Below are positions 1 to 64,000 of a stretch of 64,000 nt of DNA, in pieces. Location: the NCBI GenBank assembly GCA_017620395.1, contig JAFZQJ010000027.1, positions 1 to 64,000 on the forward strand. Direction: 5' to 3'. The position numbers were made by a program, and so were the translations under genes. The stretch comes from Clostridia bacterium. Its GTDB lineage: Bacteria > Bacillota > Clostridia > Oscillospirales > RGIG8002. Positions within the stretch are counted from its first letter, which is position 1. Each line of letters starts with the position of its first letter. The notes under the pieces are model-generated. The model ran no database searches, was not told the DNA's origin, and saw nothing but the letters and a program-made list of their open reading frames with translations.

Positions 1-2
1 CC

Positions 3-359
3 GGCATGTTCGGCCATCCCGACATTTATCTTCCGAAATATAAGGTCGCCATCTTCGTTCATGGCTGTTACTGGCATCGGCATAGCGGATGCCAGTATGC
101 TTATATGCCGAAAAGCAGAGTGGAATTCTGGCAGAAGAAGTTCGATGACAACCTCCGCAGAGACAAGCTCGTCAAGGAAACGCTTGAGAGCCAAGGAATT
201 CGTTGTCTCATCGTTTGGGAATGTACTATCAAACGGATGAAAAATGAAAACAGTTACGAGAAAAAAGTGGTTGAAATAATCATACAGTTTGTGAAACAAT
301 CTCCCAAAAACTGTTATTTAGGAAATGGTAATGATTTGCCATTGCGTTACGAAATTTAA
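3..359 (+). CDS. vsr: Very short patch repair endonuclease (Vsr), 5' end missing
   Basis: The reading frame is open at the window edge, so the N-terminal part is missing. The visible part carries the Vsr core: G-H-P-D-I-Y (the PGKPDI-type strand with the metal-binding Asp), then I-F-V-H-G-C-Y-W-H-R-H, then the C-terminal V-W-E-C block. Vsr nicks the strand at T:G mismatches that arise by deamination of 5-methylcytosine and normally travels with a cytosine-5 methyltransferase. That partner would lie upstream, outside the window. Base composition is more AT-rich than the core genes further right, which fits a transferred restriction-modification remnant. The first ATG inside the window (position 6) is probably internal and not the start. 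Confidence 0.88.
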   Translation, partial: GMFGHPDIYLPKYKVAIFVHGCYWHRHSGCQYAYMPKSRVEFWQKKFDDNLRRDKLVKETLESQGIRCLIVWECTIKRMKNENSYEKKVVEIIIQFVKQSPKNCYLGNGNDLPLRYEI

Positions 360-400
360 CGATAACCTCGATTTTGTTAAAATAGCAATCTTCAGCCAAT

Positions 401-435
401 AAAAAAACCACCCGAAAACTTCGGGTGGCTTTTTT
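401..435. terminator. Bidirectional intrinsic terminator
   Basis: A perfect 9-bp stem (CCACCCGAA / TTCGGGTGG, loop AAC) is flanked by seven A on the left and six T on the right. It can end both vsr (plus strand) and the convergent minus-strand surface protein gene. Confidence 0.85.
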
Positions 436-451
436 ATTGCCGTGTTACCGC

Positions 452-1489
452 TTATTCTTTCGTTTTGGCGGATCTGTTTTTTCTGTTTTTTATCACTGCC
501 AGCGCGATAAGCGCGATCGAAGCGCCGATGGACATCAAAGCCCCGGTTATCAGCACGATTTTCAGAAACGGCGCATTTGAATTAAGTTTGATCGCGGTCG
601 TGGTGTCGATCTCCTCGGAGTTGATCAGGAAAAAGCTGCCGGAACCGGAAGCATAAACCGTGATCTCGCCCTTGTCGGGGTCGAGCGTATATTCGACGTT
701 GGAAAGGGTGCGCGATTCGGTATCATACAGCATCAGCGCAAGCTTTCCGTCGCGGTTATACTGGTTTACGCAGGCGGCGTTGACGCCGCGGACGAACTTG
801 ATCTTCCCGTCAAAAGAGTTCATTTCGGTCGGCTGTCCTTTGACGTCATAGGACGTCAGGGCGAGCGAAAACGTTTGCAGGATCCGGGAAGGAGATATCG
901 AAGATGTGACCTTGTCCATCATCGATTCGCTTATCGGGCCGTGGGAAACGACGAGCTTTGAATTGATGTGGTCGTCCTCGACGCAGGAGGCGGGTATCTC
1001 AATCGGCACCCAAACGTCGCATCCGTCGAATTCGATGCGGAAGTTGTCGTTGCCTTTCATGCCTTTTGCGTCCTTGTTGCGGATGGTGACTTCGTAATAC
1101 CCGTCGTTTTCCTCGGGCTCCAGTTTGAAATCCTTTCCGTCGTCGGGATCGCCGTCGCCGAGTTTGAGATCGGCGAATTTCGGCGTTTTACCCTGCACCG
1201 GATCGCCGGCGAAGCGGGAACCGGAAGAGCTTGACTGGGGCTCGGAACTGCTTTTGCTTCGCGTCGAGGATTCCGACTCGTCTGATTCGGAGCTGTCGGA
1301 ATCGCCGCCGTCGGAGTCCGAACTCTCGGATTCCTGCTCGTCGCTGCTTGAACTCTCGATCTCCGCGCTTTCGGAAGATTCGGGCGCAGCGGGGGAACTC
1401 TCCGAATCGCCCTCCGCCAGAGAAACAAGGCAGGGGACGCAGGCGAGCAGCAGTATCAATATGAGAATCAAAACGGTCTTTGCTTTCAC
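452..1489 (-). CDS. Hypothetical surface protein, Ser/Glu-rich linker, C-terminal membrane anchor
   Basis: The 345-residue protein has a clear signal peptide (residues 1-25, long Leu/Ile core), a low-complexity Ser/Glu/Asp linker (about 26-95), a globular extracellular region (about 100-290) and one hydrophobic segment near the C-terminus (about 308-332) followed by a basic tail. This predicts a type I membrane protein facing outwards. The start is GTG at 1489 with only a weak Shine-Dalgarno (AGGCGG). I do not recognise a family in the globular part. The gene has its own sigma-A promoter inside the 3' end of the upstream metallophosphoesterase gene. The similar Ser-rich linker in the glucosaminidase 1 kb away suggests that both span the cell wall. 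Confidence 0.75.
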   Translation of the reverse strand: MKAKTVLILILILLLACVPCLVSLAEGDSESSPAAPESSESAEIESSSSDEQESESSDSDGGDSDSSESDESESSTRSKSSSEPQSSSSGSRFAGDPVQGKTPKFADLKLGDGDPDDGKDFKLEPEENDGYYEVTIRNKDAKGMKGNDNFRIEFDGCDVWVPIEIPASCVEDDHINSKLVVSHGPISESMMDKVTSSISPSRILQTFSLALTSYDVKGQPTEMNSFDGKIKFVRGVNAACVNQYNRDGKLALMLYDTESRTLSNVEYTLDPDKGEITVYASGSGSFFLINSEEIDTTTAIKLNSNAPFLKIVLITGALMSIGASIALIALAVIKNRKNRSAKTKE

Positions 1490-1519
1490 GATATCATCCG
1501 CCTATGAGTTGATAAATTG

Positions 1520-1548
1520 ATTATACACCGTTACTCCGCTTTTTTCAA
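1520..1548 (-). promoter_or_regulatory. Sigma-A promoter for the Ser-rich surface protein
   Basis: On the minus strand TTGAAA (1548-1543), a 17-bp spacer and TATAAT (1525-1520). The -35 lies inside the last codons of the upstream metallophosphoesterase gene, so the surface protein can be expressed separately. Confidence 0.75.
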
Positions 1549-2385
1549 GACTATTTCCGCAACTTCCGGACGGCAGAGGAAACGGAGCGGTATCAGCGCG
1601 CGTCCGAGTCCCGCGGTCACGAACATCTTCGTCTTTCCGCGTTCATACAGACCGTAGCAGTATTCGGGGAAAAGCCGCCGCGTCGGTGAAAACACGCCGC
1701 CGAGCCCGGGAATGCGCACGATGCCGCCGTGTATATGCCCGCTTAAAACGAGGTCGTATCCGGCGTCAGCGTACTGCGGGAAAAACTGCGGAACGTGCGC
1801 CATAAGTATATTAACTTCGCCCTCGACCGGCTTCAGCGCGCCGTCGAGCGTCCCCTCGGGGATGCGGAACGGGTGCACGCCTTTATGCCTCGCGCCTTCG
1901 AGAGAGAGACCGAAAAGATTGATATGCGCGCCGTTCCTTTCGATGCGGCAGGCGGAGTTGTCGAGCAGTACGCAGCCGGTATCGCGCAGGTCCGCGCGCT
2001 GCTTTTCAAGCAGGTCGTTATGGCGGTAAACAAGCCGCAGCTCGTGGTTGCCGAGCGAAACGTAGACGGGCAGCGGCTTCAGCCCGAGCCAGAGCTTGTG
2101 CGCGGCGCCTTTTTCCGGATGCTCGAACGAAACGCCGCCGGCGAAATCCCCGGTTATAAGCACGCAGTCGGGCTTGCAGTTCTTTATACGCGAAATAAGC
2201 CTCCCGTTGCCTTTTCCGAAGGAGGCGTTGTGCAGGTCGGATATGTGGACGAGCCTGAAGCCGTCGAATTCGTCCGGCAGGTTCCGGATCGGGATCTCCG
2301 TCCGCGTCGTTCGGAGCGTAAAGGTGGAGATCAGCGCCGCGCCGAGAAGAACGGCCGCGGCCGCAATCAAAATATAAATGACCAT
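1531..2385 (-). CDS. Membrane-anchored calcineurin-like metallophosphoesterase
   Basis: The 284-residue protein has an N-terminal transmembrane helix (residues 3-23) and the full calcineurin-like metal-binding set: H-I-S-D-L-H, I-T-G-D-F, L-G-N-H-E, M-A-H-V-P and S-G-H-I-H-G-G. This matches the YkuE-like branch of small membrane metallophosphoesterases. The substrate is not known from sequence. The ATG at 2385 has no Shine-Dalgarno and lies only 6 bp downstream of a near-perfect -10 box, so the transcript is predicted to be leaderless. It is transcribed divergently from the glucosaminidase gene, and its promoter and the neighbour's are about 30 bp apart. Confidence 0.88.
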   Translation of the reverse strand: MVIYILIAAAAVLLGAALISTFTLRTTRTEIPIRNLPDEFDGFRLVHISDLHNASFGKGNGRLISRIKNCKPDCVLITGDFAGGVSFEHPEKGAAHKLWLGLKPLPVYVSLGNHELRLVYRHNDLLEKQRADLRDTGCVLLDNSACRIERNGAHINLFGLSLEGARHKGVHPFRIPEGTLDGALKPVEGEVNILMAHVPQFFPQYADAGYDLVLSGHIHGGIVRIPGLGGVFSPTRRLFPEYCYGLYERGKTKMFVTAGLGRALIPLRFLCRPEVAEIVLKKAE

Positions 2386-2391
2386 ACGTCA

Positions 2392-2420
2392 ATTATACGA
2401 TAAAACCGCGCGTATTACAA
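2392..2420 (-). promoter_or_regulatory. Sigma-A promoter giving a predicted leaderless mRNA
   Basis: Minus strand TTGTAA (2420-2415), 17-bp spacer, TATAAT (2397-2392), then six bases and the ATG of the metallophosphoesterase. The expected transcription start coincides with the start codon. Confidence 0.7.
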
Positions 2421-2450
2421 CCCCCGATATTCGTCAGGAAGATAATAACT

Positions 2451-2479
2451 TTGACAATTGCGCGGTTTTGTGTTATATT
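2451..2479 (+). promoter_or_regulatory. Sigma-A promoter for the glucosaminidase
   Basis: TTGACA (2451-2456), 17-bp spacer, TATATT (2474-2479), about 30 bp upstream of the TTG start at 2510. It decides the start: an in-frame ATG at 2378 lies upstream of the promoter, and one at 2480 abuts the -10. Confidence 0.8.
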
Positions 2480-2509
2480 ATGTCGAAAGATGGGAAGGGA
2501 GGCTACGGT

Positions 2510-3511
2510 TTGGAACCGAAGACGAAGCGTACGCTTAAAATAATCACCGGCGTTATGGCTGCGCTGTTCTTCGGTGTCGCCGTGATGACCTTCTTCACTT
2601 TCTCCGAAAACAATTACGTCGCCGACTACGGTAAGATACGGCAGGTCGTCGCCGCGAACGCCCGCGTGAGCAGCAGCTCGAAGAGCAGCGGGTACTTTTC
2701 CTTCAACCTGAAGGAAGCCGACGCAGCGGAATCGTCAGAAGACAGCGGATCGGAAAGCGAAAGCGGCTCCGGTTCGTCCGCCGCTTCCGAAAGCGCGCCG
2801 TCATCGTCGTCTGGAAGCTCGTCTTCCTCGAAGTCGGCTTCGAGCTCCTCTTCAAAGTCAAGTTCAAGCTCCGTATCAAGCTCGGCGGACGAATATTCGG
2901 GTTCGTCCCCGTCTTCATCCGAAGACCAAACCGGCGTTATCCCTATACTCGGCGCGAGCGTGCTGACGGAATCGCAGCTTCTCGCTTACTCCGCCGCGCA
3001 CAAAGACGAAATGAGCCTGACCTGTTCGCTCGACGAACTTATCGGATACTACCTCTCAATCGGCGCGAAATACGGCGTGCGCGGCGACATAGCGTACCTG
3101 CAGGCGATAATCGAAACAGGCTGGTTCAGATTCAACCGGCCGAACGGATATCACGTATACGAGGGCGGCGAATGGGTTTATAAAAACGGTCCGCGCCCGG
3201 ACGGGTATTATGTCGTTCCGTCGGATAACAACTTCTGCGGACTCGGCGTAACCGGATACGTAAGCGAAAACAACACGCTGTGCCGCTTCGATACCGCCGC
3301 GCTCGGCGTGGAAGCGCAGATACAGCACCTCTACGCCTACGCCTGCAAATCGCCGCTCCCGTCCGGAACTGCGGAGATCGACCCGCGCTTCAATCTCGTG
3401 ACGCGCGGATGCGCGCCGAACTGGAACGACCTCGGCGGAGGCAACTGGGCGGCGGATAAGGAATACGCCGCAAAAATACTCGCTTCTTACAAAAAAGCGT
3501 CGGGAGAATAA
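2510..3511 (+). CDS. Secreted or membrane-tethered glucosaminidase (peptidoglycan hydrolase)
   Basis: From the TTG at 2510 (GGGAGG seven bases upstream) the protein has 333 residues: a short basic N-terminus, a signal-anchor helix (about 10-30), a long Ser-rich linker (about 50-145) and a C-terminal glucosaminidase-like domain (about 150-333). That domain shows E-T-G-W-F-R-F, N-N-F-C-G-L-G-V and G-V-E-A-Q-I-Q-H-L-Y-A-Y. These are the hallmarks of the mannosyl-glycoprotein endo-beta-N-acetylglucosaminidase family that cuts between GlcNAc and MurNAc in cell-wall glycan. The catalytic Glu is probably that of A-I-I-E-T-G. It converges with spoIIR with only six bases between the stop codons and no obvious terminator. 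Confidence 0.85.
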   Translation: MEPKTKRTLKIITGVMAALFFGVAVMTFFTFSENNYVADYGKIRQVVAANARVSSSSKSSGYFSFNLKEADAAESSEDSGSESESGSGSSAASESAPSSSSGSSSSSKSASSSSSKSSSSSVSSSADEYSGSSPSSSEDQTGVIPILGASVLTESQLLAYSAAHKDEMSLTCSLDELIGYYLSIGAKYGVRGDIAYLQAIIETGWFRFNRPNGYHVYEGGEWVYKNGPRPDGYYVVPSDNNFCGLGVTGYVSENNTLCRFDTAALGVEAQIQHLYAYACKSPLPSGTAEIDPRFNLVTRGCAPNWNDLGGGNWAADKEYAAKILASYKKASGE

Positions 3512-3517
3512 CCGCCG

Positions 3518-4117
3518 TCAGCTGAAAAGATTTTTCAGAAACCGGAACCACTCGACGACTTTCAGCTTGATCTTATAACCCGTTTCGTTCCCGCTGCGCA
3601 TGAGCTTGTAATCGCTCGCGGGCAACTCGTTTCCTTTCGCCGCCGAAACGCAAAGCGGCGGGAACAGAACGCACCACCAGTTTTTGCCTTCTCCCTTGCC
3701 GAGCACGACCTTCAGCGCGTCGTAATCGCCGGAAGGCAGCGTGTTGCCGTCGTATTCGCGCGTGTCGAAGCAGGAGCGCGAGAGCGAGATCTCCGCGCCG
3801 TAGCCGAAGCCTTTTTCCGCGAGGAACGCGTTGACCTTTTCGGTCAGCGCCGCCGCGTTTTCTCTGAAATACGCCTCCGCATCGCCCTTATCGGCCGCGT
3901 CTCCGACGCGGCTTTTCGTTTCTGCGAGCAGCAGGTCGCGCACCTCCAGCTTGACCGCCTGGTCGGCTTCGGAATCGGAGTTCGCGATAACGTGCAGGCG
4001 CAGCACGTCGCCGCGCAGCTGTTCGCAGTTCCGCGCAAAGACGGAGACGTCGGCGGCGAATGCGGATATCAGCAGCAGTATAACGGTAAGTATCACGGCC
4101 CATCTGGTTTTTGTCAT
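3518..4117 (-). CDS. spoIIR: Stage II sporulation protein R
   Basis: SpoIIR is the forespore-made secreted signal that triggers SpoIIGA to process pro-sigma-E in the mother cell. The 199-residue protein has an N-terminal signal/anchor helix (about 5-25) and the family core L-R-L-H-V-I-A-N-S-D-S-E-A-D-Q-x-V-K-x-x-V-R-D. It also has the distal W-W-C-V-L-F-P-P-L-C block typical of SpoIIR. The ATG at 4117 was chosen because GGA of AAGGA lies nine bases upstream. ATGs at 4123 and 4126 overlap that Shine-Dalgarno. A forespore-type promoter-like sequence lies just upstream. Confidence 0.93.
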   Translation of the reverse strand: MTKTRWAVILTVILLLISAFAADVSVFARNCEQLRGDVLRLHVIANSDSEADQAVKLEVRDLLLAETKSRVGDAADKGDAEAYFRENAAALTEKVNAFLAEKGFGYGAEISLSRSCFDTREYDGNTLPSGDYDALKVVLGKGEGKNWWCVLFPPLCVSAAKGNELPASDYKLMRSGNETGYKIKLKVVEWFRFLKNLFS

Positions 4118-4150
4118 TTTCATCATTCCTTTTCTTCGGCGTTCAAAGGG

Positions 4151-4179
4151 AGTATTTGCCAAATGCGCGCGATTTATGC
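4151..4179 (-). promoter_or_regulatory. Candidate forespore (sigma-F/G-type) promoter of spoIIR
   Basis: On the minus strand GCATA (4179-4175), 14 bp, then GGCAAATACT (4160-4151). The -35 matches the forespore sigma consensus, the -10 only partly (the GGnrA start fits), and the spacer is a base or two short. Position is right, about 33 bp before the start codon, and SpoIIR is known to be sigma-F dependent. Confidence 0.35.
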
Positions 4180-4187
4180 GGAAACGC

Positions 4188-4216
4188 TTGCAACTTTTCC
4201 CAAAGTATGCTAATAT
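4188..4216 (+). promoter_or_regulatory. Sigma-A promoter for the FNT-family channel
   Basis: TTGCAA (4188-4193), 17-bp spacer, TAATAT (4211-4216), about 40 bp before the ATG at 4256. It sits back to back with the candidate spoIIR promoter. Confidence 0.6.
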
Positions 4217-4255
4217 TCAGTTATTCGGGAAATACGAAACGAAGGGTGATGCGTT

Positions 4256-4870
4256 ATGCTGAAACAAGCGAAAACATTCGTTCAGGCGATCGCGGCGGGG
4301 CTTATGATAAGCATCGGCGGCACCGTGTATATGATCTGCCCGAATAAACTTCTCGGCGCGTTCATGTTCGCGCTCGGACTGTTTATGGTCTGCGTGTGGA
4401 AATTCAACCTTTTCACCGGCAAGATCGGCTACGTCGTGGAGGATAAGTCCACGTGGAAAACGCTGGCGCAGATATGGATAGGCAACCTCTGCGGCGCGCT
4501 TCTCGCGGGATACGCCGTCCGAGCGACGCGTATGTTCGACAAGATGAGCGAAGCGGTGACCGCCTCCGTTGAAGCGAAGCTCGGCGACGCGTGGTACAGC
4601 ACCTTCCTGCTGGCGATATTCTGCGGAATGCTGATGTTCCTCGCGGTCGACACCTTCAAAACGGTCGAGAGCGGCTTTATGAAGACCGTAGCGGTAATTC
4701 TGCCTATCGCCGTCTTCATCGTCGCGGGCTTCAACCACTGCATCGCGGATATGTATTACATTTCCGCGGCGAACGCGTGGTCGCTCGACGCCGCCGTTTA
4801 CGTGCTCATCGTGACCGCCGGCAACGCCGTCGGCTCGGTCATAATCGCGTTTTTCAAGAAGTTCCGGTAA
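4256..4870 (+). CDS. Formate/nitrite transporter (FNT) family channel, short form
   Basis: The 204-residue hydrophobic protein has about six membrane helices and FNT features: a first helix with G-L-M-I-S-I-G-G, the K-L-L-G-A-F-M-F-A-L-G-L block, the N-L-F-T-G-K segment, and the central-pore histidine in G-F-N-H-C-I-A-D-M-Y-Y (His161). FNT channels conduct formate, nitrite or hydrosulfide as anion or acid; the substrate cannot be told here. Most family members are 250-290 residues, so this is a compact version lacking the N-terminal extension. It is divergent from spoIIR and upstream of spoIVB. Confidence 0.8.
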   Translation: MLKQAKTFVQAIAAGLMISIGGTVYMICPNKLLGAFMFALGLFMVCVWKFNLFTGKIGYVVEDKSTWKTLAQIWIGNLCGALLAGYAVRATRMFDKMSEAVTASVEAKLGDAWYSTFLLAIFCGMLMFLAVDTFKTVESGFMKTVAVILPIAVFIVAGFNHCIADMYYISAANAWSLDAAVYVLIVTAGNAVGSVIIAFFKKFR

Positions 4871-4916
4871 AATAAATCACGTCCGTTCGGGCAGAATACC
4901 CGTAGAGGTGATTTGA

Positions 4917-6104
4917 TTGATAAAGAAAACGCTCGTAATACTTCTCGTCGCGCTCTTTATTTTAGGAGGGCTTGCGGGAGCATGGTTTTATGCGCGCGGC
5001 AGGGTCGCGGACGAGTATTACGTCAAGGACGGACAGGAATTCACACTCGCGGGCGCGTCCGTTACGGTGCGGGCGAACGGCGGCGCGGCGCAGGCATCCG
5101 CGGGCGACGGCAGCTTCAAGGGTACCGCGCGGCTCTTCGGCTTCATTCCGCTTAAAACGGTAAAGCTGAAAACTGTCGCGGAGAACTCCGTCGTTATCGG
5201 CGGCGAGGCGTTCGGACTGAAGATGTATACCAACGGGCTCATCGTCGTCGGCTTCAGCGACATAAGCACTGAGCGGGGGACAGAAAACCCCGCCCGCGAC
5301 GCCGGGATTGAAAAGGGCGACCTGCTCAAAAGCGTCAACGGCGTGCGCCTGACGAAAAACAGCGACGTCACGTCGCTGATAAACGCCGCCCGCGGCGCGG
5401 AAGCGACGCTCGTCCTTGAGCGAGGCGGCGTGAAGAAGACCGTAACGCTGACTCCCGCGCTTTCAGCCGAAGACGGCAAATACAAGCTCGGTATCTGGGT
5501 GCGCGACAGCGCGGCAGGAATAGGCACGATAAGCTTTTACGAGCCCGAAACCGGCCTTTTTGTCGGTCTCGGCCACGGCATCTACGATTCCGATACCGAG
5601 GCGCTTATGCCGGCCGCGCAGGGCGAGATCGTCAAAACGACGATAACCGGCGTCAAGCGCGGCGAGAAGGGCTCGCCCGGCGAGCTTTACGGCTTCTTCG
5701 ACCAGGAGACCGTCATCGGCGAGCTTCACGGCAACAGCGAGCTCGGAGTCTACGGCAAGCTGACCGCGGCGGTCGAAGGGGATAGAATGCCTGTCGCGCT
5801 GAAGCAGGAGATCGAGATCGGCGACGCGAAGCTGATTACCCCCGCGATAGACGGCGGCAAGGCGGAATACGACGTGCGCATAACGAGCATCGTCAACGAC
5901 GACAAGGGCAGCGGCAGGAATATGATAATAAAGATAACCGACGAAAAGCTGCTTGAACTTACCGGCGGCATCGTGCAGGGGATGAGCGGCAGCCCGATAA
6001 TCCAGAACGGCAAGATCGTCGGCGCGGTAACGCACGTTCTTGTCAACGATCCGACCTCCGGCTACGCCGTTTTCGCGGAGAGGATGTACGACCTGATAGG
6101 TTGA
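4917..6104 (+). CDS. spoIVB: SpoIVB peptidase (S55 family, PDZ domain)
   Basis: SpoIVB is secreted from the forespore and cleaves SpoIVFA, which releases the SpoIVFB protease to activate pro-sigma-K. The 395-residue protein has an N-terminal membrane/signal segment (about 4-24), a PDZ domain (about 100-180: G-I-E-K-G-D-L-L-K-S-V-N-G) and an S55 serine protease domain. The catalytic elements are visible: G-L-G-H-G-I (His), G-M-S-G-S-P-I (Ser), and a downstream N-D-P-T-S-G-Y block. The start is TTG at 4917, six bases after AGAGGTG. The pro-sigma-K target gene (sigK) is also in this window. Confidence 0.95.
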   Translation: MIKKTLVILLVALFILGGLAGAWFYARGRVADEYYVKDGQEFTLAGASVTVRANGGAAQASAGDGSFKGTARLFGFIPLKTVKLKTVAENSVVIGGEAFGLKMYTNGLIVVGFSDISTERGTENPARDAGIEKGDLLKSVNGVRLTKNSDVTSLINAARGAEATLVLERGGVKKTVTLTPALSAEDGKYKLGIWVRDSAAGIGTISFYEPETGLFVGLGHGIYDSDTEALMPAAQGEIVKTTITGVKRGEKGSPGELYGFFDQETVIGELHGNSELGVYGKLTAAVEGDRMPVALKQEIEIGDAKLITPAIDGGKAEYDVRITSIVNDDKGSGRNMIIKITDEKLLELTGGIVQGMSGSPIIQNGKIVGAVTHVLVNDPTSGYAVFAERMYDLIG

Positions 6105-6140
6105 CAATGCCTCTTTACAAAAGCGATAGTTAAGTAAACA

Positions 6141-6174
6141 AAAACTCCCGGCCTTGCGGTCGGGAGTCGTTTTA
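6141..6174. terminator. Bidirectional terminator between spoIVB and glnN
   Basis: Stem ACTCCCG / CGGGAGT, continued by a G-T wobble and CC/GG, loop TTGC, flanked by A on the left and T on the right. It serves the convergent spoIVB and glnN genes. Confidence 0.8.
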
Positions 6175-6186
6175 TTCTCGCGTGTT

Positions 6187-8286
<2,100 letters not shown>

Positions 8287-8303
8287 CGTTCTTTCCTTTC
8301 TCG

Positions 8304-9311
8304 TCAGAGCAGCTTTACGCCGTGCCTGCGGCAGGCGGCGACGGTGTCCTCGTCCCAGACGGAGACCTGTACCTCGCCGATGTGCGCCTTTTGAAGCAGC
8401 AGCATGCAGAGCCGCGACTGTCCGATACCGCCGCCTATCGTCAGCGGCAGAGTGCCGTTCAGCACCATTTTGTGGAAGGGGAAGCGGCGGCGCTCGTCGG
8501 CGTTCGCCTTTTTAAGCTGCTCGTCCATCGAAGCGGCGTCGACGCGAATGCCCATAGATGATATCTCGAGGGCGCAGTCGAGCAGCTCGTCGTAAAACAT
8601 GATGTCGCCGTTCAGCTTCCAGTCGTCATAGTCGGGAGCGCGCCCGTCGTGCTTCTTTCCGGAAGCGAGCGCGTCGCCTATTTGCATGATGAACGCCGTG
8701 TGATGCTGTCGCAGGAAGGCGTTTTCGCGCTGCTTTGAGGTCATGTCGGGATACGCGTCCTCAAGCTCCTGCGTGGTGACGAACGCGACCTCGCGGTCGA
8801 GCGAAACGGTGATGCTCGGATATTTCGACTTGATGAAATCAAGGGTGTCGCAGATCGCGCCTACCTCGGCGGTGACCGTCTTTTTCAGGTATTCGATGTT
8901 CCTGTCTTCGCGCGTGATGACCTTTTCCCAGTCCCACTGGTCGGTGTAGACGGAGTGGAGGTTATCCAGCGTTTCGTCGCGGCGGATGGCGTTCATGTCG
9001 GTGCAGAGCCCTTCGCCCGCGGGGAAGCCGTATTCGTAAAGCGCCAGGCGCTTCCACTTTGCGAGCGAATGGACGACGGCGGCGTTTCCGCCCGTCTCGG
9101 GAATATCGAAAAGCACGGGCCGCTCGACGCCGTTGAGGTCGTCGTTCAGTCCGGTCGCGGGATCGACGAAAAGCGGCGCGGAAACGCGCTTCAGATTCAG
9201 CGCGGAGCAGAGATTATCCTGAAACACCCTCTTGATGAGACCGATCGCGGTCTGCGTTTCGTAGAGGGAGAGGGCGGAGGAATATCCCGCCGGTATGTGT
9301 ATCTTGCTCAT
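8304..9311 (-). CDS. asnA: Aspartate-ammonia ligase
   Basis: The 335-residue enzyme makes asparagine from aspartate, free ammonia and ATP; it is related to class II aminoacyl-tRNA synthetases. Family signatures are visible: the N-terminal T-Q-x-A-I-x-x-I-K-x-x-F-Q block, L-N-L-x-R-V-S-A-P-L-F, V-H-S-L-A-K-W-K-R, and the C-terminal L-T-I-G-G-G-I-G-Q-S-R-L-C-M-L-L. Length matches the family. It is the first gene of the asnA-glnN operon, behind a consensus promoter. Confidence 0.97.
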   Translation of the reverse strand: MSKIHIPAGYSSALSLYETQTAIGLIKRVFQDNLCSALNLKRVSAPLFVDPATGLNDDLNGVERPVLFDIPETGGNAAVVHSLAKWKRLALYEYGFPAGEGLCTDMNAIRRDETLDNLHSVYTDQWDWEKVITREDRNIEYLKKTVTAEVGAICDTLDFIKSKYPSITVSLDREVAFVTTQELEDAYPDMTSKQRENAFLRQHHTAFIMQIGDALASGKKHDGRAPDYDDWKLNGDIMFYDELLDCALEISSMGIRVDAASMDEQLKKANADERRRFPFHKMVLNGTLPLTIGGGIGQSRLCMLLLQKAHIGEVQVSVWDEDTVAACRRHGVKLL

Positions 9312-9384
9312 GTCCGTTGCTCCTTTTCGCTTTCTGTTTATGACCGATTCAAAAACAATCCGCCATTATATTTGTATATTTTGG

Positions 9385-9413
9385 ATTATATGTTCGCGCG
9401 CGTAATTTGTCAA
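9385..9413 (-). promoter_or_regulatory. Consensus sigma-A promoter of asnA-glnN
   Basis: Minus strand TTGACA (9413-9408), exactly 17 bp, TATAAT (9390-9385). Both hexamers match the consensus perfectly. The leader to the asnA start is about 65 nt; I see no obvious riboswitch in it. Confidence 0.9.
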
Positions 9414-9511
9414 TAGTTTTTTCCTCCGCGCCCGCGGAATCGTGGTATTGCGCCTTTTTCTCAACTCCGGAGACGTATTTTTATGCAATTTTCCGGTAAA
9501 AAAATATTCTC

Positions 9512-9540
9512 TTGCAATTATTCCGCCGAAGGGTTAGAAT
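9512..9540 (+). promoter_or_regulatory. Sigma-A promoter of pncB-rlmH
   Basis: TTGCAA (9512-9517), 17-bp spacer, TAGAAT (9535-9540). It lies 23 bp before the ATG at 9564, so an upstream in-frame ATG at 9483 cannot be the start. Confidence 0.75.
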
Positions 9541-9563
9541 ATTATCAAACGGGAGGCGTCAGT

Positions 9564-11015
9564 ATGAAGAACGAAAGAATGCCCAATATCTCGATGCTCA
9601 CTGATTTCTATGAGATGACGATGGGGAACGGATACCTCAAATACTTCGGTGAAAAGACCGCGTACTTCGACGCGTTTTTCCGCCGCGTTCCCGACGGCGG
9701 CGGCTTCGCCGTCTGCGCCGGACTCGAGTCGGTCGTCGATTACATTTCGAACCTGCGCTTCACCGGCGAGGATATAGACTACCTGTGCCGTCAGAAAATG
9801 TTTTCCGAGGAGTTCCTCGAATATCTCCGCGACTTCAAGTTCGTCTGCGACGTGTGGGCGATACCGGAAGGCACACCGGTCTTCCCGGGCGAACCTCTCG
9901 TAACGGTGCGCGGTCCGGTCGCGCAGGCGCAGCTGCTTGAAACCGCGCTGCTTCTGCTCATAAACCATCAGACGCTTATCGCGACGAAGGCGAACCGCAT
10001 CGTCCGCGCCGCCGGCGGCAGAGCCGTAAGCGAATTCGGCGCGCGCCGCGCTCACGGCACGAGCAGCGCTCTCTTCGCCGCGCGTTCCGCCTACATCGCC
10101 GGCTGCGCCAACACCTCGAACGTTATGGCCGCGCAGCAGTTCGATATCCCTTGCTCCGGCACGATGGCACATTCGTGGGTGCAGATGTTCGACAGCGAAT
10201 ACGACGCCTTCGCCGCCTACGCGGAGACCTATCCGGACGCCTGCGTCCTGCTCATCGACACGTATAACGTGCTGAAAAGCGGACTTCCGAACGCGATAAA
10301 AGTATTCGACGAGGTCCTCGCGCCGATGGGCAAGCGCCCCGCGGGAATACGCATAGACTCCGGCGACATCGCGTACCTGACGAAAAAGATCCGCCAGCGC
10401 CTCGACGCGGCGGGGTATCCCGACTGCAAGATCGTCGTCAGCAACTCCCTCGACGAACGCATCATCCGCGACACTCTCGTTCAGGGCGCGCAGATAGACT
10501 TCTTCGGCGTCGGCGAACGCCTCGTGACGAGCGAGACGGAGCCGGTTTTCGGCGGCGTCTACAAGCTCTGCGCGGTCGAGAACGACGGCGAGATAATCCC
10601 GAAGATAAAGATAAGCGAAAACCCCGCGAAGATCACCACGCCTTACTTCAAAAAGGTCTACCGCCTATACGAGCGCGACACCGGCAAGGCGATAGCCGAC
10701 GTCGTTACCGCTTACGACGAAACGATCGACGACACGAAGCCCTACGAGATCTTCGACCCGGATTACACATGGAAGCGCAAGATTGTAACGAACTTCAAAG
10801 CGCGTCTTATCACCGAGCGCATCTTCGACGGCGGCAGGCTCGTATACAAGCTGCCCGATATCGAAGACATCAAGAAGTACTGCGCCGAGCAGATCGACAC
10901 CCTCTGGGGCGAGGTCACACGCTTCGAGAATCCGCATAACTACTACGTCGACCTGTCGCAGCGCATCTGGGATATCAAGAACGCGATTCTGAAAAAGGAG
11001 CAGTATAACATTTGA
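9564..11015 (+). CDS. pncB: Nicotinate phosphoribosyltransferase
   Basis: It salvages nicotinate into NAD synthesis by making nicotinate mononucleotide from nicotinate and PRPP. The 483-residue protein begins with the typical M-L-T-D-F-Y-E-M-T-M block. It has E-F-G-A-R-R-A-H-G around the PRPP/nicotinate site, G-T-M-A-H-S-W, and the phosphate-binding region I-D-S-G-D-I-A-Y. The start is ATG 9564, seven bases after GGGAGG and just downstream of the promoter. Its stop overlaps the TTG start of rlmH by four bases, indicating translational coupling. Confidence 0.96.
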   Translation: MKNERMPNISMLTDFYEMTMGNGYLKYFGEKTAYFDAFFRRVPDGGGFAVCAGLESVVDYISNLRFTGEDIDYLCRQKMFSEEFLEYLRDFKFVCDVWAIPEGTPVFPGEPLVTVRGPVAQAQLLETALLLLINHQTLIATKANRIVRAAGGRAVSEFGARRAHGTSSALFAARSAYIAGCANTSNVMAAQQFDIPCSGTMAHSWVQMFDSEYDAFAAYAETYPDACVLLIDTYNVLKSGLPNAIKVFDEVLAPMGKRPAGIRIDSGDIAYLTKKIRQRLDAAGYPDCKIVVSNSLDERIIRDTLVQGAQIDFFGVGERLVTSETEPVFGGVYKLCAVENDGEIIPKIKISENPAKITTPYFKKVYRLYERDTGKAIADVVTAYDETIDDTKPYEIFDPDYTWKRKIVTNFKARLITERIFDGGRLVYKLPDIEDIKKYCAEQIDTLWGEVTRFENPHNYYVDLSQRIWDIKNAILKKEQYNI

Positions 11016-11491
11016 TCGGAGTCAAAATCGTCTGCGTGGGCAAGCTGAAGGAAAGCTGGCTTTCCGCCGCCTGCGCCGAATACCTCAAGCGGCTCTCGCG
11101 ATACTGTCAGCCGGCGGTCGCGGAGCTTGCGGAGCATACGCTTCCGGAGAAGCCGAACGAGGCTCAGATCGCCGCCGCGCTTGAAAAAGAGGGCGAAGCG
11201 ATACTCAAAGCGTGCGAGGGGCATTATACCGTAGCGGCGTGCGTCGAGGGAGAGCAGATGAGCTCGGAGGAGCTTTCGCGCACGCTCGACCGCCTTTCCT
11301 CCGAAGGGAAGGGCAGGATCGCCTTCGTGATCGGCAGTTCGCACGGCCTTTCCGAAAAGGTCAAGCGCGCCGCTGATATGCGCCTTTCGGTATCGGAGAT
11401 GACATTTCCGCATCAGCTTTTCCGCGTGATGCTGCTTGAGCAAATCTACCGCGCCTTCTCGATTTCCGCGGGCGCGAAATACCACAAATAA
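11012..11491 (+). CDS. rlmH: 23S rRNA (pseudouridine-1915-N3)-methyltransferase
   Basis: RlmH is a SPOUT-fold methyltransferase that modifies helix 69 of 23S rRNA in assembled ribosomes. The 159-residue length is standard. The knot-region signature F-V-I-G-S-S-H-G-L-S and the C-terminal Q-L-F-R-V-M-L-L-E-Q-I-Y-R-A-F-x-I-x-x-G-x-x-Y-H-K are intact. The start is TTG at 11012, overlapping the pncB stop (TTGA). Confidence 0.97.
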   Translation: MIGVKIVCVGKLKESWLSAACAEYLKRLSRYCQPAVAELAEHTLPEKPNEAQIAAALEKEGEAILKACEGHYTVAACVEGEQMSSEELSRTLDRLSSEGKGRIAFVIGSSHGLSEKVKRAADMRLSVSEMTFPHQLFRVMLLEQIYRAFSISAGAKYHK

Positions 11492-11513
11492 ACGGCGCGG
11501 AACCGCCGTCCAG

Positions 11514-11545
11514 ACGCCTTTCCGGATTTCCGGAGAGGCGTTTTT
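11514..11545 (+). terminator. Intrinsic terminator of pncB-rlmH
   Basis: Hairpin ACGCCTTTCCGG / CCGGAGAGGCGT with a small loop, followed by five T. Confidence 0.85.
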
Positions 11546-11567
11546 GCATATTTTTATTAGAAAAGAC

Positions 11568-11595
11568 TTGATAAATCTCACGGTTGTGGTATAAT
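11568..11595 (+). promoter_or_regulatory. Sigma-A promoter of the yicC-prkC operon
   Basis: TTGATA (11568-11573), 16-bp spacer, TATAAT (11590-11595). It is about 70 bp before yicC, with the rlmH terminator just upstream. Confidence 0.8.
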
Positions 11596-11668
11596 TTAAT
11601 TACTCATAATATGGATTACTGTGCCGGATTATTATTCCGGCGATTCTGAAAGAAGGAAGACGGTAAAA

Positions 11669-12553
11669 ATGGTATTGAGCATGACCGGCTTCGGCAGAGC
11701 CGAGGCGTCGGTAAACGGACGCGAGATCGTTTTTGAGATACGCTCCGTCAACCACAGATACTTTGAATTCAACAGCAGGGTCCCGAAGCTTTACGGCTTC
11801 CTTGAAGATCCGCTGAAAAAGCTCGTGCGCGAGCGCATATCCCGCGGCAAAATAGAAGCGTATCTGACGGTGCGCCAGAGCGAAGGGAGCCTCGCCCGCG
11901 TACGCCTCAACGACGGACTGCTCGAGAGCTACCTTTCCGCGCTGAAGGAAATGATCGCGAAGCACGGTCTTCGCGACGACATTTCCGCCACGGCGGTCTC
12001 GCGCTTCCCGGACGTCTTCATCGTCGATGACGCCGAGGAGGACGCAGACGCGCTTTCCGCGGACGTGTTCGCGGTCGTGGCGCAGGCGCTGGACGTATAT
12101 AACGAAATGCGCCGCACCGAAGGCGCCAAACTGGCGGAGGACATAATCGAACGCCTCGCGCTTATCTCCGGCATGGTCGACAGAATCGAAGCGCGTGCGC
12201 CGGAGCTCAACCGCGAATACTTCGAGCGCCTGTCCCGCCGCATAAAAGAACTGCTCGAGAGCGTCCAGCCGGACGAGGGCAGACTGCTGACCGAAGCGGC
12301 GGTATTTTCCGACAAGACCAACGTCACGGAAGAGATCGTCCGCCTGCGCAGTCATATTTCGCAGTTCGGCGCCGCGATGAAGGCCTCCGGCGGCGAGCCG
12401 GTCGGCAAGCGGCTCGACTTCATCGTTCAGGAAATGAACAGAGAGATAAACACCATCGGCTCCAAGTGCAACGACATGGAGATAACGGGAATCGTTATCG
12501 ACGTGAAGGCTGAGATCGAAAAGATCAGGGAGCAGATACAGAACATCGAGTGA
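11669..12553 (+). CDS. yicC: YicC/YloC family endoribonuclease
   Basis: The 294-residue protein starts M-V-L-S-M-T-G-F-G-R-A-E, the diagnostic YicC N-terminus, followed by E-I-R-S-V-N-H-R-Y-F-E. It ends with the family block R-L-D-F-I-V-Q-E-M-N-R-E-x-N-T-I-G-S-K. YicC-type proteins are reported endoribonucleases. The start at 11669 was chosen because of AGAAGGAAG upstream and the conserved N-terminus; an earlier in-frame ATG (11621) adds unconserved residues. It is first in the order yicC-remA-gmk-rpoZ-priA common in Bacillota. Confidence 0.93.
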   Translation: MVLSMTGFGRAEASVNGREIVFEIRSVNHRYFEFNSRVPKLYGFLEDPLKKLVRERISRGKIEAYLTVRQSEGSLARVRLNDGLLESYLSALKEMIAKHGLRDDISATAVSRFPDVFIVDDAEEDADALSADVFAVVAQALDVYNEMRRTEGAKLAEDIIERLALISGMVDRIEARAPELNREYFERLSRRIKELLESVQPDEGRLLTEAAVFSDKTNVTEEIVRLRSHISQFGAAMKASGGEPVGKRLDFIVQEMNREINTIGSKCNDMEITGIVIDVKAEIEKIREQIQNIE

Positions 12554-12568
12554 TTCGGAGGAAGACGT

Positions 12569-12823
12569 ATGAAACTCATCAGCGTCGGATACGGCAATAT
12601 GCTTGCCGCCGACCGCGTGGTCGCGGTGCTCGGCGGCGTCTCGGCGCCGACGAGGCGGCTCGTCGCGGAAGCGCGTGAAAAGGGGCTGCTTATCGACGCC
12701 ACCTGCGGCAGACGCACAAAGTCCGTCATCGTTACCGATTCCGAGCACTGCGTGCTTTCGGCGGTCGCGCCGGAAACGATAGCCGCACGAATAAAGACGG
12801 AGGAAGAAGAGAATGAGGAATAA
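12569..12823 (+). CDS. remA: RemA-like regulatory protein (DUF370)
   Basis: The 84-residue protein matches the RemA/DUF370 family: a G-Y-G-N-M-L-A-A-D-R-V-V-A-V core, A-P-T-R-R-L-V, and a D-A-T-C-G-R-R-T-K-S-V-I-V block. RemA in Bacillus subtilis is a DNA-binding activator of extracellular matrix genes; the role in this lineage is not established. It sits between yicC and gmk, the family's usual place, and its end overlaps the gmk start by 11 bases. Confidence 0.93.
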   Translation: MKLISVGYGNMLAADRVVAVLGGVSAPTRRLVAEAREKGLLIDATCGRRTKSVIVTDSEHCVLSAVAPETIAARIKTEEEENEE

Positions 12824-13391
12824 AAGAAAAGGGCTGCTGATAGTCTTTTCCGGCCCTTCCGGATGCGGAAAAACGACTATACTCGGCGAGTATATGAAAG
12901 GCCGCGACGACTGCGTGTTTTCGGTTTCAGCGACGACCCGCGCTCCGCGTCCCGGCGAACAGGAGGGCGTGGACTACTTCTACGTCACGCGCAAAAAGTT
13001 CGAGCGTATGATCAAAAAGGGTCAGCTGCTCGAGCATACGATTTATAACGAGAACTATTACGGAACGCCGCTGAAACCCGTGCTTTCCGCGATGAAGAAG
13101 GGGAAGGACGTCGTTTTCGATATCGAAGTCGACGGCGCTTCGCAGGTCAAAAAGCAGTATCCGGACTCGGTAACGATATTCCTCAAGCCGCCGAGCCTGG
13201 AGGAGCTACGCCGCCGTCTTGAAGGCAGAGGCACCGAAACTCAGGAGGCGATCGAGAAGCGCCTCGCCCGCGCCGAGATCGAGATGGGTTACGCGGACAG
13301 GTACGATCATATCATCGTCAACGACACCATCGAGCAGGCGGCGTCCGAACTGCGCGGCATCATCGAGTCCGCGCACGAAAAACAGCAGTAA
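12813..13391 (+). CDS. gmk: Guanylate kinase
   Basis: It phosphorylates GMP to GDP with ATP. The 192-residue protein has the P-loop F-S-G-P-S-G-C-G-K-T-T, the GMP-binding S-A-T-T-R-A-P-R-P-G-E-x-E-G-V-D-Y-F-Y block, and I-E-V-D-G-A-S-Q-V-K. Length and motif order are standard. It is translationally coupled to remA by overlap. Confidence 0.97.
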   Translation: MRNKRKGLLIVFSGPSGCGKTTILGEYMKGRDDCVFSVSATTRAPRPGEQEGVDYFYVTRKKFERMIKKGQLLEHTIYNENYYGTPLKPVLSAMKKGKDVVFDIEVDGASQVKKQYPDSVTIFLKPPSLEELRRRLEGRGTETQEAIEKRLARAEIEMGYADRYDHIIVNDTIEQAASELRGIIESAHEKQQ

Positions 13392-13394
13392 TCA

Positions 13395-13422
13395 GACTGA
13401 TTGTCCTTGCAGCCAATCAGTC
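13395..13422 (+). other. Inverted repeat/hairpin between gmk and rpoZ
   Basis: A perfect 9-bp inverted repeat, GACTGATTG (13395-13403) and CAATCAGTC (13414-13422), with a 10-nt loop lies in the 65-bp gap. No T-run follows, so it is not a standard terminator. It may be an RNA-processing or stability hairpin within the operon. Confidence 0.5.
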
Positions 13423-13456
13423 AAATACAACACTCAAAGAAAGAAGGAAAAAGACT

Positions 13457-13648
13457 ATGATGCTTCATCCGGCAATCGGCGAACTTACGAAGGACGGCGA
13501 CAACGCGTACTCCATCGTTATCGCGGCGGCCAAGCGCGCCCGCGAGATCGCCAGCGAGGCGAAGGACAAGGAAGAAGTCCTCGAAGAAAGCCCCATGATG
13601 ATCGCCGTCAGAGATTTTGCGGACGGCAAGACCAAGATCAAGCACTGA
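13457..13648 (+). CDS. rpoZ: RNA polymerase omega subunit
   Basis: The 63-residue protein begins M-M-L-H-P-A-I-G-E-L and has the central S-I-V-I-A-A-A-K-R-A-R-E-I-A helix of omega. Omega assists folding and assembly of the beta-prime subunit. Position between gmk and priA is the usual one. It is slightly shorter than many homologues but complete at both ends, with an AAGAAGGAAAAAG-type Shine-Dalgarno upstream. Confidence 0.92.
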   Translation: MMLHPAIGELTKDGDNAYSIVIAAAKRAREIASEAKDKEEVLEESPMMIAVRDFADGKTKIKH

Positions 13649-13661
13649 TTAGGAGAAAACC

Positions 13662-16109
13662 TTGGACAGCTTGAAGTTTGCGAGAGTGGCGGTCGACGGC
13701 GCGACGTACGGCATGGATAAGCTGTACGACTATCGCGTGCCGCCCAAAATAGCGGATAACGCCGCCGTCGGATGCCGCGTGATCGTGCCTTTCGGCAGAT
13801 CGAGCGGCAAGCGTCAGGGTATCATAATGGAGATATCCGACGTTTCCGACGTTACGAAGATAAAGCCGCTTACCGCGCTTCTCGACGCTTCACCCATACT
13901 GTCCGACGCGCAGCTCGAGCTTGTGCGCTATTTGAAGGAAACGACCTTCTGCACGTTCTTCGACGCCGTCCGCGCCATACTGCCGGCGGGCTTGAACTAC
14001 CGGCTTTACGACGCGTACTCGGTAAACGAGGCGTACGACGGCGACCACGTCATGACCGACGAGGAAAAGTCGATTTACGACATTATCGCCGCGGCGAAAA
14101 AGCCCGTTTCCGTCGCCGCTTTCGTATCGAAGGCGGGTGTTTTCCACGACGTCGCGGCGCTGAATCTGCTCTGCGAAGAGGGAATAATCCGCCGTGAAAC
14201 GGCGTCGAAACGCCTCGGCGCGGACGCCGTAAGAAGCAGCTGCCGCCTGCGCGTTTCGCCCGACGAGGCGGAGGAGCTCCTGCTGACGAAGCTGCTCACC
14301 GAGCAGGGCAAAAGCGTCGTCCGCTTTCTGCTTGAAAACGGCGAGGCGACGCTGAAAGACGTCTGCTACTACACCGGCGTTACGCAGGGCGTGCTGAAAA
14401 CCCTAGATAAGCGCGAGATCATCGGTATCTACCGCGAACGCGTCGACCGTACGCCCGAAAAAGGCGAGAAGTCGGGCGAAAAGTTCGTTCTCACCGAAAA
14501 ACAGCGCGAGGTTTACGACGGCCTCGTCGCGCTTTACGAAGCGGACGAGCCGAAATGCGCGCTGCTGCGCGGAGTTACCGGCAGCGGCAAGACGGGCATC
14601 TATATCGAGCTTGCGAAAAAGGCGGTCGCTGACGGCAGGGACGTGATAATGCTCGTTCCCGAGATAACCCTCACGCCGCAGGCCGTGCGGCGCTTCCGCA
14701 CCGCGTTCGGCGATATAGTGGCGGTCATACATTCTGCTCTCGGCGTAGGCGAACGTATGGACGAATACCGCCGTCTCGAATCCGGCGCCGCGAAGATCGC
14801 CGTCGGAACGCGCTCCGCCGTATTCGCGCCGCTGAAAAACGTCGGGCTTATCATCATCGACGAGGAGCAGGTCTCCTCATACTATTCCGAGCAGTCGCCG
14901 AGATACCACGCGCAATCGGTCGCGAAATTTCTGGCGGCGAAGAACAACGCGCTGCTTCTGCTCGCGTCCGCTACTCCGTCGGTCTCGTCTTACTACCACG
15001 CGAAGACCGGCAGATATTCGCTTTTCGAGCTGGACGAACGCTACGGCGACAACCGACTTCCGGGCGTGTATATGGCGGATATGCGCGGCGAAGCGGCGGA
15101 CGGCAACAAGACCTGCATAAGCCGGCTTCTGCTCGGCGAGCTGCAGGCGAACGCCGAAAAGGGCGAGCAGTCCATAATACTGCTCAACAGGCGGGGATAC
15201 AACACCGCCGGCGTCTGCTCCGAATGCGGAGAGGCGCTCAAATGCGACAACTGCGACATTCCGCTTACCTACCACAGCGCGAACAAGCGTCTGATGTGCC
15301 ACTACTGCGGAGCGTCGAAGGAATATACCGAGATCTGTCCGTCATGCGGAACGCCCACGGTGCATTACCGCGGCGCTGGCACGCAGAAGGCCGTCGAAGA
15401 GCTTGAAGCGGCTCTGCCGGGCGTCCGCGTGCTTCGTATGGACCTGGACACGACCTCGTCGAAGGAATCGCACTCGCATATGCTTTCCGCTTTCGGTAAG
15501 GGCGAGTACGACGTTCTCCTCGGCACCCAGATGGTCGCCAAAGGGCTTGACTTTGAAAACGTAACGCTGGTCGGCGTGCTTTCGGCGGACGCGTCGCTGT
15601 TCGACACCGACTTCCGCGCCGACGAACGCACCTTCTCGATGATGACGCAGGTCATCGGCAGATCGGGCAGGCACAAAGCGGGCAGGGCGGTCGTGCAGAC
15701 GTACGCGCCCAACCACCCGATACTCAAACTCGGCGCCGAGCAGGACTACAAGGCGTTTTACGATGACGAAATACTCATCCGCAAGCAGATGCTCTATCCG
15801 CCGTTCTGCGATATGTGCGTGCTGAACGTCAGCGCGGCCGGCGAGGAGTTCTGCGAACGCGTTTCTCAGCAGCTGTATGATCTCATCTGCTCGATGATCA
15901 AAACAAAATACCCGAGTCTGCCGATACGCGTCATGCGCCCGAATCGCGAGCTTATAACGAAGTTTTCATCTCGTTATAAGTTCAGGCTGATGCTCAAATG
16001 CCGCGACGGAAAGCGCTTTCGCGCATTTCTCGGCGACCTGCTCGTAACGGTAAACAGAAGCAGGGCTTTTTCCGGAGTATCGGTCACCGCGGAGATAAAT
16101 CCCGAATAA
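13662..16109 (+). CDS. priA: Primosomal protein N' (replication restart helicase PriA)
   Basis: PriA recognises stalled forks and loads the replisome. The 815-residue protein has an N-terminal DNA-binding domain, the Walker A G-V-T-G-S-G-K-T-G-I-Y, and a Walker B region. The zinc-binding region carries eight cysteines in four pairs (C-S-E-C, C-D-N-C, C-H-Y-C, C-P-S-C). The C-terminal helicase motifs (G-T-Q-M-V-A-K-G, Q-V-I-G-R-S-G-R) are complete. Odd: the usual D-E-E-H box reads D-E-E-Q (residues 400-403), and the following S-Y-K-Q reads S-Y-Y-S. The start is TTG at 13662 after AGGAGA. Confidence 0.95.
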   Translation: MDSLKFARVAVDGATYGMDKLYDYRVPPKIADNAAVGCRVIVPFGRSSGKRQGIIMEISDVSDVTKIKPLTALLDASPILSDAQLELVRYLKETTFCTFFDAVRAILPAGLNYRLYDAYSVNEAYDGDHVMTDEEKSIYDIIAAAKKPVSVAAFVSKAGVFHDVAALNLLCEEGIIRRETASKRLGADAVRSSCRLRVSPDEAEELLLTKLLTEQGKSVVRFLLENGEATLKDVCYYTGVTQGVLKTLDKREIIGIYRERVDRTPEKGEKSGEKFVLTEKQREVYDGLVALYEADEPKCALLRGVTGSGKTGIYIELAKKAVADGRDVIMLVPEITLTPQAVRRFRTAFGDIVAVIHSALGVGERMDEYRRLESGAAKIAVGTRSAVFAPLKNVGLIIIDEEQVSSYYSEQSPRYHAQSVAKFLAAKNNALLLLASATPSVSSYYHAKTGRYSLFELDERYGDNRLPGVYMADMRGEAADGNKTCISRLLLGELQANAEKGEQSIILLNRRGYNTAGVCSECGEALKCDNCDIPLTYHSANKRLMCHYCGASKEYTEICPSCGTPTVHYRGAGTQKAVEELEAALPGVRVLRMDLDTTSSKESHSHMLSAFGKGEYDVLLGTQMVAKGLDFENVTLVGVLSADASLFDTDFRADERTFSMMTQVIGRSGRHKAGRAVVQTYAPNHPILKLGAEQDYKAFYDDEILIRKQMLYPPFCDMCVLNVSAAGEEFCERVSQQLYDLICSMIKTKYPSLPIRVMRPNRELITKFSSRYKFRLMLKCRDGKRFRAFLGDLLVTVNRSRAFSGVSVTAEINPE

Positions 16110-16134
16110 AACTCAGAATAAAGAGGTCTGTTTG

Positions 16135-19100
16135 ATGAAAAAACTGACGGCAATACTGATATCGCTGCTTATCGTCGCGTGGCTTATGCCGTCCGGCGTT
16201 ATTTCCGCGGACGAAGGGTACGGGGGTTATAATGAAACGGTCCTGACGTCGCCTGATTTTTCGCCTGATTTCTACTACAAGATCTACGATACCAACGGCA
16301 AAGCGCTGACGTATGCGGAGAAGGATCCCGACGGAACGCTCGTTCTCGACGATCCCGTCGACGGCGACAAGCGTCAGGAATGGCAGATCGTCAGCGATCC
16401 TGCTTTGCACAGCCGCTACAGGATAATAAACAAATACTGCGCGTACGCTCTTACGATAAGGGTCGTATCCTCGTCGAACGAGCTTATTGCCGATAACGTC
16501 GACCTGAACAATTCCCGACAGGAGTGGTCTCTTCAGTATAAGAACGGTTATTTCACCATCACGATAAGAAACGCCGGGTCGCTGACCTATTCCGGACGCC
16601 GTGTCCGGACGACCGCCGTTTCTTCCGGAGCAAAGCAGTTCACGATCGCACGCATAAACGAACCCGGCTGGGTCGAGGACTGGACCGATGATTTCGATAC
16701 GTTCGATGAATCCAAGTGGAACCGCGCCGACGGACATCTGCAGACAGACAAAGCCGTCGTGATAAACGTCGGCGACGACGAACACGTCTATATAGAAGAC
16801 GGCAGTCTCGTGCTTCGCGCTGATATCGGAGACTACGGCGGATACGCTGCCGCCGCCGGTATGGTCGATACCGCCGGCAAATACTCAATTTCATACGGCA
16901 GGATTGAAATGCGGGCCAAACTGCCTCACGGCTACGGCACGTTCCCGGCGCTGTGGATGCTCGCGAACGAAACGCTCTGGGCGGGCAACGGCGAAATAGA
17001 CATTATGGAAATAAGCAACGAGGGAATGGATGACGCCGACGCGTATCTTTTCGGAACGCGCCACTGGACGACCACGGGCGGCATCCACACCTCCGAGGGC
17101 AGAACGCTTTACAATAAAAACCGCGTTCCGTTCAGCGAAGAATACCATACATTCGCGCTTGAGTGGGAAAACGATCAGATGCGCTGGTTCCTCGACGGGA
17201 TGCTTTACGCGTCGCACAATCCGAAAGCGAACGACGATAAATACGCCTTCGGCGACGATCCGCATTTTCTGATCCTCGATAACTGGATCCAGGGAGAAGA
17301 CGACGGAACGCTCACTTCCGGCAGGGACTACCCGGAAGAGTACCTTTACTACATCGACCGGATAACCGTAAGCAAGCGCGAAACGGGCAGCGATTACCTT
17401 CCGGACGAAACGACGCCTGAAACGACTTACACCTCCACTGCCGCAGACGTCGTCGCGCGTTCGCACGACTGGGATAACGAGATGCCGCTCGCGGTTTCGC
17501 CGGACGGCGGCGAGATCGCCGTTGCCGACGGAAAAGGATATATCTATATCGAGGACGCCGCCACGGGTCTTCAGAAGCGTATGCTGACCGCGCTCCCGAT
17601 GGTTCTTCTTTCGGCGATCGAGTATTCGCCGGACGGATCGAAGCTTGCCGTTGCGGATTTTGTCGGTACGATACTGATCTACGACACTTCGGATTACGAC
17701 GCGCCTCCGCTTCGCATCTGCAACGGCACCGTCTGCCACAGTAAGCTGCTGTTTACGAAGGACGGAACGGGGCTGATAACCGCGGATATGCCCGCGAGAG
17801 CGGCGCATAACGGCGCCGGCAACCAGTTTGACGGCAGCGTTGTGAAGCTCGGCTGTATGCGTGTGTTCGACGTCGCCACCGGCGCGTTGAGATACGAGAC
17901 CGAGATCGGCGGCGAGGGCAGGGGAACGGCGCTTTCGCCGGACGGCAGCCTGCTGGCCGTAGCGCTGCTCGACGGCAGATGCGTCCTGCTCGAAACCGAA
18001 ACCTTCACCGTGCTCGCTCACCTCGAATGCGGCGCCGCGCAGGCGCGCGGAGTCGCCTTCTCGTCGGATTCCTCTATGCTCGCGGTGACTGACGAGCGCG
18101 GCGGGATATACCTTTTCAACGTCGCGGATAAAACCCTTATCCGCAGAATGAACACGCTGAAAAACACGAGCATGACCTCCGTGCGCTTCTCCGCGGACGA
18201 CAAAAAGCTGCTCGTCAACTCCTCCGATAACTGCGCCCGACTTTACGACGTCGAAAGCGGAGAATTGCTGAAAATACTCGGAGGCTTCTCGCAGGCGGCG
18301 CACATAGCGGAGTTCTCTCCGGACGGAAACCGCATCGCCGTCGCGAGTCTCGACGGCAGGGTTAAGATCTACGACGCCGACGGCAGCTACCGCCGCACGC
18401 TCGTCACGTCGATGACGGAGCACAACGGACACGTTTTCTCGATGAAGTTCTCACCGTCCGGCGAATACGTTTACGCCACGACCTACACCTTCCCGAAGGC
18501 GCTCCACCGCTGGAGCGTGGACGGAGAATCCGGTCCCGCGTCCGTCGCCTACGACTGCGACTTTTTCTATAAGATAACCGACGGCGAGGCTACCGTTACC
18601 GGTTACCGTGGCAACGACAGAAACATCGTCGTTCCGGAAACGCTCGGCGGCTGCCCCGTCACGGTGATAGGCGCCGCGGCGTTCGGCGGCATGGGCAACT
18701 ACGCGAAAAACGTGAGCATAACGCTCCCGTCGACTTTGAAGCGCATCGAAACGGAGGCGTTCCGCAACTGCTGGACGCTCCGCGAGCTTATCCTGCCCGA
18801 AGGACTTGAGTATATCGCCAAAGAGTCGATCCACGGCTGCAAGCAGCTTACGGAACTTGTCATTCCGGATTCCGTGACATTTATCGGCGAAGACGCCTTC
18901 GACTGGTGCCACGGATTGCGGAAACTCGTTATCGGCAGCGGTATGAAGACCGTTCCGTCCGGCATCTGCGGAAACGTCCGCGCGCTGAAAGAGGTTATCC
19001 TGCGCGAAGGTGTCGAACGCGTCGAATCGGACGCGTTCGGAACAGCTCCGCTGGAAAAACTGCGTTTCCCGTCGACAATGACGGACTGCGCGGACGATGC

Positions 19101-19380
19101 GTTCGCGAGCCGTAACGTCAAGGTTTACGGCGCGCGCGGGAGCTACGCGGAGACCTTCTGCGCCGGGAACGCGGCCTGCGTTTTCAAAGAGCTTATCCGC
19201 GGCGACGTCGACGGCGACGGGCTGATAGGCGTTACTGACGCTCTCGAAATGCTACGTATTTCACTGGGAATAAAAAGAACGGATATTGATACCGCTGAAA
19301 AAATGGATATGGACGCCGACGCGGCGCTGACAGTCTCGGACGTGCTGTTGATAATGCGGGCGGCGGCGCATATACAGTAA
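16135..19380 (+). CDS. GH16 protein A: trefoil, GH16, beta-propeller, LRR_5, dockerin
   Basis: The 1081-residue secreted protein has five parts after a signal peptide (1-24). (1) A QxW-type beta-trefoil (about 40-175; Q-E-W-Q-I-V, Q-E-W-S-L). (2) A GH16 domain (about 180-418) with the catalytic motif G-E-I-D-I-M-E: nucleophile Glu287, Asp289, acid/base Glu292. (3) WD40-like repeats with S-P-D-G-x-x-x-A-V-A (about 436-792). (4) BspA-type LRR_5 repeats (about 805-1015). (5) A type I dockerin with two D-x-D-x-D-G-type loops (about 1021-1081). GH16 enzymes with this motif cut beta-1,3/1,4-glucans or related chains; the dockerin implies binding to a cohesin. It interrupts the priA-def gene order. 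Start: ATG 16135, eight bases after GAGG; the TTG just before it is possible. Confidence 0.9.
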   Translation: MKKLTAILISLLIVAWLMPSGVISADEGYGGYNETVLTSPDFSPDFYYKIYDTNGKALTYAEKDPDGTLVLDDPVDGDKRQEWQIVSDPALHSRYRIINKYCAYALTIRVVSSSNELIADNVDLNNSRQEWSLQYKNGYFTITIRNAGSLTYSGRRVRTTAVSSGAKQFTIARINEPGWVEDWTDDFDTFDESKWNRADGHLQTDKAVVINVGDDEHVYIEDGSLVLRADIGDYGGYAAAAGMVDTAGKYSISYGRIEMRAKLPHGYGTFPALWMLANETLWAGNGEIDIMEISNEGMDDADAYLFGTRHWTTTGGIHTSEGRTLYNKNRVPFSEEYHTFALEWENDQMRWFLDGMLYASHNPKANDDKYAFGDDPHFLILDNWIQGEDDGTLTSGRDYPEEYLYYIDRITVSKRETGSDYLPDETTPETTYTSTAADVVARSHDWDNEMPLAVSPDGGEIAVADGKGYIYIEDAATGLQKRMLTALPMVLLSAIEYSPDGSKLAVADFVGTILIYDTSDYDAPPLRICNGTVCHSKLLFTKDGTGLITADMPARAAHNGAGNQFDGSVVKLGCMRVFDVATGALRYETEIGGEGRGTALSPDGSLLAVALLDGRCVLLETETFTVLAHLECGAAQARGVAFSSDSSMLAVTDERGGIYLFNVADKTLIRRMNTLKNTSMTSVRFSADDKKLLVNSSDNCARLYDVESGELLKILGGFSQAAHIAEFSPDGNRIAVASLDGRVKIYDADGSYRRTLVTSMTEHNGHVFSMKFSPSGEYVYATTYTFPKALHRWSVDGESGPASVAYDCDFFYKITDGEATVTGYRGNDRNIVVPETLGGCPVTVIGAAAFGGMGNYAKNVSITLPSTLKRIETEAFRNCWTLRELILPEGLEYIAKESIHGCKQLTELVIPDSVTFIGEDAFDWCHGLRKLVIGSGMKTVPSGICGNVRALKEVILREGVERVESDAFGTAPLEKLRFPSTMTDCADDAFASRNVKVYGARGSYAETFCAGNAACVFKELIRGDVDGDGLIGVTDALEMLRISLGIKRTDIDTAEKMDMDADAALTVSDVLLIMRAAAHIQ

Positions 19381-19396
19381 TTGAGAGGAAAGAAAA

Positions 19397-19879
19397 ATGG
19401 CTGTAAGACAAATAATAGAATTCGGGGACGAAACGCTTCGCAAGCGCGCACGCGAGGTCGACAAGATCGACGCGAGGATAGAAACGCTTGTGGTGGATAT
19501 GAAAGAAACGATGGCGCTCGCCAACGGAGTCGGTCTTGCCGCTCCGCAGGTGGGGGTGCTTCGCCGCGTCGTTATCGTCGATCTTGAGGATATCGGCGTC
19601 GTTGAGCTGATAAACCCCGTAATTACCAAAAAATCGGGGCATCAGGAGGATATCGAGGGATGCCTTTCATATCCGGGCGAGTACGGCATTACCAACAGAC
19701 CTATGAACGTGACCGTCGAGGCGATGAACCTCGCCGGCGAAAAGGTGAAGTATTCCGTCAGCGGTCTCTCGGCGAGGGCTGTGTGTCACGAGGTCGACCA
19801 CCTCGACGGCAAGCTCTTTATAGATTGCGTCGTGCGTATGCTCGATCCGGACGAACTGAAGAGCGATAAAAAGGAGTAA
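19397..19879 (+). CDS. def: Peptide deformylase
   Basis: It removes the formyl group from nascent protein N-termini. All three motifs are intact: G-V-G-L-A-A-P-Q-V-G, E-G-C-L-S-Y-P-G (metal-binding Cys) and C-H-E-V-D-H-L-D-G (metal-binding His pair and catalytic Glu). The 160-residue length is standard. It is followed five bases later by fmt, the enzyme that adds the formyl group to initiator tRNA. Confidence 0.98.
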   Translation: MAVRQIIEFGDETLRKRAREVDKIDARIETLVVDMKETMALANGVGLAAPQVGVLRRVVIVDLEDIGVVELINPVITKKSGHQEDIEGCLSYPGEYGITNRPMNVTVEAMNLAGEKVKYSVSGLSARAVCHEVDHLDGKLFIDCVVRMLDPDELKSDKKE

Positions 19880-19884
19880 TTCGT

Positions 19885-20802
19885 TTGAGAATCGTTTTTA
19901 TGGGCACGCCGGACTTTGCCGCCGTTACCCTTAAAGAGCTTGTAGCCCGCGGCTTTGACGTCTGCGCTGTCATAACTCAGCCGGACAGAGTCAACGCACG
20001 CGGCAACAAGGTCGTTCCGGGCGCGGTAAAGACATACGCGGAAAGCGTAGGGCTTCCGGTATACCAGCCTATCTCGCTGCGCAACGGAGAAGGGGAGGAA
20101 ATATTCAAAGAGTTTTCTCCCGACGTCGCCGTCGTCGCCGCCTACGGCAAGATCCTGCCGGCGTCGCTTCTGAAACTGCCGCGCCTCGGCTGCGTGAACG
20201 TCCACGCCTCGCTGCTCCCGAAATACAGGGGCGCGTCGCCCATACAGACCGCGATCGTCAACGGCGAAACGGTCACCGGGGTGACGATAATGCAGCTCGA
20301 CGAAGGCATGGATACCGGCGATATGCTCGCCGTCCGCGAGGTTGAAATACCTCCCGAAATGACCGCCGGAGAGCTTTTCGACGCGCTTGCGCCGGTCGAC
20401 GCGGAGCTTCTCGCGGAAACGCTGATAAAGCTCGACGCAGGTGAAATAATACCCGTGAAGCAGGACGGTAGCATAGCGACCTATGCGCCTATGATCTCGA
20501 AAGAAGCGGCGGTCATAGACTACGGCAAAAGCGCAAAAAGCGTCGTCGACCTGGTGCGCGGGCTCAATCCCAACCCGGTCGCGCGGACCGATATAAACGG
20601 CAGCAGACTCAAGGTATACAAAGCCGCCGTCGGCGAAAAGACCTCGCGTCCCGCCGGAGAGGCTTACGAAAAAGACGGTATGATCGCCGTCGCGTGCGGA
20701 GACGGCAGGGAAGTGTTCCTGACGGAGGTGCAGGGCGAGGGCGGAAAGCGCATGGATTCCGCCGCGTATCTGCGCGGCCATCCGATTTTTAACGGGGAGT
20801 GA
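19885..20802 (+). CDS. fmt: Methionyl-tRNA formyltransferase
   Basis: It formylates initiator Met-tRNA using 10-formyltetrahydrofolate. The 305-residue protein starts M-R-I-V-F-M-G-T-P-D-F-A, has the folate-site H-A-S-L-L-P-K-Y-R-G-A-S-P-I and the catalytic region T-I-M-Q-L-D-E-G-M-D-T-G-D-M. The start is TTG at 19885 after AAGGAG. Confidence 0.98.
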   Translation: MRIVFMGTPDFAAVTLKELVARGFDVCAVITQPDRVNARGNKVVPGAVKTYAESVGLPVYQPISLRNGEGEEIFKEFSPDVAVVAAYGKILPASLLKLPRLGCVNVHASLLPKYRGASPIQTAIVNGETVTGVTIMQLDEGMDTGDMLAVREVEIPPEMTAGELFDALAPVDAELLAETLIKLDAGEIIPVKQDGSIATYAPMISKEAAVIDYGKSAKSVVDLVRGLNPNPVARTDINGSRLKVYKAAVGEKTSRPAGEAYEKDGMIAVACGDGREVFLTEVQGEGGKRMDSAAYLRGHPIFNGE

Positions 20803-20806
20803 TCAT

Positions 20807-21508
20807 ATGGGTTGGTATATTGACAGTTGGTATTTCATTCTTGTTGTTCCGGCGCTGATATTCATGCTCATAACGCAGATAGTCGTCAAGTCGGCTATCA
20901 GCAAATACGGGCAGGTGCGCACCGCGAGAGGAATAACCGGCAGAGAAATGGCGGAGATGATCCTTTCCGCGAACGGCATCCTCGACGTTCGTATCGAACG
21001 CCTGCAGAGCAGCGACGGCGACCACTACGATCCGAAGTCGAAGGCGATACGCCTGTCGGCGGACGTTTTTGACAAGAACTCGGTGACCGCCGTGGGCATC
21101 GCCGCGCACGAAGCGGGGCATGCCGTTCAGCACAATATCGGGTATTTCCCGCTGCGGATACGTAACTTCGTCATCCCGATAACGCAGTTTGTTTCGTGGC
21201 TGCCCGTACCGCTGCTTATAATCTCGGTCATCGTTTCCAACGAAAACGCGAGTATGATACTTTTCAAGACCGCGTTCATCATACTGTTTGCCGGGTTGTT
21301 CGTGCAGCTTATCACTCTGCCGGTGGAGTTTGACGCTTCGCGCAGAGCGATGTCCGCGATCCGTTCGCATAACGTCCTTGCGGAAGCCGAAGCCGTCGGT
21401 GCCAGAAAGGTGCTGACCGCGGCCGCAATGACCTACGTCGCGGCGTTTTTCGTAACGCTTATGAACATTATCCGTTTGCTGATGATATTCGGCAGGAGAA
21501 GCGACTGA
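20807..21508 (+). CDS. Membrane zinc metallopeptidase (YugP-like)
   Basis: The 233-residue membrane protein has an N-terminal helix, an H-E-A-G-H zinc motif (His101, Glu102, His105), and two to three further helices (about 120-165 and 200-228). This is the neutral zinc metallopeptidase family often found beside fmt and rsmB in Clostridia. The substrate is unknown. Its stop overlaps the rsmB start by one base. Confidence 0.92.
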   Translation: MGWYIDSWYFILVVPALIFMLITQIVVKSAISKYGQVRTARGITGREMAEMILSANGILDVRIERLQSSDGDHYDPKSKAIRLSADVFDKNSVTAVGIAAHEAGHAVQHNIGYFPLRIRNFVIPITQFVSWLPVPLLIISVIVSNENASMILFKTAFIILFAGLFVQLITLPVEFDASRRAMSAIRSHNVLAEAEAVGARKVLTAAAMTYVAAFFVTLMNIIRLLMIFGRRSD

Positions 21509-22812
21509 TGACCGATGCACGCGTCTGCGCCTATAAGGTGCTGAAAGCAGTTTCCGTGGGGGGCGCGTTCTCGCCCCGTGCGCTCGACGCCGAGATAAAG
21601 GCTGCTGAGCTTTCGGAGCAGGACGCGGCGCTTGCCGCCAATATCGTGTACGGAACGCTCGAGCGCGAGTCGCTGCTCGACGCGTATATAAAGCGCGAGC
21701 TGGCGCGGAAGGGTAAGCTCCGTCCGGAAATCTCCGTTATACTGCGGCTTTCCGCGTATCAGATACTCTTCTGTGACAAGATACCGGCGTATTCGGCGAT
21801 AAACGAGGGTGTAGAGCTCGCGAAATCGGTAGATTTCCATGCCGGCGGATTTGTCAACGCCGTGCTGCGGAATATCGACCGCCACCGCGGCGAAGGCGTT
21901 CTGCCGGACGCGAAAGCCGATCCGGTCGGATACCTTTCGCTTCGCTATTCCGTAGAGAACTGGATAGCGGAGGAATGGATAAAGGAATACGGCTTCGCCG
22001 CCGCTGAAGCGATACTCGCCGCGTCGGAGGGCAGACCTCCGCTGACGATCAGAGCAAACACGCTGAAAACCGACGCCGAGCGCCTCGCGCCTTTGCTTGA
22101 AGCGGAAGGCGTGAAGACGGAAAAACACCCGCTCGTTCCCGATATGCTTACCGTTTCCGGAACCGGAAGCGTCGACGGACTCGCCGCCTACCGCGGCGGA
22201 TTGTTTCACGTTCAGGACGCGGCGTCCGCGTTCTGCTGCGAAGTGCTCGGCGCGCGGCCGGGCGAGCGCGTTTACGACGTTTGCGCCGCGCCGGGAGGCA
22301 AGAGCTTCACGATCGCCGAGATGATGAAAAACGAAGGCGAGCTTCGCTCGTTTGACATAAGCGAAAAGAAGGTCGGACTTATTCGCGAAGGCGCTGAACG
22401 CCTCGGGATAAGCATACTTACCGCCGCCGTCCGCGACGCATCGAAGGGCGCCCTGCCGGAAGCGGACAGAGTGCTCTGCGACGTGCCGTGCTCGGGGCTC
22501 GGCGTTATACGCAAGAAACCGGAGATCCGCCGCAAACGCGCCATGGACGTCGCGGCGCTGCCGAAGATACAGACCGCGATACTCGAAAACTCCGCCCGCT
22601 GCGTCCGCAAAGGCGGCACGCTCGTCTATTCCACCTGCACGCTGTTGCGTGCGGAGAACGAAGCGGTAGTCGAGGCGTTCATGGCGGAAAACGGCGGCTT
22701 TGCGCCGTTGCCGTTTGCAACTCCCGACGGGAGAGAGGATTGGCGCGTCACGCTTCGCCCCGACCTGAACGGTACGGACGGATTTTTCGTTGCGAGAATG
22801 GTAAAAATATGA
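21508..22812 (+). CDS. rsmB: 16S rRNA (cytosine-967-C5)-methyltransferase
   Basis: The 434-residue protein has an N-terminal NusB-like RNA-binding domain (about 1-135) and a C-terminal SAM-dependent methyltransferase. The methyltransferase shows A-A-P-G-G-K-S-F (SAM loop), C-D-V-P-C-S-G-L-G-V and the catalytic Cys in S-T-C-T-L-L. The start ATG at 21508 overlaps the preceding stop. The stop overlaps the rlmN start (ATGA). Confidence 0.96.
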   Translation: MTDARVCAYKVLKAVSVGGAFSPRALDAEIKAAELSEQDAALAANIVYGTLERESLLDAYIKRELARKGKLRPEISVILRLSAYQILFCDKIPAYSAINEGVELAKSVDFHAGGFVNAVLRNIDRHRGEGVLPDAKADPVGYLSLRYSVENWIAEEWIKEYGFAAAEAILAASEGRPPLTIRANTLKTDAERLAPLLEAEGVKTEKHPLVPDMLTVSGTGSVDGLAAYRGGLFHVQDAASAFCCEVLGARPGERVYDVCAAPGGKSFTIAEMMKNEGELRSFDISEKKVGLIREGAERLGISILTAAVRDASKGALPEADRVLCDVPCSGLGVIRKKPEIRRKRAMDVAALPKIQTAILENSARCVRKGGTLVYSTCTLLRAENEAVVEAFMAENGGFAPLPFATPDGREDWRVTLRPDLNGTDGFFVARMVKI

Positions 22813-23864
22813 CGGATATCAAATCTTTGACATTTGACGAGCTTTCCGCGGCGCTTGCCGCCGAGGGCTGCGAAAGCTACCGGACGGAGCAGATTTTCCG
22901 CTGGCTTTACAAAGACAGAGTCGCTTCCTTCGCGGAGATGACGAATCTGTCCGCAAAGCTGCGCGAAAGGCTCGCGGAGCGATTCTTCATATCCGCTCCG
23001 GAAATCATCCGCTCACAGATCTCGTCCGACGGTGAAACAGCGAAGCTGCTTTACGGACTTGCGGACGGCAACGCCGTCGAAACCGTGTTGATGAAGTATA
23101 AGCACGGCTGCACAGTCTGTATTTCCACTCAGGCGGGATGCCGTATGGGCTGCCGCTTCTGCGCGTCCACCAAGCGCGGATTGAAGCGGAACCTTTCTGT
23201 TTCGGAAATGCTTGACCAAATAATCTTTACAGAGAGAGAATTGTGTGTTAAAATATCAAATATAGTAATGATGGGCACGGGCGAGCCGCTGGATAACTTC
23301 GATAACGTGATCAAGTTTATAGCGATGGCGACCGACGAGCGATGCCTCGGGTTAAGTATAAGGGGTATATCGCTTTCGACGTGCGGGCTGGTCGAGCGCA
23401 TAAAGCAGCTTCGGGAAATGCGGCTCGGGCTGACGCTCTCGCTGTCTCTTCACGCGCCGAACGACGAGATCCGTCGTCAGATAATGCCTGTTGCCGTGAA
23501 GTATGATATGAGCGGCCTGCTTGCGGAAGTGAAAGAATACGCGGACTACACGAAACGCCGCGTCGCGATCGAATACACACTAATAAAAGACCTGAACGAT
23601 TCCGATGAAAATGCGAGAGAGCTCGCTTCAAGACTGCGCGGGATGATGGTCCACGTCAACCTCATACCGTTGAATCCGTCTGAGGAGTGCGAATGGAAGA
23701 GGCCGTCTCCGGCGCGGATAAACGCGTTTCTAAACGTGCTCGGGCGCGAGCATATCAGCGCGACTGTCAGACGCGAGCTCGGAACGGATATAGACGCCGC
23801 CTGCGGACAGCTCAGGCTGCGTTACGAAGATGAAGAAAAGCGCACCGGCGCTCGAAAGGAGTGA
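22809..23864 (+). CDS. rlmN: Dual-specificity 23S rRNA/tRNA adenine-C2 methyltransferase (radical SAM)
   Basis: It methylates A2503 of 23S rRNA and A37 of some tRNAs. The 351-residue protein has the radical SAM cluster motif C-R-M-G-C-R-F-C (Cys111, 115, 118). It also has V-M-M-G-T-G-E-P-L-D-N, L-S-T-C-G-L-V and a C-terminal catalytic Cys in A-A-C-G-Q-L. The ATG at 22809 overlaps the rsmB stop; the frame is open further upstream, but that extension runs inside rsmB and is not conserved. Confidence 0.97.
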   Translation: MTDIKSLTFDELSAALAAEGCESYRTEQIFRWLYKDRVASFAEMTNLSAKLRERLAERFFISAPEIIRSQISSDGETAKLLYGLADGNAVETVLMKYKHGCTVCISTQAGCRMGCRFCASTKRGLKRNLSVSEMLDQIIFTERELCVKISNIVMMGTGEPLDNFDNVIKFIAMATDERCLGLSIRGISLSTCGLVERIKQLREMRLGLTLSLSLHAPNDEIRRQIMPVAVKYDMSGLLAEVKEYADYTKRRVAIEYTLIKDLNDSDENARELASRLRGMMVHVNLIPLNPSEECEWKRPSPARINAFLNVLGREHISATVRRELGTDIDAACGQLRLRYEDEEKRTGARKE

Positions 23865-23870
23865 TATGCC

Positions 23871-24599
23871 ATGCGGGTATACGGAGCAAGTGATATAGGG
23901 CTTGTCCGCAAAGAGAATCAGGACGCGTTCGTAATGGGCGAAAGGGACAATTTCGCTTACGCCGTTGTATGCGACGGTATGGGCGGCGCAAACGGCGGAG
24001 CCGTTGCGTCGGACATCGCCGCGGATATAGTCGCCAAGCGTATCTCCGTCGCGGGAAAGAATTCGGATCTGAAGTATGTGCTTCTTTCCGCTGTCGACGC
24101 CGCGAACATAGCGGTTTTTGAAAAATCGAAGGAGGTAGACTCCCTCGAAGGTATGGGCACCACGATAGTTGCGGCTGTCGTCCGTGACGGAACGCTCTAT
24201 CTTGCGCACGCCGGCGATTCAAGGGCGTATCTTTTTAACGGCACGGAGCTTGAACAAATCACCCGCGACCACTCGGTCGTGCAGGAACTGCTTGAAAGCG
24301 GCGATCTTACGCCGGATCAGGCGCAGACATATCCAAATAAAAATCTTATAACCCGGGCGCTCGGCGTTGCGCCGCTGCTTGACGCGGACTACACCGAATA
24401 CTACCTGCCTAAAAACTATTCCATATTGCTTTGCACCGACGGAGTCACAAATCTGGTGGACGGCACGGAGCTTGCCGGCTTCATGGAAAAGCCGCCGGAT
24501 GAAGCGGTCAAAGGTATAATCGATCTCGCCGTTGAGCGCGGCGGAACCGACAACGCCACCGCAGTCGTGATAAGCAGTGATTCAATGGAGGGTTGCTAA
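23871..24599 (+). CDS. prpC: PP2C-type protein phosphatase (Stp1/PrpC)
   Basis: It dephosphorylates targets of the neighbouring PASTA kinase. The 242-residue PP2C domain shows S-D-I-G-L-V-R-K-E-N-Q-D, V-C-D-G-M-G-G, A-H-A-G-D-S-R-A-Y, C-T-D-G-V-T-N and G-G-T-D-N-A-T-A, which together provide the metal-binding aspartates. The stop is immediately followed by the prkC ATG. Confidence 0.97.
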   Translation: MRVYGASDIGLVRKENQDAFVMGERDNFAYAVVCDGMGGANGGAVASDIAADIVAKRISVAGKNSDLKYVLLSAVDAANIAVFEKSKEVDSLEGMGTTIVAAVVRDGTLYLAHAGDSRAYLFNGTELEQITRDHSVVQELLESGDLTPDQAQTYPNKNLITRALGVAPLLDADYTEYYLPKNYSILLCTDGVTNLVDGTELAGFMEKPPDEAVKGIIDLAVERGGTDNATAVVISSDSMEGC

Positions 24600-26513
24600 A
24601 TGGACAAATACCTCGGAGTAAGATTAGACAACAGATACGAGATCCGTGAGGTCATCGGCGTAGGCGGTATGGCTATCGTATACAAGGCGTACGACCGCTT
24701 CGCGGAGAGAAACGTGGCCGTTAAGATACTGAAGGATGAGTTCGCGGAGGACGAGGAGTTCCGCCGCCGCTTCAAGAACGAGTCCAGAGCTATAGCCATG
24801 TTCTCGCATCCGAATATCGTCAGCATATACGACGTCGGTTCGGGTGACGGGCCTCAGTATATCGTGATGGAGTATATCAACGGCATAACGCTCCAGCAGT
24901 ATATTGACGTCAAAAAGGTCCTCCCGCTGCACGACGCCATCGCCATTATGGAACAGACGCTCAAGGGCATACAGCACGCGCATGAAAGGGGAGTCGTCCA
25001 CCGCGACCTGAAGCCGCAGAATATAATGTTGCTCGAGGACGGCACCGTAAAGGTGACGGACTTCGGTATAGCGCGTATGGCGTCCGTTGACACAAAGACC
25101 ATGAGCGAGATGGCGCTCGGTTCGGTCCATTATATCAGCCCGGAGCAGGCGTCCGGCAATGAGACTGATTTCAAGGCGGATATCTATTCTCTCGGCGCGA
25201 TATTCTACGTGCTCACGACGGGGAAGTACCCGTTTGACGGCGATACGCCGGTCTCGATCGCGCTGCAGCACGTCCAAAAGCAGCCGGACAACCCCAGGAT
25301 GATCAACGACACCATCCCGATCGGCATCGACCAGATCATAATGAAGGCGATGCAGAAGTCGCCGGATAAGAGATTTGCGTCCGCGGCGGATATGATAAAG
25401 GATATCCAGGCCGTGAAAAACGATCCCGACGTCGTGTTTGATTACGACCTGACCGAGGAGGCCGCAAAGACGCGTTATTTCGGGAAGATTAAGCCGGATA
25501 CCGATAAAAAAAGCTCAAAGACGCCGTCTTTTGTGCCTATACTGATCGCAATAACCGCAGTTCTCGTTATTGCGGCCGTGATCCTCGTCATTATGATCGC
25601 CTCTCGCGGAGGTGACAGCGCCGTCGTAATACCGGATTTCAAAGGAAAGTATTACAGCGACGTGGTCAACGATACGCAGTATACCAACAAGTTCGTATTC
25701 ATAGAGCAGAATAAGGTCTGGAGCGACGAATACGAAGAGGGGCAGATAATCTCCCAGCAGCCGAAGGACGGCACGGAGGTCAACACGGACGGTTACCGCA
25801 TCTATCTTACCGTCAGCAAGGGCGTTCAGAAGGTCGAGGTACCGGACGTCGCGCAGCTTTCGTATCAGGCCGCAAAGGCGGAGATACAGAAAGCGAACCT
25901 GACCTGCGTCGAAGAGAAAAAATCGGACGACGACGTGGCGGAAGGTCTTGTCATCGGAACCGATCCGAAGAAGGGGACGCCTGTCAAGGTCGGCGAAGAG
26001 ATAACCGTTTACGTCAGCACGGGCCCGGCGGTAAGTCCCGTTGACGTCGTAAACGTCGTCGGACTTACCGAATCGGAAGCGGAGAAGAAGCTGAAGGACG
26101 CCGGACTCGATAAGGGCGTTGTAACTACCGCTGCCTCCGAAAAAGCCGCGGGCACGGTCATTGCGCAGAGCCCCGACAAGGGTACGCTCAATCAGGGCGA
26201 CAAGGTCGATCTGACGATTTCGGACGGCACGCTTGCCGTAAAGGAAGTCAAGTATACCTTTGAAGTGCCCGAGATATACAAGGATTACTCAAGCTTCAAT
26301 GTCGACATCTACACCGTCAAGGAAAAGTCCGGCGAGAAGGAGTCCGTACTGCGCCTTGTGGACGTCAACTGCAGCTCGGACCGCGTTAAGAACGGTATCC
26401 AGGTCACGTTTACCGGCAACAGCGGAACAAAAGAGTGGGTGTTCAAGATAAACGAAGACGTCATAAAACAGGGCAAAGTCAATTTCGATAACGGTACCGT
26501 CAGCTTCAACTAA
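24600..26513 (+). CDS. prkC: PASTA-domain Ser/Thr protein kinase (PrkC/Stk1)
   Basis: The 637-residue membrane kinase senses muropeptides/lipid II outside and phosphorylates cytoplasmic targets. The kinase domain (about 10-275) has V-A-V-K (ATP Lys), H-R-D-L-K-P-Q-N and D-F-G. One transmembrane helix (about 308-332) is followed by three PASTA repeats (about 345-553) and a C-terminal beta-rich extension (about 555-637). In many Bacillota rsgA follows prkC; here the next gene is a GH16 protein. Confidence 0.97.
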   Translation: MDKYLGVRLDNRYEIREVIGVGGMAIVYKAYDRFAERNVAVKILKDEFAEDEEFRRRFKNESRAIAMFSHPNIVSIYDVGSGDGPQYIVMEYINGITLQQYIDVKKVLPLHDAIAIMEQTLKGIQHAHERGVVHRDLKPQNIMLLEDGTVKVTDFGIARMASVDTKTMSEMALGSVHYISPEQASGNETDFKADIYSLGAIFYVLTTGKYPFDGDTPVSIALQHVQKQPDNPRMINDTIPIGIDQIIMKAMQKSPDKRFASAADMIKDIQAVKNDPDVVFDYDLTEEAAKTRYFGKIKPDTDKKSSKTPSFVPILIAITAVLVIAAVILVIMIASRGGDSAVVIPDFKGKYYSDVVNDTQYTNKFVFIEQNKVWSDEYEEGQIISQQPKDGTEVNTDGYRIYLTVSKGVQKVEVPDVAQLSYQAAKAEIQKANLTCVEEKKSDDDVAEGLVIGTDPKKGTPVKVGEEITVYVSTGPAVSPVDVVNVVGLTESEAEKKLKDAGLDKGVVTTAASEKAAGTVIAQSPDKGTLNQGDKVDLTISDGTLAVKEVKYTFEVPEIYKDYSSFNVDIYTVKEKSGEKESVLRLVDVNCSSDRVKNGIQVTFTGNSGTKEWVFKINEDVIKQGKVNFDNGTVSFN

Positions 26514-26521
26514 GGGCTGTT

Positions 26522-26556
26522 CCGGCGTGCGCCCGAAAAGGACGCGCGCCGGTTTT
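26522..26556 (+). terminator. Terminator after prkC
   Basis: A 10-bp stem CCGGCGTGCG / CGCGCGCCGG (one G-T wobble), with a loop around CCCGAAAAGG, followed by TTTT. It closes the yicC-prkC operon and separates GH16 gene B. Confidence 0.75.
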
Positions 26557-26589
26557 GATTCTGAATAACTGTCACACGGGAGGTCAATT

Positions 26590-29500
26590 ATGAAGAAATT
26601 ATTGTCAGCACTGATACTGTTGTGTATGATCGCCGGCGTTTTTGCGGGATCGTTCACGATAACTGCGTCGGCTTCGACGACGAAAGCCGAACTCGAACAG
26701 AAACTTATCGAGGCTCGCGAGCTTTATTTCTCCGGCGGAAGCGAGCAGACGAGAAAGTATCTCTACGGTAAGATCCTTGCCGCGGATTCCGTTGTGCTGG
26801 ATGATTCCGCGGCGCAGGCGGAGATAGACGACGCCTACAGCCGCCTTTCCGCGGCGATCGAAGGTTTCGTGCCGATGGAAATATCCGACAGAATCGACCT
26901 CAACGGCGTCGATAAGTGGACGGGCGAGCAGATCGAAAGAATGGGACATTTCGGTATTGCTTCGCAAATCGTCACCGACGTCAAGCCGGCCGGCGCGTCG
27001 CAGTCGCTGAAGCTGACGGCGTGGGACAGTTACGTTATGTTCATCAACCGGCCCGGCGAAGACGGCGCTTATTCGCCGTTCGGAGTCGAGATGTATTTTT
27101 CCGACGGCCTTGCAATGTGGCTGGCTTCGGATAACTACGGCGCGGTCGGGAGCATCGAACTTTACGTCGGTAAAATGACCGCGGAATCGGAAGAAATGCT
27201 TTCGGTCTACGATATCCCCGTGACGAAAGAGGGCTACGTCTACGTTCCGTGGGAAATCTTCTATCCCGAAGTAACGACTCCCGATGCGAAGATAGACCTT
27301 TCCGGCGCGATGAACCTCATTGGCTTTGCCATCAACGGTGAAGCGGGTGCGAGCGTTTATATTTCCGACGTCCACGCTTTCAAGGAGACGATCGAAACCG
27401 ACGACCGCGTATATGCGGAGGATCCTGTCGCCGCGTTTGATGAAATAGACAACGACCACGTTTACAAGATATCCGATCCCGCGACCGGCAAGGTCGTCGC
27501 CTGGGGTCCGGAGCTTACGGAAACCGTCTTCAAATCGCAGGCTTCCAGCACCAGACTGGACTGGACTTCATCTGATCAGTCCTTCTCGCTCAGCGACAGC
27601 AACAGCTGCGACGTTACGCAGCAGTGGCAGATTTACAAGATGCTGCGCAGCGGCGATTACAAGCTTATCAACCAGGGTACGTCCGCGTGTATGACACGCG
27701 GCAGGACTCTCGGCATTATCGAAAACGGCAGTCTTACGCTTGAACGGCACGAGGATCTCGACAACTCATATCAGAAGTGGAGCGTGACCGAGAGCAACGG
27801 CAGGTTTGTTTTCAAGAGCGGCAGCAAGTATCTCGGCGTAAGCTCCGGAAAGCCCGCGCTCGTCAGCTCCGCTTACGAATGGGACGTTATCAAGTGCATA
27901 TCGGACGAATGGGTAGAGGTCTGGGGCGACGAATTCGACGGAAACTCGATAGACCGCACGAAGTGGAACGTCGCGAACGGTAAGGTGAGAGGCGACAGCG
28001 AGCCCGCGACATTCCGCGACGACCCCAACAATATCTACGTCAAGAACGGCGAGCTCGTTATCAGAACCGTAAAAGAGGATTACGGCAACTATCACGCTAC
28101 CTCCGGTTATATGGATACGCAGGGTATCTACGGCGTTACCTACGGCAAGATCGAGATGCGTGCCAAGCTTACGGACGGCAAGCGTTCATGGCCGGCTTTC
28201 TGGTCGATGGGGCAGTACGGCAACTGGCCGTATAACGGCGAGCTCGATATGATGGAGTTCGATATAAGCGATAACGCCAGCGATCCGTACGCGATATACG
28301 GCACTAACCACTGGTTCGCGTATCAGGGCAACCTTAACGGCAACGATACGAGCAACGATTATATGCAGCACGTTGCGAAGGGAACTACGATATATAACGA
28401 GAACAAAGAGCCCTACGCTGATGATTACCACACATTCACGGTAGAATGGGATGAAACGCAGGCGCGCACCTACGTCGACGGCATGATGTATATGTCGATG
28501 CTGCTGAAGACGGACGAGCTCCGCTGGGGTTTCGGCGACAATCCTCACTATCTGATCGTCAACGTTTCCACCAAGGGGCCGGGCAACAATCAGATATACA
28601 GCGATATGGCGGACGAAACGTTTATGTACGTCGATTACGTCCGTGTTTACAAGCGCGCCGGCGAAGTTTCCGACGTTACCGCTTATGACGACGAAGTGCT
28701 CAATTCGTCGAAGGTTGTGACGGGCAGCGGCTGGATGTGCGCTCTCGACGCTTCTCCCGACGGCAGATACGTCGCGTCTTCCGACAGAGGCACGGTTTAC
28801 CTTACCGACACGTCGGATAACTCGCTCATCAAAAGCAATTCCTGCGGATACAACGAGATCTCCAAGATACTCTATTCCGACGACGGCTCCAAGATCGCCG
28901 TAGCGTCGCGCGGGGATAAGGTGGTTATTCTTGACAGCCCCGCGCTGACGAGGAAAGCTACCGGTTCTTTCCCGCACGTATACGTCGAGGCTGTTGATTT
29001 CAGCAAAGACGGCAGCAAGCTATTCGCCGGAGGCAGGATCAGCGGAGAGGCGGACAGCTCGATCCCGAGCAAAGACGTTTCGCAATATGTTTATATAATG
29101 GATACGGCGACCGGCGCCGTTACGGAAGGCCCGTTTACCGGAACCAACATAAGGACTCTTAAGGTTTCGCCGGACGGCGCGAAGCTCGCCGCCGCCTGCG
29201 CAAACGGAAAGATAATCGTATACAGTATCAACGGCGGCGCGCTCACGGAATACGCGGTCTTTACCGATCATGTCCGCTGCGCCAGAGGTCTTGACTGGTC
29301 TCCGGACGGTCTGCTGCTCGCGACTACCGACGAGGGCGGTAAAATATTTGTATACGACGTCGATGCAAAATCGATGAAGTATGAAGCCGCGAATGTCAGC
29401 AGAGCCTCGATCCGCACCTGCGAATTCTCTCCGGACGGCAGCAAGCTGCTTGTCAGCGGCAGCGCTGACGGCGGCAGACTGTTTGACGCCGCGACCGGCA

Positions 29501-31854
29501 AGCTGATTTCCGTAATGGGCGGTTTCGGTCAGGCGGTCCCGACCGCGCATTGGTCTCCCGACGGGAATATGCTTCTGCTCATGAGCCTGGAGGGCTACGG
29601 CAGACTGTATACCGCAAACGGCGAATATCTCCGCACTCTCAACGGCAGACAGGAGGGCACCTACGCTATCCACAACGCCGTTTTCGCCGCCGGCGGAACA
29701 AAGATATACGGCATAACTTATCATAACAAAGCCAATACGCTTTGCTGGGATCTCGGTACCGGTAGCCTCGATACTTCTGAGCTCGAAGCGGCGCTTTGCG
29801 ACGCGGCGGTCGCCAACCCCGCAGATTACTCCGCCCGCGCATGGGGCGTGCTCGAAGGCATACGCAATAAATACAAGAAGCTTACCCGTATTTACACCGC
29901 CGATCAGGCCGACGTTACCGCCGCTGCCGTAACCGTACGCTGCGCCCTCGCGCTGAAGGACAATGAGATCTTCGGTTTCAAGCCGTGGCAGACCTCCGAT
30001 ACGTCTCTTATGACTGTAACGACCTGTCGTGCTACGATGCGCGATACGTCGGATGAAGGAGTTACTCACAATTCGCTCTGCGTTTACTCCACGCGTACAA
30101 AGTGGGAGTTCAATAATAAGACCGGGGACGAGGTCATAAAGAATCCGTTTGTAGCCGATATGCGCGACTACAGCGGACTCAGATTCAAAACATACTCCAC
30201 GAAAGCGGTAAACGACAGCGATATTCTCATCGGTTATACCGGCGAGGACGGCGATACGATCTACAAGTTCAACGTCGGCGCGATAGATACCGCCAAGATG
30301 GAAGTCGTCGCCCCGTTCGATCAGTTCGAGCGCGTCAGCGGCGACGGGCAGCTTGATCTTTCAAGACTTGAGATCATAGGCTTTACCGGTGCGGGCAAGT
30401 CCACTACCGGCGTATACTACTACGATCTGACCGCGTATCAGGATGAGGGCGAAATCCCCGTCGTCTTCGGCGTTGAAGAAGGCGGAGAATACGATCCGCC
30501 CGTCAGAATCACGTGGAGCGCCGGCAGGGGAGAACTGAACGGCCGCGACGTCGGATACGAAGTGACCGTCGACGAACCCGGCGACTATTTCCTGAAGGTT
30601 ATCAACCTCGATAAAACCGTTACAGTCAGTTTCCGTGTGCGCGAGGGCGGAATGCCCGGCGATCTCGACGGCGACGGAGAAATAACCGTTTCCGACGTCC
30701 TGATCTGTCTCAGAGTCGCGGCGCGCCTTATGACGGTCGACGCTGACTGCGACGCCAACGGCGACGGAGAGGTGGACGTGGCCGATGCGCTCACGCTGCT
30801 TCGTATCGCGCTCGGTATCGTTCCTCAGGGGCACGGCATACGCGGTATAGCGCTGATATGCGACGCTCCCGTCGACGAATGGGACGCTTTCACCGGCGCG
30901 GCGTATAAAGCGATCGACGATTTCGGCGCAAAGAATCATATTTATTGCTCCACGTATTATCCGCTCGGCGACGATTTCGATAACGGCCGCCTGATCGACG
31001 ACGCTTCGGCCGAAGGGTGCGACGTCTTCGTTGTGCTCGGCTTTATGATGACCGATCTCGTTGCGGAAAAAGCGCCGCAGTATCCGGACGCGAAGTTCAT
31101 CTTGATCGACGTTTCGCGCGACGAGCTGCTCGAAGCGGCGGGGGAGAACGGCTTTGACTACGGTAACGTTCTCTGCCTGACCTATCGCGAGGAGGTCGCC
31201 GGATTCCTTGCCGGCTATGCGGCGGTTAAACTCGGATACAATAATCTCGGTTTCATCGGCGGAATGCCCATTCCCGCCGTTATGCGCTACGGTTACGGAT
31301 TCCTGCAGGGAGCGGATGCCGCTTCGCGGGAACTGAGCATAACGGCGAACGTGAAGTTTGCCTATGCGAATTCCTTCGCTCCGTCGGAAGAGCTGACGGA
31401 AAAGATGTGCGCATGGTACGACGGCGGCGTGCAGGCGGTATTCGCATGCGGAGGAGGCATCTGCCTCTCCGTCGCCGAAGCCGCGCAGGAAAAGGGCGGC
31501 AAGCTGATCGGCGTCGACTCGGATCAGTCCGAGATGTTTGACGAAGGACTCGTCCTGACGTCCGCGGTAAAGGGCGTTTATCCGTCGGTTTTCAACAGCC
31601 TTGAAACGATAGAGGAAGGGAAGTGGGCCGACTGCGCCGGCCGGCACTTCATTCTCGGAGTCAACGACCCGCAGAATCCGGAGAACAACTTTGTCCAGCT
31701 GCCGTATGAGACAACTCAGTGGAATCAGACCTTCGGGCAGGAAGACTACGCGCAATTGATCTCGCTCCTGTGCGAAGGCGAACTGACCGTTTCCGACGAA
31801 ATCGACGCCGCGCCGTCCGTTACTGCCGTGAGCGTCGAATACGTCGAGTTTTGA
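26590..31854 (+). CDS. GH16 protein B: CBM-like modules, GH16, beta-propeller, dockerin, BMP domain
   Basis: This 1754-residue secreted protein has a signal peptide (1-28), a FIVAR-like helical stretch (30-95), and a beta-sandwich CBM-like module (100-267). A QxW trefoil (285-435) and GH16 (438-690) follow, the latter with catalytic Y-N-G-E-L-D-M-M-E (Glu551, Asp553, Glu556). Next come WD40-like repeats (703-1057), a second FIVAR-like stretch (1061-1120), a second CBM-like module (1127-1290), an Ig-like module (1292-1355) and a type I dockerin (1357-1413). A C-terminal BMP/PnrA-type periplasmic-binding domain (1415-1754; I-A-L-I-C-D start, F-I-G-G-M-P-I-P-A-V core) ends the protein. BMP proteins normally are separate lipoproteins of nucleoside ABC importers, so the fusion is odd. 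The ATG follows GGGAGG by six bases. Module borders are approximate. Confidence 0.88.
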   Translation: MKKLLSALILLCMIAGVFAGSFTITASASTTKAELEQKLIEARELYFSGGSEQTRKYLYGKILAADSVVLDDSAAQAEIDDAYSRLSAAIEGFVPMEISDRIDLNGVDKWTGEQIERMGHFGIASQIVTDVKPAGASQSLKLTAWDSYVMFINRPGEDGAYSPFGVEMYFSDGLAMWLASDNYGAVGSIELYVGKMTAESEEMLSVYDIPVTKEGYVYVPWEIFYPEVTTPDAKIDLSGAMNLIGFAINGEAGASVYISDVHAFKETIETDDRVYAEDPVAAFDEIDNDHVYKISDPATGKVVAWGPELTETVFKSQASSTRLDWTSSDQSFSLSDSNSCDVTQQWQIYKMLRSGDYKLINQGTSACMTRGRTLGIIENGSLTLERHEDLDNSYQKWSVTESNGRFVFKSGSKYLGVSSGKPALVSSAYEWDVIKCISDEWVEVWGDEFDGNSIDRTKWNVANGKVRGDSEPATFRDDPNNIYVKNGELVIRTVKEDYGNYHATSGYMDTQGIYGVTYGKIEMRAKLTDGKRSWPAFWSMGQYGNWPYNGELDMMEFDISDNASDPYAIYGTNHWFAYQGNLNGNDTSNDYMQHVAKGTTIYNENKEPYADDYHTFTVEWDETQARTYVDGMMYMSMLLKTDELRWGFGDNPHYLIVNVSTKGPGNNQIYSDMADETFMYVDYVRVYKRAGEVSDVTAYDDEVLNSSKVVTGSGWMCALDASPDGRYVASSDRGTVYLTDTSDNSLIKSNSCGYNEISKILYSDDGSKIAVASRGDKVVILDSPALTRKATGSFPHVYVEAVDFSKDGSKLFAGGRISGEADSSIPSKDVSQYVYIMDTATGAVTEGPFTGTNIRTLKVSPDGAKLAAACANGKIIVYSINGGALTEYAVFTDHVRCARGLDWSPDGLLLATTDEGGKIFVYDVDAKSMKYEAANVSRASIRTCEFSPDGSKLLVSGSADGGRLFDAATGKLISVMGGFGQAVPTAHWSPDGNMLLLMSLEGYGRLYTANGEYLRTLNGRQEGTYAIHNAVFAAGGTKIYGITYHNKANTLCWDLGTGSLDTSELEAALCDAAVANPADYSARAWGVLEGIRNKYKKLTRIYTADQADVTAAAVTVRCALALKDNEIFGFKPWQTSDTSLMTVTTCRATMRDTSDEGVTHNSLCVYSTRTKWEFNNKTGDEVIKNPFVADMRDYSGLRFKTYSTKAVNDSDILIGYTGEDGDTIYKFNVGAIDTAKMEVVAPFDQFERVSGDGQLDLSRLEIIGFTGAGKSTTGVYYYDLTAYQDEGEIPVVFGVEEGGEYDPPVRITWSAGRGELNGRDVGYEVTVDEPGDYFLKVINLDKTVTVSFRVREGGMPGDLDGDGEITVSDVLICLRVAARLMTVDADCDANGDGEVDVADALTLLRIALGIVPQGHGIRGIALICDAPVDEWDAFTGAAYKAIDDFGAKNHIYCSTYYPLGDDFDNGRLIDDASAEGCDVFVVLGFMMTDLVAEKAPQYPDAKFILIDVSRDELLEAAGENGFDYGNVLCLTYREEVAGFLAGYAAVKLGYNNLGFIGGMPIPAVMRYGYGFLQGADAASRELSITANVKFAYANSFAPSEELTEKMCAWYDGGVQAVFACGGGICLSVAEAAQEKGGKLIGVDSDQSEMFDEGLVLTSAVKGVYPSVFNSLETIEEGKWADCAGRHFILGVNDPQNPENNFVQLPYETTQWNQTFGQEDYAQLISLLCEGELTVSDEIDAAPSVTAVSVEYVEF

Positions 31855-31866
31855 AGGGATGACGCC

Positions 31867-32220
31867 GTGATATACGCGCACATAGGTGAAAACGTCTTGG
31901 AGATAGAGCTTGCGAATAACTCGTCGGCGGAAGCCTTCGCCGACCTGCTTTCGCAGGGCGACGTAACCGTAGAAATGCACGATTACGGCGGCTTTGAGAA
32001 GGTCGGTCCGCTCGGCGCGACGCTTCCGAGAAACGACGAAGCGATAACCACTGCGCCCGGCGACGTCATTCTTTACCTCGGCAATCAGATCACGATATAC
32101 TATGACGTCAACTCCTGGACCTTCACGCGCCTCGGCAGAGTAAGCGGCCTTTCGCAGAGCGAGCTGAAAGCCGTGCTGGGCGGCGGAGAAGTTATCGTCA
32201 GGTTTTCACTCACTCGCTGA
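31867..32220 (+). CDS. Small cyclophilin-like fold protein
   Basis: The 117-residue protein resembles the bacterial cyclophilin-like domain family: a strand-rich N-terminus, L-L-S-Q-G-D-V-T-V-E-M-H-D-Y-G-G-F-E-K-V-G-P-L-G, then A-P-G-D-V-I-L-Y-L-G-N-Q-I-T-I-Y-Y and a G-R-V-S-G-L tail. Such proteins lack proven peptidyl-prolyl isomerase function. It has no signal peptide, so it is probably cytoplasmic. The GTG start is 12 bp after the stop of GH16 gene B, with AAGGG at the stop codon, so the two are likely co-transcribed. Why a cytoplasmic protein is paired with a secreted hydrolase is unclear. Confidence 0.75.
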   Translation: MIYAHIGENVLEIELANNSSAEAFADLLSQGDVTVEMHDYGGFEKVGPLGATLPRNDEAITTAPGDVILYLGNQITIYYDVNSWTFTRLGRVSGLSQSELKAVLGGGEVIVRFSLTR

Positions 32221-32240
32221 ACGAAGCGGGATAACAAAAA

Positions 32241-32272
32241 ACGGACGGGCGCGGTGCGTCCGTCCGTTTTTG
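32241..32272 (+). terminator. Terminator after the cyclophilin-like gene
   Basis: A 12-bp stem ACGGACGGGCGC / GCGTCCGTCCGT (one wobble), loop GGT, preceded by A and followed by TTTTT. Confidence 0.85.
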
Positions 32273-32287
32273 ATTCACTTCAAAAAG

Positions 32288-32319
32288 GTAAATAAAAGGG
32301 GCTGCCTTTCAGCAGCCCC
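32288..32319 (-). terminator. Terminator of the minus-strand RNA unit
   Basis: On the minus strand GGGGCTGC, loop TGAAAG, GCAGCCCC, then TTTTATTT. It marks the 3' end of the candidate non-coding RNA. Confidence 0.85.
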
Positions 32320-32655
32320 GTGCGTTGTTAGGTACAATCACAATTAAGAACCTTTCTCATATCCGCAACCTGCGGGACAAGCGGTAAATGTGAGTAACTC
32401 AGGTCTCCTTGGTGATTTCTCCTTTTCGCTTATTTTGGTCTTGTACGTCGACAGTGCGTCTTTGCTTTATTGCCCTAACGGGGCACCGCGGTATCCGCAA
32501 GGGGAGTGACCGCCGTCATTTCGCGTCAGACGGTTTCAACGAGAGCGCCGTCCGCACAACGCGCCGCCGACGTGGCGGTATTTGAGGTGTACATGGGAAT
32601 CGCCCCCTTAACTTTCCGACGAAATATCCCTTCCGGGAGTCCGTCTGTTCTTTAC
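32294..32655 (-). ncRNA. Candidate structured non-coding RNA, about 360 nt
   Basis: The 730-bp gap between two GH16 genes holds a complete minus-strand unit: consensus promoter (32690-32662), about 360 nt, intrinsic terminator. The RNA is rich in local stems: TCCC-GGAA-GGGA enclosed by GACG/CGTC, CCGCC/GGCGG, CGCGT with GACGG pairing to CCGTC and ACGCG, GCGGT/ACCGC, TGCCC/GGGCA, and CCGCA/TGCGG inside CTCA/TGAG. It lacks the tmRNA acceptor end, RNase P and SRP cores, so I cannot name it. One 22-codon open frame with AGGGGG eight bases before ATG lies at 32594-32526; a dual coding/RNA role is possible. The rest of the intergenic gap (32700-32949) is AT-rich with no feature I can support. Confidence 0.6.
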
Positions 32656-32661
32656 GCTTAT

Positions 32662-32690
32662 ATAATAGCAGGTCATTTCCGAATTGTCAA
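32662..32690 (-). promoter_or_regulatory. Sigma-A promoter of the candidate RNA
   Basis: Minus strand TTGACA (32690-32685), 17-bp spacer, TATTAT (32667-32662). The -35 is a perfect match. No protein-coding gene of ordinary size lies downstream before the terminator. Confidence 0.8.
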
Positions 32691-32949
32691 TAGTTTTTTT
32701 GAAAAAACTTTAATTTTTTTGTACAAAACGCCTACAAACGTTTTCCTCAGCTGTTTGACGGAAGAAAAACGGAGCATTTTTACCGTTATTCCGCTCTTTT
32801 CCGACATATATCAGGCGGAAATATCACCGATCAGTAATAATGTCACAATGCGACAAGAAAATAACATTAGTTTCTGATAATATATATACGAAAATGTGGT
32901 ATTGTGCGCTGTTTTATGCGCTGATCGTAATTATCTCGGAGGAATACTG

Positions 32950-35900
32950 ATGAAAACTGTGAAAAGAATCATTTCAACTGTTTTGTGTCTCGCTTTGCTC
33001 ATTCCCGCGGCGGTAATACCGGCCGCGGCCGTCAGCACCGAAGAGCTTGAGGCGCTGTACGCGACTGCCGGCGCCCTGATTTACAGCGACGGCACTCACG
33101 CTTCGCGCAGGCAGCTCAAAGCCGCTTATGATACTGCCGAGGCTGTGATTTCACAAGGCAACGCTTTGAATTCCGACATTGTCTCCGCGACGTCGCTGCT
33201 CTCCGCCGCGATAGACGGATTTGTCGCCGTGGAAGCGCCGGAAAGACGGGAGATCGCAGGTATCGCCGCATGGGATGCCGCGACTGTTTCCTCCTTTACA
33301 GACACCTCCGGATGCGCGGTCTTCTTCGGTGAGGATGCCGACCGCCGCGCTGCCGTCAAGGTCGTTACGGCGGGGAAGGACGTCGCGTATTTCTCCAACG
33401 CTGCCTCCGACGCCGCGATAGACGGCGCTTCGGTTTTCACCGGTGACATTACCGACACCGCCGGTCTGCGTTTCCGTACAAGCTTCAACGATCTTTCTCT
33501 CGTCGAGAGCGTCAGCGTCTCCGTCGGAGTCAGGAGCGCCGACGGAAGGAAGACCTATACCGCCGTCGGCATCCCGGCCAAAAACGGTTACGTTGCCGTC
33601 GACTGGGAGTTCTTCTATTCCGATTACGATGCGATAGGGACCGGAGTCGACCTTGCGAACCTAAATTACGTTGCGTTCGCGTTCGAGGGAGTAAAGCCCG
33701 GCTTCATCGGCCTCGTTTCGGATCTCCACTGCTTTACCGAAAACATACTTGCCACCGAAAGGCCGGAGTACCGGGAGGTCAAAGCCGCTTCGATAATCTC
33801 CGGCAACTACTATAAAATCGTCGACAGCAACACAGGTCTCGCGCTTACGCTTTCGGAGCGCGTAACGGATACCGAGACGATGACCGCGACCGGGTATGAA
33901 AACCGCATAGTCAACAAACAGTCCGGTCTTTCCGTAACGATGGAAGCGAGAAAAGAGGATCCGCGGCAGGAGTGGCAGATCTACCGCCACAATGACGGCA
34001 CGTTCAGGATCATCAACAAAGACAGTTCGCTCGCGCTCAGCGCCAGCTATTATGTTCTCAGCTACACAATCGACACGTCCGTACTGAACCTCAGCGATAC
34101 CGCGCAGGAATGGAGAGTAGCAAGATCGTCAAACGGTTTCAAGATTTCCGTTTCGTCTGCGAGCGCGTATTATATGAATTACAGCGGCGGAAACCTGAAA
34201 GCGTCCGGCGTGCAGCAGGTTTGGGACGTCTATGAATGCGTCCGCGGCGAATGGAATCAGGTTTGGAACGACGAGTTCGACGGCGACTCCATCGACCGCA
34301 GCAAGTGGACCGTATACGATGCTAAAAACCGCGGCGACACCGAGCCGGTCTATTTCCGCGACAACGAAAACAACGTCTGCGTCAGTGACGGCGACCTTAT
34401 CATACGCACTAAGCGCGAAAACTACCTCGGCTACCCGACGACCGGCGCGTATCTGACCACCGAAGGGCATTATTACACGTCCTTCGGAAGGTTTGAAATG
34501 CGCGCGAAGCTGGCAGTGGGCGCGTGGATCTGGCCTGCGTTCTGGCTTCAGGGCGCTCCTCCTTCCAACTGGCCGCAGAACGGTGAAATCGACGTTATGG
34601 AGCTTGTCGGCGGCGGCAAAGAGGATTCCAAGCTGTACGGGACCTTCCACTGGCTCTCGGACTACGCGGACGGCAGCAGGGAGTTCGTCAAGGGCGTCGA
34701 ATTCTATAACAAAAACAACGTCAGCCTCGGCGACGATTACCACACCTACGCCGTTGAATGGGAACACGACCAGATGCGTATCTACTTTGACGGTATGCAG
34801 TATGTATCCCTGAATCTGACCTCCGACAGCGAACGCTGGGGCTACGGCGATCTGCCGCATTATATTACTCTCAACACCTCGATCAGAGGCCCCGGGAACG
34901 ATGAGATTTACCCTGATACCGCGGACGAATCGGAGTTTATCATTGACTATGTGCGCGTATCCAAGCGCTCGGGTGATATGTCCGCTTCCACGGAGACCGC
35001 TGATTCCGCGCCGATAGAAGGGCAGAAAATATACGCAGGCATAATCGACGATGTGAACGTAGCGGCTTCGCCGGACGGCAACTTCTTCGTCGTCACCAAC
35101 CGCTACGGCGACGTGAACCGGTTCAACGCCCGCACCGGCGAAAAGCAGAGTGCGGACGTAAACGACAGTACGGTCTTCTCCGCGCTCAAATACTCTCCGA
35201 GCGGCAGATTCATTGCCGCGGGTTCGAGGATGAGCGGACTTGTCATTTATAAGAATTCGGATTTGTCAAGCAAATCCCGTGCGACCGTGAACGGGCTTTA
35301 CTTCGAGTCACTGGCGTTTTCCGCCGATGAAAGCACTATCTACGCAGGCGGCAGAAACGACAACCAGGCCGGTGGCGCGTCAGATAACAAGTATTTATAC
35401 GCCTTCGGAACGTCGTCGGGCTCCCAGCGCGGCAAGGTGTATATCGGCTCCGACGTAAGAAGCATAGCCGTTTCCGATGACGGAAAGTATATCGCTGCCG
35501 GAACTTCCTCCGGAAAGATTTACGTCGTCGACGCGGATACTCTTGCGATAGAAGGCGAATGCGAAATGGAGGCGGTTGTCCGCAGCCTTGCTTTCATTCC
35601 GAGCAGCGATCGTTTTGCCGCTTCGGACGAGGCGGGTAATATAAAGGTGTTCGACGCTGAAACGCGCGGCGTTGTGATGACTCTCGATAACCCGGACGGC
35701 GCGTCCGTCTCATCGATAGAAATATCGCCTGACGGCAGCCGCCTTGTCGCGACTTCGACCGACAATAACGCAAGGCTTTTCGACCTCGGCAGCGGACGTC
35801 TCATCCAGCTGCTCGACGGCTTCACTCAGCAAACCACCGCCGCGAAGTTCTCCCGCGACGGCAACCGCATCGTAGTTTCCTCTCTTGACGGCACCGTCCG

Positions 35901-37431
35901 CGTTTACAGCGACTGCGGCGGACTGCTTTACGTTCTCAATGTGACCGCCGGAACGAAGAAGGGGAACAGCATCGCTGACGTTGCGATCTCCGGCGACGGG
36001 ACATCGGTAATGGCGGTGCCGATACAGAATAACGACAGCGTTTTCTTCTGGACGCTGCCGGGGATGGCGGATAAGACGCCTCTTTATAACGCGATAAACG
36101 CCGCGTCCGATATCGACTATTCCGAATATACCCACGAGAGCGTGGCGGCGCTGCGCGAAGCGATGGAGAGCGCGAACGCGCTGCTCCGCGGTCACAAGGC
36201 TGACGCCTCGGAGATTGCCGCGGGCGTCGCGCTGATAAACAACGCCGCGAACCATCTCGTCAAGCTTCCGGGAGGCGAAGTCGTTCTCAACGGCTTTGAC
36301 GGCTGGACCTCCGAAGACGTCGCGGCCATGAGCTCAACGAGAGCCACGCTGAGCCTCACGTCCTCGTCCGTTTCGATAACGCCGAACGTCAGACAGTCGC
36401 TCTGCATCAGCGCCGGCTCCACTACGACGTGGACTATGTATAACACCACGAGCGGGGGAGAGATTTCCGGCCGCAACCCGTTCGGAGCCGACCTTTCCAA
36501 CAGCGACGGCATCTCGATCTGGGCGAAAGGACTGACGAAGGAACAAAACAACGGCAAGATATTCATCGGCCACACCGGCGTTGAAGGAAGCTTCTTGTTC
36601 AGCGCTTCGCTGCCGACGATAACGACCTCCGGCGGCTATATCAACATACCTTTTTCCGATTTCACATACGTTTCCGGCGAAGAGACGCTTGACCTGACGA
36701 AGCTGAACACCATCGGCTTCTCCGGCAAGGGCGCGAAGGGAATGTTCGTCTTCACCGAGCTGACCGCGTACACCGAAGCGGGCGCAATGCCCGTGGTCAC
36801 CGGCGTTACCGACGGTGCGGCGTATAACATAACCGGCGCCGAAGCTCCGTCCGCGAACTGGGACAGCGGCATGGCGTTCCTCGACGGCGAATACTACGTC
36901 GCCGGAACTCCTATCACGGAAACGGGCGAGCATACGCTCGTCGTTAATAACCACGGCACCGAAGCGACCGTGACGTTTACGGTTACCGATAATACGCCGA
37001 TTCCCGTTATAACCGGCGTCGCCGAACGGCAGGTCTTTGACCTTGCAAACGGCGAGAGCGCGTCCCCCTCGTGGAACGTCGGCTCAGCGACGCTGAACGG
37101 CGAAGCGTATAACGGCGCGGCGATCAACAAGGTCGGCGAGTACACGCTGACCGTGACGAACGGCTATAAAAAAGCCTCCGTGTTCTTCATCGTCGTCGAC
37201 ACGTCCGAGAACCAGTCGGTATACATGAAGGGCGATATGGACAAGGACGGCGAAATAACGGTCGCGGACGCGCTGAAAGCGCTGCGCATCGCGGCGAAGC
37301 TCGCTCAGCAGACCGACGAGGATGTTATGATCGGCGACACGGATAACGACGGCGAGATCACCGTCGCAGACGCCCTCAAAATCCTCCGCGTCGCCGCGAA
37401 GCTCGCGGACGCGGCAAGCCTCGGAGAATGA
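32950..37431 (+). CDS. GH16 protein C: CBM-like modules, GH16, beta-propeller, Ig-like pair, dockerin
   Basis: From ATG 32950 (GGAGG seven bases upstream) the protein has 1493 residues. Its parts are: signal peptide (1-27), FIVAR-like stretch (28-92), CBM-like module (about 95-265), QxW trefoil (275-430; Q-E-W-Q-I-Y, Q-E-W-R-V), and GH16 (435-672) with catalytic N-G-E-I-D-V-M-E (Glu546, Asp548, Glu551). Then WD40-like repeats (692-1037), a second FIVAR-like stretch (1045-1105), a second CBM-like module (1110-1280), two Ig-like repeats (1283-1420) and a type I dockerin (1427-1493) with two D-G-E-I-T-V-A-D-A-L loops. It is the closest relative of protein B but lacks the BMP domain. Predicted role: docked, secreted beta-glucan hydrolase. 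An earlier in-frame ATG at 32896 would bury the signal peptide. Confidence 0.9.
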   Translation: MKTVKRIISTVLCLALLIPAAVIPAAAVSTEELEALYATAGALIYSDGTHASRRQLKAAYDTAEAVISQGNALNSDIVSATSLLSAAIDGFVAVEAPERREIAGIAAWDAATVSSFTDTSGCAVFFGEDADRRAAVKVVTAGKDVAYFSNAASDAAIDGASVFTGDITDTAGLRFRTSFNDLSLVESVSVSVGVRSADGRKTYTAVGIPAKNGYVAVDWEFFYSDYDAIGTGVDLANLNYVAFAFEGVKPGFIGLVSDLHCFTENILATERPEYREVKAASIISGNYYKIVDSNTGLALTLSERVTDTETMTATGYENRIVNKQSGLSVTMEARKEDPRQEWQIYRHNDGTFRIINKDSSLALSASYYVLSYTIDTSVLNLSDTAQEWRVARSSNGFKISVSSASAYYMNYSGGNLKASGVQQVWDVYECVRGEWNQVWNDEFDGDSIDRSKWTVYDAKNRGDTEPVYFRDNENNVCVSDGDLIIRTKRENYLGYPTTGAYLTTEGHYYTSFGRFEMRAKLAVGAWIWPAFWLQGAPPSNWPQNGEIDVMELVGGGKEDSKLYGTFHWLSDYADGSREFVKGVEFYNKNNVSLGDDYHTYAVEWEHDQMRIYFDGMQYVSLNLTSDSERWGYGDLPHYITLNTSIRGPGNDEIYPDTADESEFIIDYVRVSKRSGDMSASTETADSAPIEGQKIYAGIIDDVNVAASPDGNFFVVTNRYGDVNRFNARTGEKQSADVNDSTVFSALKYSPSGRFIAAGSRMSGLVIYKNSDLSSKSRATVNGLYFESLAFSADESTIYAGGRNDNQAGGASDNKYLYAFGTSSGSQRGKVYIGSDVRSIAVSDDGKYIAAGTSSGKIYVVDADTLAIEGECEMEAVVRSLAFIPSSDRFAASDEAGNIKVFDAETRGVVMTLDNPDGASVSSIEISPDGSRLVATSTDNNARLFDLGSGRLIQLLDGFTQQTTAAKFSRDGNRIVVSSLDGTVRVYSDCGGLLYVLNVTAGTKKGNSIADVAISGDGTSVMAVPIQNNDSVFFWTLPGMADKTPLYNAINAASDIDYSEYTHESVAALREAMESANALLRGHKADASEIAAGVALINNAANHLVKLPGGEVVLNGFDGWTSEDVAAMSSTRATLSLTSSSVSITPNVRQSLCISAGSTTTWTMYNTTSGGEISGRNPFGADLSNSDGISIWAKGLTKEQNNGKIFIGHTGVEGSFLFSASLPTITTSGGYINIPFSDFTYVSGEETLDLTKLNTIGFSGKGAKGMFVFTELTAYTEAGAMPVVTGVTDGAAYNITGAEAPSANWDSGMAFLDGEYYVAGTPITETGEHTLVVNNHGTEATVTFTVTDNTPIPVITGVAERQVFDLANGESASPSWNVGSATLNGEAYNGAAINKVGEYTLTVTNGYKKASVFFIVVDTSENQSVYMKGDMDKDGEITVADALKALRIAAKLAQQTDEDVMIGDTDNDGEITVADALKILRVAAKLADAASLGE

Positions 37432-37448
37432 AATAATTATCGCATAGC

Positions 37449-37479
37449 AAAAGCCCTCCCGAATTTCGGGAGGGCTTTT
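37449..37479. terminator. Bidirectional terminator between GH16 gene C and the acyl-CoA synthetase fusion
   Basis: A perfect inverted repeat AAAAGCCCTCCCGAA / TTCGGGAGGGCTTTT, with A and T runs on both sides, between convergent genes. Confidence 0.9.
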
Positions 37480-37496
37480 GATTAAGTTATACGCTT

Positions 37497-39788
37497 TTAT
37501 TTTGCGTCTTCGGTCCTGATATCTACTCTGCGGATCTTGCCGCTTATCGTCTTCGGCAGCTCGTCTACGAACTCGACGATGCGCGGATACTTATACGGCG
37601 CGGTGTGCGTCTTGACGTAGTTCTGAACTTCCTTCTTCAATTCGTCGCTTCCGGCGGTGCCCTTCGTCAGCACTATCGTCGCCTTGACGACCTGGCCGCG
37701 GATCTCGTCCGGAACAGCGGTGACGGCGCATTCGAGCACGTAGGGGAGCTCCATGATGACGCTCTCGATCTCAAAAGGTCCGATGCGGTAGCCGGAGGAC
37801 TTGATCAGATCGTCGATGCGTCCGACGTACCAGTAATAGCCGTCCTCGTCGCGCCACGCGGTGTCGCCGGTGTGGTAGACGCCGTCGTGCCACGCTTCCG
37901 CGGTCTTCTCGGCGTCGCGGTAGTATTCGCGGAAGAGTCCGACGGGAACGCGCCTGTCGGTGCGGATAACTATCTCGCCGATCTCGCCGACCTTAGTCGG
38001 CTTGCCGTCCGGCAGGACGATGTCGACGTCGTACTGCGGAGTGGGCTTGCCCATGGAGCCGGGCTTCGGCACCATGCCGATGAGGTTGGCTACGGTCAGC
38101 GTCGTCTCGGTCTGCCCGAAGCCTTCCATTATCTTCAGCCCGGTCGCGTCGTAGAAGCGGTCGAAGACCTCGGGGTTGAGGGCTTCGCCGGCAACGGTCG
38201 CGTACTGCAGGGAGGAGAGGTCGTATTTCTTCAAATCTTCTTTTATAAAGAAGCGGTACATCGTCGGAGGCGCACAGAAGGTGGTGATGTTATACCGCTT
38301 GAAAAGCGGCAGTATATCGTCCGCCTTGAACTTCTCGAAGTCGTAGGTGAAAACGCCGGCTTCGCAGAGCCACTGGCCGTAGAACTTGCCCCAGAGCGCC
38401 TTCCCCCAGCCGGTATCCGCAATCGTGAAGTGCAGACCGTCGGGGTTGACGTTGTGCCAGTAGTGCGCGGTAACGAAGTGGGCGAGAGGATAGGTGAACT
38501 TGTGGGCGGCGATCTTCGGATAGCCCGTCGTGCCGGAGGAGAAGAACATCAGCATGATGTCCTCCGCCTTCGAGTCGTTGTTCTCGCGCGGGAAGACCGT
38601 CGGGAACGCCTTCATCTCGCCGTCGAGGAAATGCCAGCCGGGGTATTCTCCGTCGGCGACGACCTTGATCTTCAGTTCGGGGCAGGTCTCCGCCGCGAGG
38701 TCGGCCTGATGCGGCCCGTCGCAGTCCGCGGAGCAGATTATGGCTGAAACGCCCGCGGTCTTGAAGCGGTATTCGTAATCCTTCTTGACGAGCAGGTGGG
38801 TGGCGGGTATGGCGATCGCGCCGATCTTGTGCAGCGCGAGCATGCAGAACCAGAAGTGATAGTTGCGCTTGAGCACCAGCATAACGCGGTCGCCCTTTTT
38901 GACGCCGAGGGAGCTGAGGTAGTTCGCCGCCTGCGACGAAAGCTCGGACATCTCCTTGAAGGTGAAGGTGCGCTCGTGCTTTTCGCTGTCGAGGTGGAGC
39001 ATGGCGCGTTTGCCGGGATGGCGCTTCGCCAGCTCATCCACGACGTCGAACGCGAAGTTGAAGTTATCCTTGTGCTTGAAGTTTATTTCTTTCAGCGCGC
39101 CGTTCTCGTCCTCTGTGACGTCGATGAAGTCGCGCCAGATCTGGTCGTCCTGCGCTTCCACGCTGCGGCGGCTGACTTCGCCCGTGAGGCCTTCGTGCGC
39201 ATTGTATTCCTGCGCGTGTCCGGCGGGATCCATGACGATTGCGACGAATTCGCAGTCGCCGTCCCCCGCGGCGATCATTCCGTGGGGAGTCAGACTGTCG
39301 TAGAATACGCTGTCGCCTTCATAGAGGTAATCGACGTGGTCGCCTATCTGTACCTTCAAGCTGCCCTTGAGTATGTAGTCGAACTCCTCGCCGGCATGCG
39401 AAGCCAGCGGGATTGGCTTATTCTGCGCTTCCGCGTCGTATGGCGCGCGCACCCAGAACGGCTCTGAAAGGCGGCTCTTGAAGTTCGCGGCGAGGTGGTT
39501 ATACTTGAACCCCTTGCGGCGCGCGATGGGGAAGCCCTCGCCCTTGCGGACGATGGCGAACGCGGAAAGCTTCGCGTTTTCGCCGGTCAGCAGGTCGGCG
39601 ATGTCGACTCCGAACGTTTTGGCGCACTTGTGGAGGAAAGTGAATGAAAAATCGCTTTCTCCGTTTTCGCAGCGGACGTAATCTTCAACAGATACGCCCG
39701 TAATTATGGCCATTTCCTCCGGCGTCTTACCGATAATTCGACGCAGCTCCTTGATACGTTGAGCGGTTAGGGCAAGCTGATTGTCCAT
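37497..39788 (-). CDS. XRE-cupin regulator fused to an acyl-CoA synthetase
   Basis: The 763-residue protein has three parts. Residues 1-70 form an XRE-type helix-turn-helix. Residues about 75-190 form a cupin sensor domain (H-A-G-E-E-F-D-Y-I-L-K-G, T-P-H-G-M). Residues about 225-763 are a complete AMP-forming acyl-CoA synthetase of the acetate/medium-chain type: S-S-G-T-T-G-Y-P-K, G-F-G-Q-T-E-T-T, Y-H-T-G-D-T, and the catalytic Lys in T-I-S-G-K-I-R-R. XRE-cupin proteins usually are separate transcription factors; here sensor and enzyme are one chain. A free-standing XRE-cupin paralogue lies at 43206-43775. It may activate a carboxylate to acyl-CoA while controlling its own or related genes. 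It has a strong promoter and a clear AAGGAGG. Confidence 0.9.
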   Translation of the reverse strand: MDNQLALTAQRIKELRRIIGKTPEEMAIITGVSVEDYVRCENGESDFSFTFLHKCAKTFGVDIADLLTGENAKLSAFAIVRKGEGFPIARRKGFKYNHLAANFKSRLSEPFWVRAPYDAEAQNKPIPLASHAGEEFDYILKGSLKVQIGDHVDYLYEGDSVFYDSLTPHGMIAAGDGDCEFVAIVMDPAGHAQEYNAHEGLTGEVSRRSVEAQDDQIWRDFIDVTEDENGALKEINFKHKDNFNFAFDVVDELAKRHPGKRAMLHLDSEKHERTFTFKEMSELSSQAANYLSSLGVKKGDRVMLVLKRNYHFWFCMLALHKIGAIAIPATHLLVKKDYEYRFKTAGVSAIICSADCDGPHQADLAAETCPELKIKVVADGEYPGWHFLDGEMKAFPTVFPRENNDSKAEDIMLMFFSSGTTGYPKIAAHKFTYPLAHFVTAHYWHNVNPDGLHFTIADTGWGKALWGKFYGQWLCEAGVFTYDFEKFKADDILPLFKRYNITTFCAPPTMYRFFIKEDLKKYDLSSLQYATVAGEALNPEVFDRFYDATGLKIMEGFGQTETTLTVANLIGMVPKPGSMGKPTPQYDVDIVLPDGKPTKVGEIGEIVIRTDRRVPVGLFREYYRDAEKTAEAWHDGVYHTGDTAWRDEDGYYWYVGRIDDLIKSSGYRIGPFEIESVIMELPYVLECAVTAVPDEIRGQVVKATIVLTKGTAGSDELKKEVQNYVKTHTAPYKYPRIVEFVDELPKTISGKIRRVDIRTEDAK

Positions 39789-39854
39789 TTTGTTTCCTCC
39801 TTTTTAGATTTTTGGTTTTTGATATTCACGCGCTTGCGCGTAAACTATTTTCCG

Positions 39855-39883
39855 ATTATACTCTTTGTTTTTTGGCAAGTCAA
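39855..39883 (-). promoter_or_regulatory. Sigma-A promoter with palindromic leader
   Basis: Minus strand TTGACT (39883-39878), 17-bp spacer, TATAAT (39860-39855). A perfect palindrome, ACGCGCTTGCGCGT-type (39828-39841), follows at about +10 to +25. It could be an operator for the XRE domain of the gene's own product. Confidence 0.75.
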
Positions 39884-39900
39884 GCGTTAAAGTGATAAAA

Positions 39901-39929
39901 AAGAAAAAATCCCCCGCCGGAGCGGGGAA
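39901..39929 (-). terminator. Terminator of the methyltransferase gene
   Basis: Minus strand CCCCGC, short loop, GCGGGG, then a T-rich run (A-run 39903-39909 on the plus strand). It lies just after the methyltransferase stop. Confidence 0.8.
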
Positions 39930-39942
39930 TTTGAACTCTTTG

Positions 39943-40725
39943 TCAGTTTTTCCGTAATATATCCAGAGTGTGATGTGAAGCGCCGATAAGATCCTGACGC
40001 TCGCAGACGGCGAAGTGATAATCCATCCACTTTCCGAACGTCTCGTCGTCCATGGCGTCTATCAACTCCCGTTTGTAATTCGTCGCTCCGTCCGCGGCGA
40101 CAAGCTTGATTCGTTTCACCGGCGCTTCGGCGTCGAGCGCGGCGATGTCTTCTGTGCGGACAAGTTCAAAAACGTCCTTCGGCTCGCTGATGCAGTGCCA
40201 GTCCGGAGTCAGCATATTGAGCTCCGTCACTTCGCGCAGATTGTTCAGGCCGAAAACGTACTGAATGACGGTCGGCTCGTTCATGCAATAAGCTACGAGG
40301 ACGTATCCGCCGGACTTCGTCACGCGCACGGCTTCTGAAAGCGCTCGCAGTTTATCTTCTTTCGTATACAGGTGATACATCGGGCCGAGCAGCATGGTCA
40401 GGTCAAACGAATCGTCGTCAAACTCGGAGAGGTCCAGCGCGTTTCCGCGGATCGCGGTGATGCGTTCCGTGCCGTCAAGTTTGGATTTCAACACGTCGAG
40501 GTTGCGCTCGACAAGTTCTACAGCCGTCACGTTGAAGCCCTGCTTTGCGAGAGTTACGCTGTATCTTCCGGTCCCGGCTCCGACTTCGAGTATCGCCGGA
40601 TCGGTAACGCCGGCGAGGCACTCGCGCACGTACTTCAAAGTAGTCAGATATTCAACCTGTCCGTGACGGGAAAGAAGACGCCCGTCTTCGTCGTAGTCGT
40701 TGTAGTATTGTTCAAGATAATCCAT
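39943..40725 (-). CDS. SAM-dependent methyltransferase, class I
   Basis: The 260-residue protein has the SAM-binding motif I-L-E-V-G-A-G-T-G-R-Y-S, motif II V-T-A-V-E-L, and the D-L-T-M-L-L-G-P-M-Y-H-L block common to small-molecule and ubiquinone-type methyltransferases. The substrate cannot be inferred. The start ATG 40725 follows AGGTG by six bases; the GTG at 40734 is part of that Shine-Dalgarno. It has its own promoter, so it is not dependent on the GNAT gene upstream. Confidence 0.85.
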   Translation of the reverse strand: MDYLEQYYNDYDEDGRLLSRHGQVEYLTTLKYVRECLAGVTDPAILEVGAGTGRYSVTLAKQGFNVTAVELVERNLDVLKSKLDGTERITAIRGNALDLSEFDDDSFDLTMLLGPMYHLYTKEDKLRALSEAVRVTKSGGYVLVAYCMNEPTVIQYVFGLNNLREVTELNMLTPDWHCISEPKDVFELVRTEDIAALDAEAPVKRIKLVAADGATNYKRELIDAMDDETFGKWMDYHFAVCERQDLIGASHHTLDILRKN

Positions 40726-40754
40726 AGCTTTCACCTGCAGAAATATGGTGTTAT

Positions 40755-40783
40755 ATTCTATATTTCATGTGTGAGACTTACAA
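40755..40783 (-). promoter_or_regulatory. Sigma-A promoter of the methyltransferase
   Basis: Minus strand TTGTAA (40783-40778), 17-bp spacer, TAGAAT (40760-40755). Confidence 0.7.
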
Positions 40784-40853
40784 AACGAATGGAAATCAAG
40801 ATAAGAATAGATATTTGTACGCGAGTTATATCCCGACAAAACTGGATTTGTTT

Positions 40854-41321
40854 TTATCTATGCTTTTCTAATCGTAAAAGACCTTCTTCATCCGGTACGC
40901 TGATTCCGTTTTTGTATGTGTATCCCATTTTTATATAAAATGGAGTTGCGGTGATAGAGGCGGGTATTTCAATTCTGTTCGCGCGCAGGAAGTATTCGTC
41001 TTTTTCCAAGGTTTCAATTATCTTTCTTCCGATTCCTTGACCCTGATAATCGGGTAAAACGAAGATGGTAAATAAACTGCTTTCATCCACTTTATCCCAG
41101 TAAGGGCCTATGGCTCCACAGCCCACGATCTTGTTCTCATCGCACGCAACGTAAAAATGAGTCCATTCTGCTCGCTTCAGGATTTTGTTCGGTTGCAATC
41201 TTTGAACTTCGTTTTCAATATATTCTTTAGGATAATCTTTGATATTTACTTCTCTAAGCGTCTTGATAATTAAATCAGACACCTCTTTTGAATCAGTTTG
41301 CAAAAACCTTCTAATAATCAT
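40854..41321 (-). CDS. GNAT family N-acetyltransferase
   Basis: The 155-residue protein has the GNAT core: V-G-C-G-A-I-G before strand 4, F-V-L-P-D-Y-Q-G-Q-G-I-G-R-K-I-I as acetyl-CoA-binding motif A, and the C-terminal P-A-S-I-T-A-T-P-F-Y-I-K-M-G-Y. It transfers an acetyl group from acetyl-CoA to an unknown amine. Codons are clearly AT-richer than in core genes, so recent transfer is likely. It lies 36 bp downstream of the four-helix-bundle gene and may be co-transcribed with it. Confidence 0.9.
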   Translation of the reverse strand: MIIRRFLQTDSKEVSDLIIKTLREVNIKDYPKEYIENEVQRLQPNKILKRAEWTHFYVACDENKIVGCGAIGPYWDKVDESSLFTIFVLPDYQGQGIGRKIIETLEKDEYFLRANRIEIPASITATPFYIKMGYTYKNGISVPDEEGLLRLEKHR

Positions 41322-41357
41322 ATCTTCCTCCGTAAGTCCGGATTTGCCGAGATTCTA

Positions 41358-41720
41358 TCACATTCTTTCGCTCTTTTCTTTCATGGTTTTTATAGATGAA
41401 ATAAGCATTCGTCTGATAGCGCCGCAATCGTTTTGTATCGGTTTGTATGTTTGTTCGTTCATATATCCGGTTTCAAACAGCAATTCAAGCCAATACTCAG
41501 TTTCATATACTTCTTTTAATGATATCTCAAATTTTGATATAAAATCTTTTGTACCCTGTGCGTACTGCGCCTCGTAAATGTTTGCGCCGATTGATGTGCC
41601 GCTTCTGAGCAGTTGATTAGTCAGTACGGATTCGCGGCGTTCTTGCTTGATGGATCTGCAAAGAACAACAATCTGTTTCGCAAAATCCTTGGATTTGTCG
41701 CGGAGAACGCTATCGGACAT
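41358..41720 (-). CDS. Four-helix-bundle protein (S23/Avd-like)
   Basis: The 120-residue, almost wholly helical protein matches the four-helix-bundle family (23S rRNA intervening-sequence protein family): L-R-D-K-S-K-D-F-A, L-L-R-S-G-T-S-I-G-A-N-I-Y-E-A, F-I-S-K-F-E-I-S-L-K-E-V-Y-E-T-E-Y-W-L. Homologues are encoded inside 23S rRNA intervening sequences. The fold is shared with Avd, the accessory protein of diversity-generating retroelements, which binds nucleic acid. No reverse transcriptase or rRNA is nearby. Start ATG 41720 follows GAGGTG by six bases. AT-rich. Its promoter abuts the hairpin array, which suggests a functional or mobile link. Confidence 0.9.
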   Translation of the reverse strand: MSDSVLRDKSKDFAKQIVVLCRSIKQERRESVLTNQLLRSGTSIGANIYEAQYAQGTKDFISKFEISLKEVYETEYWLELLFETGYMNEQTYKPIQNDCGAIRRMLISSIKTMKEKSERM

Positions 41721-41738
41721 TGTAATCACCTCGTATAA

Positions 41739-41767
41739 AGTATAGCATAAGACTTGTATTATTTCAA
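41739..41767 (-). promoter_or_regulatory. Sigma-A promoter of the four-helix-bundle gene
   Basis: Minus strand TTGAAA (41767-41762), 17-bp spacer, TATACT (41744-41739). Its -35 touches the first base of the hairpin array. Confidence 0.75.
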
Positions 41768-41946
41768 GTTATATTGCCGTCTTTGACGGCAGTTATATTG
41801 ATCCTGCGGATCAGTTATATTGCCTCTGCGAGGCAGTTATATTATATTCGCCTTGCTATATTCAAACTGCGCGTAGCGCAATATCACTCGCGAAGCGAAT
41901 ATAACTGGGCGAAGCCCAATATAACTCGCCGCAGGCGAATATAACT
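41767..41946. repeat. Nested hairpin array with AGTTATATT / AATATAACT spacers
   Basis: In 180 bp there are four direct copies of AGTTATATT (starting 41767, 41791, 41813, 41835). They are mirrored by four copies of the exact reverse complement AATATAACT (starting 41880 as AATATCACT, 41898, 41918, 41938). Between successive copies lie short perfect hairpins, each different: GCCGTC-TTT-GACGGC, GATCC-TGC-GGATC and GCCTC-TGC-GAGGC on the left; GCGC-GTA-GCGC, CGC-GAA-GCG, GGGC-GAA-GCCC and CGCC-GCA-GGCG on the right. Left spacers can pair with right spacers, so one strand can fold into a ladder in which each rung is a four-way junction with two small hairpins. The centre (41844-41867) is less regular. 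I do not know a named family for it. Confidence 0.9.
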
Positions 41947-41984
41947 GAAAGAGACCTGATTTGGCGACAAATCAGGTCTCTTTC
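41947..41984 (-). terminator. Long perfect hairpin directly 3' of tRNA-Leu
   Basis: A 17-bp perfect stem (41947-41963 with 41968-41984) and a 4-nt loop (GCGA on the plus strand). It starts one base after the encoded CCA of tRNA-Leu. It probably ends tRNA transcription, though the T-run is short (TTTC). It also continues the outer side of the hairpin array. Confidence 0.65.
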
Positions 41985-41985
41985 A

Positions 41986-42072
41986 TGGTGCCGGTGATCG
42001 GGTTCGAACCGATACGGGATTTCTCCCACGGGATTTTAAGTCCAGGGCGTCTGCCAATTCCGCCACACCGGC
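41986..42072 (-). tRNA. tRNA-Leu (anticodon UAA), CCA encoded
   Basis: The 87-nt cloverleaf has acceptor GCCGGTG/CACCGGC, an anticodon loop CTTAAAA giving UAA (reads UUA and UUG leucine codons), a long variable arm typical of class II tRNA-Leu, the T-loop GGTTCGAACCC and a genomically encoded CCA. The anticodon stem has one mismatch. Confidence 0.95.
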
Positions 42073-42086
42073 GTTTGAACAGTCGT

Positions 42087-42115
42087 ATGATACCACATCG
42101 GGCGGGAAAGCGCAA
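42087..42115 (-). promoter_or_regulatory. Promoter of tRNA-Leu
   Basis: Minus strand TTGCGC (42115-42110), 17-bp spacer, TATCAT (42092-42087), 15 bp before the tRNA 5' end. Confidence 0.6.
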
Positions 42116-42145
42116 GTGGTTTTTGAAAAAATAAGGCGCAACGCA

Positions 42146-42174
42146 TTGACACGGGCGCGTGAAGATAGTAGAAT
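42146..42174 (+). promoter_or_regulatory. Sigma-A promoter of pfkA
   Basis: TTGACA (42146-42151), 17-bp spacer, TAGAAT (42169-42174), about 40 bp before the pfkA start. Confidence 0.85.
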
Positions 42175-42212
42175 ATAAGAGATGACAATCCAAACGAAAC
42201 GGATATGATATT

Positions 42213-43187
42213 ATGAGCGAAGAAAAGAAAACCATAGGCATAATGACCAGCGGCGGCGACGCTCCCGGCATGAACGCAACGATACGCGCCGTCGTCAGAA
42301 GCGCGCTTTCGCGCGATATGCGGGTCATGGGCATAATGCGCGGATATAACGGCCTTATCAACGACGAGGTCAAAGAAATGCATATGCGCAGCGTTTCGGA
42401 GATACTTCACCGCGGCGGCACGATACTTTATACCGCGCGCTGCGACGAGTTCCGCACGCTTGAGGGACAGATAAAGGCCGCCGAAATCTGCAGGAAGCAC
42501 GGGATGAGCGGCGTCGTCGTCATCGGCGGCGACGGTTCTTTCAGAGGCGCGGTCGATCTGTCGAAGCAGGGGATAAACTGCGTCGGAATACCCGCGACAA
42601 TCGACAACGACATCGCGGCGAGCGAATACACGATCGGCTTCGATACCGCTATGAACACCGCCTGCGAAATGATAGACAAGCTGCGCGATACGTCGCAGTC
42701 GCACGAACGCTGCTCCGTTGTCGAGGTAATGGGCCGTCACGCCGGCCACCTCGCGCTTGAGGTCGGAGTCGCCTCCGGCGCGACGTCGATAGTCGTTCCC
42801 GAGATCCCGATCGACATAGAAAAGGACATTATTCACAAGATAAACAAGGTCCAGCGCAAGGGCAAAAAGCACTTCATAATCGTCGTCGCCGAGGGCACGG
42901 GACTTACGAACGAGATCTCGCGCCGCATCGAGGAAGAGACCGGCATCGAGAGCCGCGTCACCGTTCTCGGCCACGTTCAGCGCGGCGGCGCGCCGACCGT
43001 CCGCGAAAGGGTCATGGCGAGCGCGATGGGCTACCGCGCCGTTGAACTGCTTTCCTACGGCGTGACAAACCGCGTCGTGGTGCTGAGAAACACGCAGATA
43101 ACCGATATGGATATCAACGAGGCGCTCGGGATGAAGAAACAGATCGACATGAAGCTTTATCAGATATCCAACACCATTTCGATATAA
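42213..43187 (+). CDS. pfkA: ATP-dependent 6-phosphofructokinase
   Basis: It phosphorylates fructose 6-phosphate in glycolysis. The 324-residue protein has T-S-G-G-D-A-P-G-M-N-A, G-G-D-G-S (the Gly-containing form typical of ATP use), P-A-T-I-D-N-D (catalytic Asp), M-G-R-H-A-G-H-L and G-H-V-Q-R-G-G. Length matches bacterial tetrameric enzymes. It is followed 18 bp later by the XRE-cupin regulator. Confidence 0.98.
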   Translation: MSEEKKTIGIMTSGGDAPGMNATIRAVVRSALSRDMRVMGIMRGYNGLINDEVKEMHMRSVSEILHRGGTILYTARCDEFRTLEGQIKAAEICRKHGMSGVVVIGGDGSFRGAVDLSKQGINCVGIPATIDNDIAASEYTIGFDTAMNTACEMIDKLRDTSQSHERCSVVEVMGRHAGHLALEVGVASGATSIVVPEIPIDIEKDIIHKINKVQRKGKKHFIIVVAEGTGLTNEISRRIEEETGIESRVTVLGHVQRGGAPTVRERVMASAMGYRAVELLSYGVTNRVVVLRNTQITDMDINEALGMKKQIDMKLYQISNTISI

Positions 43188-43205
43188 CGTCAAGGGGGAA
43201 GAAGT

Positions 43206-43775
43206 ATGGACAGCAAAGTCACCGATACCGCTCAGCGACTCAAGGGACTGCGCGAAATGGAGGATATTTCCGTTTCGCAGATGGCGTCCGCGCTCGGCAT
43301 TTCAGAGGAAGTTTACAACGAATACGAAGCGGGGAAGCGCGACTTCTCGATCTCCTTTCTGCATAACTGCGCAAAGCAGCTCGGCGTCGACGTCGTCGAC
43401 ATAATCACCGGCGAAAGCCCGAAACTTTCCGGCTACACCGTCGTCCGTACTAACGAGCGCCAGCCGATCGAACGCCGCAGGGGCTTTACCTATAACCACC
43501 TCAACCCGAACTTCAAGGGCAAGATCGTCGAGGCGTTCGAGGTTTTCTGCCCGTATTCCGAAGCGGAGCACATCATGGGCATACCGCTCTCGACGCACAA
43601 AGGGCAGGAGATGGACTTCGTCCTCGAGGGCGAGCTTGACGTCGTCGTCGACGGGCACGTCGAACGCCTGAAGCCGGGCGATACGCTTTATATGGATTCC
43701 TCGATCCCGCACGGAATGAACGCCGTGCATAAAGAGGGCTGCCGCTTCCTCGCGATAGTCGCGTCGGTCGAATAA
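43206..43775 (+). CDS. XRE-family regulator with cupin sensor domain
   Basis: The 189-residue protein joins an XRE helix-turn-helix (about 8-68) to a cupin domain (about 100-185; H-K-G-Q-E-M-D-F-V-L-E-G-E, D-S-S-I-P-H-G-M). It aligns along its whole length with the first 190 residues of the acyl-CoA synthetase fusion at 37497-39788, sharing T-G-E-x-x-K-L-S, R-R-x-G-F-x-Y-N-H-L and P-H-G-M. It is probably a ligand-sensing repressor; the location between pfkA and a uracil-DNA glycosylase gives no clear target. Confidence 0.9.
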   Translation: MDSKVTDTAQRLKGLREMEDISVSQMASALGISEEVYNEYEAGKRDFSISFLHNCAKQLGVDVVDIITGESPKLSGYTVVRTNERQPIERRRGFTYNHLNPNFKGKIVEAFEVFCPYSEAEHIMGIPLSTHKGQEMDFVLEGELDVVVDGHVERLKPGDTLYMDSSIPHGMNAVHKEGCRFLAIVASVE

Positions 43776-43778
43776 GTT

Positions 43779-44327
43779 ATGGAAGAGTTACGCAAAGAAT
43801 GCCTCGAATGTAAGCGCTGCGAGCTGTGGAAAACGCGCAATAACGTCGTTTTCGGCAAGGGCGATCCGCACGCCGACATTATGTTTATAGGCGAAGGTCC
43901 GGGTGAGCAGGAGGACCTGCAGGGCGTTCCTTTCGTCGGCAGGGCGGGGCAGCTGCTCGATAAGATGCTCGACGCCGCCGGCATACCGCTCGGCAGCGTA
44001 TATATCGCGAACACCGTCAAATGCCGTCCGCCGCACAACCGCGATCCGCTGCCGGAGGAGAAGGACGCCTGCCGCGGCTGGCTTCAGCGCCAGATCGAAC
44101 TGATAAACCCGAAGGTCATAATCGCGCTCGGGCGTATCTCCGCCGCCGACTATGTCAAAGAGGACATCCGCATAATGAAGGAGCACGGTCAGTGGATAGA
44201 ACGCGACGGCAGAAAGTGCATGGCGATGCTCCATCCCGCCGCTCTTCTCCGCAATCCGAACCTTAAACCCGAGGCTTTCGCCGACATCCTGAAAGTCCGC
44301 GATTATATCGAAGAGAACAGCGACTAG
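43779..44327 (+). CDS. Iron-sulfur uracil-DNA glycosylase (family 4-like)
   Basis: It removes uracil from DNA in base excision repair. The 182-residue protein has C-L-E-C-K-R-C near the N-terminus and later K-C-R-P-P-H-N-R and D-A-C-R-G-W, which supply the 4Fe-4S cysteines. It also has I-G-E-G-P-G-E-Q-E-D-x-x-G-x-P-F-V-G-R-A-G for the active site and M-L-H-P-A-A-L-L-R for DNA binding. The start is ATG 43779, four bases after the XRE-cupin stop. Confidence 0.95.
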   Translation: MEELRKECLECKRCELWKTRNNVVFGKGDPHADIMFIGEGPGEQEDLQGVPFVGRAGQLLDKMLDAAGIPLGSVYIANTVKCRPPHNRDPLPEEKDACRGWLQRQIELINPKVIIALGRISAADYVKEDIRIMKEHGQWIERDGRKCMAMLHPAALLRNPNLKPEAFADILKVRDYIEENSD

Positions 44328-44374
44328 TTTTATTGTTTCATCTTGACAGTCGTGTAGTTTTATATCAGCAATTC

Positions 44375-44424
44375 AATATGTGTCCGATAAACCCGATAAA
44401 AGTCCTGTTTATCGGACACATATT
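44375..44424. repeat. 18-bp perfect inverted repeat upstream of the 459-residue gene
   Basis: Arms at 44375-44392 and 44407-44424 (core TGTCCGATAAAC / GTTTATCGGACA) are exact reverse complements with a 14-nt loop that repeats CCGATAAA. No T-run follows. A weak promoter (TGTTTA 44406-44411, TATAAT 44429-44434, 17-bp spacer) overlaps the right arm, so the palindrome could be an operator. Elsewhere in the 211-bp gap only a small GCGCGGT/ACCGCGC hairpin (44474-44491) is visible. Confidence 0.75.
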
Positions 44425-44538
44425 TGCTTATAATCGTTTTGCAGTTACGGGAAACACCGGTTGCGGCTGATAAGCGCGGTGTTGACCGCGCGCCTTAATA
44501 CTGTTGTTGTCAATACGTTAAAAAGGGAGGAAATCATT

Positions 44539-45918
44539 ATGGCGAATATGCCTGAAAATTTAGGATTGGATTTTCTGTTTGAAAACGAAGAAGGCGTTAT
44601 GGGGATGGCGGCTTATGTTACTAAAGAGGGTAAAGCCATGAGCGGTTACGGCGATACCCTGTATTGCTGCAAATATACCGGAACGTGCGAATTCTGGGTG
44701 AGCTGTGTGTTTGATAAAGAAATCGGGAAATACTCGTTTGAGAAAATCCACTCTCACGGCGGAAATAAAAGCGTTTTGGAAATGCGGCACATCGGTATAA
44801 ACCTTACGCCCGAAGATTCCGCAAGGAATGAGCATATAGGGATGCTGGAAATGGCTGACGGCTCTGCAGGTATGCTTCCGATCGAGATTTTTAATGCGGA
44901 CGTGTTGCCGAGCTATATGCGCGACGACATAATAAAGGTGCAGACGATATGCTACCCTCTCGAAATCAATTATTACAAAGATGAAGAGGAATATAATTCT
45001 GATCAAACAACTATCGATAAAGACGGTCAGAAATGGGTGGTCGACATCGGATCATTGCTTCCGCTCACATTCATTGTAAACCACAATCCAAATACATACA
45101 AGGCAGGCAAAGAGTACTCGTCAGATGTGTTCGTTCACTTTGCGGCAGAGGTTACGGAAGTATATCACGGCACTTTTAAGACCGAAGATAAAGAATGGGA
45201 AACTTACATCAGGTGCTTTGCTGATACGCAGTACGGCAAAATGGAGTTCGATCATACGCTCGAACAGGTGCCGGAGAATCAGCGCGGAAATATCAAAGTG
45301 GGCTCTGTAATCAGCGGCGTATGCGTTATTTCCGGTGATGCCGCCGTAAACGAGTATTCAAATGGCGCTATCAAGGATTTTGACCATGATTTGAAGCTTC
45401 TGCGATACGTTTTTTCTGAAGGAAACGCAGAGAAGCTGTCGGGCGTTCTTACGCCGACTTCCGTATATACTTCAAAAATATCCGGCAGAGATTACTGCGG
45501 ACCCGATGAGATAATAGACAGGATGAATTACGTACACGAAAGCCATAAAAACGGCAAGAAATATGTTGCGGATTTTGCTACTGTCGAGGAGGCCGGCGAA
45601 GACTCCGATTATCCGGTCGGAACGAGATGCCTGGCTTTGAGTCAGGAGGGAAAGAGCGGTTATGAATCGCTTGCGTTTATCGACGTAGATGATAAGGGTA
45701 TGATCACCAATATCCTTGTGTCGGCCGATACCTCATACCGTTTCAGCGTGGAAAAACCGTATGTCCGTACACAGCAGAACACTGATAACGACGCCCTCGA
45801 TGAATTGCCTTATAATGAAAATAAACCCAATCCCGATCAGATGAGTATTTTTGATATCGATCTTGACAATATAACAAAAGAAGAGGGTCGGTCTGCAGAG
45901 GAAGAACGGGATGAATGA
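44539..45918 (+). CDS. Unrecognised acidic protein, 459 residues
   Basis: I do not recognise a family. The protein has no signal peptide or membrane helix and is acidic. It is predicted to be mixed alpha/beta with a C-terminal disordered acidic tail. Near the end it carries P-D-Q-M-S-I-F-D-I, which resembles the bacterial sliding-clamp-binding pentapeptide (QLSLF type). A region around C-G-P-D-E-I-I-D-R-M-N-Y-V (about 345) could be a small fold of its own. Start ATG 44539 follows GGGAGG by eight bases. The gene stands alone between an 18-bp palindrome and a strong terminator, and its codons are AT-richer than the neighbours, so transfer is likely. Confidence 0.8.
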   Translation: MANMPENLGLDFLFENEEGVMGMAAYVTKEGKAMSGYGDTLYCCKYTGTCEFWVSCVFDKEIGKYSFEKIHSHGGNKSVLEMRHIGINLTPEDSARNEHIGMLEMADGSAGMLPIEIFNADVLPSYMRDDIIKVQTICYPLEINYYKDEEEYNSDQTTIDKDGQKWVVDIGSLLPLTFIVNHNPNTYKAGKEYSSDVFVHFAAEVTEVYHGTFKTEDKEWETYIRCFADTQYGKMEFDHTLEQVPENQRGNIKVGSVISGVCVISGDAAVNEYSNGAIKDFDHDLKLLRYVFSEGNAEKLSGVLTPTSVYTSKISGRDYCGPDEIIDRMNYVHESHKNGKKYVADFATVEEAGEDSDYPVGTRCLALSQEGKSGYESLAFIDVDDKGMITNILVSADTSYRFSVEKPYVRTQQNTDNDALDELPYNENKPNPDQMSIFDIDLDNITKEEGRSAEEERDE

Positions 45919-45941
45919 GGTGTTTGTGTAACGTTTATAAA

Positions 45942-45974
45942 AACCGACCGAAACAAGCGTTTCGGTCGGTTTTT
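45942..45974. terminator. Bidirectional terminator
   Basis: A perfect 13-bp stem AACCGACCGAAAC / GTTTCGGTCGGTT, loop AAGC, with A and T runs on both sides; serves the unrecognised gene and ogt. Confidence 0.9.
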
Positions 45975-46011
45975 CGTATATTGACATTTTTTTATCTGCA
46001 GGTAAACAATA

Positions 46012-46467
46012 TCAGAATATCGCGCGTTCGAGACGAAGCAGGTATTCCTTCTTTTCAACTCCGCCGGCGTAGCCGACGAGGTTGGCGTTGACTCCTACAA
46101 CTCTGTGGCAGGGAACAATTATCGCGACCGGGTTGTTGTGACACGCCATACCCACCGCGCGGGCGGCGCCGGGCTTTCCGATAGCTGCGGCGATCTCGGA
46201 GTAGGCTCGCGTCGCGCCGTAGGGGATCTTCAGCATCTCGCGCCTTACCGCGAGCGCGAAATCGGAGCCGTCTTCGGCCAGCGGCAGGTCGAAATCCCTG
46301 CGGACGCCGGCGAAATACTCCTTCAGCTGTATCTGCGCTTCGATAAGCAGACGGCTTTCCCGCGCTTCAACGGCTTCGCCGTTATAATAAGACAGTTCGC
46401 ATACGCGGCCGTCCTTTTCCGCGATAAAAAGTCTGCCTACGGGACTTTCGAAAACCGCTGCGTTCAT
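46012..46467 (-). CDS. ogt: Methylated-DNA-[protein]-cysteine S-methyltransferase
   Basis: It repairs O6-alkylguanine by transfer to its own cysteine. The 151-residue protein has I-P-Y-G-x-T-R-A-Y-S-E-I-A (DNA-binding helix), G-x-A-R-A-V-G-M-A-C-H-N-N-P and the suicide-cysteine motif I-V-P-C-H-R-V-V-G. The start ATG at 46467 follows GGAGGTG by six bases; upstream in-frame codons belong to the promoter region. Confidence 0.96.
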   Translation of the reverse strand: MNAAVFESPVGRLFIAEKDGRVCELSYYNGEAVEARESRLLIEAQIQLKEYFAGVRRDFDLPLAEDGSDFALAVRREMLKIPYGATRAYSEIAAAIGKPGAARAVGMACHNNPVAIIVPCHRVVGVNANLVGYAGGVEKKEYLLRLERAIF

Positions 46468-46489
46468 TCTCTTCACCTCCGCCGATAAT

Positions 46490-46518
46490 ATTATACCGCA
46501 CTTTCGCCGTCCTTTCAA
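46490..46518 (-). promoter_or_regulatory. Sigma-A promoter of ogt
   Basis: Minus strand TTGAAA (46518-46513), 17-bp spacer, TATAAT (46495-46490). For the divergent ATPase gene I see only weak -10-like sequences near 46550-46560. Confidence 0.8.
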
Positions 46519-46587
46519 CCGCTTTGTAGCAAACGCGGCCCCGTAAGAATAGAATATCATATAAAAGCGGAAGCGGGGAGTGTTATT

Positions 46588-47682
46588 ATGAATCACGGTG
46601 AAAAAAGCACGCATTATTTTCTCGGCGCAAACAGCGGCGAGGGTTTCGTATCAAGGTTCGACGAGCTCGACTGTATGCTCGGGCTTAATAGAAAGATCAT
46701 CATCAAAGGCGGTCCCGGAACGGGCAAATCGCGCATGATAAGGCGCGTCGCGGAGCATTACGAGGGGATGGGAAAGGCGGTTGAGTATATCCACTGCTCC
46801 TCCGATCCCGACTCGCTCGACGGAATAATCGTCGACGAGCTCGGCGTATGCGTCGCCGACGGCACCGCGCCGCATATTCTCGAAGCCGACCTGCCCGGCG
46901 TGCGCGACAGCATCGTCAACACCGGCGATTTCTGGGACGAAAAGGCGCTCGCGGCCGAGGCGGAAGCCGTCGCCGATCTGCGCAAGCGTATCAAGCACGA
47001 GTACAACTCCGTCTATCGCTCGCTCAAGGGCGCGGAGCGGCTGAAAAGCGACAATTTCAACATAGTAGACGCGGGCGTGAAGCGCGATAAGTTAAATGGC
47101 TACACACAGCGGCTGATCCGCAGGGAGATACCTTTCTCGGATAACCCGTCGCCGTACTATTACCGGCGTTACCTTTCCGGCATAACGCCTCGCGGCGTGC
47201 TGGTTTACTGGAACACCGTCCGCGCGCTCTGCGACAGGGTTTACGCGCTCAACGACGAATACGGCGTCGGCAGGTATATCCTCGAAGAGCTCCGCGCGGC
47301 GGCGGTTATGCGCCGGCAGAACGCGATAGTGTGCCTTTGCCCGCTTTACGAGGGAGAAGTCGCGGAGCATCTGCTGCTTCCGGATCTGCGCCTTGCGTTC
47401 GTGACGTCGAACGAATACCACGCGTTCCCCGGCGAACCGTACAAACGCATAAATATGCAGCGGTTTTACGATAACGAAAACGTCCGCTCGCACCGCAACC
47501 GGATACGTTTCAACAAAAAGACAGCCGCCGCGCTGATCGGGAAGGGATGCGAGACGCTTGCCGGCATAAAGTCGATGCACGACGATCTTGAACGCCTCTA
47601 CACGAGGACGATGGATTTCGCCAAGCTTGAGGGGCTCACGCGCTCGGTGATCGACCGTCTCGACGCTTTCGTCGGAGAATAG
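46588..47682 (+). CDS. P-loop ATPase (PRK06851-type, function unknown)
   Basis: The 364-residue cytoplasmic protein has a Walker A I-K-G-G-P-G-T-G-K-S near residue 40, then E-Y-I-H-C-S-S-D-P-D-S-L-D-G and a matching second-half segment. This pattern fits the uncharacterised PRK06851 ATPase family found in spore-forming Bacillota. The second Walker A that longer members of that family carry is not apparent here. Start ATG 46588 follows GGGGAG. It is divergent from ogt. Confidence 0.75.
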   Translation: MNHGEKSTHYFLGANSGEGFVSRFDELDCMLGLNRKIIIKGGPGTGKSRMIRRVAEHYEGMGKAVEYIHCSSDPDSLDGIIVDELGVCVADGTAPHILEADLPGVRDSIVNTGDFWDEKALAAEAEAVADLRKRIKHEYNSVYRSLKGAERLKSDNFNIVDAGVKRDKLNGYTQRLIRREIPFSDNPSPYYYRRYLSGITPRGVLVYWNTVRALCDRVYALNDEYGVGRYILEELRAAAVMRRQNAIVCLCPLYEGEVAEHLLLPDLRLAFVTSNEYHAFPGEPYKRINMQRFYDNENVRSHRNRIRFNKKTAAALIGKGCETLAGIKSMHDDLERLYTRTMDFAKLEGLTRSVIDRLDAFVGE

Positions 47683-47702
47683 GAAAATTTTTGCATTATC
47701 TA

Positions 47703-47732
47703 TTGAAAGAAACGTATATAGTATGCTATAAT
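47703..47732 (+). promoter_or_regulatory. Sigma-A promoter of the DUF512-der-plsY-gpsA operon
   Basis: TTGAAA (47703-47708), 18-bp spacer, TATAAT (47727-47732), about 50 bp before the first gene. Confidence 0.75.
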
Positions 47733-47782
47733 AACAAACGGAGTAATATGCCTGCAGAGCGATCTGCGCCGGAAGTGAAACA

Positions 47783-49102
47783 ATGTCCGTAAAGGTTGCA
47801 AAAGTGAATAAGCATACACCGGCGTATGAAGCGGGAATCCGCGCCGGTGCGCTTTTGCATAGAATAAACGGGCAGGAGATAAACGACCGCCTCGACTACG
47901 ATTTTTACTCCTCAGACGAGGACCCCGTATTTGAGTTCGAGCAGGACGGCGAGCTTCGCGAGGTAACGCTCGAAATGGACGAATACGGCGACGCGGGGCT
48001 TGAGTTCGACACGTATCTTATCGACTGCCAGCAGCATTGCAAAAACAAATGCGTCTTCTGCTTCATAGAGCAGAACCCTGCCGGTATGAGGGACGCGATT
48101 TACTTCAAGGACGACGATTCGCGCATGTCGTTCCTCGCCGGCAACTACATAACGATGACCGCCGTTGACGACGCGGAGCTTGAGCGGATGATCCGGTACA
48201 AGCTGAACGTCAACGTTTCCGTCCACACAACCGAACCGGAGCTGCGGGTGGAAATGATGAAGAACCCCGCCGCCGCGAAGATAAACGACCAGCTCAAAAA
48301 ACTCGCGGACGGCGGCGTGAAGATGAACTGCCAGATAGTGCTCTGTCCGGAAATAAACGACGGAGCGCATCTGGAACGCAGCGTGCGCGACCTCGCGGCG
48401 CTTTATCCTGCCGTACAGAGCGTCGCGGTTGTGCCGGTGGGACTGACGGAGCACCGCGGCGGACTTTCTCCGCTGCGGCTGAACACTCCCGAAGAAAGCG
48501 CCGCCGTGATAGACTTCGCCGAGAGCTTCGGCAGGGAGTTCAAAGCGAAGAACGGCACGAGCTTCGTTTTTGCCGCGGACGAGTTCTATATCAACGCGGG
48601 CAGGGCGATACCGCCGGCGGAGTACTACGAGGATTATCCGCAGTACGAAAACGGCGTAGGAATGCTCGCTTCGCTCCTTGACGAGTCCGAAGCGCTGATC
48701 GCTTCGCTCACCGAGGGGAAAAAGAAGGCGACGGTGAACGTCATAACCGGCGTCGCCGCGGCGCCATACATAAAGCGCGTGCTCGAGGAGCTGCGGGCGA
48801 AATGTCCGCGTCTCGAATACGCCGTCCACGCGGTGAATAACGACTTTTTCGGCAGGAGCGTGACCGTCGCCGGTCTCGTTACCGGCACGGATATATGCGG
48901 CCAGCTCGCGAAGCTGAAGCTCAGGGGATACGTTTTTATCCCGGATACGATGCTTCGTTTCGAAAACGATATGTTCCTCGACAGCATGACGCTGAAAGAG
49001 GTTTCCAAGCGCCTCGGCGTGAAGGTCCGTCCGGTTCCCGCGGCGGGCGCGGCGCTGGCGCGTGAAATTGCGGAGGTATGCGGATGCGGAAGTATATGGT
49101 AG
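47783..49102 (+). CDS. DUF512 family PDZ/radical-SAM-like iron-sulfur protein
   Basis: The 439-residue protein has an N-terminal PDZ-like domain (about 1-65; A-Y-E-A-G-I-R-A-G, I-N-G-Q-E-I) and then C-Q-Q-H-C-K-N-K-C-V-F-C-F-I-E-Q-N-P-x-G-M-R, which contains the radical-SAM-type C-x3-C-x2-C. A C-terminal DUF512 domain follows. The family has no proven reaction. It is commonly encoded directly upstream of der, as here, where its end overlaps the der start. A role in ribosome or RNA maturation is a guess from that context. Confidence 0.9.
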   Translation: MSVKVAKVNKHTPAYEAGIRAGALLHRINGQEINDRLDYDFYSSDEDPVFEFEQDGELREVTLEMDEYGDAGLEFDTYLIDCQQHCKNKCVFCFIEQNPAGMRDAIYFKDDDSRMSFLAGNYITMTAVDDAELERMIRYKLNVNVSVHTTEPELRVEMMKNPAAAKINDQLKKLADGGVKMNCQIVLCPEINDGAHLERSVRDLAALYPAVQSVAVVPVGLTEHRGGLSPLRLNTPEESAAVIDFAESFGREFKAKNGTSFVFAADEFYINAGRAIPPAEYYEDYPQYENGVGMLASLLDESEALIASLTEGKKKATVNVITGVAAAPYIKRVLEELRAKCPRLEYAVHAVNNDFFGRSVTVAGLVTGTDICGQLAKLKLRGYVFIPDTMLRFENDMFLDSMTLKEVSKRLGVKVRPVPAAGAALAREIAEVCGCGSIW

Positions 49103-50412
49103 CCGTCGTAGGCAGACCGAACGTGGGCAAGTCCACGCTTTTCAACAAGCTTACGGGCAAGCGGATCTCAATAGTTGAAGACACCCCGGGCGTTACACGC
49201 GACCGTATTTACGGCGAGTGCGAGTGGCGCGGAGTGGTTTTCGACCTTATCGACACCGGCGGTATCGAGCCGTCGGCGGAGGACGTCATACTCGCGAATA
49301 TGCGCGCGCAGGCGCTGATCGCCATCGAGTCCGCGGACGTGATAATCTTTATGACCGACGTGCGCACCGGCGTTACCGCCGCGGACGCGGAGATTGCCTC
49401 CATGATAAAGAAAGCGGGCAAAAACGTAGTCCTCTGCGTCAACAAAGTCGACTCCGTCGGCAGCGTTCCGCCCGAGGTTTACGAGTTCTATTCGCTCGGT
49501 TTGGGAGATCCGTACCCGGTTTCGTCGGTCCACGGCTCCGGCACCGGCGATATGCTGGACGCGGTGTTCGAATATTTCCCGACGCTCGAGGGCGAGTCGG
49601 ACGAGGACGATATGATAAAGGTCGCGCTCATCGGCAAGCCGAACGTCGGCAAATCCTCGCTTCTCAACCGCCTTGCGGGCGAAGAACGCGCCATCGTTTC
49701 CGATATAGCGGGCACTACGCGCGACGCAATCGACTCCCGCGTGGAGAACGAATACGGCAAGTATCTCTTCGTCGACACCGCCGGACTCCGCCGCAAGTCG
49801 AAGGTCGACGCGGATATAGAAAAATTCAGCGTTATGCGCACGCAGCTCGCCGTCGAACGCGCCGACGTCTGCGTCATAATGATCGACGCCGAGACCGGCT
49901 TCACGGAGCAGGACGCGAAGGTCGCGGGCGTCGCTGTAGAAGCGGGCAAAGGGCTCATCGTTGCCGTCAACAAATGGGACGCGGTCGAAAAGCAGACCGG
50001 CACGATGAAGGAATACGACAAAAAGCTCGCGGAAGGTCTCTCGTTCATGCCTTATGCGCCGTATATCTACATATCGGCGAAGACGGGACAGCGCTGCGAC
50101 TCGCTTTTCCCGCTGATAAACGAAGTCGCGGAGGAGTGCGCGCGCCGCATCACTACCGGACGCCTCAACGAAGTGCTCGCAGACGCCACTACCCGCGTCC
50201 AGCCGCCGACGGACAAGGGCAAGCGTCTGAAGGTCATGTATATGACTCAGTCCGGCACGAAGCCGCCGACCTTCGTTATATTCGTCAATTCCAAAGATTT
50301 ATTCCATTTCTCGTATCAGAGATACATAGAGAACCGGCTGCGCGAAGTCTTCGGCTTCAAGGGCACGCCGATAAGATTCGTCATAAGGGAACGTGAAAAG
50401 GAGCAATTCTGA
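49084..50412 (+). CDS. der: Ribosome assembly GTPase Der (EngA)
   Basis: Der has two tandem GTPase domains and a KH-like C-terminal domain and acts in 50S subunit assembly. Both G1 motifs are visible (G-R-P-N-V-G-K-S-T near residue 10; G-K-P-N-V-G-K-S-S near 185), as are D-T-x-G (G3) and N-K-x-D (G4) in each half. ATG 49084 was chosen because GGAGG (49072-49076) lies seven bases upstream; ATG 49078 is only one base from it. It overlaps the DUF512 gene. Confidence 0.97.
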   Translation: MRKYMVAVVGRPNVGKSTLFNKLTGKRISIVEDTPGVTRDRIYGECEWRGVVFDLIDTGGIEPSAEDVILANMRAQALIAIESADVIIFMTDVRTGVTAADAEIASMIKKAGKNVVLCVNKVDSVGSVPPEVYEFYSLGLGDPYPVSSVHGSGTGDMLDAVFEYFPTLEGESDEDDMIKVALIGKPNVGKSSLLNRLAGEERAIVSDIAGTTRDAIDSRVENEYGKYLFVDTAGLRRKSKVDADIEKFSVMRTQLAVERADVCVIMIDAETGFTEQDAKVAGVAVEAGKGLIVAVNKWDAVEKQTGTMKEYDKKLAEGLSFMPYAPYIYISAKTGQRCDSLFPLINEVAEECARRITTGRLNEVLADATTRVQPPTDKGKRLKVMYMTQSGTKPPTFVIFVNSKDLFHFSYQRYIENRLREVFGFKGTPIRFVIREREKEQF

Positions 50413-51044
50413 TGTTTTATCTGAAGCTCGCGGGAATCGCGGTACTTGCTTATCTGCTGGGAAGCCTGTCGTTCTCGATAATAGCGTCCGACGTGATGGG
50501 TGAAGAGGATATCCGCAAAAAGGGAAGCGGAAACGCCGGTCTTACGAACGCCATACGCACCGGCGGAACGTGGGTGGCGATAATGACCTTCATCGGCGAC
50601 TCGCTGAAAGGAGTCGGCGCGATTTACGCCGCAAAGTGGATAATGAGCTCCGACCCGACGCCTTTTGCCGTCAATTGGGGAATGTACGTCGCCGCCGTAG
50701 CGGTGGTGTTCGGGCATATTTATCCTGTCTTTTTCCGCTTTCACGGCGGCAAGGGAGTGCTTACGTCGGCGGCGGTCGTGGCCGTTCTGGACTGGCGCGC
50801 CCTTCTGGCGCTGCTCGGAGTCTTTCTGATAGTGTTCATTATCAGCGGCATAGTGTCGCTTTCTTCGCTCGTAGCCGCGGTACTGATCCCCGGCGCGACG
50901 GTCGTCTTTAATTCGGACGGGTTTTATTACTCCATAATCTTTATGACGATAATCGCCGTAACGATCATCGCCGGACACAAAAAGAATATAGACCGTATTA
51001 TAAACGGTACCGAAAAGAAACTGTTTTACAAAAAGGAGAAGTAA
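50412..51044 (+). CDS. plsY: Acyl-phosphate glycerol-3-phosphate acyltransferase
   Basis: It starts phospholipid synthesis by acylating glycerol 3-phosphate from acyl-phosphate. The 210-residue membrane protein has the three PlsY loops: K-G-S-G-N-A-G-L-T-N near residue 36, G-H-I-Y-P-V-F-F-R-F-H-G-G-K-G, and the C-terminal G-H-K-K-N-I-D-R-I segment. Its start overlaps the der stop (TGATG). It is followed by gpsA, which makes its substrate. Confidence 0.96.
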   Translation: MFYLKLAGIAVLAYLLGSLSFSIIASDVMGEEDIRKKGSGNAGLTNAIRTGGTWVAIMTFIGDSLKGVGAIYAAKWIMSSDPTPFAVNWGMYVAAVAVVFGHIYPVFFRFHGGKGVLTSAAVVAVLDWRALLALLGVFLIVFIISGIVSLSSLVAAVLIPGATVVFNSDGFYYSIIFMTIIAVTIIAGHKKNIDRIINGTEKKLFYKKEK

Positions 51045-51046
51045 CG

Positions 51047-52033
51047 ATGGCTGCGATAACCGTTCTCGGCGCCGGAGGCTGGGGAATAGCGTTCGGCATA
51101 ATGTGCCGCAAAAGCGGCAACTCCGTCACGCTCTGGACGCCATTCGATCAGGAACGCGAACTGCTGCTGCGCGAACGCGAGCATACCGCGCTGCTCGAAG
51201 GAGTCAAAATCCCGGAGGAGATAGAGATAACGTCAGAGCTTTCATCCGTTTCGACCGCGGATATAGTCGTTATCGCCGTGCCTTCGTCAGCAGTCAACGA
51301 AACGGCTGCGCGGATAAAGGGAATGATAAAAGAAAACGCCGTCCTCATCTGCCTCTCGAAAGGCCTTGACGGCACGCGCTTTATGCTTATGCACGAGGTT
51401 ATAAAGGAGCAGCTGCCGGATTGCAGGCTCTGCGTCGTTTCCGGTCCGTCTCACGCGGAAGAAGTCGCGCGCGATCTGCCTACGGCGGTCGTCGCCGCTT
51501 CCGAAGACGAAGAGGTGGCGAAATACGTTCAGCGTCAGGTCTCCTGCGACACGTTCCGCATTTACACCACCACCGACGTTATCGGCGTCGAAACCGCCGG
51601 TGCGATAAAGAACGTCGTCGCGCTCGTCGCGGGCGTGCTCGACGGAATGGGCTACGAGGACAATACCAAGGCCGCGCTTATGACGCGCGGCATGAAAGAA
51701 ATCTCCGACCTCGGCGTCGCGATGGGCGGCAGGAAGACGACCTTCCTCGGTCTTGCCGGATTCGGCGACCTTATCGTTACCTGCACGAGTATGCACAGCC
51801 GCAACAGGCGCGCCGGAATACTAATTGGGCAGGGTTGTTCCGCAGAGGAAACGCTGAAAAGGATCGGTATGACCGTCGAGGGCTACGCGACTACGAAGGC
51901 GGCGTACAACTTCGCCCGTGAAAAGAACGTGGAAATGCCGATAGTCACGGAAATGTACCGCGTGCTTTACGAAGGCAAGGATCCGCGCGTTGCGCTTACG
52001 GATCTACTCAACCGCCCGATGAAGGCGGAATAG
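51047..52033 (+). CDS. gpsA: NAD(P)H-dependent glycerol-3-phosphate dehydrogenase
   Basis: It reduces dihydroxyacetone phosphate to glycerol 3-phosphate for lipid synthesis. The 328-residue protein has the N-terminal dinucleotide fold V-L-G-A-G-G-W-G-I-A, S-G-P-S-H-A-E-E-V, and the catalytic region G-A-I-K-N-V-V-A-L-V-A-G. It also has G-L-A-G-F-G-D-L-I-V-T-C and S-R-N-R-R-A-G. The supply enzyme sits directly after plsY. Confidence 0.97.
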   Translation: MAAITVLGAGGWGIAFGIMCRKSGNSVTLWTPFDQERELLLREREHTALLEGVKIPEEIEITSELSSVSTADIVVIAVPSSAVNETAARIKGMIKENAVLICLSKGLDGTRFMLMHEVIKEQLPDCRLCVVSGPSHAEEVARDLPTAVVAASEDEEVAKYVQRQVSCDTFRIYTTTDVIGVETAGAIKNVVALVAGVLDGMGYEDNTKAALMTRGMKEISDLGVAMGGRKTTFLGLAGFGDLIVTCTSMHSRNRRAGILIGQGCSAEETLKRIGMTVEGYATTKAAYNFAREKNVEMPIVTEMYRVLYEGKDPRVALTDLLNRPMKAE

Positions 52034-52050
52034 GGGAGGAGCGCAAAATA

Positions 52051-52082
52051 AAAAATCCAACCGCGTAAGCGATCGGATTTTT
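52051..52082. terminator. Bidirectional terminator between gpsA and rpmB
   Basis: AAATCC / GGATTT outer stem and CGC / GCG inner stem with small internal mismatches, loop GTAA, with A and T runs on the two sides. Confidence 0.65.
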
Positions 52083-52103
52083 ATCTTGTGTTTGGAGCGA
52101 GCG

Positions 52104-52289
52104 TCAGACTCTCTCGACCTTTCCGGAACGCAGGCAGCGGGTGCAAGCGTAAACGTGAGTCGGAGTGCCGTTCACCATAGCCTTGACGCGTCTGATGTTG
52201 GGCTTCCAGGTCCTGTTGGATCTGCGGTGAGAGTGGGAAACTTTAATTCCGAAAGTGACGCCTTTATCGCAAAAATCGCATTTAGCCAC
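52104..52289 (-). CDS. rpmB: 50S ribosomal protein L28
   Basis: The 61-residue protein has A-K-C-D-F-C-D-K-G at the start, R-S-N-R-T-W-K-P-N-I-R-R-V and C-T-R-C-L-R-S-G-K-V at the end. The two C-x2-C pairs make it a zinc-binding (C+) form. The start is GTG at 52289, six bases after AGGAGGTG. It is transcribed alone on the minus strand. Confidence 0.97.
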   Translation of the reverse strand: MAKCDFCDKGVTFGIKVSHSHRRSNRTWKPNIRRVKAMVNGTPTHVYACTRCLRSGKVERV

Positions 52290-52323
52290 CAAAAACACCT
52301 CCTAATGAATTCGCAACTTTGCT

Positions 52324-52352
52324 ATTATAACAAAGGTGTTCCGAAAATGCAA
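52324..52352 (-). promoter_or_regulatory. Sigma-A promoter of rpmB
   Basis: Minus strand TTGCAT (52352-52347), 17-bp spacer, TATAAT (52329-52324), about 35 bp before the GTG start. For hprK on the plus strand a TATAAT at 52379-52384 is present but no good -35. Confidence 0.75.
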
Positions 52353-52448
52353 GAGTTTTTTTCAAAAAATTTCACTATTATAATTTGATAAAACGAAATC
52401 GCTTAAAAAACCGGGCCGCCGACGCGTCGGCGGGGAACGGAGGATAAT

Positions 52449-53408
52449 ATGCCCGCAAACAAAATTGTGCCGCTCAGGCACGTAATCGACGAACTCGGTC
52501 TGCGCGTGATATACGCGCCGGAGTATTACGGAAAAACGGAGATAATCACCTCCGAGATCAACCGTCCGGCGCTGCAGCTCGCGGGATTCTTCGAGGCCTA
52601 CGACCCCAACCGCATACAGATCGTCGGAATGGTCGAAACGATCTACCTGCGCGACCTCGATCACGAGGCGAGAGCGAAAAGTATTGACGGTCTTTTCGCC
52701 GCCGGACTTCCGCTTCTCGTCGTGACGCGCTCGATCGAGCCGTTCCCGGAGATGATCGAAGCGGCGCAGAAATACGGCGTTACGCTCGCGCAGTCCGCGG
52801 CTACTACGTCGGAGTTCACCGCCGCGCTCATAAGCTATCTTAACGTCGAAATGGCGCCGTATATCAATCAGCATGGTGTGCTCGTTGAGGTCTACGGCGA
52901 AGGCGTGCTGCTTCTGGGCAACAGCGGCGTCGGTAAGAGCGAGACCGCGATAGAGCTCGTCAAGCGCGGACACCGCCTTATCGCCGACGATTCCGTCGAG
53001 ATCAAGCGCGTTTCTTCAAAAACGCTCGTCGGCACCGCGCCGGAGATCATCCGCCACTATATCGAGCTGCGCGGCATCGGCATCGTCGACGTCCGCCGCC
53101 TGTTCGGTATGGGCTCGGTCAAGCTGACCGAAAAGATCGACCTGGTCGTCCATCTCGAGCCGTGGAGCGAGGACGTGGTCTACGACAGAATGGGTATGGA
53201 AACGGAATACACGAGCATCCTCGGGATCAACGTGCCGTCCGTGACGATACCGGTCAAGCCCGGACGCAACCTCGCGATAATCGTCGAGGTCGCGGCGATG
53301 AACAACAGACAGAAAAAACTCGGCTACAACGCCGCCGCGGAGCTTGACGCGAAGATCACCCGCGGCAGCCGCGAAGCGCAGATGCTATCGGAGATGAACG
53401 AAGTATGA
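52449..53408 (+). CDS. hprK: HPr kinase/phosphorylase
   Basis: It phosphorylates and dephosphorylates Ser46 of HPr in carbon catabolite control. The 319-residue protein has the Walker A G-N-S-G-V-G-K-S-E-T-A-I-E-L, the catalytic A-D-D region and the HprK signature E-L-R-G-I-G-I-V-D-V-R-R-L-F-G. It is first in the run hprK-glk-murB-rapZ-whiA-dnaE. Start ATG 52449 follows GGAGG by five bases, and the end overlaps the next gene by four bases. Confidence 0.97.
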   Translation: MPANKIVPLRHVIDELGLRVIYAPEYYGKTEIITSEINRPALQLAGFFEAYDPNRIQIVGMVETIYLRDLDHEARAKSIDGLFAAGLPLLVVTRSIEPFPEMIEAAQKYGVTLAQSAATTSEFTAALISYLNVEMAPYINQHGVLVEVYGEGVLLLGNSGVGKSETAIELVKRGHRLIADDSVEIKRVSSKTLVGTAPEIIRHYIELRGIGIVDVRRLFGMGSVKLTEKIDLVVHLEPWSEDVVYDRMGMETEYTSILGINVPSVTIPVKPGRNLAIIVEVAAMNNRQKKLGYNAAAELDAKITRGSREAQMLSEMNEV

Positions 53409-54358
53409 AAAGAATAGGCATAGACCTCGGCGGCACTTACATAAAAGCCGGTATAACCGACGAAAACAACGACATAATCTTCAGAGGGGAAGCGCCCACC
53501 GGTCTGCCTTGTCCGGCGGAGACCGTCGCGGATAACGTCGCCGCGCTCGTCAAAAATCTCACGGCGGACGCCGGTCTCACGCTCGACGATATAGAGAGCA
53601 TCGGAATGGGCAGCCCCGGCACAGTCGACTGCGATCACGGCATAGTGGAATACGCCAACAACCTCGGCTTCCGCGACGTGCATTTCTCCGATATGCTCCG
53701 CGAACGCATCGGCAAGCCGCTTTATATGGGCAACGACGCGAACGTCGCCGCCTACGGTGAATACGTCAAGTGCGGCGAAAAATACACCTCATTCGTTTTC
53801 ATCACGCTCGGAACGGGCGTAGGCGGGGGAATAATAATCGACGGCAAGATTTACACCGGCTTCAATTTCGCCGGCGCGGAGCTCGGCCACATAGTTATCC
53901 AAAAGGACGGTTATCCCTGCACCTGCGGCAGAAAGGGCTGCTGGGAGAGCTATTCCTCTACCAACGCGCTTATCAGAATGTGCCGCGAGGAGATGGCGAA
54001 GGATAAAAACTCCGCGCTCTGGCGCCTCTGCGGAGGCGACGAAGGCAAGGTCAGCGGCAGAACGGTCTTCGCCGCGGTTGCAGAAGGCGACGCAGCGGCA
54101 AAAGCCGCGCTGAAGGTCTTTATCGACTACCTCGCCTGCGGTATCGCGAGCGTAATAAACATCTTCCAGCCGGAGGTGCTCTGCATAGGCGGCGGCATCT
54201 CTGCGCAGGAGGAATACCTAATCAAGCCGCTGAAAAAGGCGGTGGAGTCCGAAACCTACGGTATGGGCGGCGGCAAGCGCACCGAGATACGCGCCGCCAG
54301 GCTGCTCAACGACGCAGGGATCATCGGAGCCGCCGCGCTCGGCGATATCTATAAATAG
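53405..54358 (+). CDS. glcK: ROK family glucokinase
   Basis: It phosphorylates glucose to glucose 6-phosphate. The 317-residue protein has the ATP-binding G-I-D-L-G-G-T-Y-I-K-A-G, the sugar-binding N-D-A-N-V-A-A-Y-G-E, E-L-G-H-I-V-I, and the ROK zinc motif C-T-C-G-R-K-G-C-W-E. Its position behind hprK fits a role in sugar uptake control. Glucose specificity is inferred from close similarity to Bacillota glucokinases. Confidence 0.93.
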   Translation: MKRIGIDLGGTYIKAGITDENNDIIFRGEAPTGLPCPAETVADNVAALVKNLTADAGLTLDDIESIGMGSPGTVDCDHGIVEYANNLGFRDVHFSDMLRERIGKPLYMGNDANVAAYGEYVKCGEKYTSFVFITLGTGVGGGIIIDGKIYTGFNFAGAELGHIVIQKDGYPCTCGRKGCWESYSSTNALIRMCREEMAKDKNSALWRLCGGDEGKVSGRTVFAAVAEGDAAAKAALKVFIDYLACGIASVINIFQPEVLCIGGGISAQEEYLIKPLKKAVESETYGMGGGKRTEIRAARLLNDAGIIGAAALGDIYK

Positions 54359-54377
54359 AATCATTCGGAGGAAAGCC

Positions 54378-55268
54378 TTGGAGCTTATTAAACGCTTTCG
54401 GACAATCAAATACCTTACCGACGAGCCGATGAGCCGGCACACGACCTTCCGCACGGGCGGTCCGGCAGATCTTATGCTGCTTCCTTCTTCCGTCGCGGAG
54501 CTTTGCGAAGCGCTCGCGATCCTTCGCGAAGAAGGAGTGACACCGTTCGTTCTCGGCAACGGATCGAATCTTCTCGTTTCAGACAAGGGGATAAGGGGCG
54601 TCGTCATCAAGATCGGCGCCGGAATGGACGGGGTGATCGCCGACGGCAGCCGCGTTATCTGCGGCGCGGGCGCGCTTTTGACGCGTTTCTGCACTTTCGC
54701 GGCGGAAAACTCGCTTTCGGGCGCGGAAGCGCTTTACGGTATCCCGGGATCAGTCGGCGGCGCGGTTTATATGAACGCCGGAGCGTACGGCTCGGAGATA
54801 AAAGATATCCTCGTCAGCGCCGACTATATTGAACCGGACGGCAAGACCGGAACGCTTCACGGCGTCGAGGGATACGGCTACAGGCGCAGTCCTTTCACAG
54901 ACGGCGATAGGATAATAACGTCCGCCGTTTTCGCGTTGAAGACCGGAAAACGTTCGGAAATCGAAGCGAAAATGGCGGAGATCAAGACGCGCCGGACCGA
55001 AAAACAGCCGCTGAATTACCCGAGCGCAGGCAGCGTCTTCAAACGTCCGGAGGGGTACTTTGCCGCGGCGCTTATCGACCAAGCGGGACTTAAAGGAACG
55101 ACCGTCGGAGGCGCCTGCGTCAGCGAAAAACACGCAGGTTTTATTGTCAACAAAGGCGGCGCGACGACGGATGACATTCTGCGTCTTATCGACATCGTGA
55201 AAGAGAAGGTTCTGACCGATTCCGGCGTCGCGCTGGAAATGGAAGTCAGATTCGTGGGGGAGGAATAG
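54378..55268 (+). CDS. murB: UDP-N-acetylmuramate dehydrogenase
   Basis: MurB reduces UDP-GlcNAc-enolpyruvate with NADPH and FAD in peptidoglycan synthesis. The 296-residue protein has H-T-T-F-R-T-G-G-P-A-D, V-L-G-N-G-S-N-L-L-V, G-I-P-G-S-V-G-G-A-V-Y-M-N-A-G-A-Y-G, the Y-R-R-S-P-F block, and Y-P-S-A-G-S-V-F-K-R-P. Type IIb-like Ser catalytic position (A-G-S-V-F) is intact. The start is TTG at 54378 after GGAGGAAAG. Confidence 0.97.
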   Translation: MELIKRFRTIKYLTDEPMSRHTTFRTGGPADLMLLPSSVAELCEALAILREEGVTPFVLGNGSNLLVSDKGIRGVVIKIGAGMDGVIADGSRVICGAGALLTRFCTFAAENSLSGAEALYGIPGSVGGAVYMNAGAYGSEIKDILVSADYIEPDGKTGTLHGVEGYGYRRSPFTDGDRIITSAVFALKTGKRSEIEAKMAEIKTRRTEKQPLNYPSAGSVFKRPEGYFAAALIDQAGLKGTTVGGACVSEKHAGFIVNKGGATTDDILRLIDIVKEKVLTDSGVALEMEVRFVGEE

Positions 55269-55269
55269 A

Positions 55270-56118
55270 ATGGGCAACACGGTATTTATAACGGGTATGT
55301 CGGGCGCCGGGAAATCCCGTGCGATAAACGCGCTCGAGGATATGGAATACTACTGCGTGGATAATCTCCCCGCAAGTCTGGCGACCACATTCGCCGACCT
55401 TGTTTCGCAGTCGCGGGACAAGCTCTCAAACGTCGCTATCGTTATCGACACCCGCGACGGAGAAAACGTCGGCGTCGAGCTTTCGGCCGCGCTTCGCGAA
55501 CTGACCGAAAGGGGCATCGGATACAAGGTGCTTTTCCTCGAAGCGTCAACTCCCACTATCGTGCGCCGCTACCGCGAAACGCGCCGCAGGCACCCGCTGG
55601 CGCACTCCACCGGAAGCGACGTATCCAACGCGATAGAACGCGAGCGCGAATTGCTTACACCGCTGCGTTCCATGGCTGATTACATCATAGACACGAGCAA
55701 TTCCACTCCCGCGCAGCTCCGCGAACGCATAGTTTCGCTTTTCTCGACTGAAAAGAGTTCGGGCATGGCGATCTCCTGCGTATCGTTCGGATTCAAGTTC
55801 GGCGTTCCCACCGACGCGGATCTCGTTTTCGACGTCCGCTGTCTGCCGAATCCGTTTTACGTTGACGAGCTGAAGCATCATACCGGTCTCGAAGAACCCG
55901 TAAAAGAGTTCATTTTTTCTCATAAGTCGTCCAACGATTTTCTTGCCAAGATAATCGATTTCGTCGATTACGCCATACCGCTTTACGCGGAGGAGGGCAA
56001 GAGCCAACTCGTTATCGCCATCGGCTGCACCGGCGGCAGACACCGTTCCGTCGCGTTCGCGCAGGCGGTCGCGGATCATATAGGCGCCGAGGCCATACAC
56101 AGAGATATCACGAAATAG
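55270..56118 (+). CDS. rapZ: RNase adapter protein RapZ
   Basis: The 282-residue protein has the Walker A G-M-S-G-A-G-K-S-R-A, then D-N-L-P, R-R-x-H-P-L and the C-terminal G-C-T-G-G-R-H-R-S-V-A. In E. coli RapZ steers RNase E to small RNAs of the amino-sugar pathway; in Bacillota (YvcJ) it binds nucleotides and affects competence. It lies before whiA in the conserved order rapZ-whiA; the yvcK gene that often stands between them is absent here. Confidence 0.96.
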   Translation: MGNTVFITGMSGAGKSRAINALEDMEYYCVDNLPASLATTFADLVSQSRDKLSNVAIVIDTRDGENVGVELSAALRELTERGIGYKVLFLEASTPTIVRRYRETRRRHPLAHSTGSDVSNAIERERELLTPLRSMADYIIDTSNSTPAQLRERIVSLFSTEKSSGMAISCVSFGFKFGVPTDADLVFDVRCLPNPFYVDELKHHTGLEEPVKEFIFSHKSSNDFLAKIIDFVDYAIPLYAEEGKSQLVIAIGCTGGRHRSVAFAQAVADHIGAEAIHRDITK

Positions 56119-56128
56119 CGGAGCGGAT

Positions 56129-57013
56129 ATGTCTTTTTCATCTGAAACCAAAACCGAATTATGTGAACAGTCGCTTGGCGAAACCTGTTGCGTAACGGCT
56201 GAATGCTACGGTATGCTGCTTTTTTGCAGAGAATTCGGCGAACGCCGCATCCGTATCGTGACCGAGAGCGAAGCGGTCGTAAAGCGATTTCGGGAGCTTT
56301 GCAGGTCGCTCTTTTCTATTTCGCCGAAGAGCTTGCAGAGTCGGGCATCCGGAAAGAATGAAGTCGTAATCTCCGGCGACGACGCCGAACGCATATTCAG
56401 CTTTTTCGGCCATGACGAAATGCAGGTATCAACCCGTGTGAACCGCGATATAGTCTTCCCTCAATGCTGCCGCAGGTCGTTCCTGCGGGGAGCGTACCTT
56501 ACCGGCGGAAGCGTTACCGATCCTAACAGCGCGTATCATCTCGAAATAGCGACGCCGTTGTTCAACCTTTCAAACGACATAGCCGAAATAATGGCGAGCC
56601 TCGGCCTTTCGCCGAAGCGCGTAAAGCGCGGAGGCAAAAACGTCGTCTATTTCAAATCCAGTGAAGAGATAGAGGATTTTCTCAACAATATCGGCGCAGG
56701 TTCGAGCGCGTTTCGTCTGATGGAAGTCAAGGTCATGAAGGACGTCAGAAACCGCGCCAACCGCCTGAGCAACTGCGACAGCTTCAATATTTCACGCAGC
56801 ATCAACGCCGGCGTCGAGCAGGCGGAAAAAATACGCAAGACGCTTGAAACAAAGGGTAAAGCGTATTTTCCGCAGGAGCTCCGCGAGCTCGCGCAGATAC
56901 GCGTCGATAATCCGGAAGCGTCGCTCCGCGAACTCGGCGAAATGCTCGAAAAACCGCTTTCGAAATCCGGCGTCAGCCACAAGCTCAGAAGGATAATGGA
57001 GTATACCGAATGA
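56129..57013 (+). CDS. whiA: DNA-binding protein WhiA
   Basis: WhiA combines a homing-endonuclease-like (LAGLIDADG-type) fold with a C-terminal helix-turn-helix; in Bacillus it affects cell division and chromosome segregation. The 294-residue protein shows S-F-L-R-G-A-Y-L-T-G-G-S-V-T-D-P, Y-H-L-E-I and the C-terminal N-x-x-S-L-R-E-L-G-E-M-L x x P-L-S-K-S-G-V-S-H-K-L-R. The last four bases overlap the dnaE start (ATGA). Confidence 0.96.
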   Translation: MSFSSETKTELCEQSLGETCCVTAECYGMLLFCREFGERRIRIVTESEAVVKRFRELCRSLFSISPKSLQSRASGKNEVVISGDDAERIFSFFGHDEMQVSTRVNRDIVFPQCCRRSFLRGAYLTGGSVTDPNSAYHLEIATPLFNLSNDIAEIMASLGLSPKRVKRGGKNVVYFKSSEEIEDFLNNIGAGSSAFRLMEVKVMKDVRNRANRLSNCDSFNISRSINAGVEQAEKIRKTLETKGKAYFPQELRELAQIRVDNPEASLRELGEMLEKPLSKSGVSHKLRRIMEYTE

Positions 57014-60000
57014 CCGATTTCGTCCACCTTCACGTTCACAGCGAATACAGTCTCCTTGACGGCGCGTGCCGCATCAAGGAGCTTGTTTCGCGTGCGAAGG
57101 AAATGGGGCAGACGGCGGTCGCGATAACCGACCACGGCGTAATGTACGGCGCGGTCGATTTTTATAAAGAATGCAGAGCGCAGGGGATAAAGCCGATCAT
57201 CGGCTGCGAGGTCTACGTCGCCCCGCGCACGCGCTTCGACAAAGAGCACGCGTACGACTCAAACTACAACCATTTGATTCTGTTGTGTGAAAACGACGAG
57301 GGCTATCACAATCTGATGAAGCTCGTTTCCGTCGGATTCACCGAGGGCTTTTACGTCAAGCCGCGAGTGGACGAAGAAACGCTGCGCAAATACAGCCGCG
57401 GGCTAATCTGCCTTTCCGGCTGCATCGCCGGCGAGGTGCCGCAGAAGCTTCTTTTCGGCGACTACGACGGAGCTAAACGCGCCGCGCTGAAGCACCTTGA
57501 GATATTCGGCGAGGGCAACTACTTCCTCGAGGTCCAGGATCACGATATGGACGAGGAGCGCCGCGTTCTGCCGCAGCTTAAACAGCTTTCCGAAGAAACC
57601 GGCATACCGATGGCGGCGACCAACGACGCGCACTATATCACGAAGGACGACGCGCTGCTTCAGCGCGTGCTTATGTGCGTGCAGATGAACCGCACGCTCG
57701 ACGATCCGGAGAAGTACGGCTTTCCGACAGAAGAGTTCTATCTCAAATCCGGCGACGAAATGGCGGAACGCTTCGGCGGTTTCGACGGCGCAATCGAAAA
57801 TACCGTGAAGATCGCCGAGCGCTGCAACGTGGAGATCGAATTCGGCGTTACAAAGCTGCCGTATTTCGTGCCGGAAAACGACGAAACCCCTTACGACTGC
57901 CTCTGCCGTTTATGCTTTGAGGGCATGAAGAAACGCTACGGCGATAATCCTTCGAAAGAGATCACCGACCGCCTTGATTACGAGATCAAGACCATAAGCA
58001 AGATGGGGTACGTCGAGTATTATCTCATCGTCCACGATTTCATACACTATGCCAAAACGCACGATATACCCGTCGGACCCGGCAGGGGGAGCGGCGCCGG
58101 AAGTCTTGTCGCGTACTGCATCGGCATAACCGGCATCGACCCGATAAAATACGGGCTGATTTTCGAGCGCTTTCTCAATCCCGAGCGTATTTCGATGCCC
58201 GACTTTGACGTTGACTTCTGCGTTGAGAAGCGCGGGCAGGTCATCAACTATATCTCCGAGAAATACGGCGAAAGCCACGTCGCGCAGATAATCACCTTCG
58301 GAACGATGGCGGCTCGCGCGGCGATACGCGACGTCGGCAGAGTGCTCGGAATACCATATTCCGACGTCGACCGCATCTCGAAGATGATCCCGTTCATGAC
58401 CGACCTTACTACCGCGCTCGCACGCAATAGGGAACTGCGCGAAAAATACGACGAGGGCGGGCAGATAAAGAAGCTTATCGACCTTGCGCTCCGCGCCGAG
58501 GGGATGCCGCGCCATGCGTCCACCCACGCCGCGGGCGTCGTGATAACGCGAGGCGAGGTCACGGAGTACGTTCCGCTGATGAAAAACTCCGACTCGATCG
58601 TCACGCAATACCCGATGGGGACTCTCGAGCAGCTCGGATTGCTGAAGATAGACTGCCTCGGCCTCCGCAACCTTACCGTTATCGACAACGCCGTCAAGGC
58701 GATACGCCGCAAACGGCCCGACTTCGATATCAACGAGATATCCCACGAGGAAAAGCGCGTCTACGATATGCTGTCGAAAGGGCATACCGAGGGCGTATTC
58801 CAGCTCGAGTCGGCGGGGATGCGCAATCTGCTTTCGTCGCTGAAACCGGAACATCTCGAAGATATCATAGCCGCCATTTCGCTTTACCGGCCCGGCCCTA
58901 TGGATTCGATACCGAAGTATCTCGAATACCGCGCGCATCCGGAAAGAATAAAATACGACCACCCGCTGCTTGAGAACATCCTCAAGGTGACGAGCGGCTG
59001 CGTGATATATCAGGAGCAGGTAATGCAGATCGTCCGCGACCTCGCCGGCTATTCGCTCGGCAGGGCGGACCTCGTCCGCCGTGCTATGAGCAAAAAGAAA
59101 GCGGACGTGATGAAAAAGGAACGTCACAACTTCATCTACGGCAAGTCTGAAGACGAAGACGGCCCTGCCATAGACGGCTGCATCAAGCGCGGAGTCGACG
59201 AAAAGACGGCGAACCGCATTTTCGACGATATGATGTCCTTCGCGTCGTACGCGTTCAATAAATCCCACGCCGCCGCGTACGCGATCGTCGCTTACCAGAC
59301 CGCCTATCTGAAGGCGCTTTATCCGAAGGAATACATGGCGGCGCTGCTGACAAGCGTAATGGGCAGCGCTGAAAAAATCGCCGAATACATCAACGAGTGC
59401 CGACGCATAAACATCAAGATACTGCCGCCGAGCATAAACGAGAGCTTCGAGAGCTTCGTAGCCGGCGATGACGGGATCCGCGTCGGGCTTCTTACGATAA
59501 AAGGCGTCGGTTTGAAGTACCTCAACGACTGCGTCCGGGAGAGGGAAGCGAACGGCAAATTCAAGTCCGTTTTCGACTTCATAAAGCGCACGTCGAAGTA
59601 TGAATCGAACAAGCGTGCCGTCGAAAGTCTGATAAAGTGCGGCGCATTCGACGGTCTCGGTGCAACCCGCAAGCAGATGCTGATGAGCTACGAGGGTTAT
59701 ATGTCGCAGGTTTCCGCGTCCAAGAACCGCAACCTCGAAGGGCAGACGTCGCTTTTCGGATATATCGAGCGCAGCGACGATCTTTCGGAGCCGCGGCTTG
59801 AAAACGTAGGCGAATACCCGATCGCCGATCTGCTCAGAATGGAAAAAGAAACGCTCGGGCTTTACGTTTCGGGCCATCCGATGAGCGGCTACGAGGAAGC
59901 GGTCAAGCGCCGCGGCTGCGCCGATATCGCGCGCGTGCTCGCGGAATCCTCCGAGGAATACGGCGCCATAAGAGACGGCGACGTAGTTTCCGTCGCGGGA

Positions 60001-60522
60001 ATCGTTGCGGAGATAAAGAAAAAAGCCACCAAAAACGGTCAGCTTATGGCGTTCGTAACGCTTGAAGATATGAGCGGACAGATCGAGTGTCTGCTTTTCC
60101 CGAATATATTTGAAAAGCTGGCGTCCCGTATTTCCGCCGAAACGCCGTTATACGTCCGCGGCAGGGTAAGCGTCCACGAGGAGGAGGCGGCGAAGCTCGT
60201 CGCGAACGAGGCGTCGCTGCTGACCGATCCGGTCGCGCCACCGCGCCGCGCCGCGTACGAAGAGCCGGAAAGGGAAGAGCCGCCGCGCAGGAATATGCGC
60301 AGCGGACTCTATCTGAAGGTTCCGTCGAAGTCTTCGCGTGAGTTTGAGCGCGCGATGAAGCTTCTCGCCGTATTCGAGGGCGAAACGCCGGTGTACTTCT
60401 ACTTCGACGATGAGAAATCGCTGAAATGCGCTCCGCGCAGCAGTTTCGTCAGTTTTAACGGCGTGCTGTTCGACGAGCTGAAAAAGCAGCTCGGCGACGG
60501 CTCTGTCAAACTGGTCGACTGA
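57010..60522 (+). CDS. dnaE: DNA polymerase III alpha subunit (DnaE)
   Basis: The 1170-residue replicative polymerase has an N-terminal PHP domain (F-V-H-L-H-V-H-S-E-Y-S-L-L-D-G; D-H-G-V-M-Y-G) and the palm catalytic P-D-F-D-V-D-F near residue 400. It also has G-R-G-S-G-A-G-S-L-V-A-Y, a helix-hairpin-helix region and a C-terminal OB domain. This is the DnaE type, not PolC. The coding end overlaps the convergent sigK end by 17 bp, an unusual tail-to-tail overlap. Confidence 0.98.
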   Translation: MTDFVHLHVHSEYSLLDGACRIKELVSRAKEMGQTAVAITDHGVMYGAVDFYKECRAQGIKPIIGCEVYVAPRTRFDKEHAYDSNYNHLILLCENDEGYHNLMKLVSVGFTEGFYVKPRVDEETLRKYSRGLICLSGCIAGEVPQKLLFGDYDGAKRAALKHLEIFGEGNYFLEVQDHDMDEERRVLPQLKQLSEETGIPMAATNDAHYITKDDALLQRVLMCVQMNRTLDDPEKYGFPTEEFYLKSGDEMAERFGGFDGAIENTVKIAERCNVEIEFGVTKLPYFVPENDETPYDCLCRLCFEGMKKRYGDNPSKEITDRLDYEIKTISKMGYVEYYLIVHDFIHYAKTHDIPVGPGRGSGAGSLVAYCIGITGIDPIKYGLIFERFLNPERISMPDFDVDFCVEKRGQVINYISEKYGESHVAQIITFGTMAARAAIRDVGRVLGIPYSDVDRISKMIPFMTDLTTALARNRELREKYDEGGQIKKLIDLALRAEGMPRHASTHAAGVVITRGEVTEYVPLMKNSDSIVTQYPMGTLEQLGLLKIDCLGLRNLTVIDNAVKAIRRKRPDFDINEISHEEKRVYDMLSKGHTEGVFQLESAGMRNLLSSLKPEHLEDIIAAISLYRPGPMDSIPKYLEYRAHPERIKYDHPLLENILKVTSGCVIYQEQVMQIVRDLAGYSLGRADLVRRAMSKKKADVMKKERHNFIYGKSEDEDGPAIDGCIKRGVDEKTANRIFDDMMSFASYAFNKSHAAAYAIVAYQTAYLKALYPKEYMAALLTSVMGSAEKIAEYINECRRINIKILPPSINESFESFVAGDDGIRVGLLTIKGVGLKYLNDCVREREANGKFKSVFDFIKRTSKYESNKRAVESLIKCGAFDGLGATRKQMLMSYEGYMSQVSASKNRNLEGQTSLFGYIERSDDLSEPRLENVGEYPIADLLRMEKETLGLYVSGHPMSGYEEAVKRRGCADIARVLAESSEEYGAIRDGDVVSVAGIVAEIKKKATKNGQLMAFVTLEDMSGQIECLLFPNIFEKLASRISAETPLYVRGRVSVHEEEAAKLVANEASLLTDPVAPPRRAAYEEPEREEPPRRNMRSGLYLKVPSKSSREFERAMKLLAVFEGETPVYFYFDDEKSLKCAPRSSFVSFNGVLFDELKKQLGDGSVKLVD

Positions 60523-61207
60523 CTCCGTCGTTTTCGAGCGTTTTGCGAAGACTAAGCAGCGCCTTTTTTTCTATTCGCGAAACGTATGAGCGCGAGATTT
60601 TCATTGATTCCGCGACCTCGCGCTGCGTTCTCGGGCGGCGGTTATCGAGGCCGTACCGCATAACTATGATACGGCGCTCGCGGTCGCTGAGTCCTTGAAC
60701 GCACCGCCTGAGTTTTTCGTTTTCCATCATCCGCGAGATATTCTCGAACGTATCTTCTTCGCTGCAGATAACGTCGAGCAGCCGGATGGCGTTTCCATCC
60801 TTGTCGGTGTCGATCGGATCGTCTATGTAAACCTCTGCGCCGGTCTTTTTCTGTCCGCGGAAAAACATGAGTATTTCGTTTTCGATGCATCTGGCCGCGT
60901 AGGTCGAGAGATTTATCCCTTTGTCCGTCTTGAAAGAGCCGATTGCTTTTATAAGTCCTATCGTGCCTATTGAAATCAAGTCGTCCTGGTCTTTGGCGTC
61001 CGAATGGTACTTCTTAACGATGTGAGCAACAAGCCGCAGGTTATGCTCTATCAGCGTATCACGCGCAGAGGCGTCGCCGTTTTTCATCCGCTCAAGCGCT
61101 TCCTTTTCTTCCTTTTGAGAAAGCGGTTTTGGGAAGAAACCCGCCACGCCGACTTCGAGAGCAAAAAACGCGGCGTTTATCAGCAGAAGCAGTATGCCGT
61201 AAAACAT
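60506..61207 (-). CDS. sigK: Sporulation sigma factor SigK, intact, with pro-sequence
   Basis: SigK is the late mother-cell sigma factor. The 233-residue protein has a hydrophobic pro-sequence (about 1-25), then the SigK region E-H-N-L-R-L-V-A-H-I-V-K-K-Y, D-L-I-S-I-G-T-I-G-L-I-K-A (region 2) and R-E-V-A-E-S-M-K-I-S-R-S-Y-V-S-R-I-E (region 4). The gene is continuous, without a skin element. SpoIVB, which triggers its activation, is encoded at 4.9 kb. The 3' end overlaps dnaE. Confidence 0.95.
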   Translation of the reverse strand: MFYGILLLLINAAFFALEVGVAGFFPKPLSQKEEKEALERMKNGDASARDTLIEHNLRLVAHIVKKYHSDAKDQDDLISIGTIGLIKAIGSFKTDKGINLSTYAARCIENEILMFFRGQKKTGAEVYIDDPIDTDKDGNAIRLLDVICSEEDTFENISRMMENEKLRRCVQGLSDRERRIIVMRYGLDNRRPRTQREVAESMKISRSYVSRIEKKALLSLRKTLENDGVSRPV

Positions 61208-61228
61208 TAAACCATCACTCCCGTGATA

Positions 61229-61236
61229 ATAATATG
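61229..61236 (-). promoter_or_regulatory. Candidate mother-cell (sigma-E/K-type) -10 box of sigK
   Basis: Minus strand CATATTAT (61236-61229) fits the CATAnnnT form of sigma-E and sigma-K. It is about 20 bp before the sigK start. No convincing -35 is visible, and the leader would be very short. Confidence 0.35.
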
Positions 61237-61269
61237 CCGAGGCGGCCGCTTCCGTGCAAGTCCGTTCGC

Positions 61270-61584
61270 CTATGATGAAAAATCTTCTATCCTGCGGTTG
61301 AGCTCATCGTCGTCCGCGGCGTATACGCCGCGTATCAGCGCAAGTCTGTCGCTTTCGGGCAGGGTGCGTGTGTCAACCTCGACAACGGTTAGCGGCTCGC
61401 TTATGCCGGGCTTGAACACGCCTATCAAACCGTTGTATTCACGAAGGAAGTAACCGTCAACCTCGGAGACTGTCGACGCGGGCGGCGTCGGAATTGAGGC
61501 TGCGCGTTTTGTGATTTGAGGCGTTACCAGCGCCAATACCGCAGAAACCGCAAGAACAGAAGAGAGTATTATTCGTTTTTTCAT
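61270..61584 (-). CDS. BofC C-terminal-domain-like secreted protein
   Basis: The 104-residue protein has a signal segment (about 3-22), then a domain with Y-F-L-R-E-Y-N-G-L-I-G-V-F-K, L-P-E-S-D-R and L-x-x-G-V-Y followed by L-N-R-R-I-E-D-F. This fits the BofC C-terminal domain; BofC in Bacillus subtilis is a forespore inhibitor of SpoIVB signalling to sigma-K. Only the C-terminal half of BofC is present, and the gene precedes sigK in the same direction. The start ATG 61584 follows GAGGTG by five bases. Confidence 0.75.
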   Translation of the reverse strand: MKKRIILSSVLAVSAVLALVTPQITKRAASIPTPPASTVSEVDGYFLREYNGLIGVFKPGISEPLTVVEVDTRTLPESDRLALIRGVYAADDDELNRRIEDFSS

Positions 61585-61715
61585 CAGATCACCTCGGGTA
61601 TACAATCCTACATACATGGGGTTACAATGCTGTTGATCGGCGCGTAACAGTCGGTTCTGTTATCGTTTTATATTCTGCGCGGAATAACGAAAAATAGTCA
61701 TTACGAAAAAAACTC

Positions 61716-61744
61716 TTTCAATTAACATCGCCGCGTGTTATAAT
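61716..61744 (+). promoter_or_regulatory. Sigma-A promoter of the penicillin-binding protein gene
   Basis: TTTCAA (61716-61721; a 3/6 match), 17-bp spacer, TATAAT (61739-61744), about 30 bp before the ATG at 61773. Confidence 0.5.
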
Positions 61745-61772
61745 ATAAGCGTAGAAAGGGGTCTTGTCACGA

Positions 61773-64000
61773 ATGAAGCGATTCCTGAAAAACGTGTGGG
61801 ATAAGATCAAGGCCTTTTGGAGAATAATCACAAAACCGTTCTCAAAGCTTCGCGCCTGGTGGCGCACCTTCCGCGAAACGAAGGTGGGCAAGGTCGTCAA
61901 GTGGGTAGGCAGGACCGTGGGAACGCTTCTTTTGGTACTCTTTTTTACCGGCGTTTTCACCGCGCTTACCGTGCTGATATACATTACGCAGTTTATTAAC
62001 CCCGATATCGGCATCGATCTCAACAACCTGAGTCTCGCATACACTTCCACGATTTATTACACGGACAACGTCACTGGCGAACCGGTAGTTGAAGAAAAGC
62101 TTTATCTCAACGAGAACTGTATATGGGTGGATCTTGAGAACATACCGGATAATCTGGTCAACGCGTTCATCGCTATAGAAGACCAGCGTTTTTGGGAGCA
62201 CGGCGGCGTCGACTGGAAGCGTACGTTCGGCGCTATCCTGAACACTTTTACCGGAACCGACAGCCGCTACGGCGGTTCCACTATAGACCAGCAGCTGATA
62301 AAAAATCTGACGGGCGATAACGAGGTCTCTATAAAACGAAAAATAATGGAGATCGTCAGAGCGACGCACCTCGAGAAGAAGTATTCCAAAAAGACGATCC
62401 TCGAGGTCTATCTGAACAGGATAAACCTCGGCAGCACCTACACGGGCGTTCAGGTTGCCGCCAACTCATACTTTGACAAGGATGTTTCGGAGCTTACGCT
62501 TGCTGAATGCGCGAGCATCGCGGGCATAACGCGTGCTCCGACGAAGTATAATCCTCAGTTGAATCTTCAGAATAACAGGGACAGAGCCGTCGTCGTCCTC
62601 GATCAGATGCTCCAGCAGGGCTACATCACTCCGCAGCAGCACGCGGAAGCAAAGGCTGAGATCGCGGAGCTCGAGGTCCTGCCGAGAAAGAATATAGATC
62701 AGCCCGAGTTTATACAGAGCTACTTCACCGATCAGGTAATTGAAGAGGTTACCAAAGATCTGATGGAGCAGTACGGATACGAGAAGAGTCACGCGCAGAA
62801 CATCGTTTACACCGGCGGATTGAGCATCTACTGCACCATGGATAAGGATATTCAGGATATCATGGAGCAGAAATACGCCGAGACCGAGTTCAACAACGCG
62901 ACGAACAAATACGGCGAAAAAATCGAATCCGCGATGGTTGTCATGGATTATACCGGCGCGGTTAGGGGCATAATAGGCGGCAGAGAGAAGACGGGCAACC
63001 GTGTTCTCAACCGCGCTACGCAGTCGTTGCGTCCGCCGGGCTCGTCAATAAAGCCCCTCAGCGTTTACGGACCCGCGTTCGAGTATTCGAAAGATATCGT
63101 GTGGAATCTGGAGATCGAGGATTCACCCGTTGACGGCAAGTGGCCGAAGAATCAGAGCGGCACGCCGTCGGGTGAAATGATAACGGTTCAACGCGGTCTT
63201 GCGCTTTCGCTCAACACCATAGCGGTCAGAGTAATGAAAGAGTTTGTGACGACCTCCGTTTCTTATGAGTTCCTTAAGACGAAACTGCATATCACCAGTT
63301 TGGTCGACTCGCAGAAGAGGGACGGGAAGACGCTGTCCGACATCGCGCTCGCTCCGCTTGCGCTCGGTCAGCTCACGAACGGCATTTCCGTGCTTGAGTT
63401 GTGCGCCGGATATACTATTTTCGGCAGCGGCGGAATGCACGCCGATCCGTACTTCTATGAAAAGGTTGTCGATTCCGCAGGCAATCTTATACTCGAAAAA
63501 CGTCCGAATGTAACGGAGGCGATCACCGAGCAAACGGCGTTTATTATGAACAAGTTGCTTCAGACGGTCGTTTCGTCCGGTACCGGTACGCCGGCGAAGT
63601 TCAAGGGCTTTGAAATCGGCGGCAAGACCGGTACGTCAAACGACGACTGCGACCGCTGGTTCGTTGGATATACTCCGTACTACGTGGCAGCCGCCTGGAC
63701 CGGATTCGATTCGCCGACTACCGTCAAGGGTTTCCGCACAAATCCGTCGGTAACGATTTGGAAGAAGGTAATGGAAGCCATCCACCAAGGCCTGCCGGCA
63801 AAGAGTTTCCCGAAGGCTCCGTCCGGCGTTTACGCCTCGGGCGGCGGCTGGTACAAGAAAGGAACGAAGCCGTACGAACCTCCGGCGCCCGAACCGGAGC
63901 CCGAGCCGGAGCCGGAAAGCAGTGCCTCTGAGGAGGCGCCCGGCGGAGAAGGTTCGGTACCCGAGGAGTCGAGCGGGGGAGACGTTGTAGTCGAGAGCAG
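61773..64000 (+). CDS. Class A penicillin-binding protein (PBP1A-like), 3' end outside window
   Basis: It polymerises and cross-links peptidoglycan. 742 residues are visible and the frame is still open at the window end. After a basic cytoplasmic stretch (about 1-48) and a transmembrane helix (about 50-72) comes the GT51 glycosyltransferase: E-D-Q-R-F-W-E-H-G-G-V-D (catalytic Glu), G-G-S-T-I-D-Q-Q-L-I-K-N and R-x-P-T-K-Y-N-P. The transpeptidase follows: P-G-S-S-I-K-P-L (active Ser, Lys), S-L-N-T and G-K-T-G-T-S-N-D. A Glu-Pro and Ser/Gly-rich tail starts near residue 705. ATG 61773 lies behind AGAAAGGGG. Confidence 0.95.
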   Translation, partial: MKRFLKNVWDKIKAFWRIITKPFSKLRAWWRTFRETKVGKVVKWVGRTVGTLLLVLFFTGVFTALTVLIYITQFINPDIGIDLNNLSLAYTSTIYYTDNVTGEPVVEEKLYLNENCIWVDLENIPDNLVNAFIAIEDQRFWEHGGVDWKRTFGAILNTFTGTDSRYGGSTIDQQLIKNLTGDNEVSIKRKIMEIVRATHLEKKYSKKTILEVYLNRINLGSTYTGVQVAANSYFDKDVSELTLAECASIAGITRAPTKYNPQLNLQNNRDRAVVVLDQMLQQGYITPQQHAEAKAEIAELEVLPRKNIDQPEFIQSYFTDQVIEEVTKDLMEQYGYEKSHAQNIVYTGGLSIYCTMDKDIQDIMEQKYAETEFNNATNKYGEKIESAMVVMDYTGAVRGIIGGREKTGNRVLNRATQSLRPPGSSIKPLSVYGPAFEYSKDIVWNLEIEDSPVDGKWPKNQSGTPSGEMITVQRGLALSLNTIAVRVMKEFVTTSVSYEFLKTKLHITSLVDSQKRDGKTLSDIALAPLALGQLTNGISVLELCAGYTIFGSGGMHADPYFYEKVVDSAGNLILEKRPNVTEAITEQTAFIMNKLLQTVVSSGTGTPAKFKGFEIGGKTGTSNDDCDRWFVGYTPYYVAAAWTGFDSPTTVKGFRTNPSVTIWKKVMEAIHQGLPAKSFPKAPSGVYASGGGWYKKGTKPYEPPAPEPEPEPEPESSASEEAPGGEGSVPEESSGGDVVVES

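Follow-up and report, generated by a model that had tools for sequence, protein, structure and literature searches.

The window analysed here, the whole stretch of 64,000 nucleotides, comes from the draft genome (1.93 Mb, 98.7% complete) of a Clostridia bacterium. Three complete open reading frames on its + strand, all within about 21 kb, encode large modular proteins (A, B and C) set among housekeeping genes in the order priA-A-def-fmt-...-rsmB-rlmN-stp-prkC-B-C. Protein A (16135..19380; 1081 aa), encoded between priA and def, comprises a signal peptide, a beta-trefoil, a GH16 catalytic domain (16666..17379) identified by Pfam, by the motif NGEIDIME and by a structural match to laminarinases, a WD40 propeller (residues 427-798; 17413..18528) whose best structural matches are eight-bladed propellers, BspA-type leucine-rich repeats assigned by Pfam (LRR_5; 18742..19116) and a type I dockerin (19198..19377; 25.0 bits, above the cut-off).

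Protein B (26590..31854; 1754 aa) starts at the rsgA slot following prkC. Its signal peptide is followed by a FIVAR-like and beta-rich N-terminal region, a trefoil backed by alignment, a GH16 catalytic domain (27910..28659; NGELDMME, with a match to solved laminarinases), a WD40 propeller (28687..29784; Pfam), further FIVAR-like and beta-rich modules, an internal type I dockerin (30655..30834; 26.5 bits) and, C-terminal to the dockerin, a Bmp/PnrA-type substrate-binding domain (30853..31851; Pfam PF02608 over cut-off, PDB sequence match and alignment) in which nucleoside pocket residues are retained. A small Cyclophil_like2 gene (31867..32220, +) lies 12 bases 3′ of B, and none was detected at the corresponding loci of congeners G002 and G003. 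Protein C (32950..37431; 1493 aa) begins at an ATG with a Shine-Dalgarno sequence and contains a FIVAR-like and beta-rich N-terminal region, a trefoil, a GH16 catalytic domain (34252..34971; NGEIDVME), a WD40 propeller (35014..36063; Pfam), FIVAR, beta-rich and Ig-like modules and a dockerin (37228..37428) with two GDxDxDG repeats that scores 18.9 bits, under the Pfam cut-off of 22.9. For a conserved element between B and C, an Rfam search returned no credible match and RNAalifold no covariation.

An earlier note, made from the letters of this DNA, had described A, B and C as sharing a trefoil, a GH16 domain, a WD40 propeller and a dockerin and as keeping the catalytic E-x-D-x-M-E, and both statements were borne out by Pfam, alignment and motif, with the dockerin of C falling under the cut-off. 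The GH16 profile (PF00722) scored 55, 33 and 59 bits for A, B and C, respectively (cut-off 22), and the WD40 profile (PF00400) scored 62, 58 and 75 bits (cut-off 27), while the RicinB lectin score for the trefoils of A and C was about at threshold. FIVAR and beta-rich modules occur in B and C and are lacking in A, which instead carries LRR_5. These modules, the LRR_5 of A, the Bmp domain of B and 12 further paralogues in the genome were absent from the earlier description.

The three proteins belong to a larger set, as 15 genes in the genome encode GH16 joined to a propeller, with 12 of them located elsewhere, and each of the three congener genomes gave 16-20 such matches. In all 15 paralogues the GH16 domain scores above the 22-bit Pfam cut-off, the catalytic E-x-D-x-x-E is intact and the propeller lies directly downstream of the catalytic domain. 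A dockerin was recognized by profile or motif at the end of or inside 13 of the 15; one of the two proteins lacking it (C14b) has a lipoprotein-like N-terminus, and one family member has no obvious signal peptide. An in-frame TGA in another paralogue (C14a) proved to be the plain end of the gene. Median dN/dS over 34 pairs was 0.08 for GH16 and 0.13 for the propeller, indicating that both domains are under purifying selection. Searches of 291 genomes of the class for GH16 plus propeller returned GH16-only matches outside the source genome. When the propeller alone was searched against 299 genomes of the phylum, the matches were just two and weak, at E about 1e-16. The earlier judgement that the domain combination is unusual is supported. 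Among the genomes compared, the GH16-WD40 family thus appears restricted to one genus of ruminant Clostridia.

The nearest solved relatives of the GH16 domains, by PDB sequence comparison, are laminarinases (3azx and 4dfs), and the modelled GH16 domain of A superposes on laminarinases with an rmsd of 1.7-1.9, 34% identity and a Z of about 30. With laminarinases as the nearest PDB chains, the domains are candidate members of the laminarinase-type subfamily GH16_3. The Thermotoga maritima (3azx) and T. petrophila (4dfs) enzymes, probably of that subfamily, have the same fold and catalytic E-x-D-x-M-E, with about 34% structural identity to A; however, whereas those entries consist of the catalytic domain, GH16 is here joined to a WD40 propeller, a trefoil, LRR or beta-rich modules and a dockerin. 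The set had been thought to serve one particular glucan, which these comparisons do not show: although the domains resemble laminarinases, identity to A among the paralogues is roughly 25-36%, a divergence that fits several substrates or roles.

Protein A, the sole family member modelled whole, gave a model with pLDDT 83.9 and pTM 0.79, in which its propeller is predicted to form a closed eight-bladed WD40 toroid. This propeller matched ODA16 (Z 41.2, rmsd 2.1 over 334 residues) and the eight-bladed design Tako8 (Z 37.6), and its best fold matches were mostly intracellular WD40 propellers that dock proteins. Among the top Foldseek matches was also a prokaryotic WD40 protein, Thermomonospora curvata PkwA (5yzv), which shares the WD40 repeats. 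Known prokaryotic WD40 proteins come chiefly from Cyanobacteria and Planctomycetes and frequently have links to kinases, with a total of five in Firmicutes in a 2017 survey (PMC5587647). In contrast, a single genome here has 15, carried by enzymes of which most are predicted to be secreted, and the modelled propeller is eight-bladed. The fold suggests that the propeller may dock a partner, although WD40 propellers can bind other ligands too.

The genome also encodes potential partners for the dockerins. The search for cohesin domains called for earlier gave five matches, four of them over cut-off, with at most two per protein, and cohesins are present in all three congeners. Sixty-two of the 78 dockerin matches listed for the genome were over cut-off. 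Dockerins exceed cohesins about 15 to 1 (about 75 versus five), an imbalance that weighs against docking of the enzymes on cohesins. One single-cohesin protein has a transmembrane segment at its C-terminus; adaptor-like proteins that combine cohesin with dockerin are also encoded, including one with two cohesins and a dockerin. These features, together with type I dockerins on secreted enzymes, resemble the cellulosome systems of Clostridia and Ruminococcus. Unlike those systems, there are here only five cohesins, no more than two per protein, about 75 dockerins and a large family of WD40-propeller enzymes; moreover, Pfam scans of four cohesin proteins detected no CBM, and a multi-cohesin primary scaffoldin with a cellulose-binding module was not found in this 98.7% complete draft, where a gene could have been missed.

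With five cohesin domains, one of them in a membrane-anchored protein, surface-tethered endo-beta-1,3(4)-glucanases provide the best explanation of the family. We favour, with a probability of about two in three, the reading that A, B and C are members of a genus-restricted family, about 15 strong, of secreted modular GH16 endo-beta-glucanases that resemble laminarinases and are tethered through dockerins, and that B in addition binds nucleosides. The enzymes would be exported from the cell, dock on its surface via dockerin-cohesin pairs and cut beta-1,3- or mixed beta-1,3/1,4-glucans, with the trefoil and beta-rich modules aiding glycan binding and the propeller serving as a rigid platform for docking partners, most likely proteins.

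The alternative that fares best assigns the propeller itself a lectin-like role in targeting glycans, with the enzymes acting alone and the dockerins merely anchoring them. In keeping with this role, the propeller comes immediately after the catalytic domain in 15 of 15 proteins, is under constraint and has trefoil and beta-rich modules of glycan-binding type close by. The resemblance of its fold mostly to intracellular protein-docking propellers speaks against it, no obvious glycan site showed up in its sequence, and we consider it a possible, minority explanation. It is also conceivable, though rather unlikely, that the family acts mainly on glycans of the bacterium's own or neighbouring surfaces, in envelope remodelling or adhesion, and not on beta-glucan from the diet or from fungi. 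Surface adhesins commonly contain LRR_5, FIVAR and Ig-like modules, and their presence here, the high divergence of the paralogues, the lipoprotein-like member and the one without an obvious signal peptide would all suit such a function. However, the catalytic domains are nearest to laminarinases, and the named relatives are bacteria of the rumen, which is rich in beta-glucans.

The reading of these proteins as tethered glucanases leaves a further activity to be considered for B. Its Bmp domain is 42% identical to its nearest in-genome relative, the binding protein of the genome's own nucleoside operon (G000:C33), which also includes a pyrimidine-nucleoside phosphorylase. Pocket residues Asp19, Phe27, Asp98, Phe176, Val224, Asp225 and Lys242 are kept, BmpD Asn28 is replaced by Thr and BmpA Phe151 by Tyr, and both aromatic positions that stack on the nucleobase are retained. 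The domain amounts to a copy of the organism's own nucleoside-type binding protein, which makes it probable that B binds nucleosides as well, close to the cell surface. Membership of PF02608 and the retained pocket relate the domain to BmpA, BmpD, TmpC/PnrA and Lbp; whereas those are free lipoproteins encoded in ABC operons, the domain of B is fused behind the dockerin of a GH16-propeller protein, with neither a lipobox of its own nor adjoining transporter genes. The model of the C-terminal half of B (pLDDT 48) was not used.

Laminaribiose is a product of laminarinases, and the best PDB sequence match of the Bmp domain is Lbp of Clostridium thermocellum (7x0r; E 2.8e-22), first described as a laminaribiose-binding protein, which raised the enzyme's own product as a candidate ligand. 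However, the ligand in the Lbp crystal was guanosine, the density was incompatible with laminaribiose, and mutation of the transporter did not abolish growth on this sugar (PMC9601137). Together with the conserved stacking positions and the nucleoside operon of the nearest relative, these observations make laminaribiose an improbable ligand. Nor is the domain likely to be a read-through artefact or a decaying remnant of a neighbouring gene: it is missing from B in congener G001, indicating that it is not essential to B, and its dN/dS against G003 (0.29) is somewhat above that of most of the protein, but it forms a single open frame in three genomes, its pocket residues are kept between copies that are 61% identical and its dN/dS spans 0.17-0.29, leaving such decay a slim prospect. 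For a nucleoside-binding B, a bolder extension can be envisaged, which we regard as a long shot: the 15 laminarinase-like enzymes would form a genus-specific surface array organized by eight-bladed WD40 propellers, whose exchangeable faces would dock partners on a small base of cohesins, and B would couple attack on beta-glucan-walled cells to the capture of released nucleosides, handed to the organism's own nucleoside transporter.

WD40 propellers are a standard docking platform of eukaryotic cells. Here a fold reported to be nearly absent from Firmicutes is a repeated module of predicted secreted enzymes in a 1.9-Mb genome, and the family suggests an unrecognized way to build enzyme complexes on a rumen bacterium, with propellers whose partners can be tested directly. 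Literature searches found no description of a dockerin, WD40 and GH16 together, nor of GH16 with WD40 and laminarinase; the fusion of a glucanase, a dockerin and a nucleoside-type binding protein, likewise without a description in the searches, adds to this.

The history of the family was assessed by phylogeny and synteny. In the GH16 tree the 54 propeller-bearing domains form one clade (SH-aLRT 99), and the propeller tree largely agrees with it; in both, A falls among the C16/C22 paralogues, whereas B and C either join C14a or stand separate from A. The three are thus related, as had been supposed, but A does not group with B and C. Every one of the 15 paralogues is matched by an orthologue in one or more of the three other genus genomes, indicating that the family is old and genus-wide and that all 15 genes predate the split of the four species compared. 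The proposed lineage-specific expansion therefore stands as a genus-restricted family, of 15 genes and not three, and not as a local event: a recent tandem expansion into the housekeeping locus of this genome, suggested by three genes within so short a distance, is rejected, since A, B and C occupy the same sites in three congeners (except that B and C lie on different contigs in G001) and in both trees the paralogues nearest to A come from other contigs.

The insertion sites themselves were as first described. The genes priA and def, separated here by A, are adjacent in 23 of 26 relatives of the order, and B and C fill the rsgA slot after prkC. A genome search detected rsgA in none of the four genus genomes; the gene is not merely displaced by B and C. 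That it goes undetected throughout the genus while enzyme genes occupy its slot is an observation that can be tested.

Genes A (16135-19380), B (26590-31854) and C (32950-37431), all on the plus strand, were confirmed to be real and complete open reading frames at the place given in the earlier note. Pfam detected GH16 and WD40 domains in all three proteins, a RicinB lectin close to threshold in A and in C, and dockerins above the cut-off in A and B; the dockerin of C scored 18.9 bits, below the cut-off, yet two GDxDxDG repeats are visible. A three-protein alignment extended the trefoil to B, and the E-x-D-x-M-E motif is kept throughout (NGEIDIME in A, NGELDMME in B, NGEIDVME in C). Beyond this common set the three layouts differ: A has a BspA-type LRR between propeller and dockerin, whereas B and C have FIVAR-like and beta-rich modules flanking both sides, and B carries a previously overlooked Bmp (PnrA-like) domain C-terminal of the dockerin.

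Rather than three such genes, a search with a combined GH16-propeller profile identified 15 full-length ones in this 1.93-Mb genome (contigs C14, C16, C22, C27, C28, C29 and C31), all 15 with E-x-D-x-x-E intact, together with two GH16-only genes on C20. Each of the other three genus members (G001, G002 and G003) gave 16-20 matches, and GH16 joined to a propeller was found neither in 55 further order genomes nor in 290 further sampled genomes of the class. In a scan of 84,980 species (one genome per species, seeded with two short GH16 motifs, 80 loci kept, remote cases possible), the full-length arrangement appeared only in two Clostridia MAGs, one recovered from water buffalo rumen (RGIG8183) and one from goat rumen (RGIG3742), which appear to correspond to G003 and G001. 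A propeller-only search of 299 genomes of the phylum returned two weak matches beyond the own genome, and a 2017 survey counted five WD40 proteins in total in 364 Firmicutes species (PMC5587647). GH16, dockerin and WD40 domains are each well known. What is new, as far as our searches reach, is their fusion, the expansion of that fusion to 15 genes and the addition of a Bmp domain.

A GH16 tree also took in 17 outside GH16 domains and the GH16-only genes of the genus; in it, the 54 rows with a propeller formed a single clade (SH-aLRT 99), and each own paralogue had an orthologue in one or more of the other genus genomes. Together these observations indicate a single fusion followed by expansion predating the species split. 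A grouped with the paralogues on C16 and C22 (SH-aLRT 94; 98 in the propeller tree), apart from B and C, which were placed with the paralogue C14a (SH-aLRT 85 and 82), ruling out a tandem triplet. The trees were built quickly, with SH-aLRT as the sole measure of support, and deep subgroup forks are weak. Over 34 orthologue comparisons, GH16 had a median dN/dS of 0.08, the propeller 0.13 and the flanks 0.16-0.18; the propeller is constrained, to a somewhat lesser degree than the catalytic domain. The GH16-only genes on C20 (97974-99456, locus L170) are in tandem and sister to the propeller-bearing clade, and may represent the state before propeller acquisition. In G001, an in-frame TAG (C109, 6208-6212) lies between GH16 and propeller in the orthologue of paralogue C14b, reflecting either a broken gene or a sequencing error.

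The earlier note had A as an insert in priA-def, and indeed priA ends 23 to 80 bases ahead of def in 23 of 26 order relatives; in two others the matched part of priA stops ~520-680 bases short of def, and one relative gave no priA match. A lies directly upstream of def in all four genus genomes. Similarly, the suggestion that the second insertion occupies the rsgA site was borne out. Of 26 other genomes of the order, 25 have rsgA. Both rsgA and def were located in 24, and in 20 of those they share a contig at a distance of 5.9-7.8 kb; B starts within this slot, 7.2 kb past def, and no rsgA match reached the cut-off in the four genus genomes, three of which are at least 97% complete. Relatives of A, B and C elsewhere also neighbour lgt and folD-like or dnaX-recR-like genes (assigned by eye), so a housekeeping-gene neighbourhood is a general habit of the family. 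In G001, B and C are on separate contigs and another large protein adjoins B.

A structural model of A, built with 22 aligned sequences, had a mean pLDDT of 83.9 and a pTM of 0.79. The closest structural matches of residues 427-798 were eight-bladed WD40 propellers: ODA16 (Z 41.2, rmsd 2.1 over 334 residues), Rsa4, TBL1XR1, Sqt1 and the designed eight-bladed Tako8. The GH16 part matched laminarinases 3azy and 4dfs (Z ~30), in agreement with sequence searches. A genome search for cohesins, the expected dockerin partners, found five domains in four proteins (architectures by eye): one with a single cohesin and, at its end, a linker and a transmembrane segment, one with two cohesins and a dockerin, and two with one cohesin and a dockerin each. 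Cohesins are also present in G001, G002 and G003, and 62 of the 78 dockerin matches listed for the own genome were above cut-off (counted by eye). C14b lacks a dockerin and has a lipoprotein-like start (FAAC), and C14a has no obvious signal peptide. In the simplest working model, with function inferred throughout, the enzymes would be exported, their dockerins would attach them to surface cohesins, the trefoil and beta-rich modules would hold substrate, and GH16 would endo-cleave beta-1,3 or mixed-linkage glucan. The least certain step is the propeller, for which the fold class favours, at about even odds, a rigid surface on which protein partners dock. Also noted were further large proteins (L160:4176-6800, L163:10777-13821, L166:3014-6421 and L178:2-3844, all minus strand), the majority of them dockerin-bearing; they carry rhamnosidase-like, metallophosphatase or no named domains, and some share an N-terminal PGFxxYT-like motif.

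The Bmp domain is in frame with B in the own genome, G002 and G003 (dN/dS 0.17 for G002, 0.29 for G003), whereas B of G001 lacks it; the four-genome tree gave no clear branching order, so the domain may have been either gained or lost. Among solved structures its best match is C. thermocellum Lbp, first named after laminaribiose, a ligand that would suit a laminarinase; however, guanosine was found in the Lbp crystal (PMC9601137). Nucleoside pocket residues from a BmpA study (PMC13325309) were mapped via sequence alignments, with consistent offsets of 6 (BmpA) and 36 (BmpD) counted by hand. B retains Asp19, Phe27, Asp98, Phe176, Val224, Asp225 and Lys242, as does the 61% identical G003 copy, with Tyr substituted for Phe151 and Thr for Asn28 in B. 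A solo Bmp lipoprotein on contig C33 of the own genome is 42% identical to the domain (E 1e-90); the operon of this lipoprotein also encodes an ABC ATPase, a pair of permeases and a pyrimidine-nucleoside phosphorylase that scores above its curated cut-off. Based on the kept pocket and this identity, a nucleoside is our best guess for the ligand, and the domain probably derived from the organism's own transporter protein. Between the own genome and G002, synonymous divergence is lower in the Bmp part (30853-31851; 0.34) than across the remainder of B (0.58-1.45), a possible sign of inter-lineage exchange.

Between B and C lies a single-copy block of ~376 bases (32285-32660, minus strand) that, read on the minus strand, ends in a terminator-like hairpin. 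It is conserved across the four genomes of the genus, at 85-94% identity to the own copy, and a search of five further order genomes did not find it. The block is possibly a structured RNA; it had no credible Rfam match, and its genus copies showed no covariation. A Cyclophil_like2 gene (31867-32220, plus strand) begins 12 bases past B and was not found at the corresponding place in G002 or G003. Further downstream, a Gut-1 RNA (RF01706; 41876-42072, minus strand) adjoins tRNA-Leu(taa).

Follow-up and report, generated by a model that had tools for sequence, protein, structure and literature searches.

The window, that is, the whole stretch of 64,000 nucleotides of Clostridia DNA that was analysed, very probably carries a stand-alone gene for a non-coding RNA on its minus strand, as judged from sequence comparison. 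Our overall reading, to which we assign a probability of roughly 0.5, is that of a structured RNA confined to a single genus of rumen Clostridia, which would be made constitutively and would act in trans through purine-rich segments as a regulatory or scaffold RNA. The unit sits between two GH16 genes (26590-31854 and 32896/32944-37431), as the original prediction had placed it, and consists of the following elements.

32694-32700, minus strand: A-tract immediately 5' of the -35 box, UP-element-like, conserved among the aligned species.
32690-32662, minus strand: sigma-70-type promoter, TTGACA-17-TATTAT, with 11 of the 12 consensus positions and an extended TG -10.
32290-32655, minus strand: predicted non-coding RNA (about 340 nt) with its terminator, found at full length in four other genomes with 84-94% identity to the window copy.
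32298-32319, minus strand: intrinsic terminator stem-loop with a 9-bp GC-rich stem, present in 5/5 species.

The claim of a complete minus-strand unit was borne out: between them, the near-consensus promoter and the terminator enclose about 340 nt that hold no normal gene, and the terminator stem is followed by the T-rich tail TTTTATTT. The start of the transcript, at about 32655, was inferred as 7 nt past the -10 box, and the A-tract before TTGACA may serve as an UP element. Five species retain the promoter (TTGACA, -10-like box and A-tract), the transcript and the terminator alike. Judged by this comparison among five genomes, the unit is a real gene, and there is good support for describing it as an orphan unit that encodes a structured non-coding RNA.

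The search for homologues that had been proposed with the original prediction was done by BLAST over 59 relatives. It returned full-length, single copies in three other genomes of the genus (93, 88 and 86% identical) and no copy in any of the other relatives. The RNA is present in all four genomes of the genus that were examined, plus a fifth, the rumen Clostridia MAG RGIG10334; a conserved pattern of 21-22 nt, run against 85,000 genomes, matched contigs of two of these genomes and of RGIG10334. Pairwise identity of the RNA over the five species is 80-94%. For the RNase P RNA of these genomes the figure is 93-98%; for the adjoining GH16 coding sequence, at the nucleotide level, it is 71-75%, and the intergenic DNA is mostly unalignable.

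When 394 genomes of the order were scanned with a model of each of the two domains, 5' and 3', no convincing match came up, nor did one in 391 genomes of the class scanned with the 3' domain model; distant relatives could be missed, since the scan filters were strict and the models were made from five close sequences. The weak matches outside the genus were set aside: those of model R1 (3' domain; L022 and L023) are short terminator-like hairpins, and those of model R2 (L049-L052) include two sequences, L049 and L050, that resemble coding DNA. The phage and plasmid records held no match to the RNA, and an origin from a phage or plasmid is unsupported. The viral pattern matches have only a motif of 16-20 nt in common with the RNA, with no wider match; one of them (L068) is a phage Shine-Dalgarno sequence before an ATG.

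The structure model of the RNA comprises 61 named pairs in ten helices, which are arranged in three parts.

32618-32645, minus strand: 5' hairpin, GACGGA.UCCC-GGAA-GGGA.UUCGUC, every pair invariant in the five species, with an insertion in the loop in genome G003.
32445-32573, minus strand: predicted central domain, a long-range helix of 14 positions (32573-32560 with 32458-32445) around three hairpins.
32323-32438, minus strand: 3' domain (model R1) with near-invariant AAAUAAGCGAAAAGGAGAAAUCACCAAGGAGACCU, its blocks 96-97% conserved.

Across the five species, 97% of the cells are paired, versus 34-45% after a shift of the partner strand by one, two or three columns. In the central domain, 94% of the cells are paired. 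The 5' strand of its long helix (32573-32560) is invariant, and the 3' strand (32458-32445) varies mostly by exchange of G-U and G-C; a double change from A-U to G-C occurs in an inner hairpin (32554-32548 with 32533-32527). The helices of the 3' domain are AAUCAC/GUGAUU and GAGACCU/AGGUUCUU, and 96% of its cells pair upon re-alignment to its own model. Covariation among the five close sequences is weak: most pairs are invariant, two of the 61 are double-changed, and 21 of 500 shuffles do as well as the real alignment. The support for the structure is only modest, because it was partly derived from the same five sequences. The original prediction had pointed to at least six GC-rich hairpins. 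The RNA of the window does fold somewhat better than its shuffles (z -2.28, 1 of 100). With the terminator removed, however, the z-scores in the five species are -0.4 to -1.9, only slightly better than shuffled sequence, such that the hairpins alone are no proof of a structured RNA. For the structured-RNA reading, the conservation of sequence is the evidence that carries more weight than folding.

The suggestion of a large conserved Bacillota class, for example of the raiA type, is unsupported: the relatives that were found are in one genus only, and the Rfam search, run as had been proposed, gave no match in the RNA stretch at gathering scores and only chance-like ones at relaxed E-values (up to E 10). 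The relaxed match to StyR-143 scored 30 bits versus a gathering score of 176, with an alignment that covers two adjacent terminator hairpins. There was no match in the stretch to the covariance models of ROOL, GOLLD or OLE. That the RNA has diverged from a known large family (raiA/ModT, ROOL, GOLLD, OLE, 6S or T-box) would fit its size and autonomous unit, and also that raiA RNA (RF03072) was not found elsewhere in the genome, in a search whose controls likewise gave no match; given the lack of Rfam matches, we consider it very unlikely. A diverged housekeeping RNA was rejected as well. The genome has its RNase P RNA (G000:C4:14604-14943) and its tmRNA (G000:C6:31642-31991) above the cut-off at other sites, and a 6S-like candidate (G000:C34:66237-66415) at 45.5 bits versus a gathering score of 46.4; the stretch itself has no match to RF00010, RF00023 or RF00013. 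The original prediction was correct to exclude tmRNA and RNase P RNA. Six GGA motifs are invariant in the five species, as might be expected for an RNA that sequesters CsrA in the manner of CsrB or RsmZ. Yet no CsrA was found in the genome, by a search whose control was positive in three named genomes, which makes CsrA binding by the RNA unlikely, and this account has a next to negligible probability. A small mRNA was also considered, on account of one short reading frame.

32526-32594, minus strand: ORF of 22 codons, MYTSNTATSAARCADGALVETV, with SD-like AAGGGGG, start and stop kept in the five species.

The transcript would in that case make a peptide of 22 amino acids (32594-32526) between structured flanks. 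The SD-like sequence is well spaced from the ATG, and the ATG, SD, stop and length are kept in 5/5 species. Against this, all three codon positions differ from the window copy (4/7/5 differences at positions 1/2/3), the codon changes are mostly nonsynonymous (8 versus 3 synonymous), the best-conserved blocks of the RNA lie partly outside the frame, and the 3' 230 nt would be left unaccounted for. The substitution pattern looks neutral, and the frame is apparently no protein gene. No long frame is open in all five species on either strand. We regard the mRNA account as quite unlikely, albeit less so than membership in a known family.

The neighbouring genes raise a further alternative. The RNA has the same position in 5/5 genomes, upstream of and divergent from the ortholog of a GH16-WD40 gene (in the window 32944-37431, with dockerin-like repeats), while the neighbour downstream of the RNA varies. 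The latter is convergent in the window and in genomes G002 and G003, where no co-directional gene lies 3' of the terminator, as a riboswitch or T-box leader would have. With this other neighbour convergent and varying, the RNA is no leader of a downstream gene. In the window the GH16 gene and the terminator of the RNA have an ORF of 117 amino acids (31867-32220) between them; there is no such ORF at this place in G002. The proteins of 26590-31854 and 32944-37431 are both large and apparently secreted, with the unusual architecture of GH16, a WD40-type propeller and dockerin-like repeats, and that of 26590-31854 additionally has a C-terminal Bmp (substrate-binding) domain. Of the 245 genomes of the order that were searched, only those of this genus yielded GH16-WD40 proteins (E below 1e-60). 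A conserved element lies between the promoter of the RNA and the GH16 gene, in DNA that is otherwise poorly alignable.

32819-32847 (elsewhere given to 32880), minus strand: operator-like block of two similar elements (ATATCAC.GATC / TGTCACAATGCGACAAGAA; ATATCAC/TGTCAC), conserved in five species.

The block has a single match within the window and may belong to the GH16 gene, not to the RNA. The RNA could mainly regulate the divergent GH16-WD40 gene, be it by base-pairing with the mRNA or through effects of its own transcription (promoter interference, supercoiling) within the intergenic region that the two share. The linkage in 5/5 genomes, the operator-like block and the confinement of the gene itself to the genus argue for it. 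However, a crude duplex screen with no accessibility term showed no sign of pairing with the mRNA starts of the two GH16 genes, which came 37th-38th among 50 genes of the window, and conservation over the whole length of the RNA is not needed for local interference. We consider this regulation unlikely as the main role of the RNA, if clearly more plausible than a small mRNA.

Two other RNA features were seen. In G002 (C31; L058 628-922) the gene for RNase P RNA is interrupted by about 280 nt near query position 30-38, probably in the P3 stem-loop. The insert carries a palindromic repeat element with partial copies, 77-78% identical, in L058 and L065, and the RNase P RNA of the window genome has a short stem-loop at the insertion site. 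At 41876-41947 of the window, just downstream of a tRNA-Leu, there is an Rfam match to Gut-1 RNA (RF01706), where similar small hairpins stand in a row, spaced by GTTATATT; it looks like an array of palindromic repeats.

In our preferred reading of a genus-restricted structured RNA, the near-consensus promoter would allow the RNA to be made constitutively and in quantity. The RNA would fold into the 5' hairpin, the central domain closed by the long helix, and the 3' domain. The near-invariant purine-rich segments AAAUAAGCG.AAAGGAGAAA and CAAGGAGACC, which are partly paired in the structure model, would contact a protein or the ribosome, and the RNA would act in trans as a regulatory or scaffold RNA. 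The trans-acting mode, bound to protein or ribosome, is a tentative part of this reading, somewhat short of an even chance. A bolder version, a new ornate class of RNA in one rumen genus with its own biochemical role (in an RNA-protein machine or ribosome-binding) and possibly linked to glucan degradation via GH16-WD40, is speculative and in our estimate improbable. If expressed, the RNA would represent a new family missing from Rfam, with conservation within the genus that almost matches that of RNase P RNA, and would show that uncultured gut bacteria of narrow lineages own structured RNAs overlooked by surveys for wide distribution. Small, well defined and next to a conserved gene, it lends itself to functional studies.

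With respect to known systems, the RNA is like RNase P RNA type A and tmRNA in length (about 340-370 nt), both of which occupy other sites of the genome. It is like 6S RNA, itself abundant, in being an autonomous non-coding RNA, and unlike it in that the 6S-like candidate is located elsewhere. The ROOL, GOLLD and OLE RNAs are longer than the RNA described here. It resembles them as a large, intricate, orphan bacterial RNA, but its sequence and structure are different, in keeping with the outcome of cmscan; ROOL was named for its rumen origin (PMC12286853). The raiA motif, or ModT RNA (RF03072), is a stand-alone structured non-coding RNA of Bacillota that is very abundant where studied (PMC11706538). 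Its model has 209 positions and its distribution exceeds 2,500 species, unlike the RNA of the window, which has no Rfam match and was found in one genus only; the likeness is that the latter, too, would be a stand-alone structured non-coding RNA of Bacillota.

Follow-up and report, generated by a model that had tools for sequence, protein, structure and literature searches.

Gut-1 (RF01706) is a candidate noncoding RNA to which no function is assigned, and its Rfam type reflects the judgement of its authors (Weinberg et al. 2010, PMC2864571). It is made of three hairpins separated by a spacer of the GUGAAAU type and was described as a stand-alone element found in human gut samples only. The 23S rRNA IVS of Coxiella and Leptospira, which is considered selfish, lies inside a helix of 23S rRNA and carries one pair of terminal inverted repeats around an S23p/IVP open reading frame (PMC4990558). 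Removal of such an IVS is by RNase III. The fold of the IVP family (PF05635) is solved (PDB 2rld and 2gsc), and a family protein of X. campestris is cited in PMC4990558 as a pentamer of four-helix bundles. No catalytic domain is known for IVP, and IVP/S23p proteins have lacked an assigned role ever since their discovery in 23S rRNA introns. REP/REPIN sequences are dispersed extragenic hairpins in inverted pairs with a short foot motif (GTAG/CGTC); they form several families, each beside its own RAYT gene, which encodes a Y1 HUH transposase (PMC3116915). Avd of diversity-generating retroelements is reported to be similar to PF05635 in both structure and sequence (PMC10053308).

In the window, by which we mean the whole 64-kb stretch that was analysed, an array of short spacers and hairpins adjoins an IVP gene (Table 1). 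Like Gut-1, the array has three hairpins separated by a GUGAAAU-type spacer. Unlike Gut-1 as described, this unit is half of a palindromic element, exists with many spacer variants, and is linked both with an IVP gene and with tRNA terminators. The 23S IVS shares with it the protein family, the presumed selfishness and the association with a structured RNA gene. However, the window element is not a 23S IVS: it sits between tRNA-Leu and the IVP promoter, behind the tRNA terminator, and in elements of this kind the array is mostly upstream of the open reading frame only. By analogy, the IVP and array element appears to work most like REP/RAYT, with dispersed palindromes in inverted pairs and several families that each accompany their own protein gene. 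It differs in its foot, which is RYKAWRT (e.g., GTTATAT, GTGATAT, ATGATAT) and not the REP motif, in having a four-helix-bundle IVP as partner instead of a Y1 HUH transposase, in combining several distinct hairpins in each element where REP sequences have one, and in its strong preference for tRNA/tmRNA terminators.

Two other candidates were tried and rejected. A diversity-generating retroelement is ruled out by the neighbouring genes: no reverse transcriptase or template/variable repeat is present among the genes examined around the window array, which are an acetyltransferase, a methyltransferase, an AMP-binding enzyme and a phosphofructokinase. In a sequence search of the PDB, the IVP profile did not find Avd. 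A type III toxin-antitoxin pair does not fit either, as the downstream protein matches PF05635 only and not the ToxN family.

Array, promoter and IVP gene in the window

On the forward strand, exact copies of AGTTATATT are found at 41767, 41791, 41813 and 41835, and exact copies of its complement, AATATAACT, at 41898, 41918 and 41938. The eighth copy, AATATCACT (41880-41888), carries a single change from AATATAACT. The initial annotation had reported four direct and four complementary 9-mers, one with a single change, and perfect hairpins with 3-nt loops that differ from gap to gap; all of these could be located exactly. Its claim of a symmetric layout fails for the middle of the array (about 41844-41866), where the 3' arm of the first hairpin is repeated. 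This repeated arm and a spacer complement, together GGCGAATATAA, are able to pair with TTATATTCGCC, i.e., the first spacer together with the H1 5' arm. The element is also longer than first described. It reaches from the presumed tRNA-Leu terminator hairpin, directly behind which the array starts, to the promoter of the IVP gene, and the order on the minus strand is tRNA-Leu, 17-bp hairpin, H1-H4 units, centre, H5-H7 units, promoter, IVP gene.

Chance alone would give 0.26 exact copies of the spacer in the 64 kb, against the seven observed, and the largest spacer count in 100 shuffles of the 64 kb is 2. Folded as DNA, the array strand reaches -44.1 kcal/mol versus -24.1 +/- 3.0 for shuffles (z -6.7). 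The copy number and the folding score together rule out chance. A further claim, that the array is explained by no known repeat family, has to be given up: by covariance-model score the array belongs to Gut-1 (56.8 bits against a curated cut-off of 50), and a partner IVP gene lies next to it.

Table 1. Features of the element and its host site in the window (positions in the 64-kb stretch).
Feature	Position	Strand	Basis
tRNA-Leu, host gene, transcribed toward the array	41986-42072	-	Rfam tRNA 48.9 bits; ARAGORN
17-bp perfect hairpin directly after tRNA-Leu, presumed terminator, GAAAGAGACCTGATTTGTCGCCAAATCAGGTCTCTTTC	41947-41984	-	sequence
First half-array, IVP-sense strand	41867-41946	-	sequence; Rfam Gut-1 match 41876-41947(-), 56.8 bits
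First half-array spacers, AGTTATATT	41938-41946, 41918-41926, 41898-41906	-	sequence
First half-array variant spacer, AGTGATATT	41880-41888	-	sequence
First half-array hairpins	H1 41926-41938; H2 41906-41918; H3 41888-41898; H4 41867-41881	-	sequence
Apparent remains of a further unit	41855-41866	-	sequence
Centre: H1 3' arm copy and spacer complement, GGCGAATATAA	41844-41854	-	conserved, co-varying in relatives
Second half-array	41767-41843	-	sequence; weak Gut-1 match 41790-41872(+), 29.6 bits
Second half-array spacers, AATATAACT	41835-41843, 41813-41821, 41791-41799, 41767-41775	-	sequence
Second half-array hairpins	H5 41821-41835; H6 41799-41813; H7 41775-41791	-	sequence
IVP promoter: -35 TTGAAA (41762-41767), 17 bp, TATACT (41739-41744)	41739-41767	-	sequence; layout shared by relatives
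IVP gene (23S_rRNA_IVP / four helix bundle protein), 120 codons	41358-41720	-	Pfam PF05635 96.8 bits, cut-off 33.8

The profile scores place the window protein in both PF05635, which is its sole Pfam match, and TIGR02436 (109.9 bits, cut-off 24), and it matches PDB 2rld with 115.6 bits. Its start is the ATG at 41718-41720, with the ribosome-binding site GAGGTG; the open reading frame finder had set the start at the GTG at 41729. The clade of this protein, at identities of at least 84%, spans several genera of rumen and gut Clostridia, and its spacer is mostly AGTTATATT and in a few cases AGTGATATT. The -35 box of the IVP promoter abuts the last spacer, and an offset of 6-7 from the last spacer to the -35 is found at 26 of 49 loci. 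The window array is upstream of this promoter and is therefore not the leader of the IVP mRNA. It lies on one side of the open reading frame only, and some loci (C30 and C32 of genome G000) have arrays on both sides.

Hairpin structure and the selected strand

Across 403 distinct inserts the hairpin usually spans the entire gap between spacers. Read on the AYWTMRY strand, the triloops are GNA in 131 of 206 cases and ANA in 32, C-G closes the loop in 195 of 206, and the 4-nt loops are mostly GNNA, again with C-G closing. On the RYKAWRT strand, TNY loops outnumber purine-N-A loops by 163 to 10. Single mismatches of the wobble type are commoner on the AYWTMRY strand (inner pairs, 21 vs 7; p 0.013). 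The loop and wobble biases point to a selected fold on one strand, opposite to that of the Rfam Gut-1 model, and suggest that the model probably describes the less structured strand. The wobble bias is significant but modest for inner pairs, and the strand reading thus leans mainly on the asymmetry of the loops. In DNA, hairpins are very stable when a GNA or GNNA loop is closed by C-G, and GNRA loops form stable RNA hairpins. Since such loops stabilise hairpins of both kinds, the selected molecule may be either RNA or single-stranded DNA.

The initial annotation had proposed that spacers are fixed within an array and that the hairpins vary but stay palindromic, and this is borne out: in thirteen ATGATAT elements, both sides have changed in 19 of 56 pairs. 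Its ladder of four-way junctions finds no support, as the fold conserved in relatives is a different one: comparative folding gives local hairpins and one long helix that closes the first half. In the RNAalifold structure of the ATGATAT elements, the first spacer and the H1 5' arm are paired with the centre, and the centre changes jointly with H1 in locus L165 and genome G033. Two outcomes that had been named in advance as speaking against the structure, similar symmetry in shuffled DNA and relatives with decayed copies only, did not occur; the relatives carry intact symmetric copies.

Individual hairpins and unit numbers also vary. For example, between loci L072 and L091, from species about 93% identical, the H7 stem has lost one pair symmetrically (ATCGCC..GGCGAT to ATCGC..GCGAT), which could reflect paired mutation or hairpin-templated copying. 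The array that precedes the IVP gene at L163 has as many as 15 spacers (7 forward, 8 reverse), an expansion which shows that unit number can grow.

Association with IVP genes and with tRNA/tmRNA terminators

Gut-1 is present in 31 and IVP in 33 of 59 related genomes. Both occur in 27 genomes, Gut-1 only in 4, IVP only in 6 and neither in 22 (Fisher p 3e-7; Spearman 0.74 over the 59 genomes), with a p value and locus counts that ignore shared ancestry. Outside the relatives, Gut-1 is found in only one of 149 genomes sampled across the phylum. The 1.9-Mb genome that contains the window has 33-40 Gut-1 matches and 4 IVP genes.

The survey covers about 130 IVP loci, most of them from metagenome-assembled sequences in which contigs often end in arrays. 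An array was scored where one 7-mer recurs exactly, at array spacing, four or more times within 300 bp of an IVP gene. Such arrays lie upstream of 65 of 124 IVP genes, a lower bound because the exact-repeat test misses degenerate arrays, and downstream of 9 of 124; about half of the IVP genes have no array by this test. None of 605 control tiles scores (0/189 far-flank, 0/416 window tiles), and in a contrast set of IVPs of other classes there are neither such arrays nor a tRNA within 450 bp (0/23). A literature search with partial coverage found no paper that links Gut-1 to IVP, and the link looks like a selfish partnership that is apparently undescribed.

The spacer word is 7-9 nt long across arrays. 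Its families have the form RYKAWRT and include GTTATAT, GTGATAT, ATGATAT, GTGAAAT, GCTAAAT, GCGATAT, ATGATGT and GTGAAGT, among others. The similarity of two spacers correlates with that of their IVP proteins (66 loci, Mantel r 0.67, 0/5000 permutations). The spacer is the same in 92% of pairs at IVP identities of at least 90%, 76% at 80-90%, 47% at 70-80% and 0-3% at 40-60%; between genomes, 123 of 154 pairs with at least 80% IVP identity have it in common. A protein that reads the spacer would be expected to produce such a coupling, but linkage within one element would by itself give part of it.

The paired halves of arrays face each other (-> -> then <- <-) in 38 of 39 cases. Among 38 complete arrays, 25 start 35-67 bp after the 3' end of a tRNA or tmRNA gene transcribed toward the array. 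This gap is the length of a terminator, and many isoacceptors are involved. A tRNA or tmRNA gene lies within 420 bp upstream of 53 of 123 IVP genes in the same direction and of 1 of 123 in the opposite direction. The array starts directly after the T-run or the hairpin, although the terminator sequences differ. Group IIC introns likewise insert directly downstream of intrinsic terminators; unlike them, the window element has neither an intron RNA nor a reverse transcriptase. Not all arrays are linked to tRNA genes, for copies of GTGATAT and GTGAAAT in the window's genome occupy many intergenic sites. Part of the adjacency to terminators may come from arrays persisting where they do no harm, and not from targeting.

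Occupancy of a given site differs between genomes. At the tmRNA site, the sister species G000, G002 and G003 carry three different spacer families, each after the terminator. At the tRNA-Glu site there is an array in G000, a truncated array in G001 and none in G003; at the tRNA-Val site G000 and G002 differ and G001 has none. Transposition is inferred from this occupancy; the empty sites belong to species that are more diverged and whose terminators differ, and no precise empty site at high identity was found.

The IVP gene can also go while the array stays. In G002 the window locus is present at 99% identity with its array but without the IVP open reading frame (window 41395-41736 missing), and at L076 an array is followed by a decayed promoter. 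Presence and absence contrast most clearly between parA and parB, where G000 has an IVP gene with arrays on both sides and G002, G001 and G003 have IVP-less remnants; a direct repeat of ~57 bp flanks the extra block, so insertion and deletion are equally possible there.

Several loci show other arrangements. At L224 (G001:C27) the site behind tRNA-Arg is empty, and after it part of the 3' end of the tRNA recurs in inverted orientation. For the array that is orthologous between L072 and L138 (G000:C22 and G003:C58), the relative orientation of the flanks is reversed in G003, as if one end of an inversion lay in the array. In L066 (G000:C10), positions 1-13500, several GTGATAT/GTGAAAT arrays lie among genes that appear to encode phage terminase, portal and capsid proteins, which may reflect entry into a prophage.

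Explanations of the element

The reading that we favour, and consider rather probable, treats the array in the window as the cis-acting component of a small selfish element composed of an IVP gene and a palindromic hairpin array. Given the IVP-spacer coupling, IVP would recognise the spacer of its own clade, single-stranded between the hairpins, and the complex would be the means by which the element copies or protects itself. The element would enter behind intrinsic terminators, mainly those of tRNA and tmRNA genes where it is observed, with little harm to the host, and its moving form could be RNA or single-stranded DNA. IVP would be expressed from the promoter whose -35 box abuts the last spacer, and as a result IVP binding could also repress IVP. 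The IVP gene appears to be deleted often, leaving arrays (the 'Gut-1' of Rfam) as scars, and such arrays may still serve in trans an IVP encoded elsewhere.

The position of the array just upstream of IVP, the contact of spacer and -35 box at about half of the loci, the coupling of spacer and protein, and the structured-strand bias in loops and wobble pairs would also suit an array that is mainly a regulatory site or RNA partner of IVP (autoregulation, a sponge or a pair resembling type III toxin-antitoxin), with IVP-less copies as dead remains. We judge this unlikely: Gut-1 matches far outnumber IVP genes in the window's genome, arrays without IVP keep perfect hairpins, and the window array is outside the IVP mRNA leader. 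In addition, the different spacer families at the same tRNA/tmRNA site in sister species suggest movement.

The view of Gut-1 as a small noncoding RNA in its own right, which is that of Rfam and of Weinberg et al. 2010 (PMC2864571), who list it from human gut samples only, agrees with the above-cut-off score and the compensatory changes. Nevertheless it seems quite improbable in view of dozens of copies per genome in palindromic facing halves, the strict link to IVP genes and tRNA terminators, a spacer that varies with IVP clade, and loops and wobble pairs that favour the strand opposite to the Rfam model. Still harder to sustain is the proposal that arrays are non-autonomous remnants moved by a Y1 transposase (IS200/IS605 or RAYT) with IVP as a passenger. 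In their inverted pairs and in the motif conserved at the hairpin foot, the arrays do resemble REPINs (PMC3116915), but no PF01797 is found in the window's genome, G000, G001 and G003 have no Y1 transposase despite 20-33 copies, Y1 is about as frequent in genomes with Gut-1 (about 14/31) as without (about 12/28), and the spacer is coupled to IVP. Chance or decayed repeats without function, for which only the AT-rich spacers speak, can practically be dismissed given the control tiles, the compensatory changes and the fixed facing order.

The selfish IVP-array element would join two orphans, the Gut-1 'RNA' and the IVP/S23p proteins, and offers a testable hypothesis for both, namely a cognate protein and nucleic-acid word. 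Protein and spacer word have split side by side into about ten families, so that simple swaps would suffice to test specificity. The link also accounts for numerous dispersed repeats in the genomes of gut Clostridia and for breaks in their assemblies. More tentatively, and with clear doubt, the element could represent a new kind of mobile system in which an Avd-like four-helix-bundle protein, lacking any known nuclease or transposase, reads a clade-specific spacer presented between hairpins and spreads palindromic arrays behind tRNA/tmRNA terminators, perhaps through RNA or single-stranded DNA and host enzymes, with the IVSs of 23S rRNA and RNase P RNA as sister lineages.

IVPs found in 23S rRNA and in RNase P RNA suggest that IVP elements favour structured RNA genes generally, and a habit of settling at the hairpins of such genes (23S rRNA, RNase P RNA, tRNA/tmRNA terminators) may be common to them. 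Among IVPs of other classes in the phylum, 4 of 20 are inside 23S rRNA as classic IVSs (L269, L273, L276, L280). At L275:1229-2003 (G106:C1) an IVP gene lies inside the RNase P RNA gene, at a helix tip after model position 136 (P12 by position); this IVS-like insertion has inverted repeats at its ends, and a near-identical second locus is present at L277.
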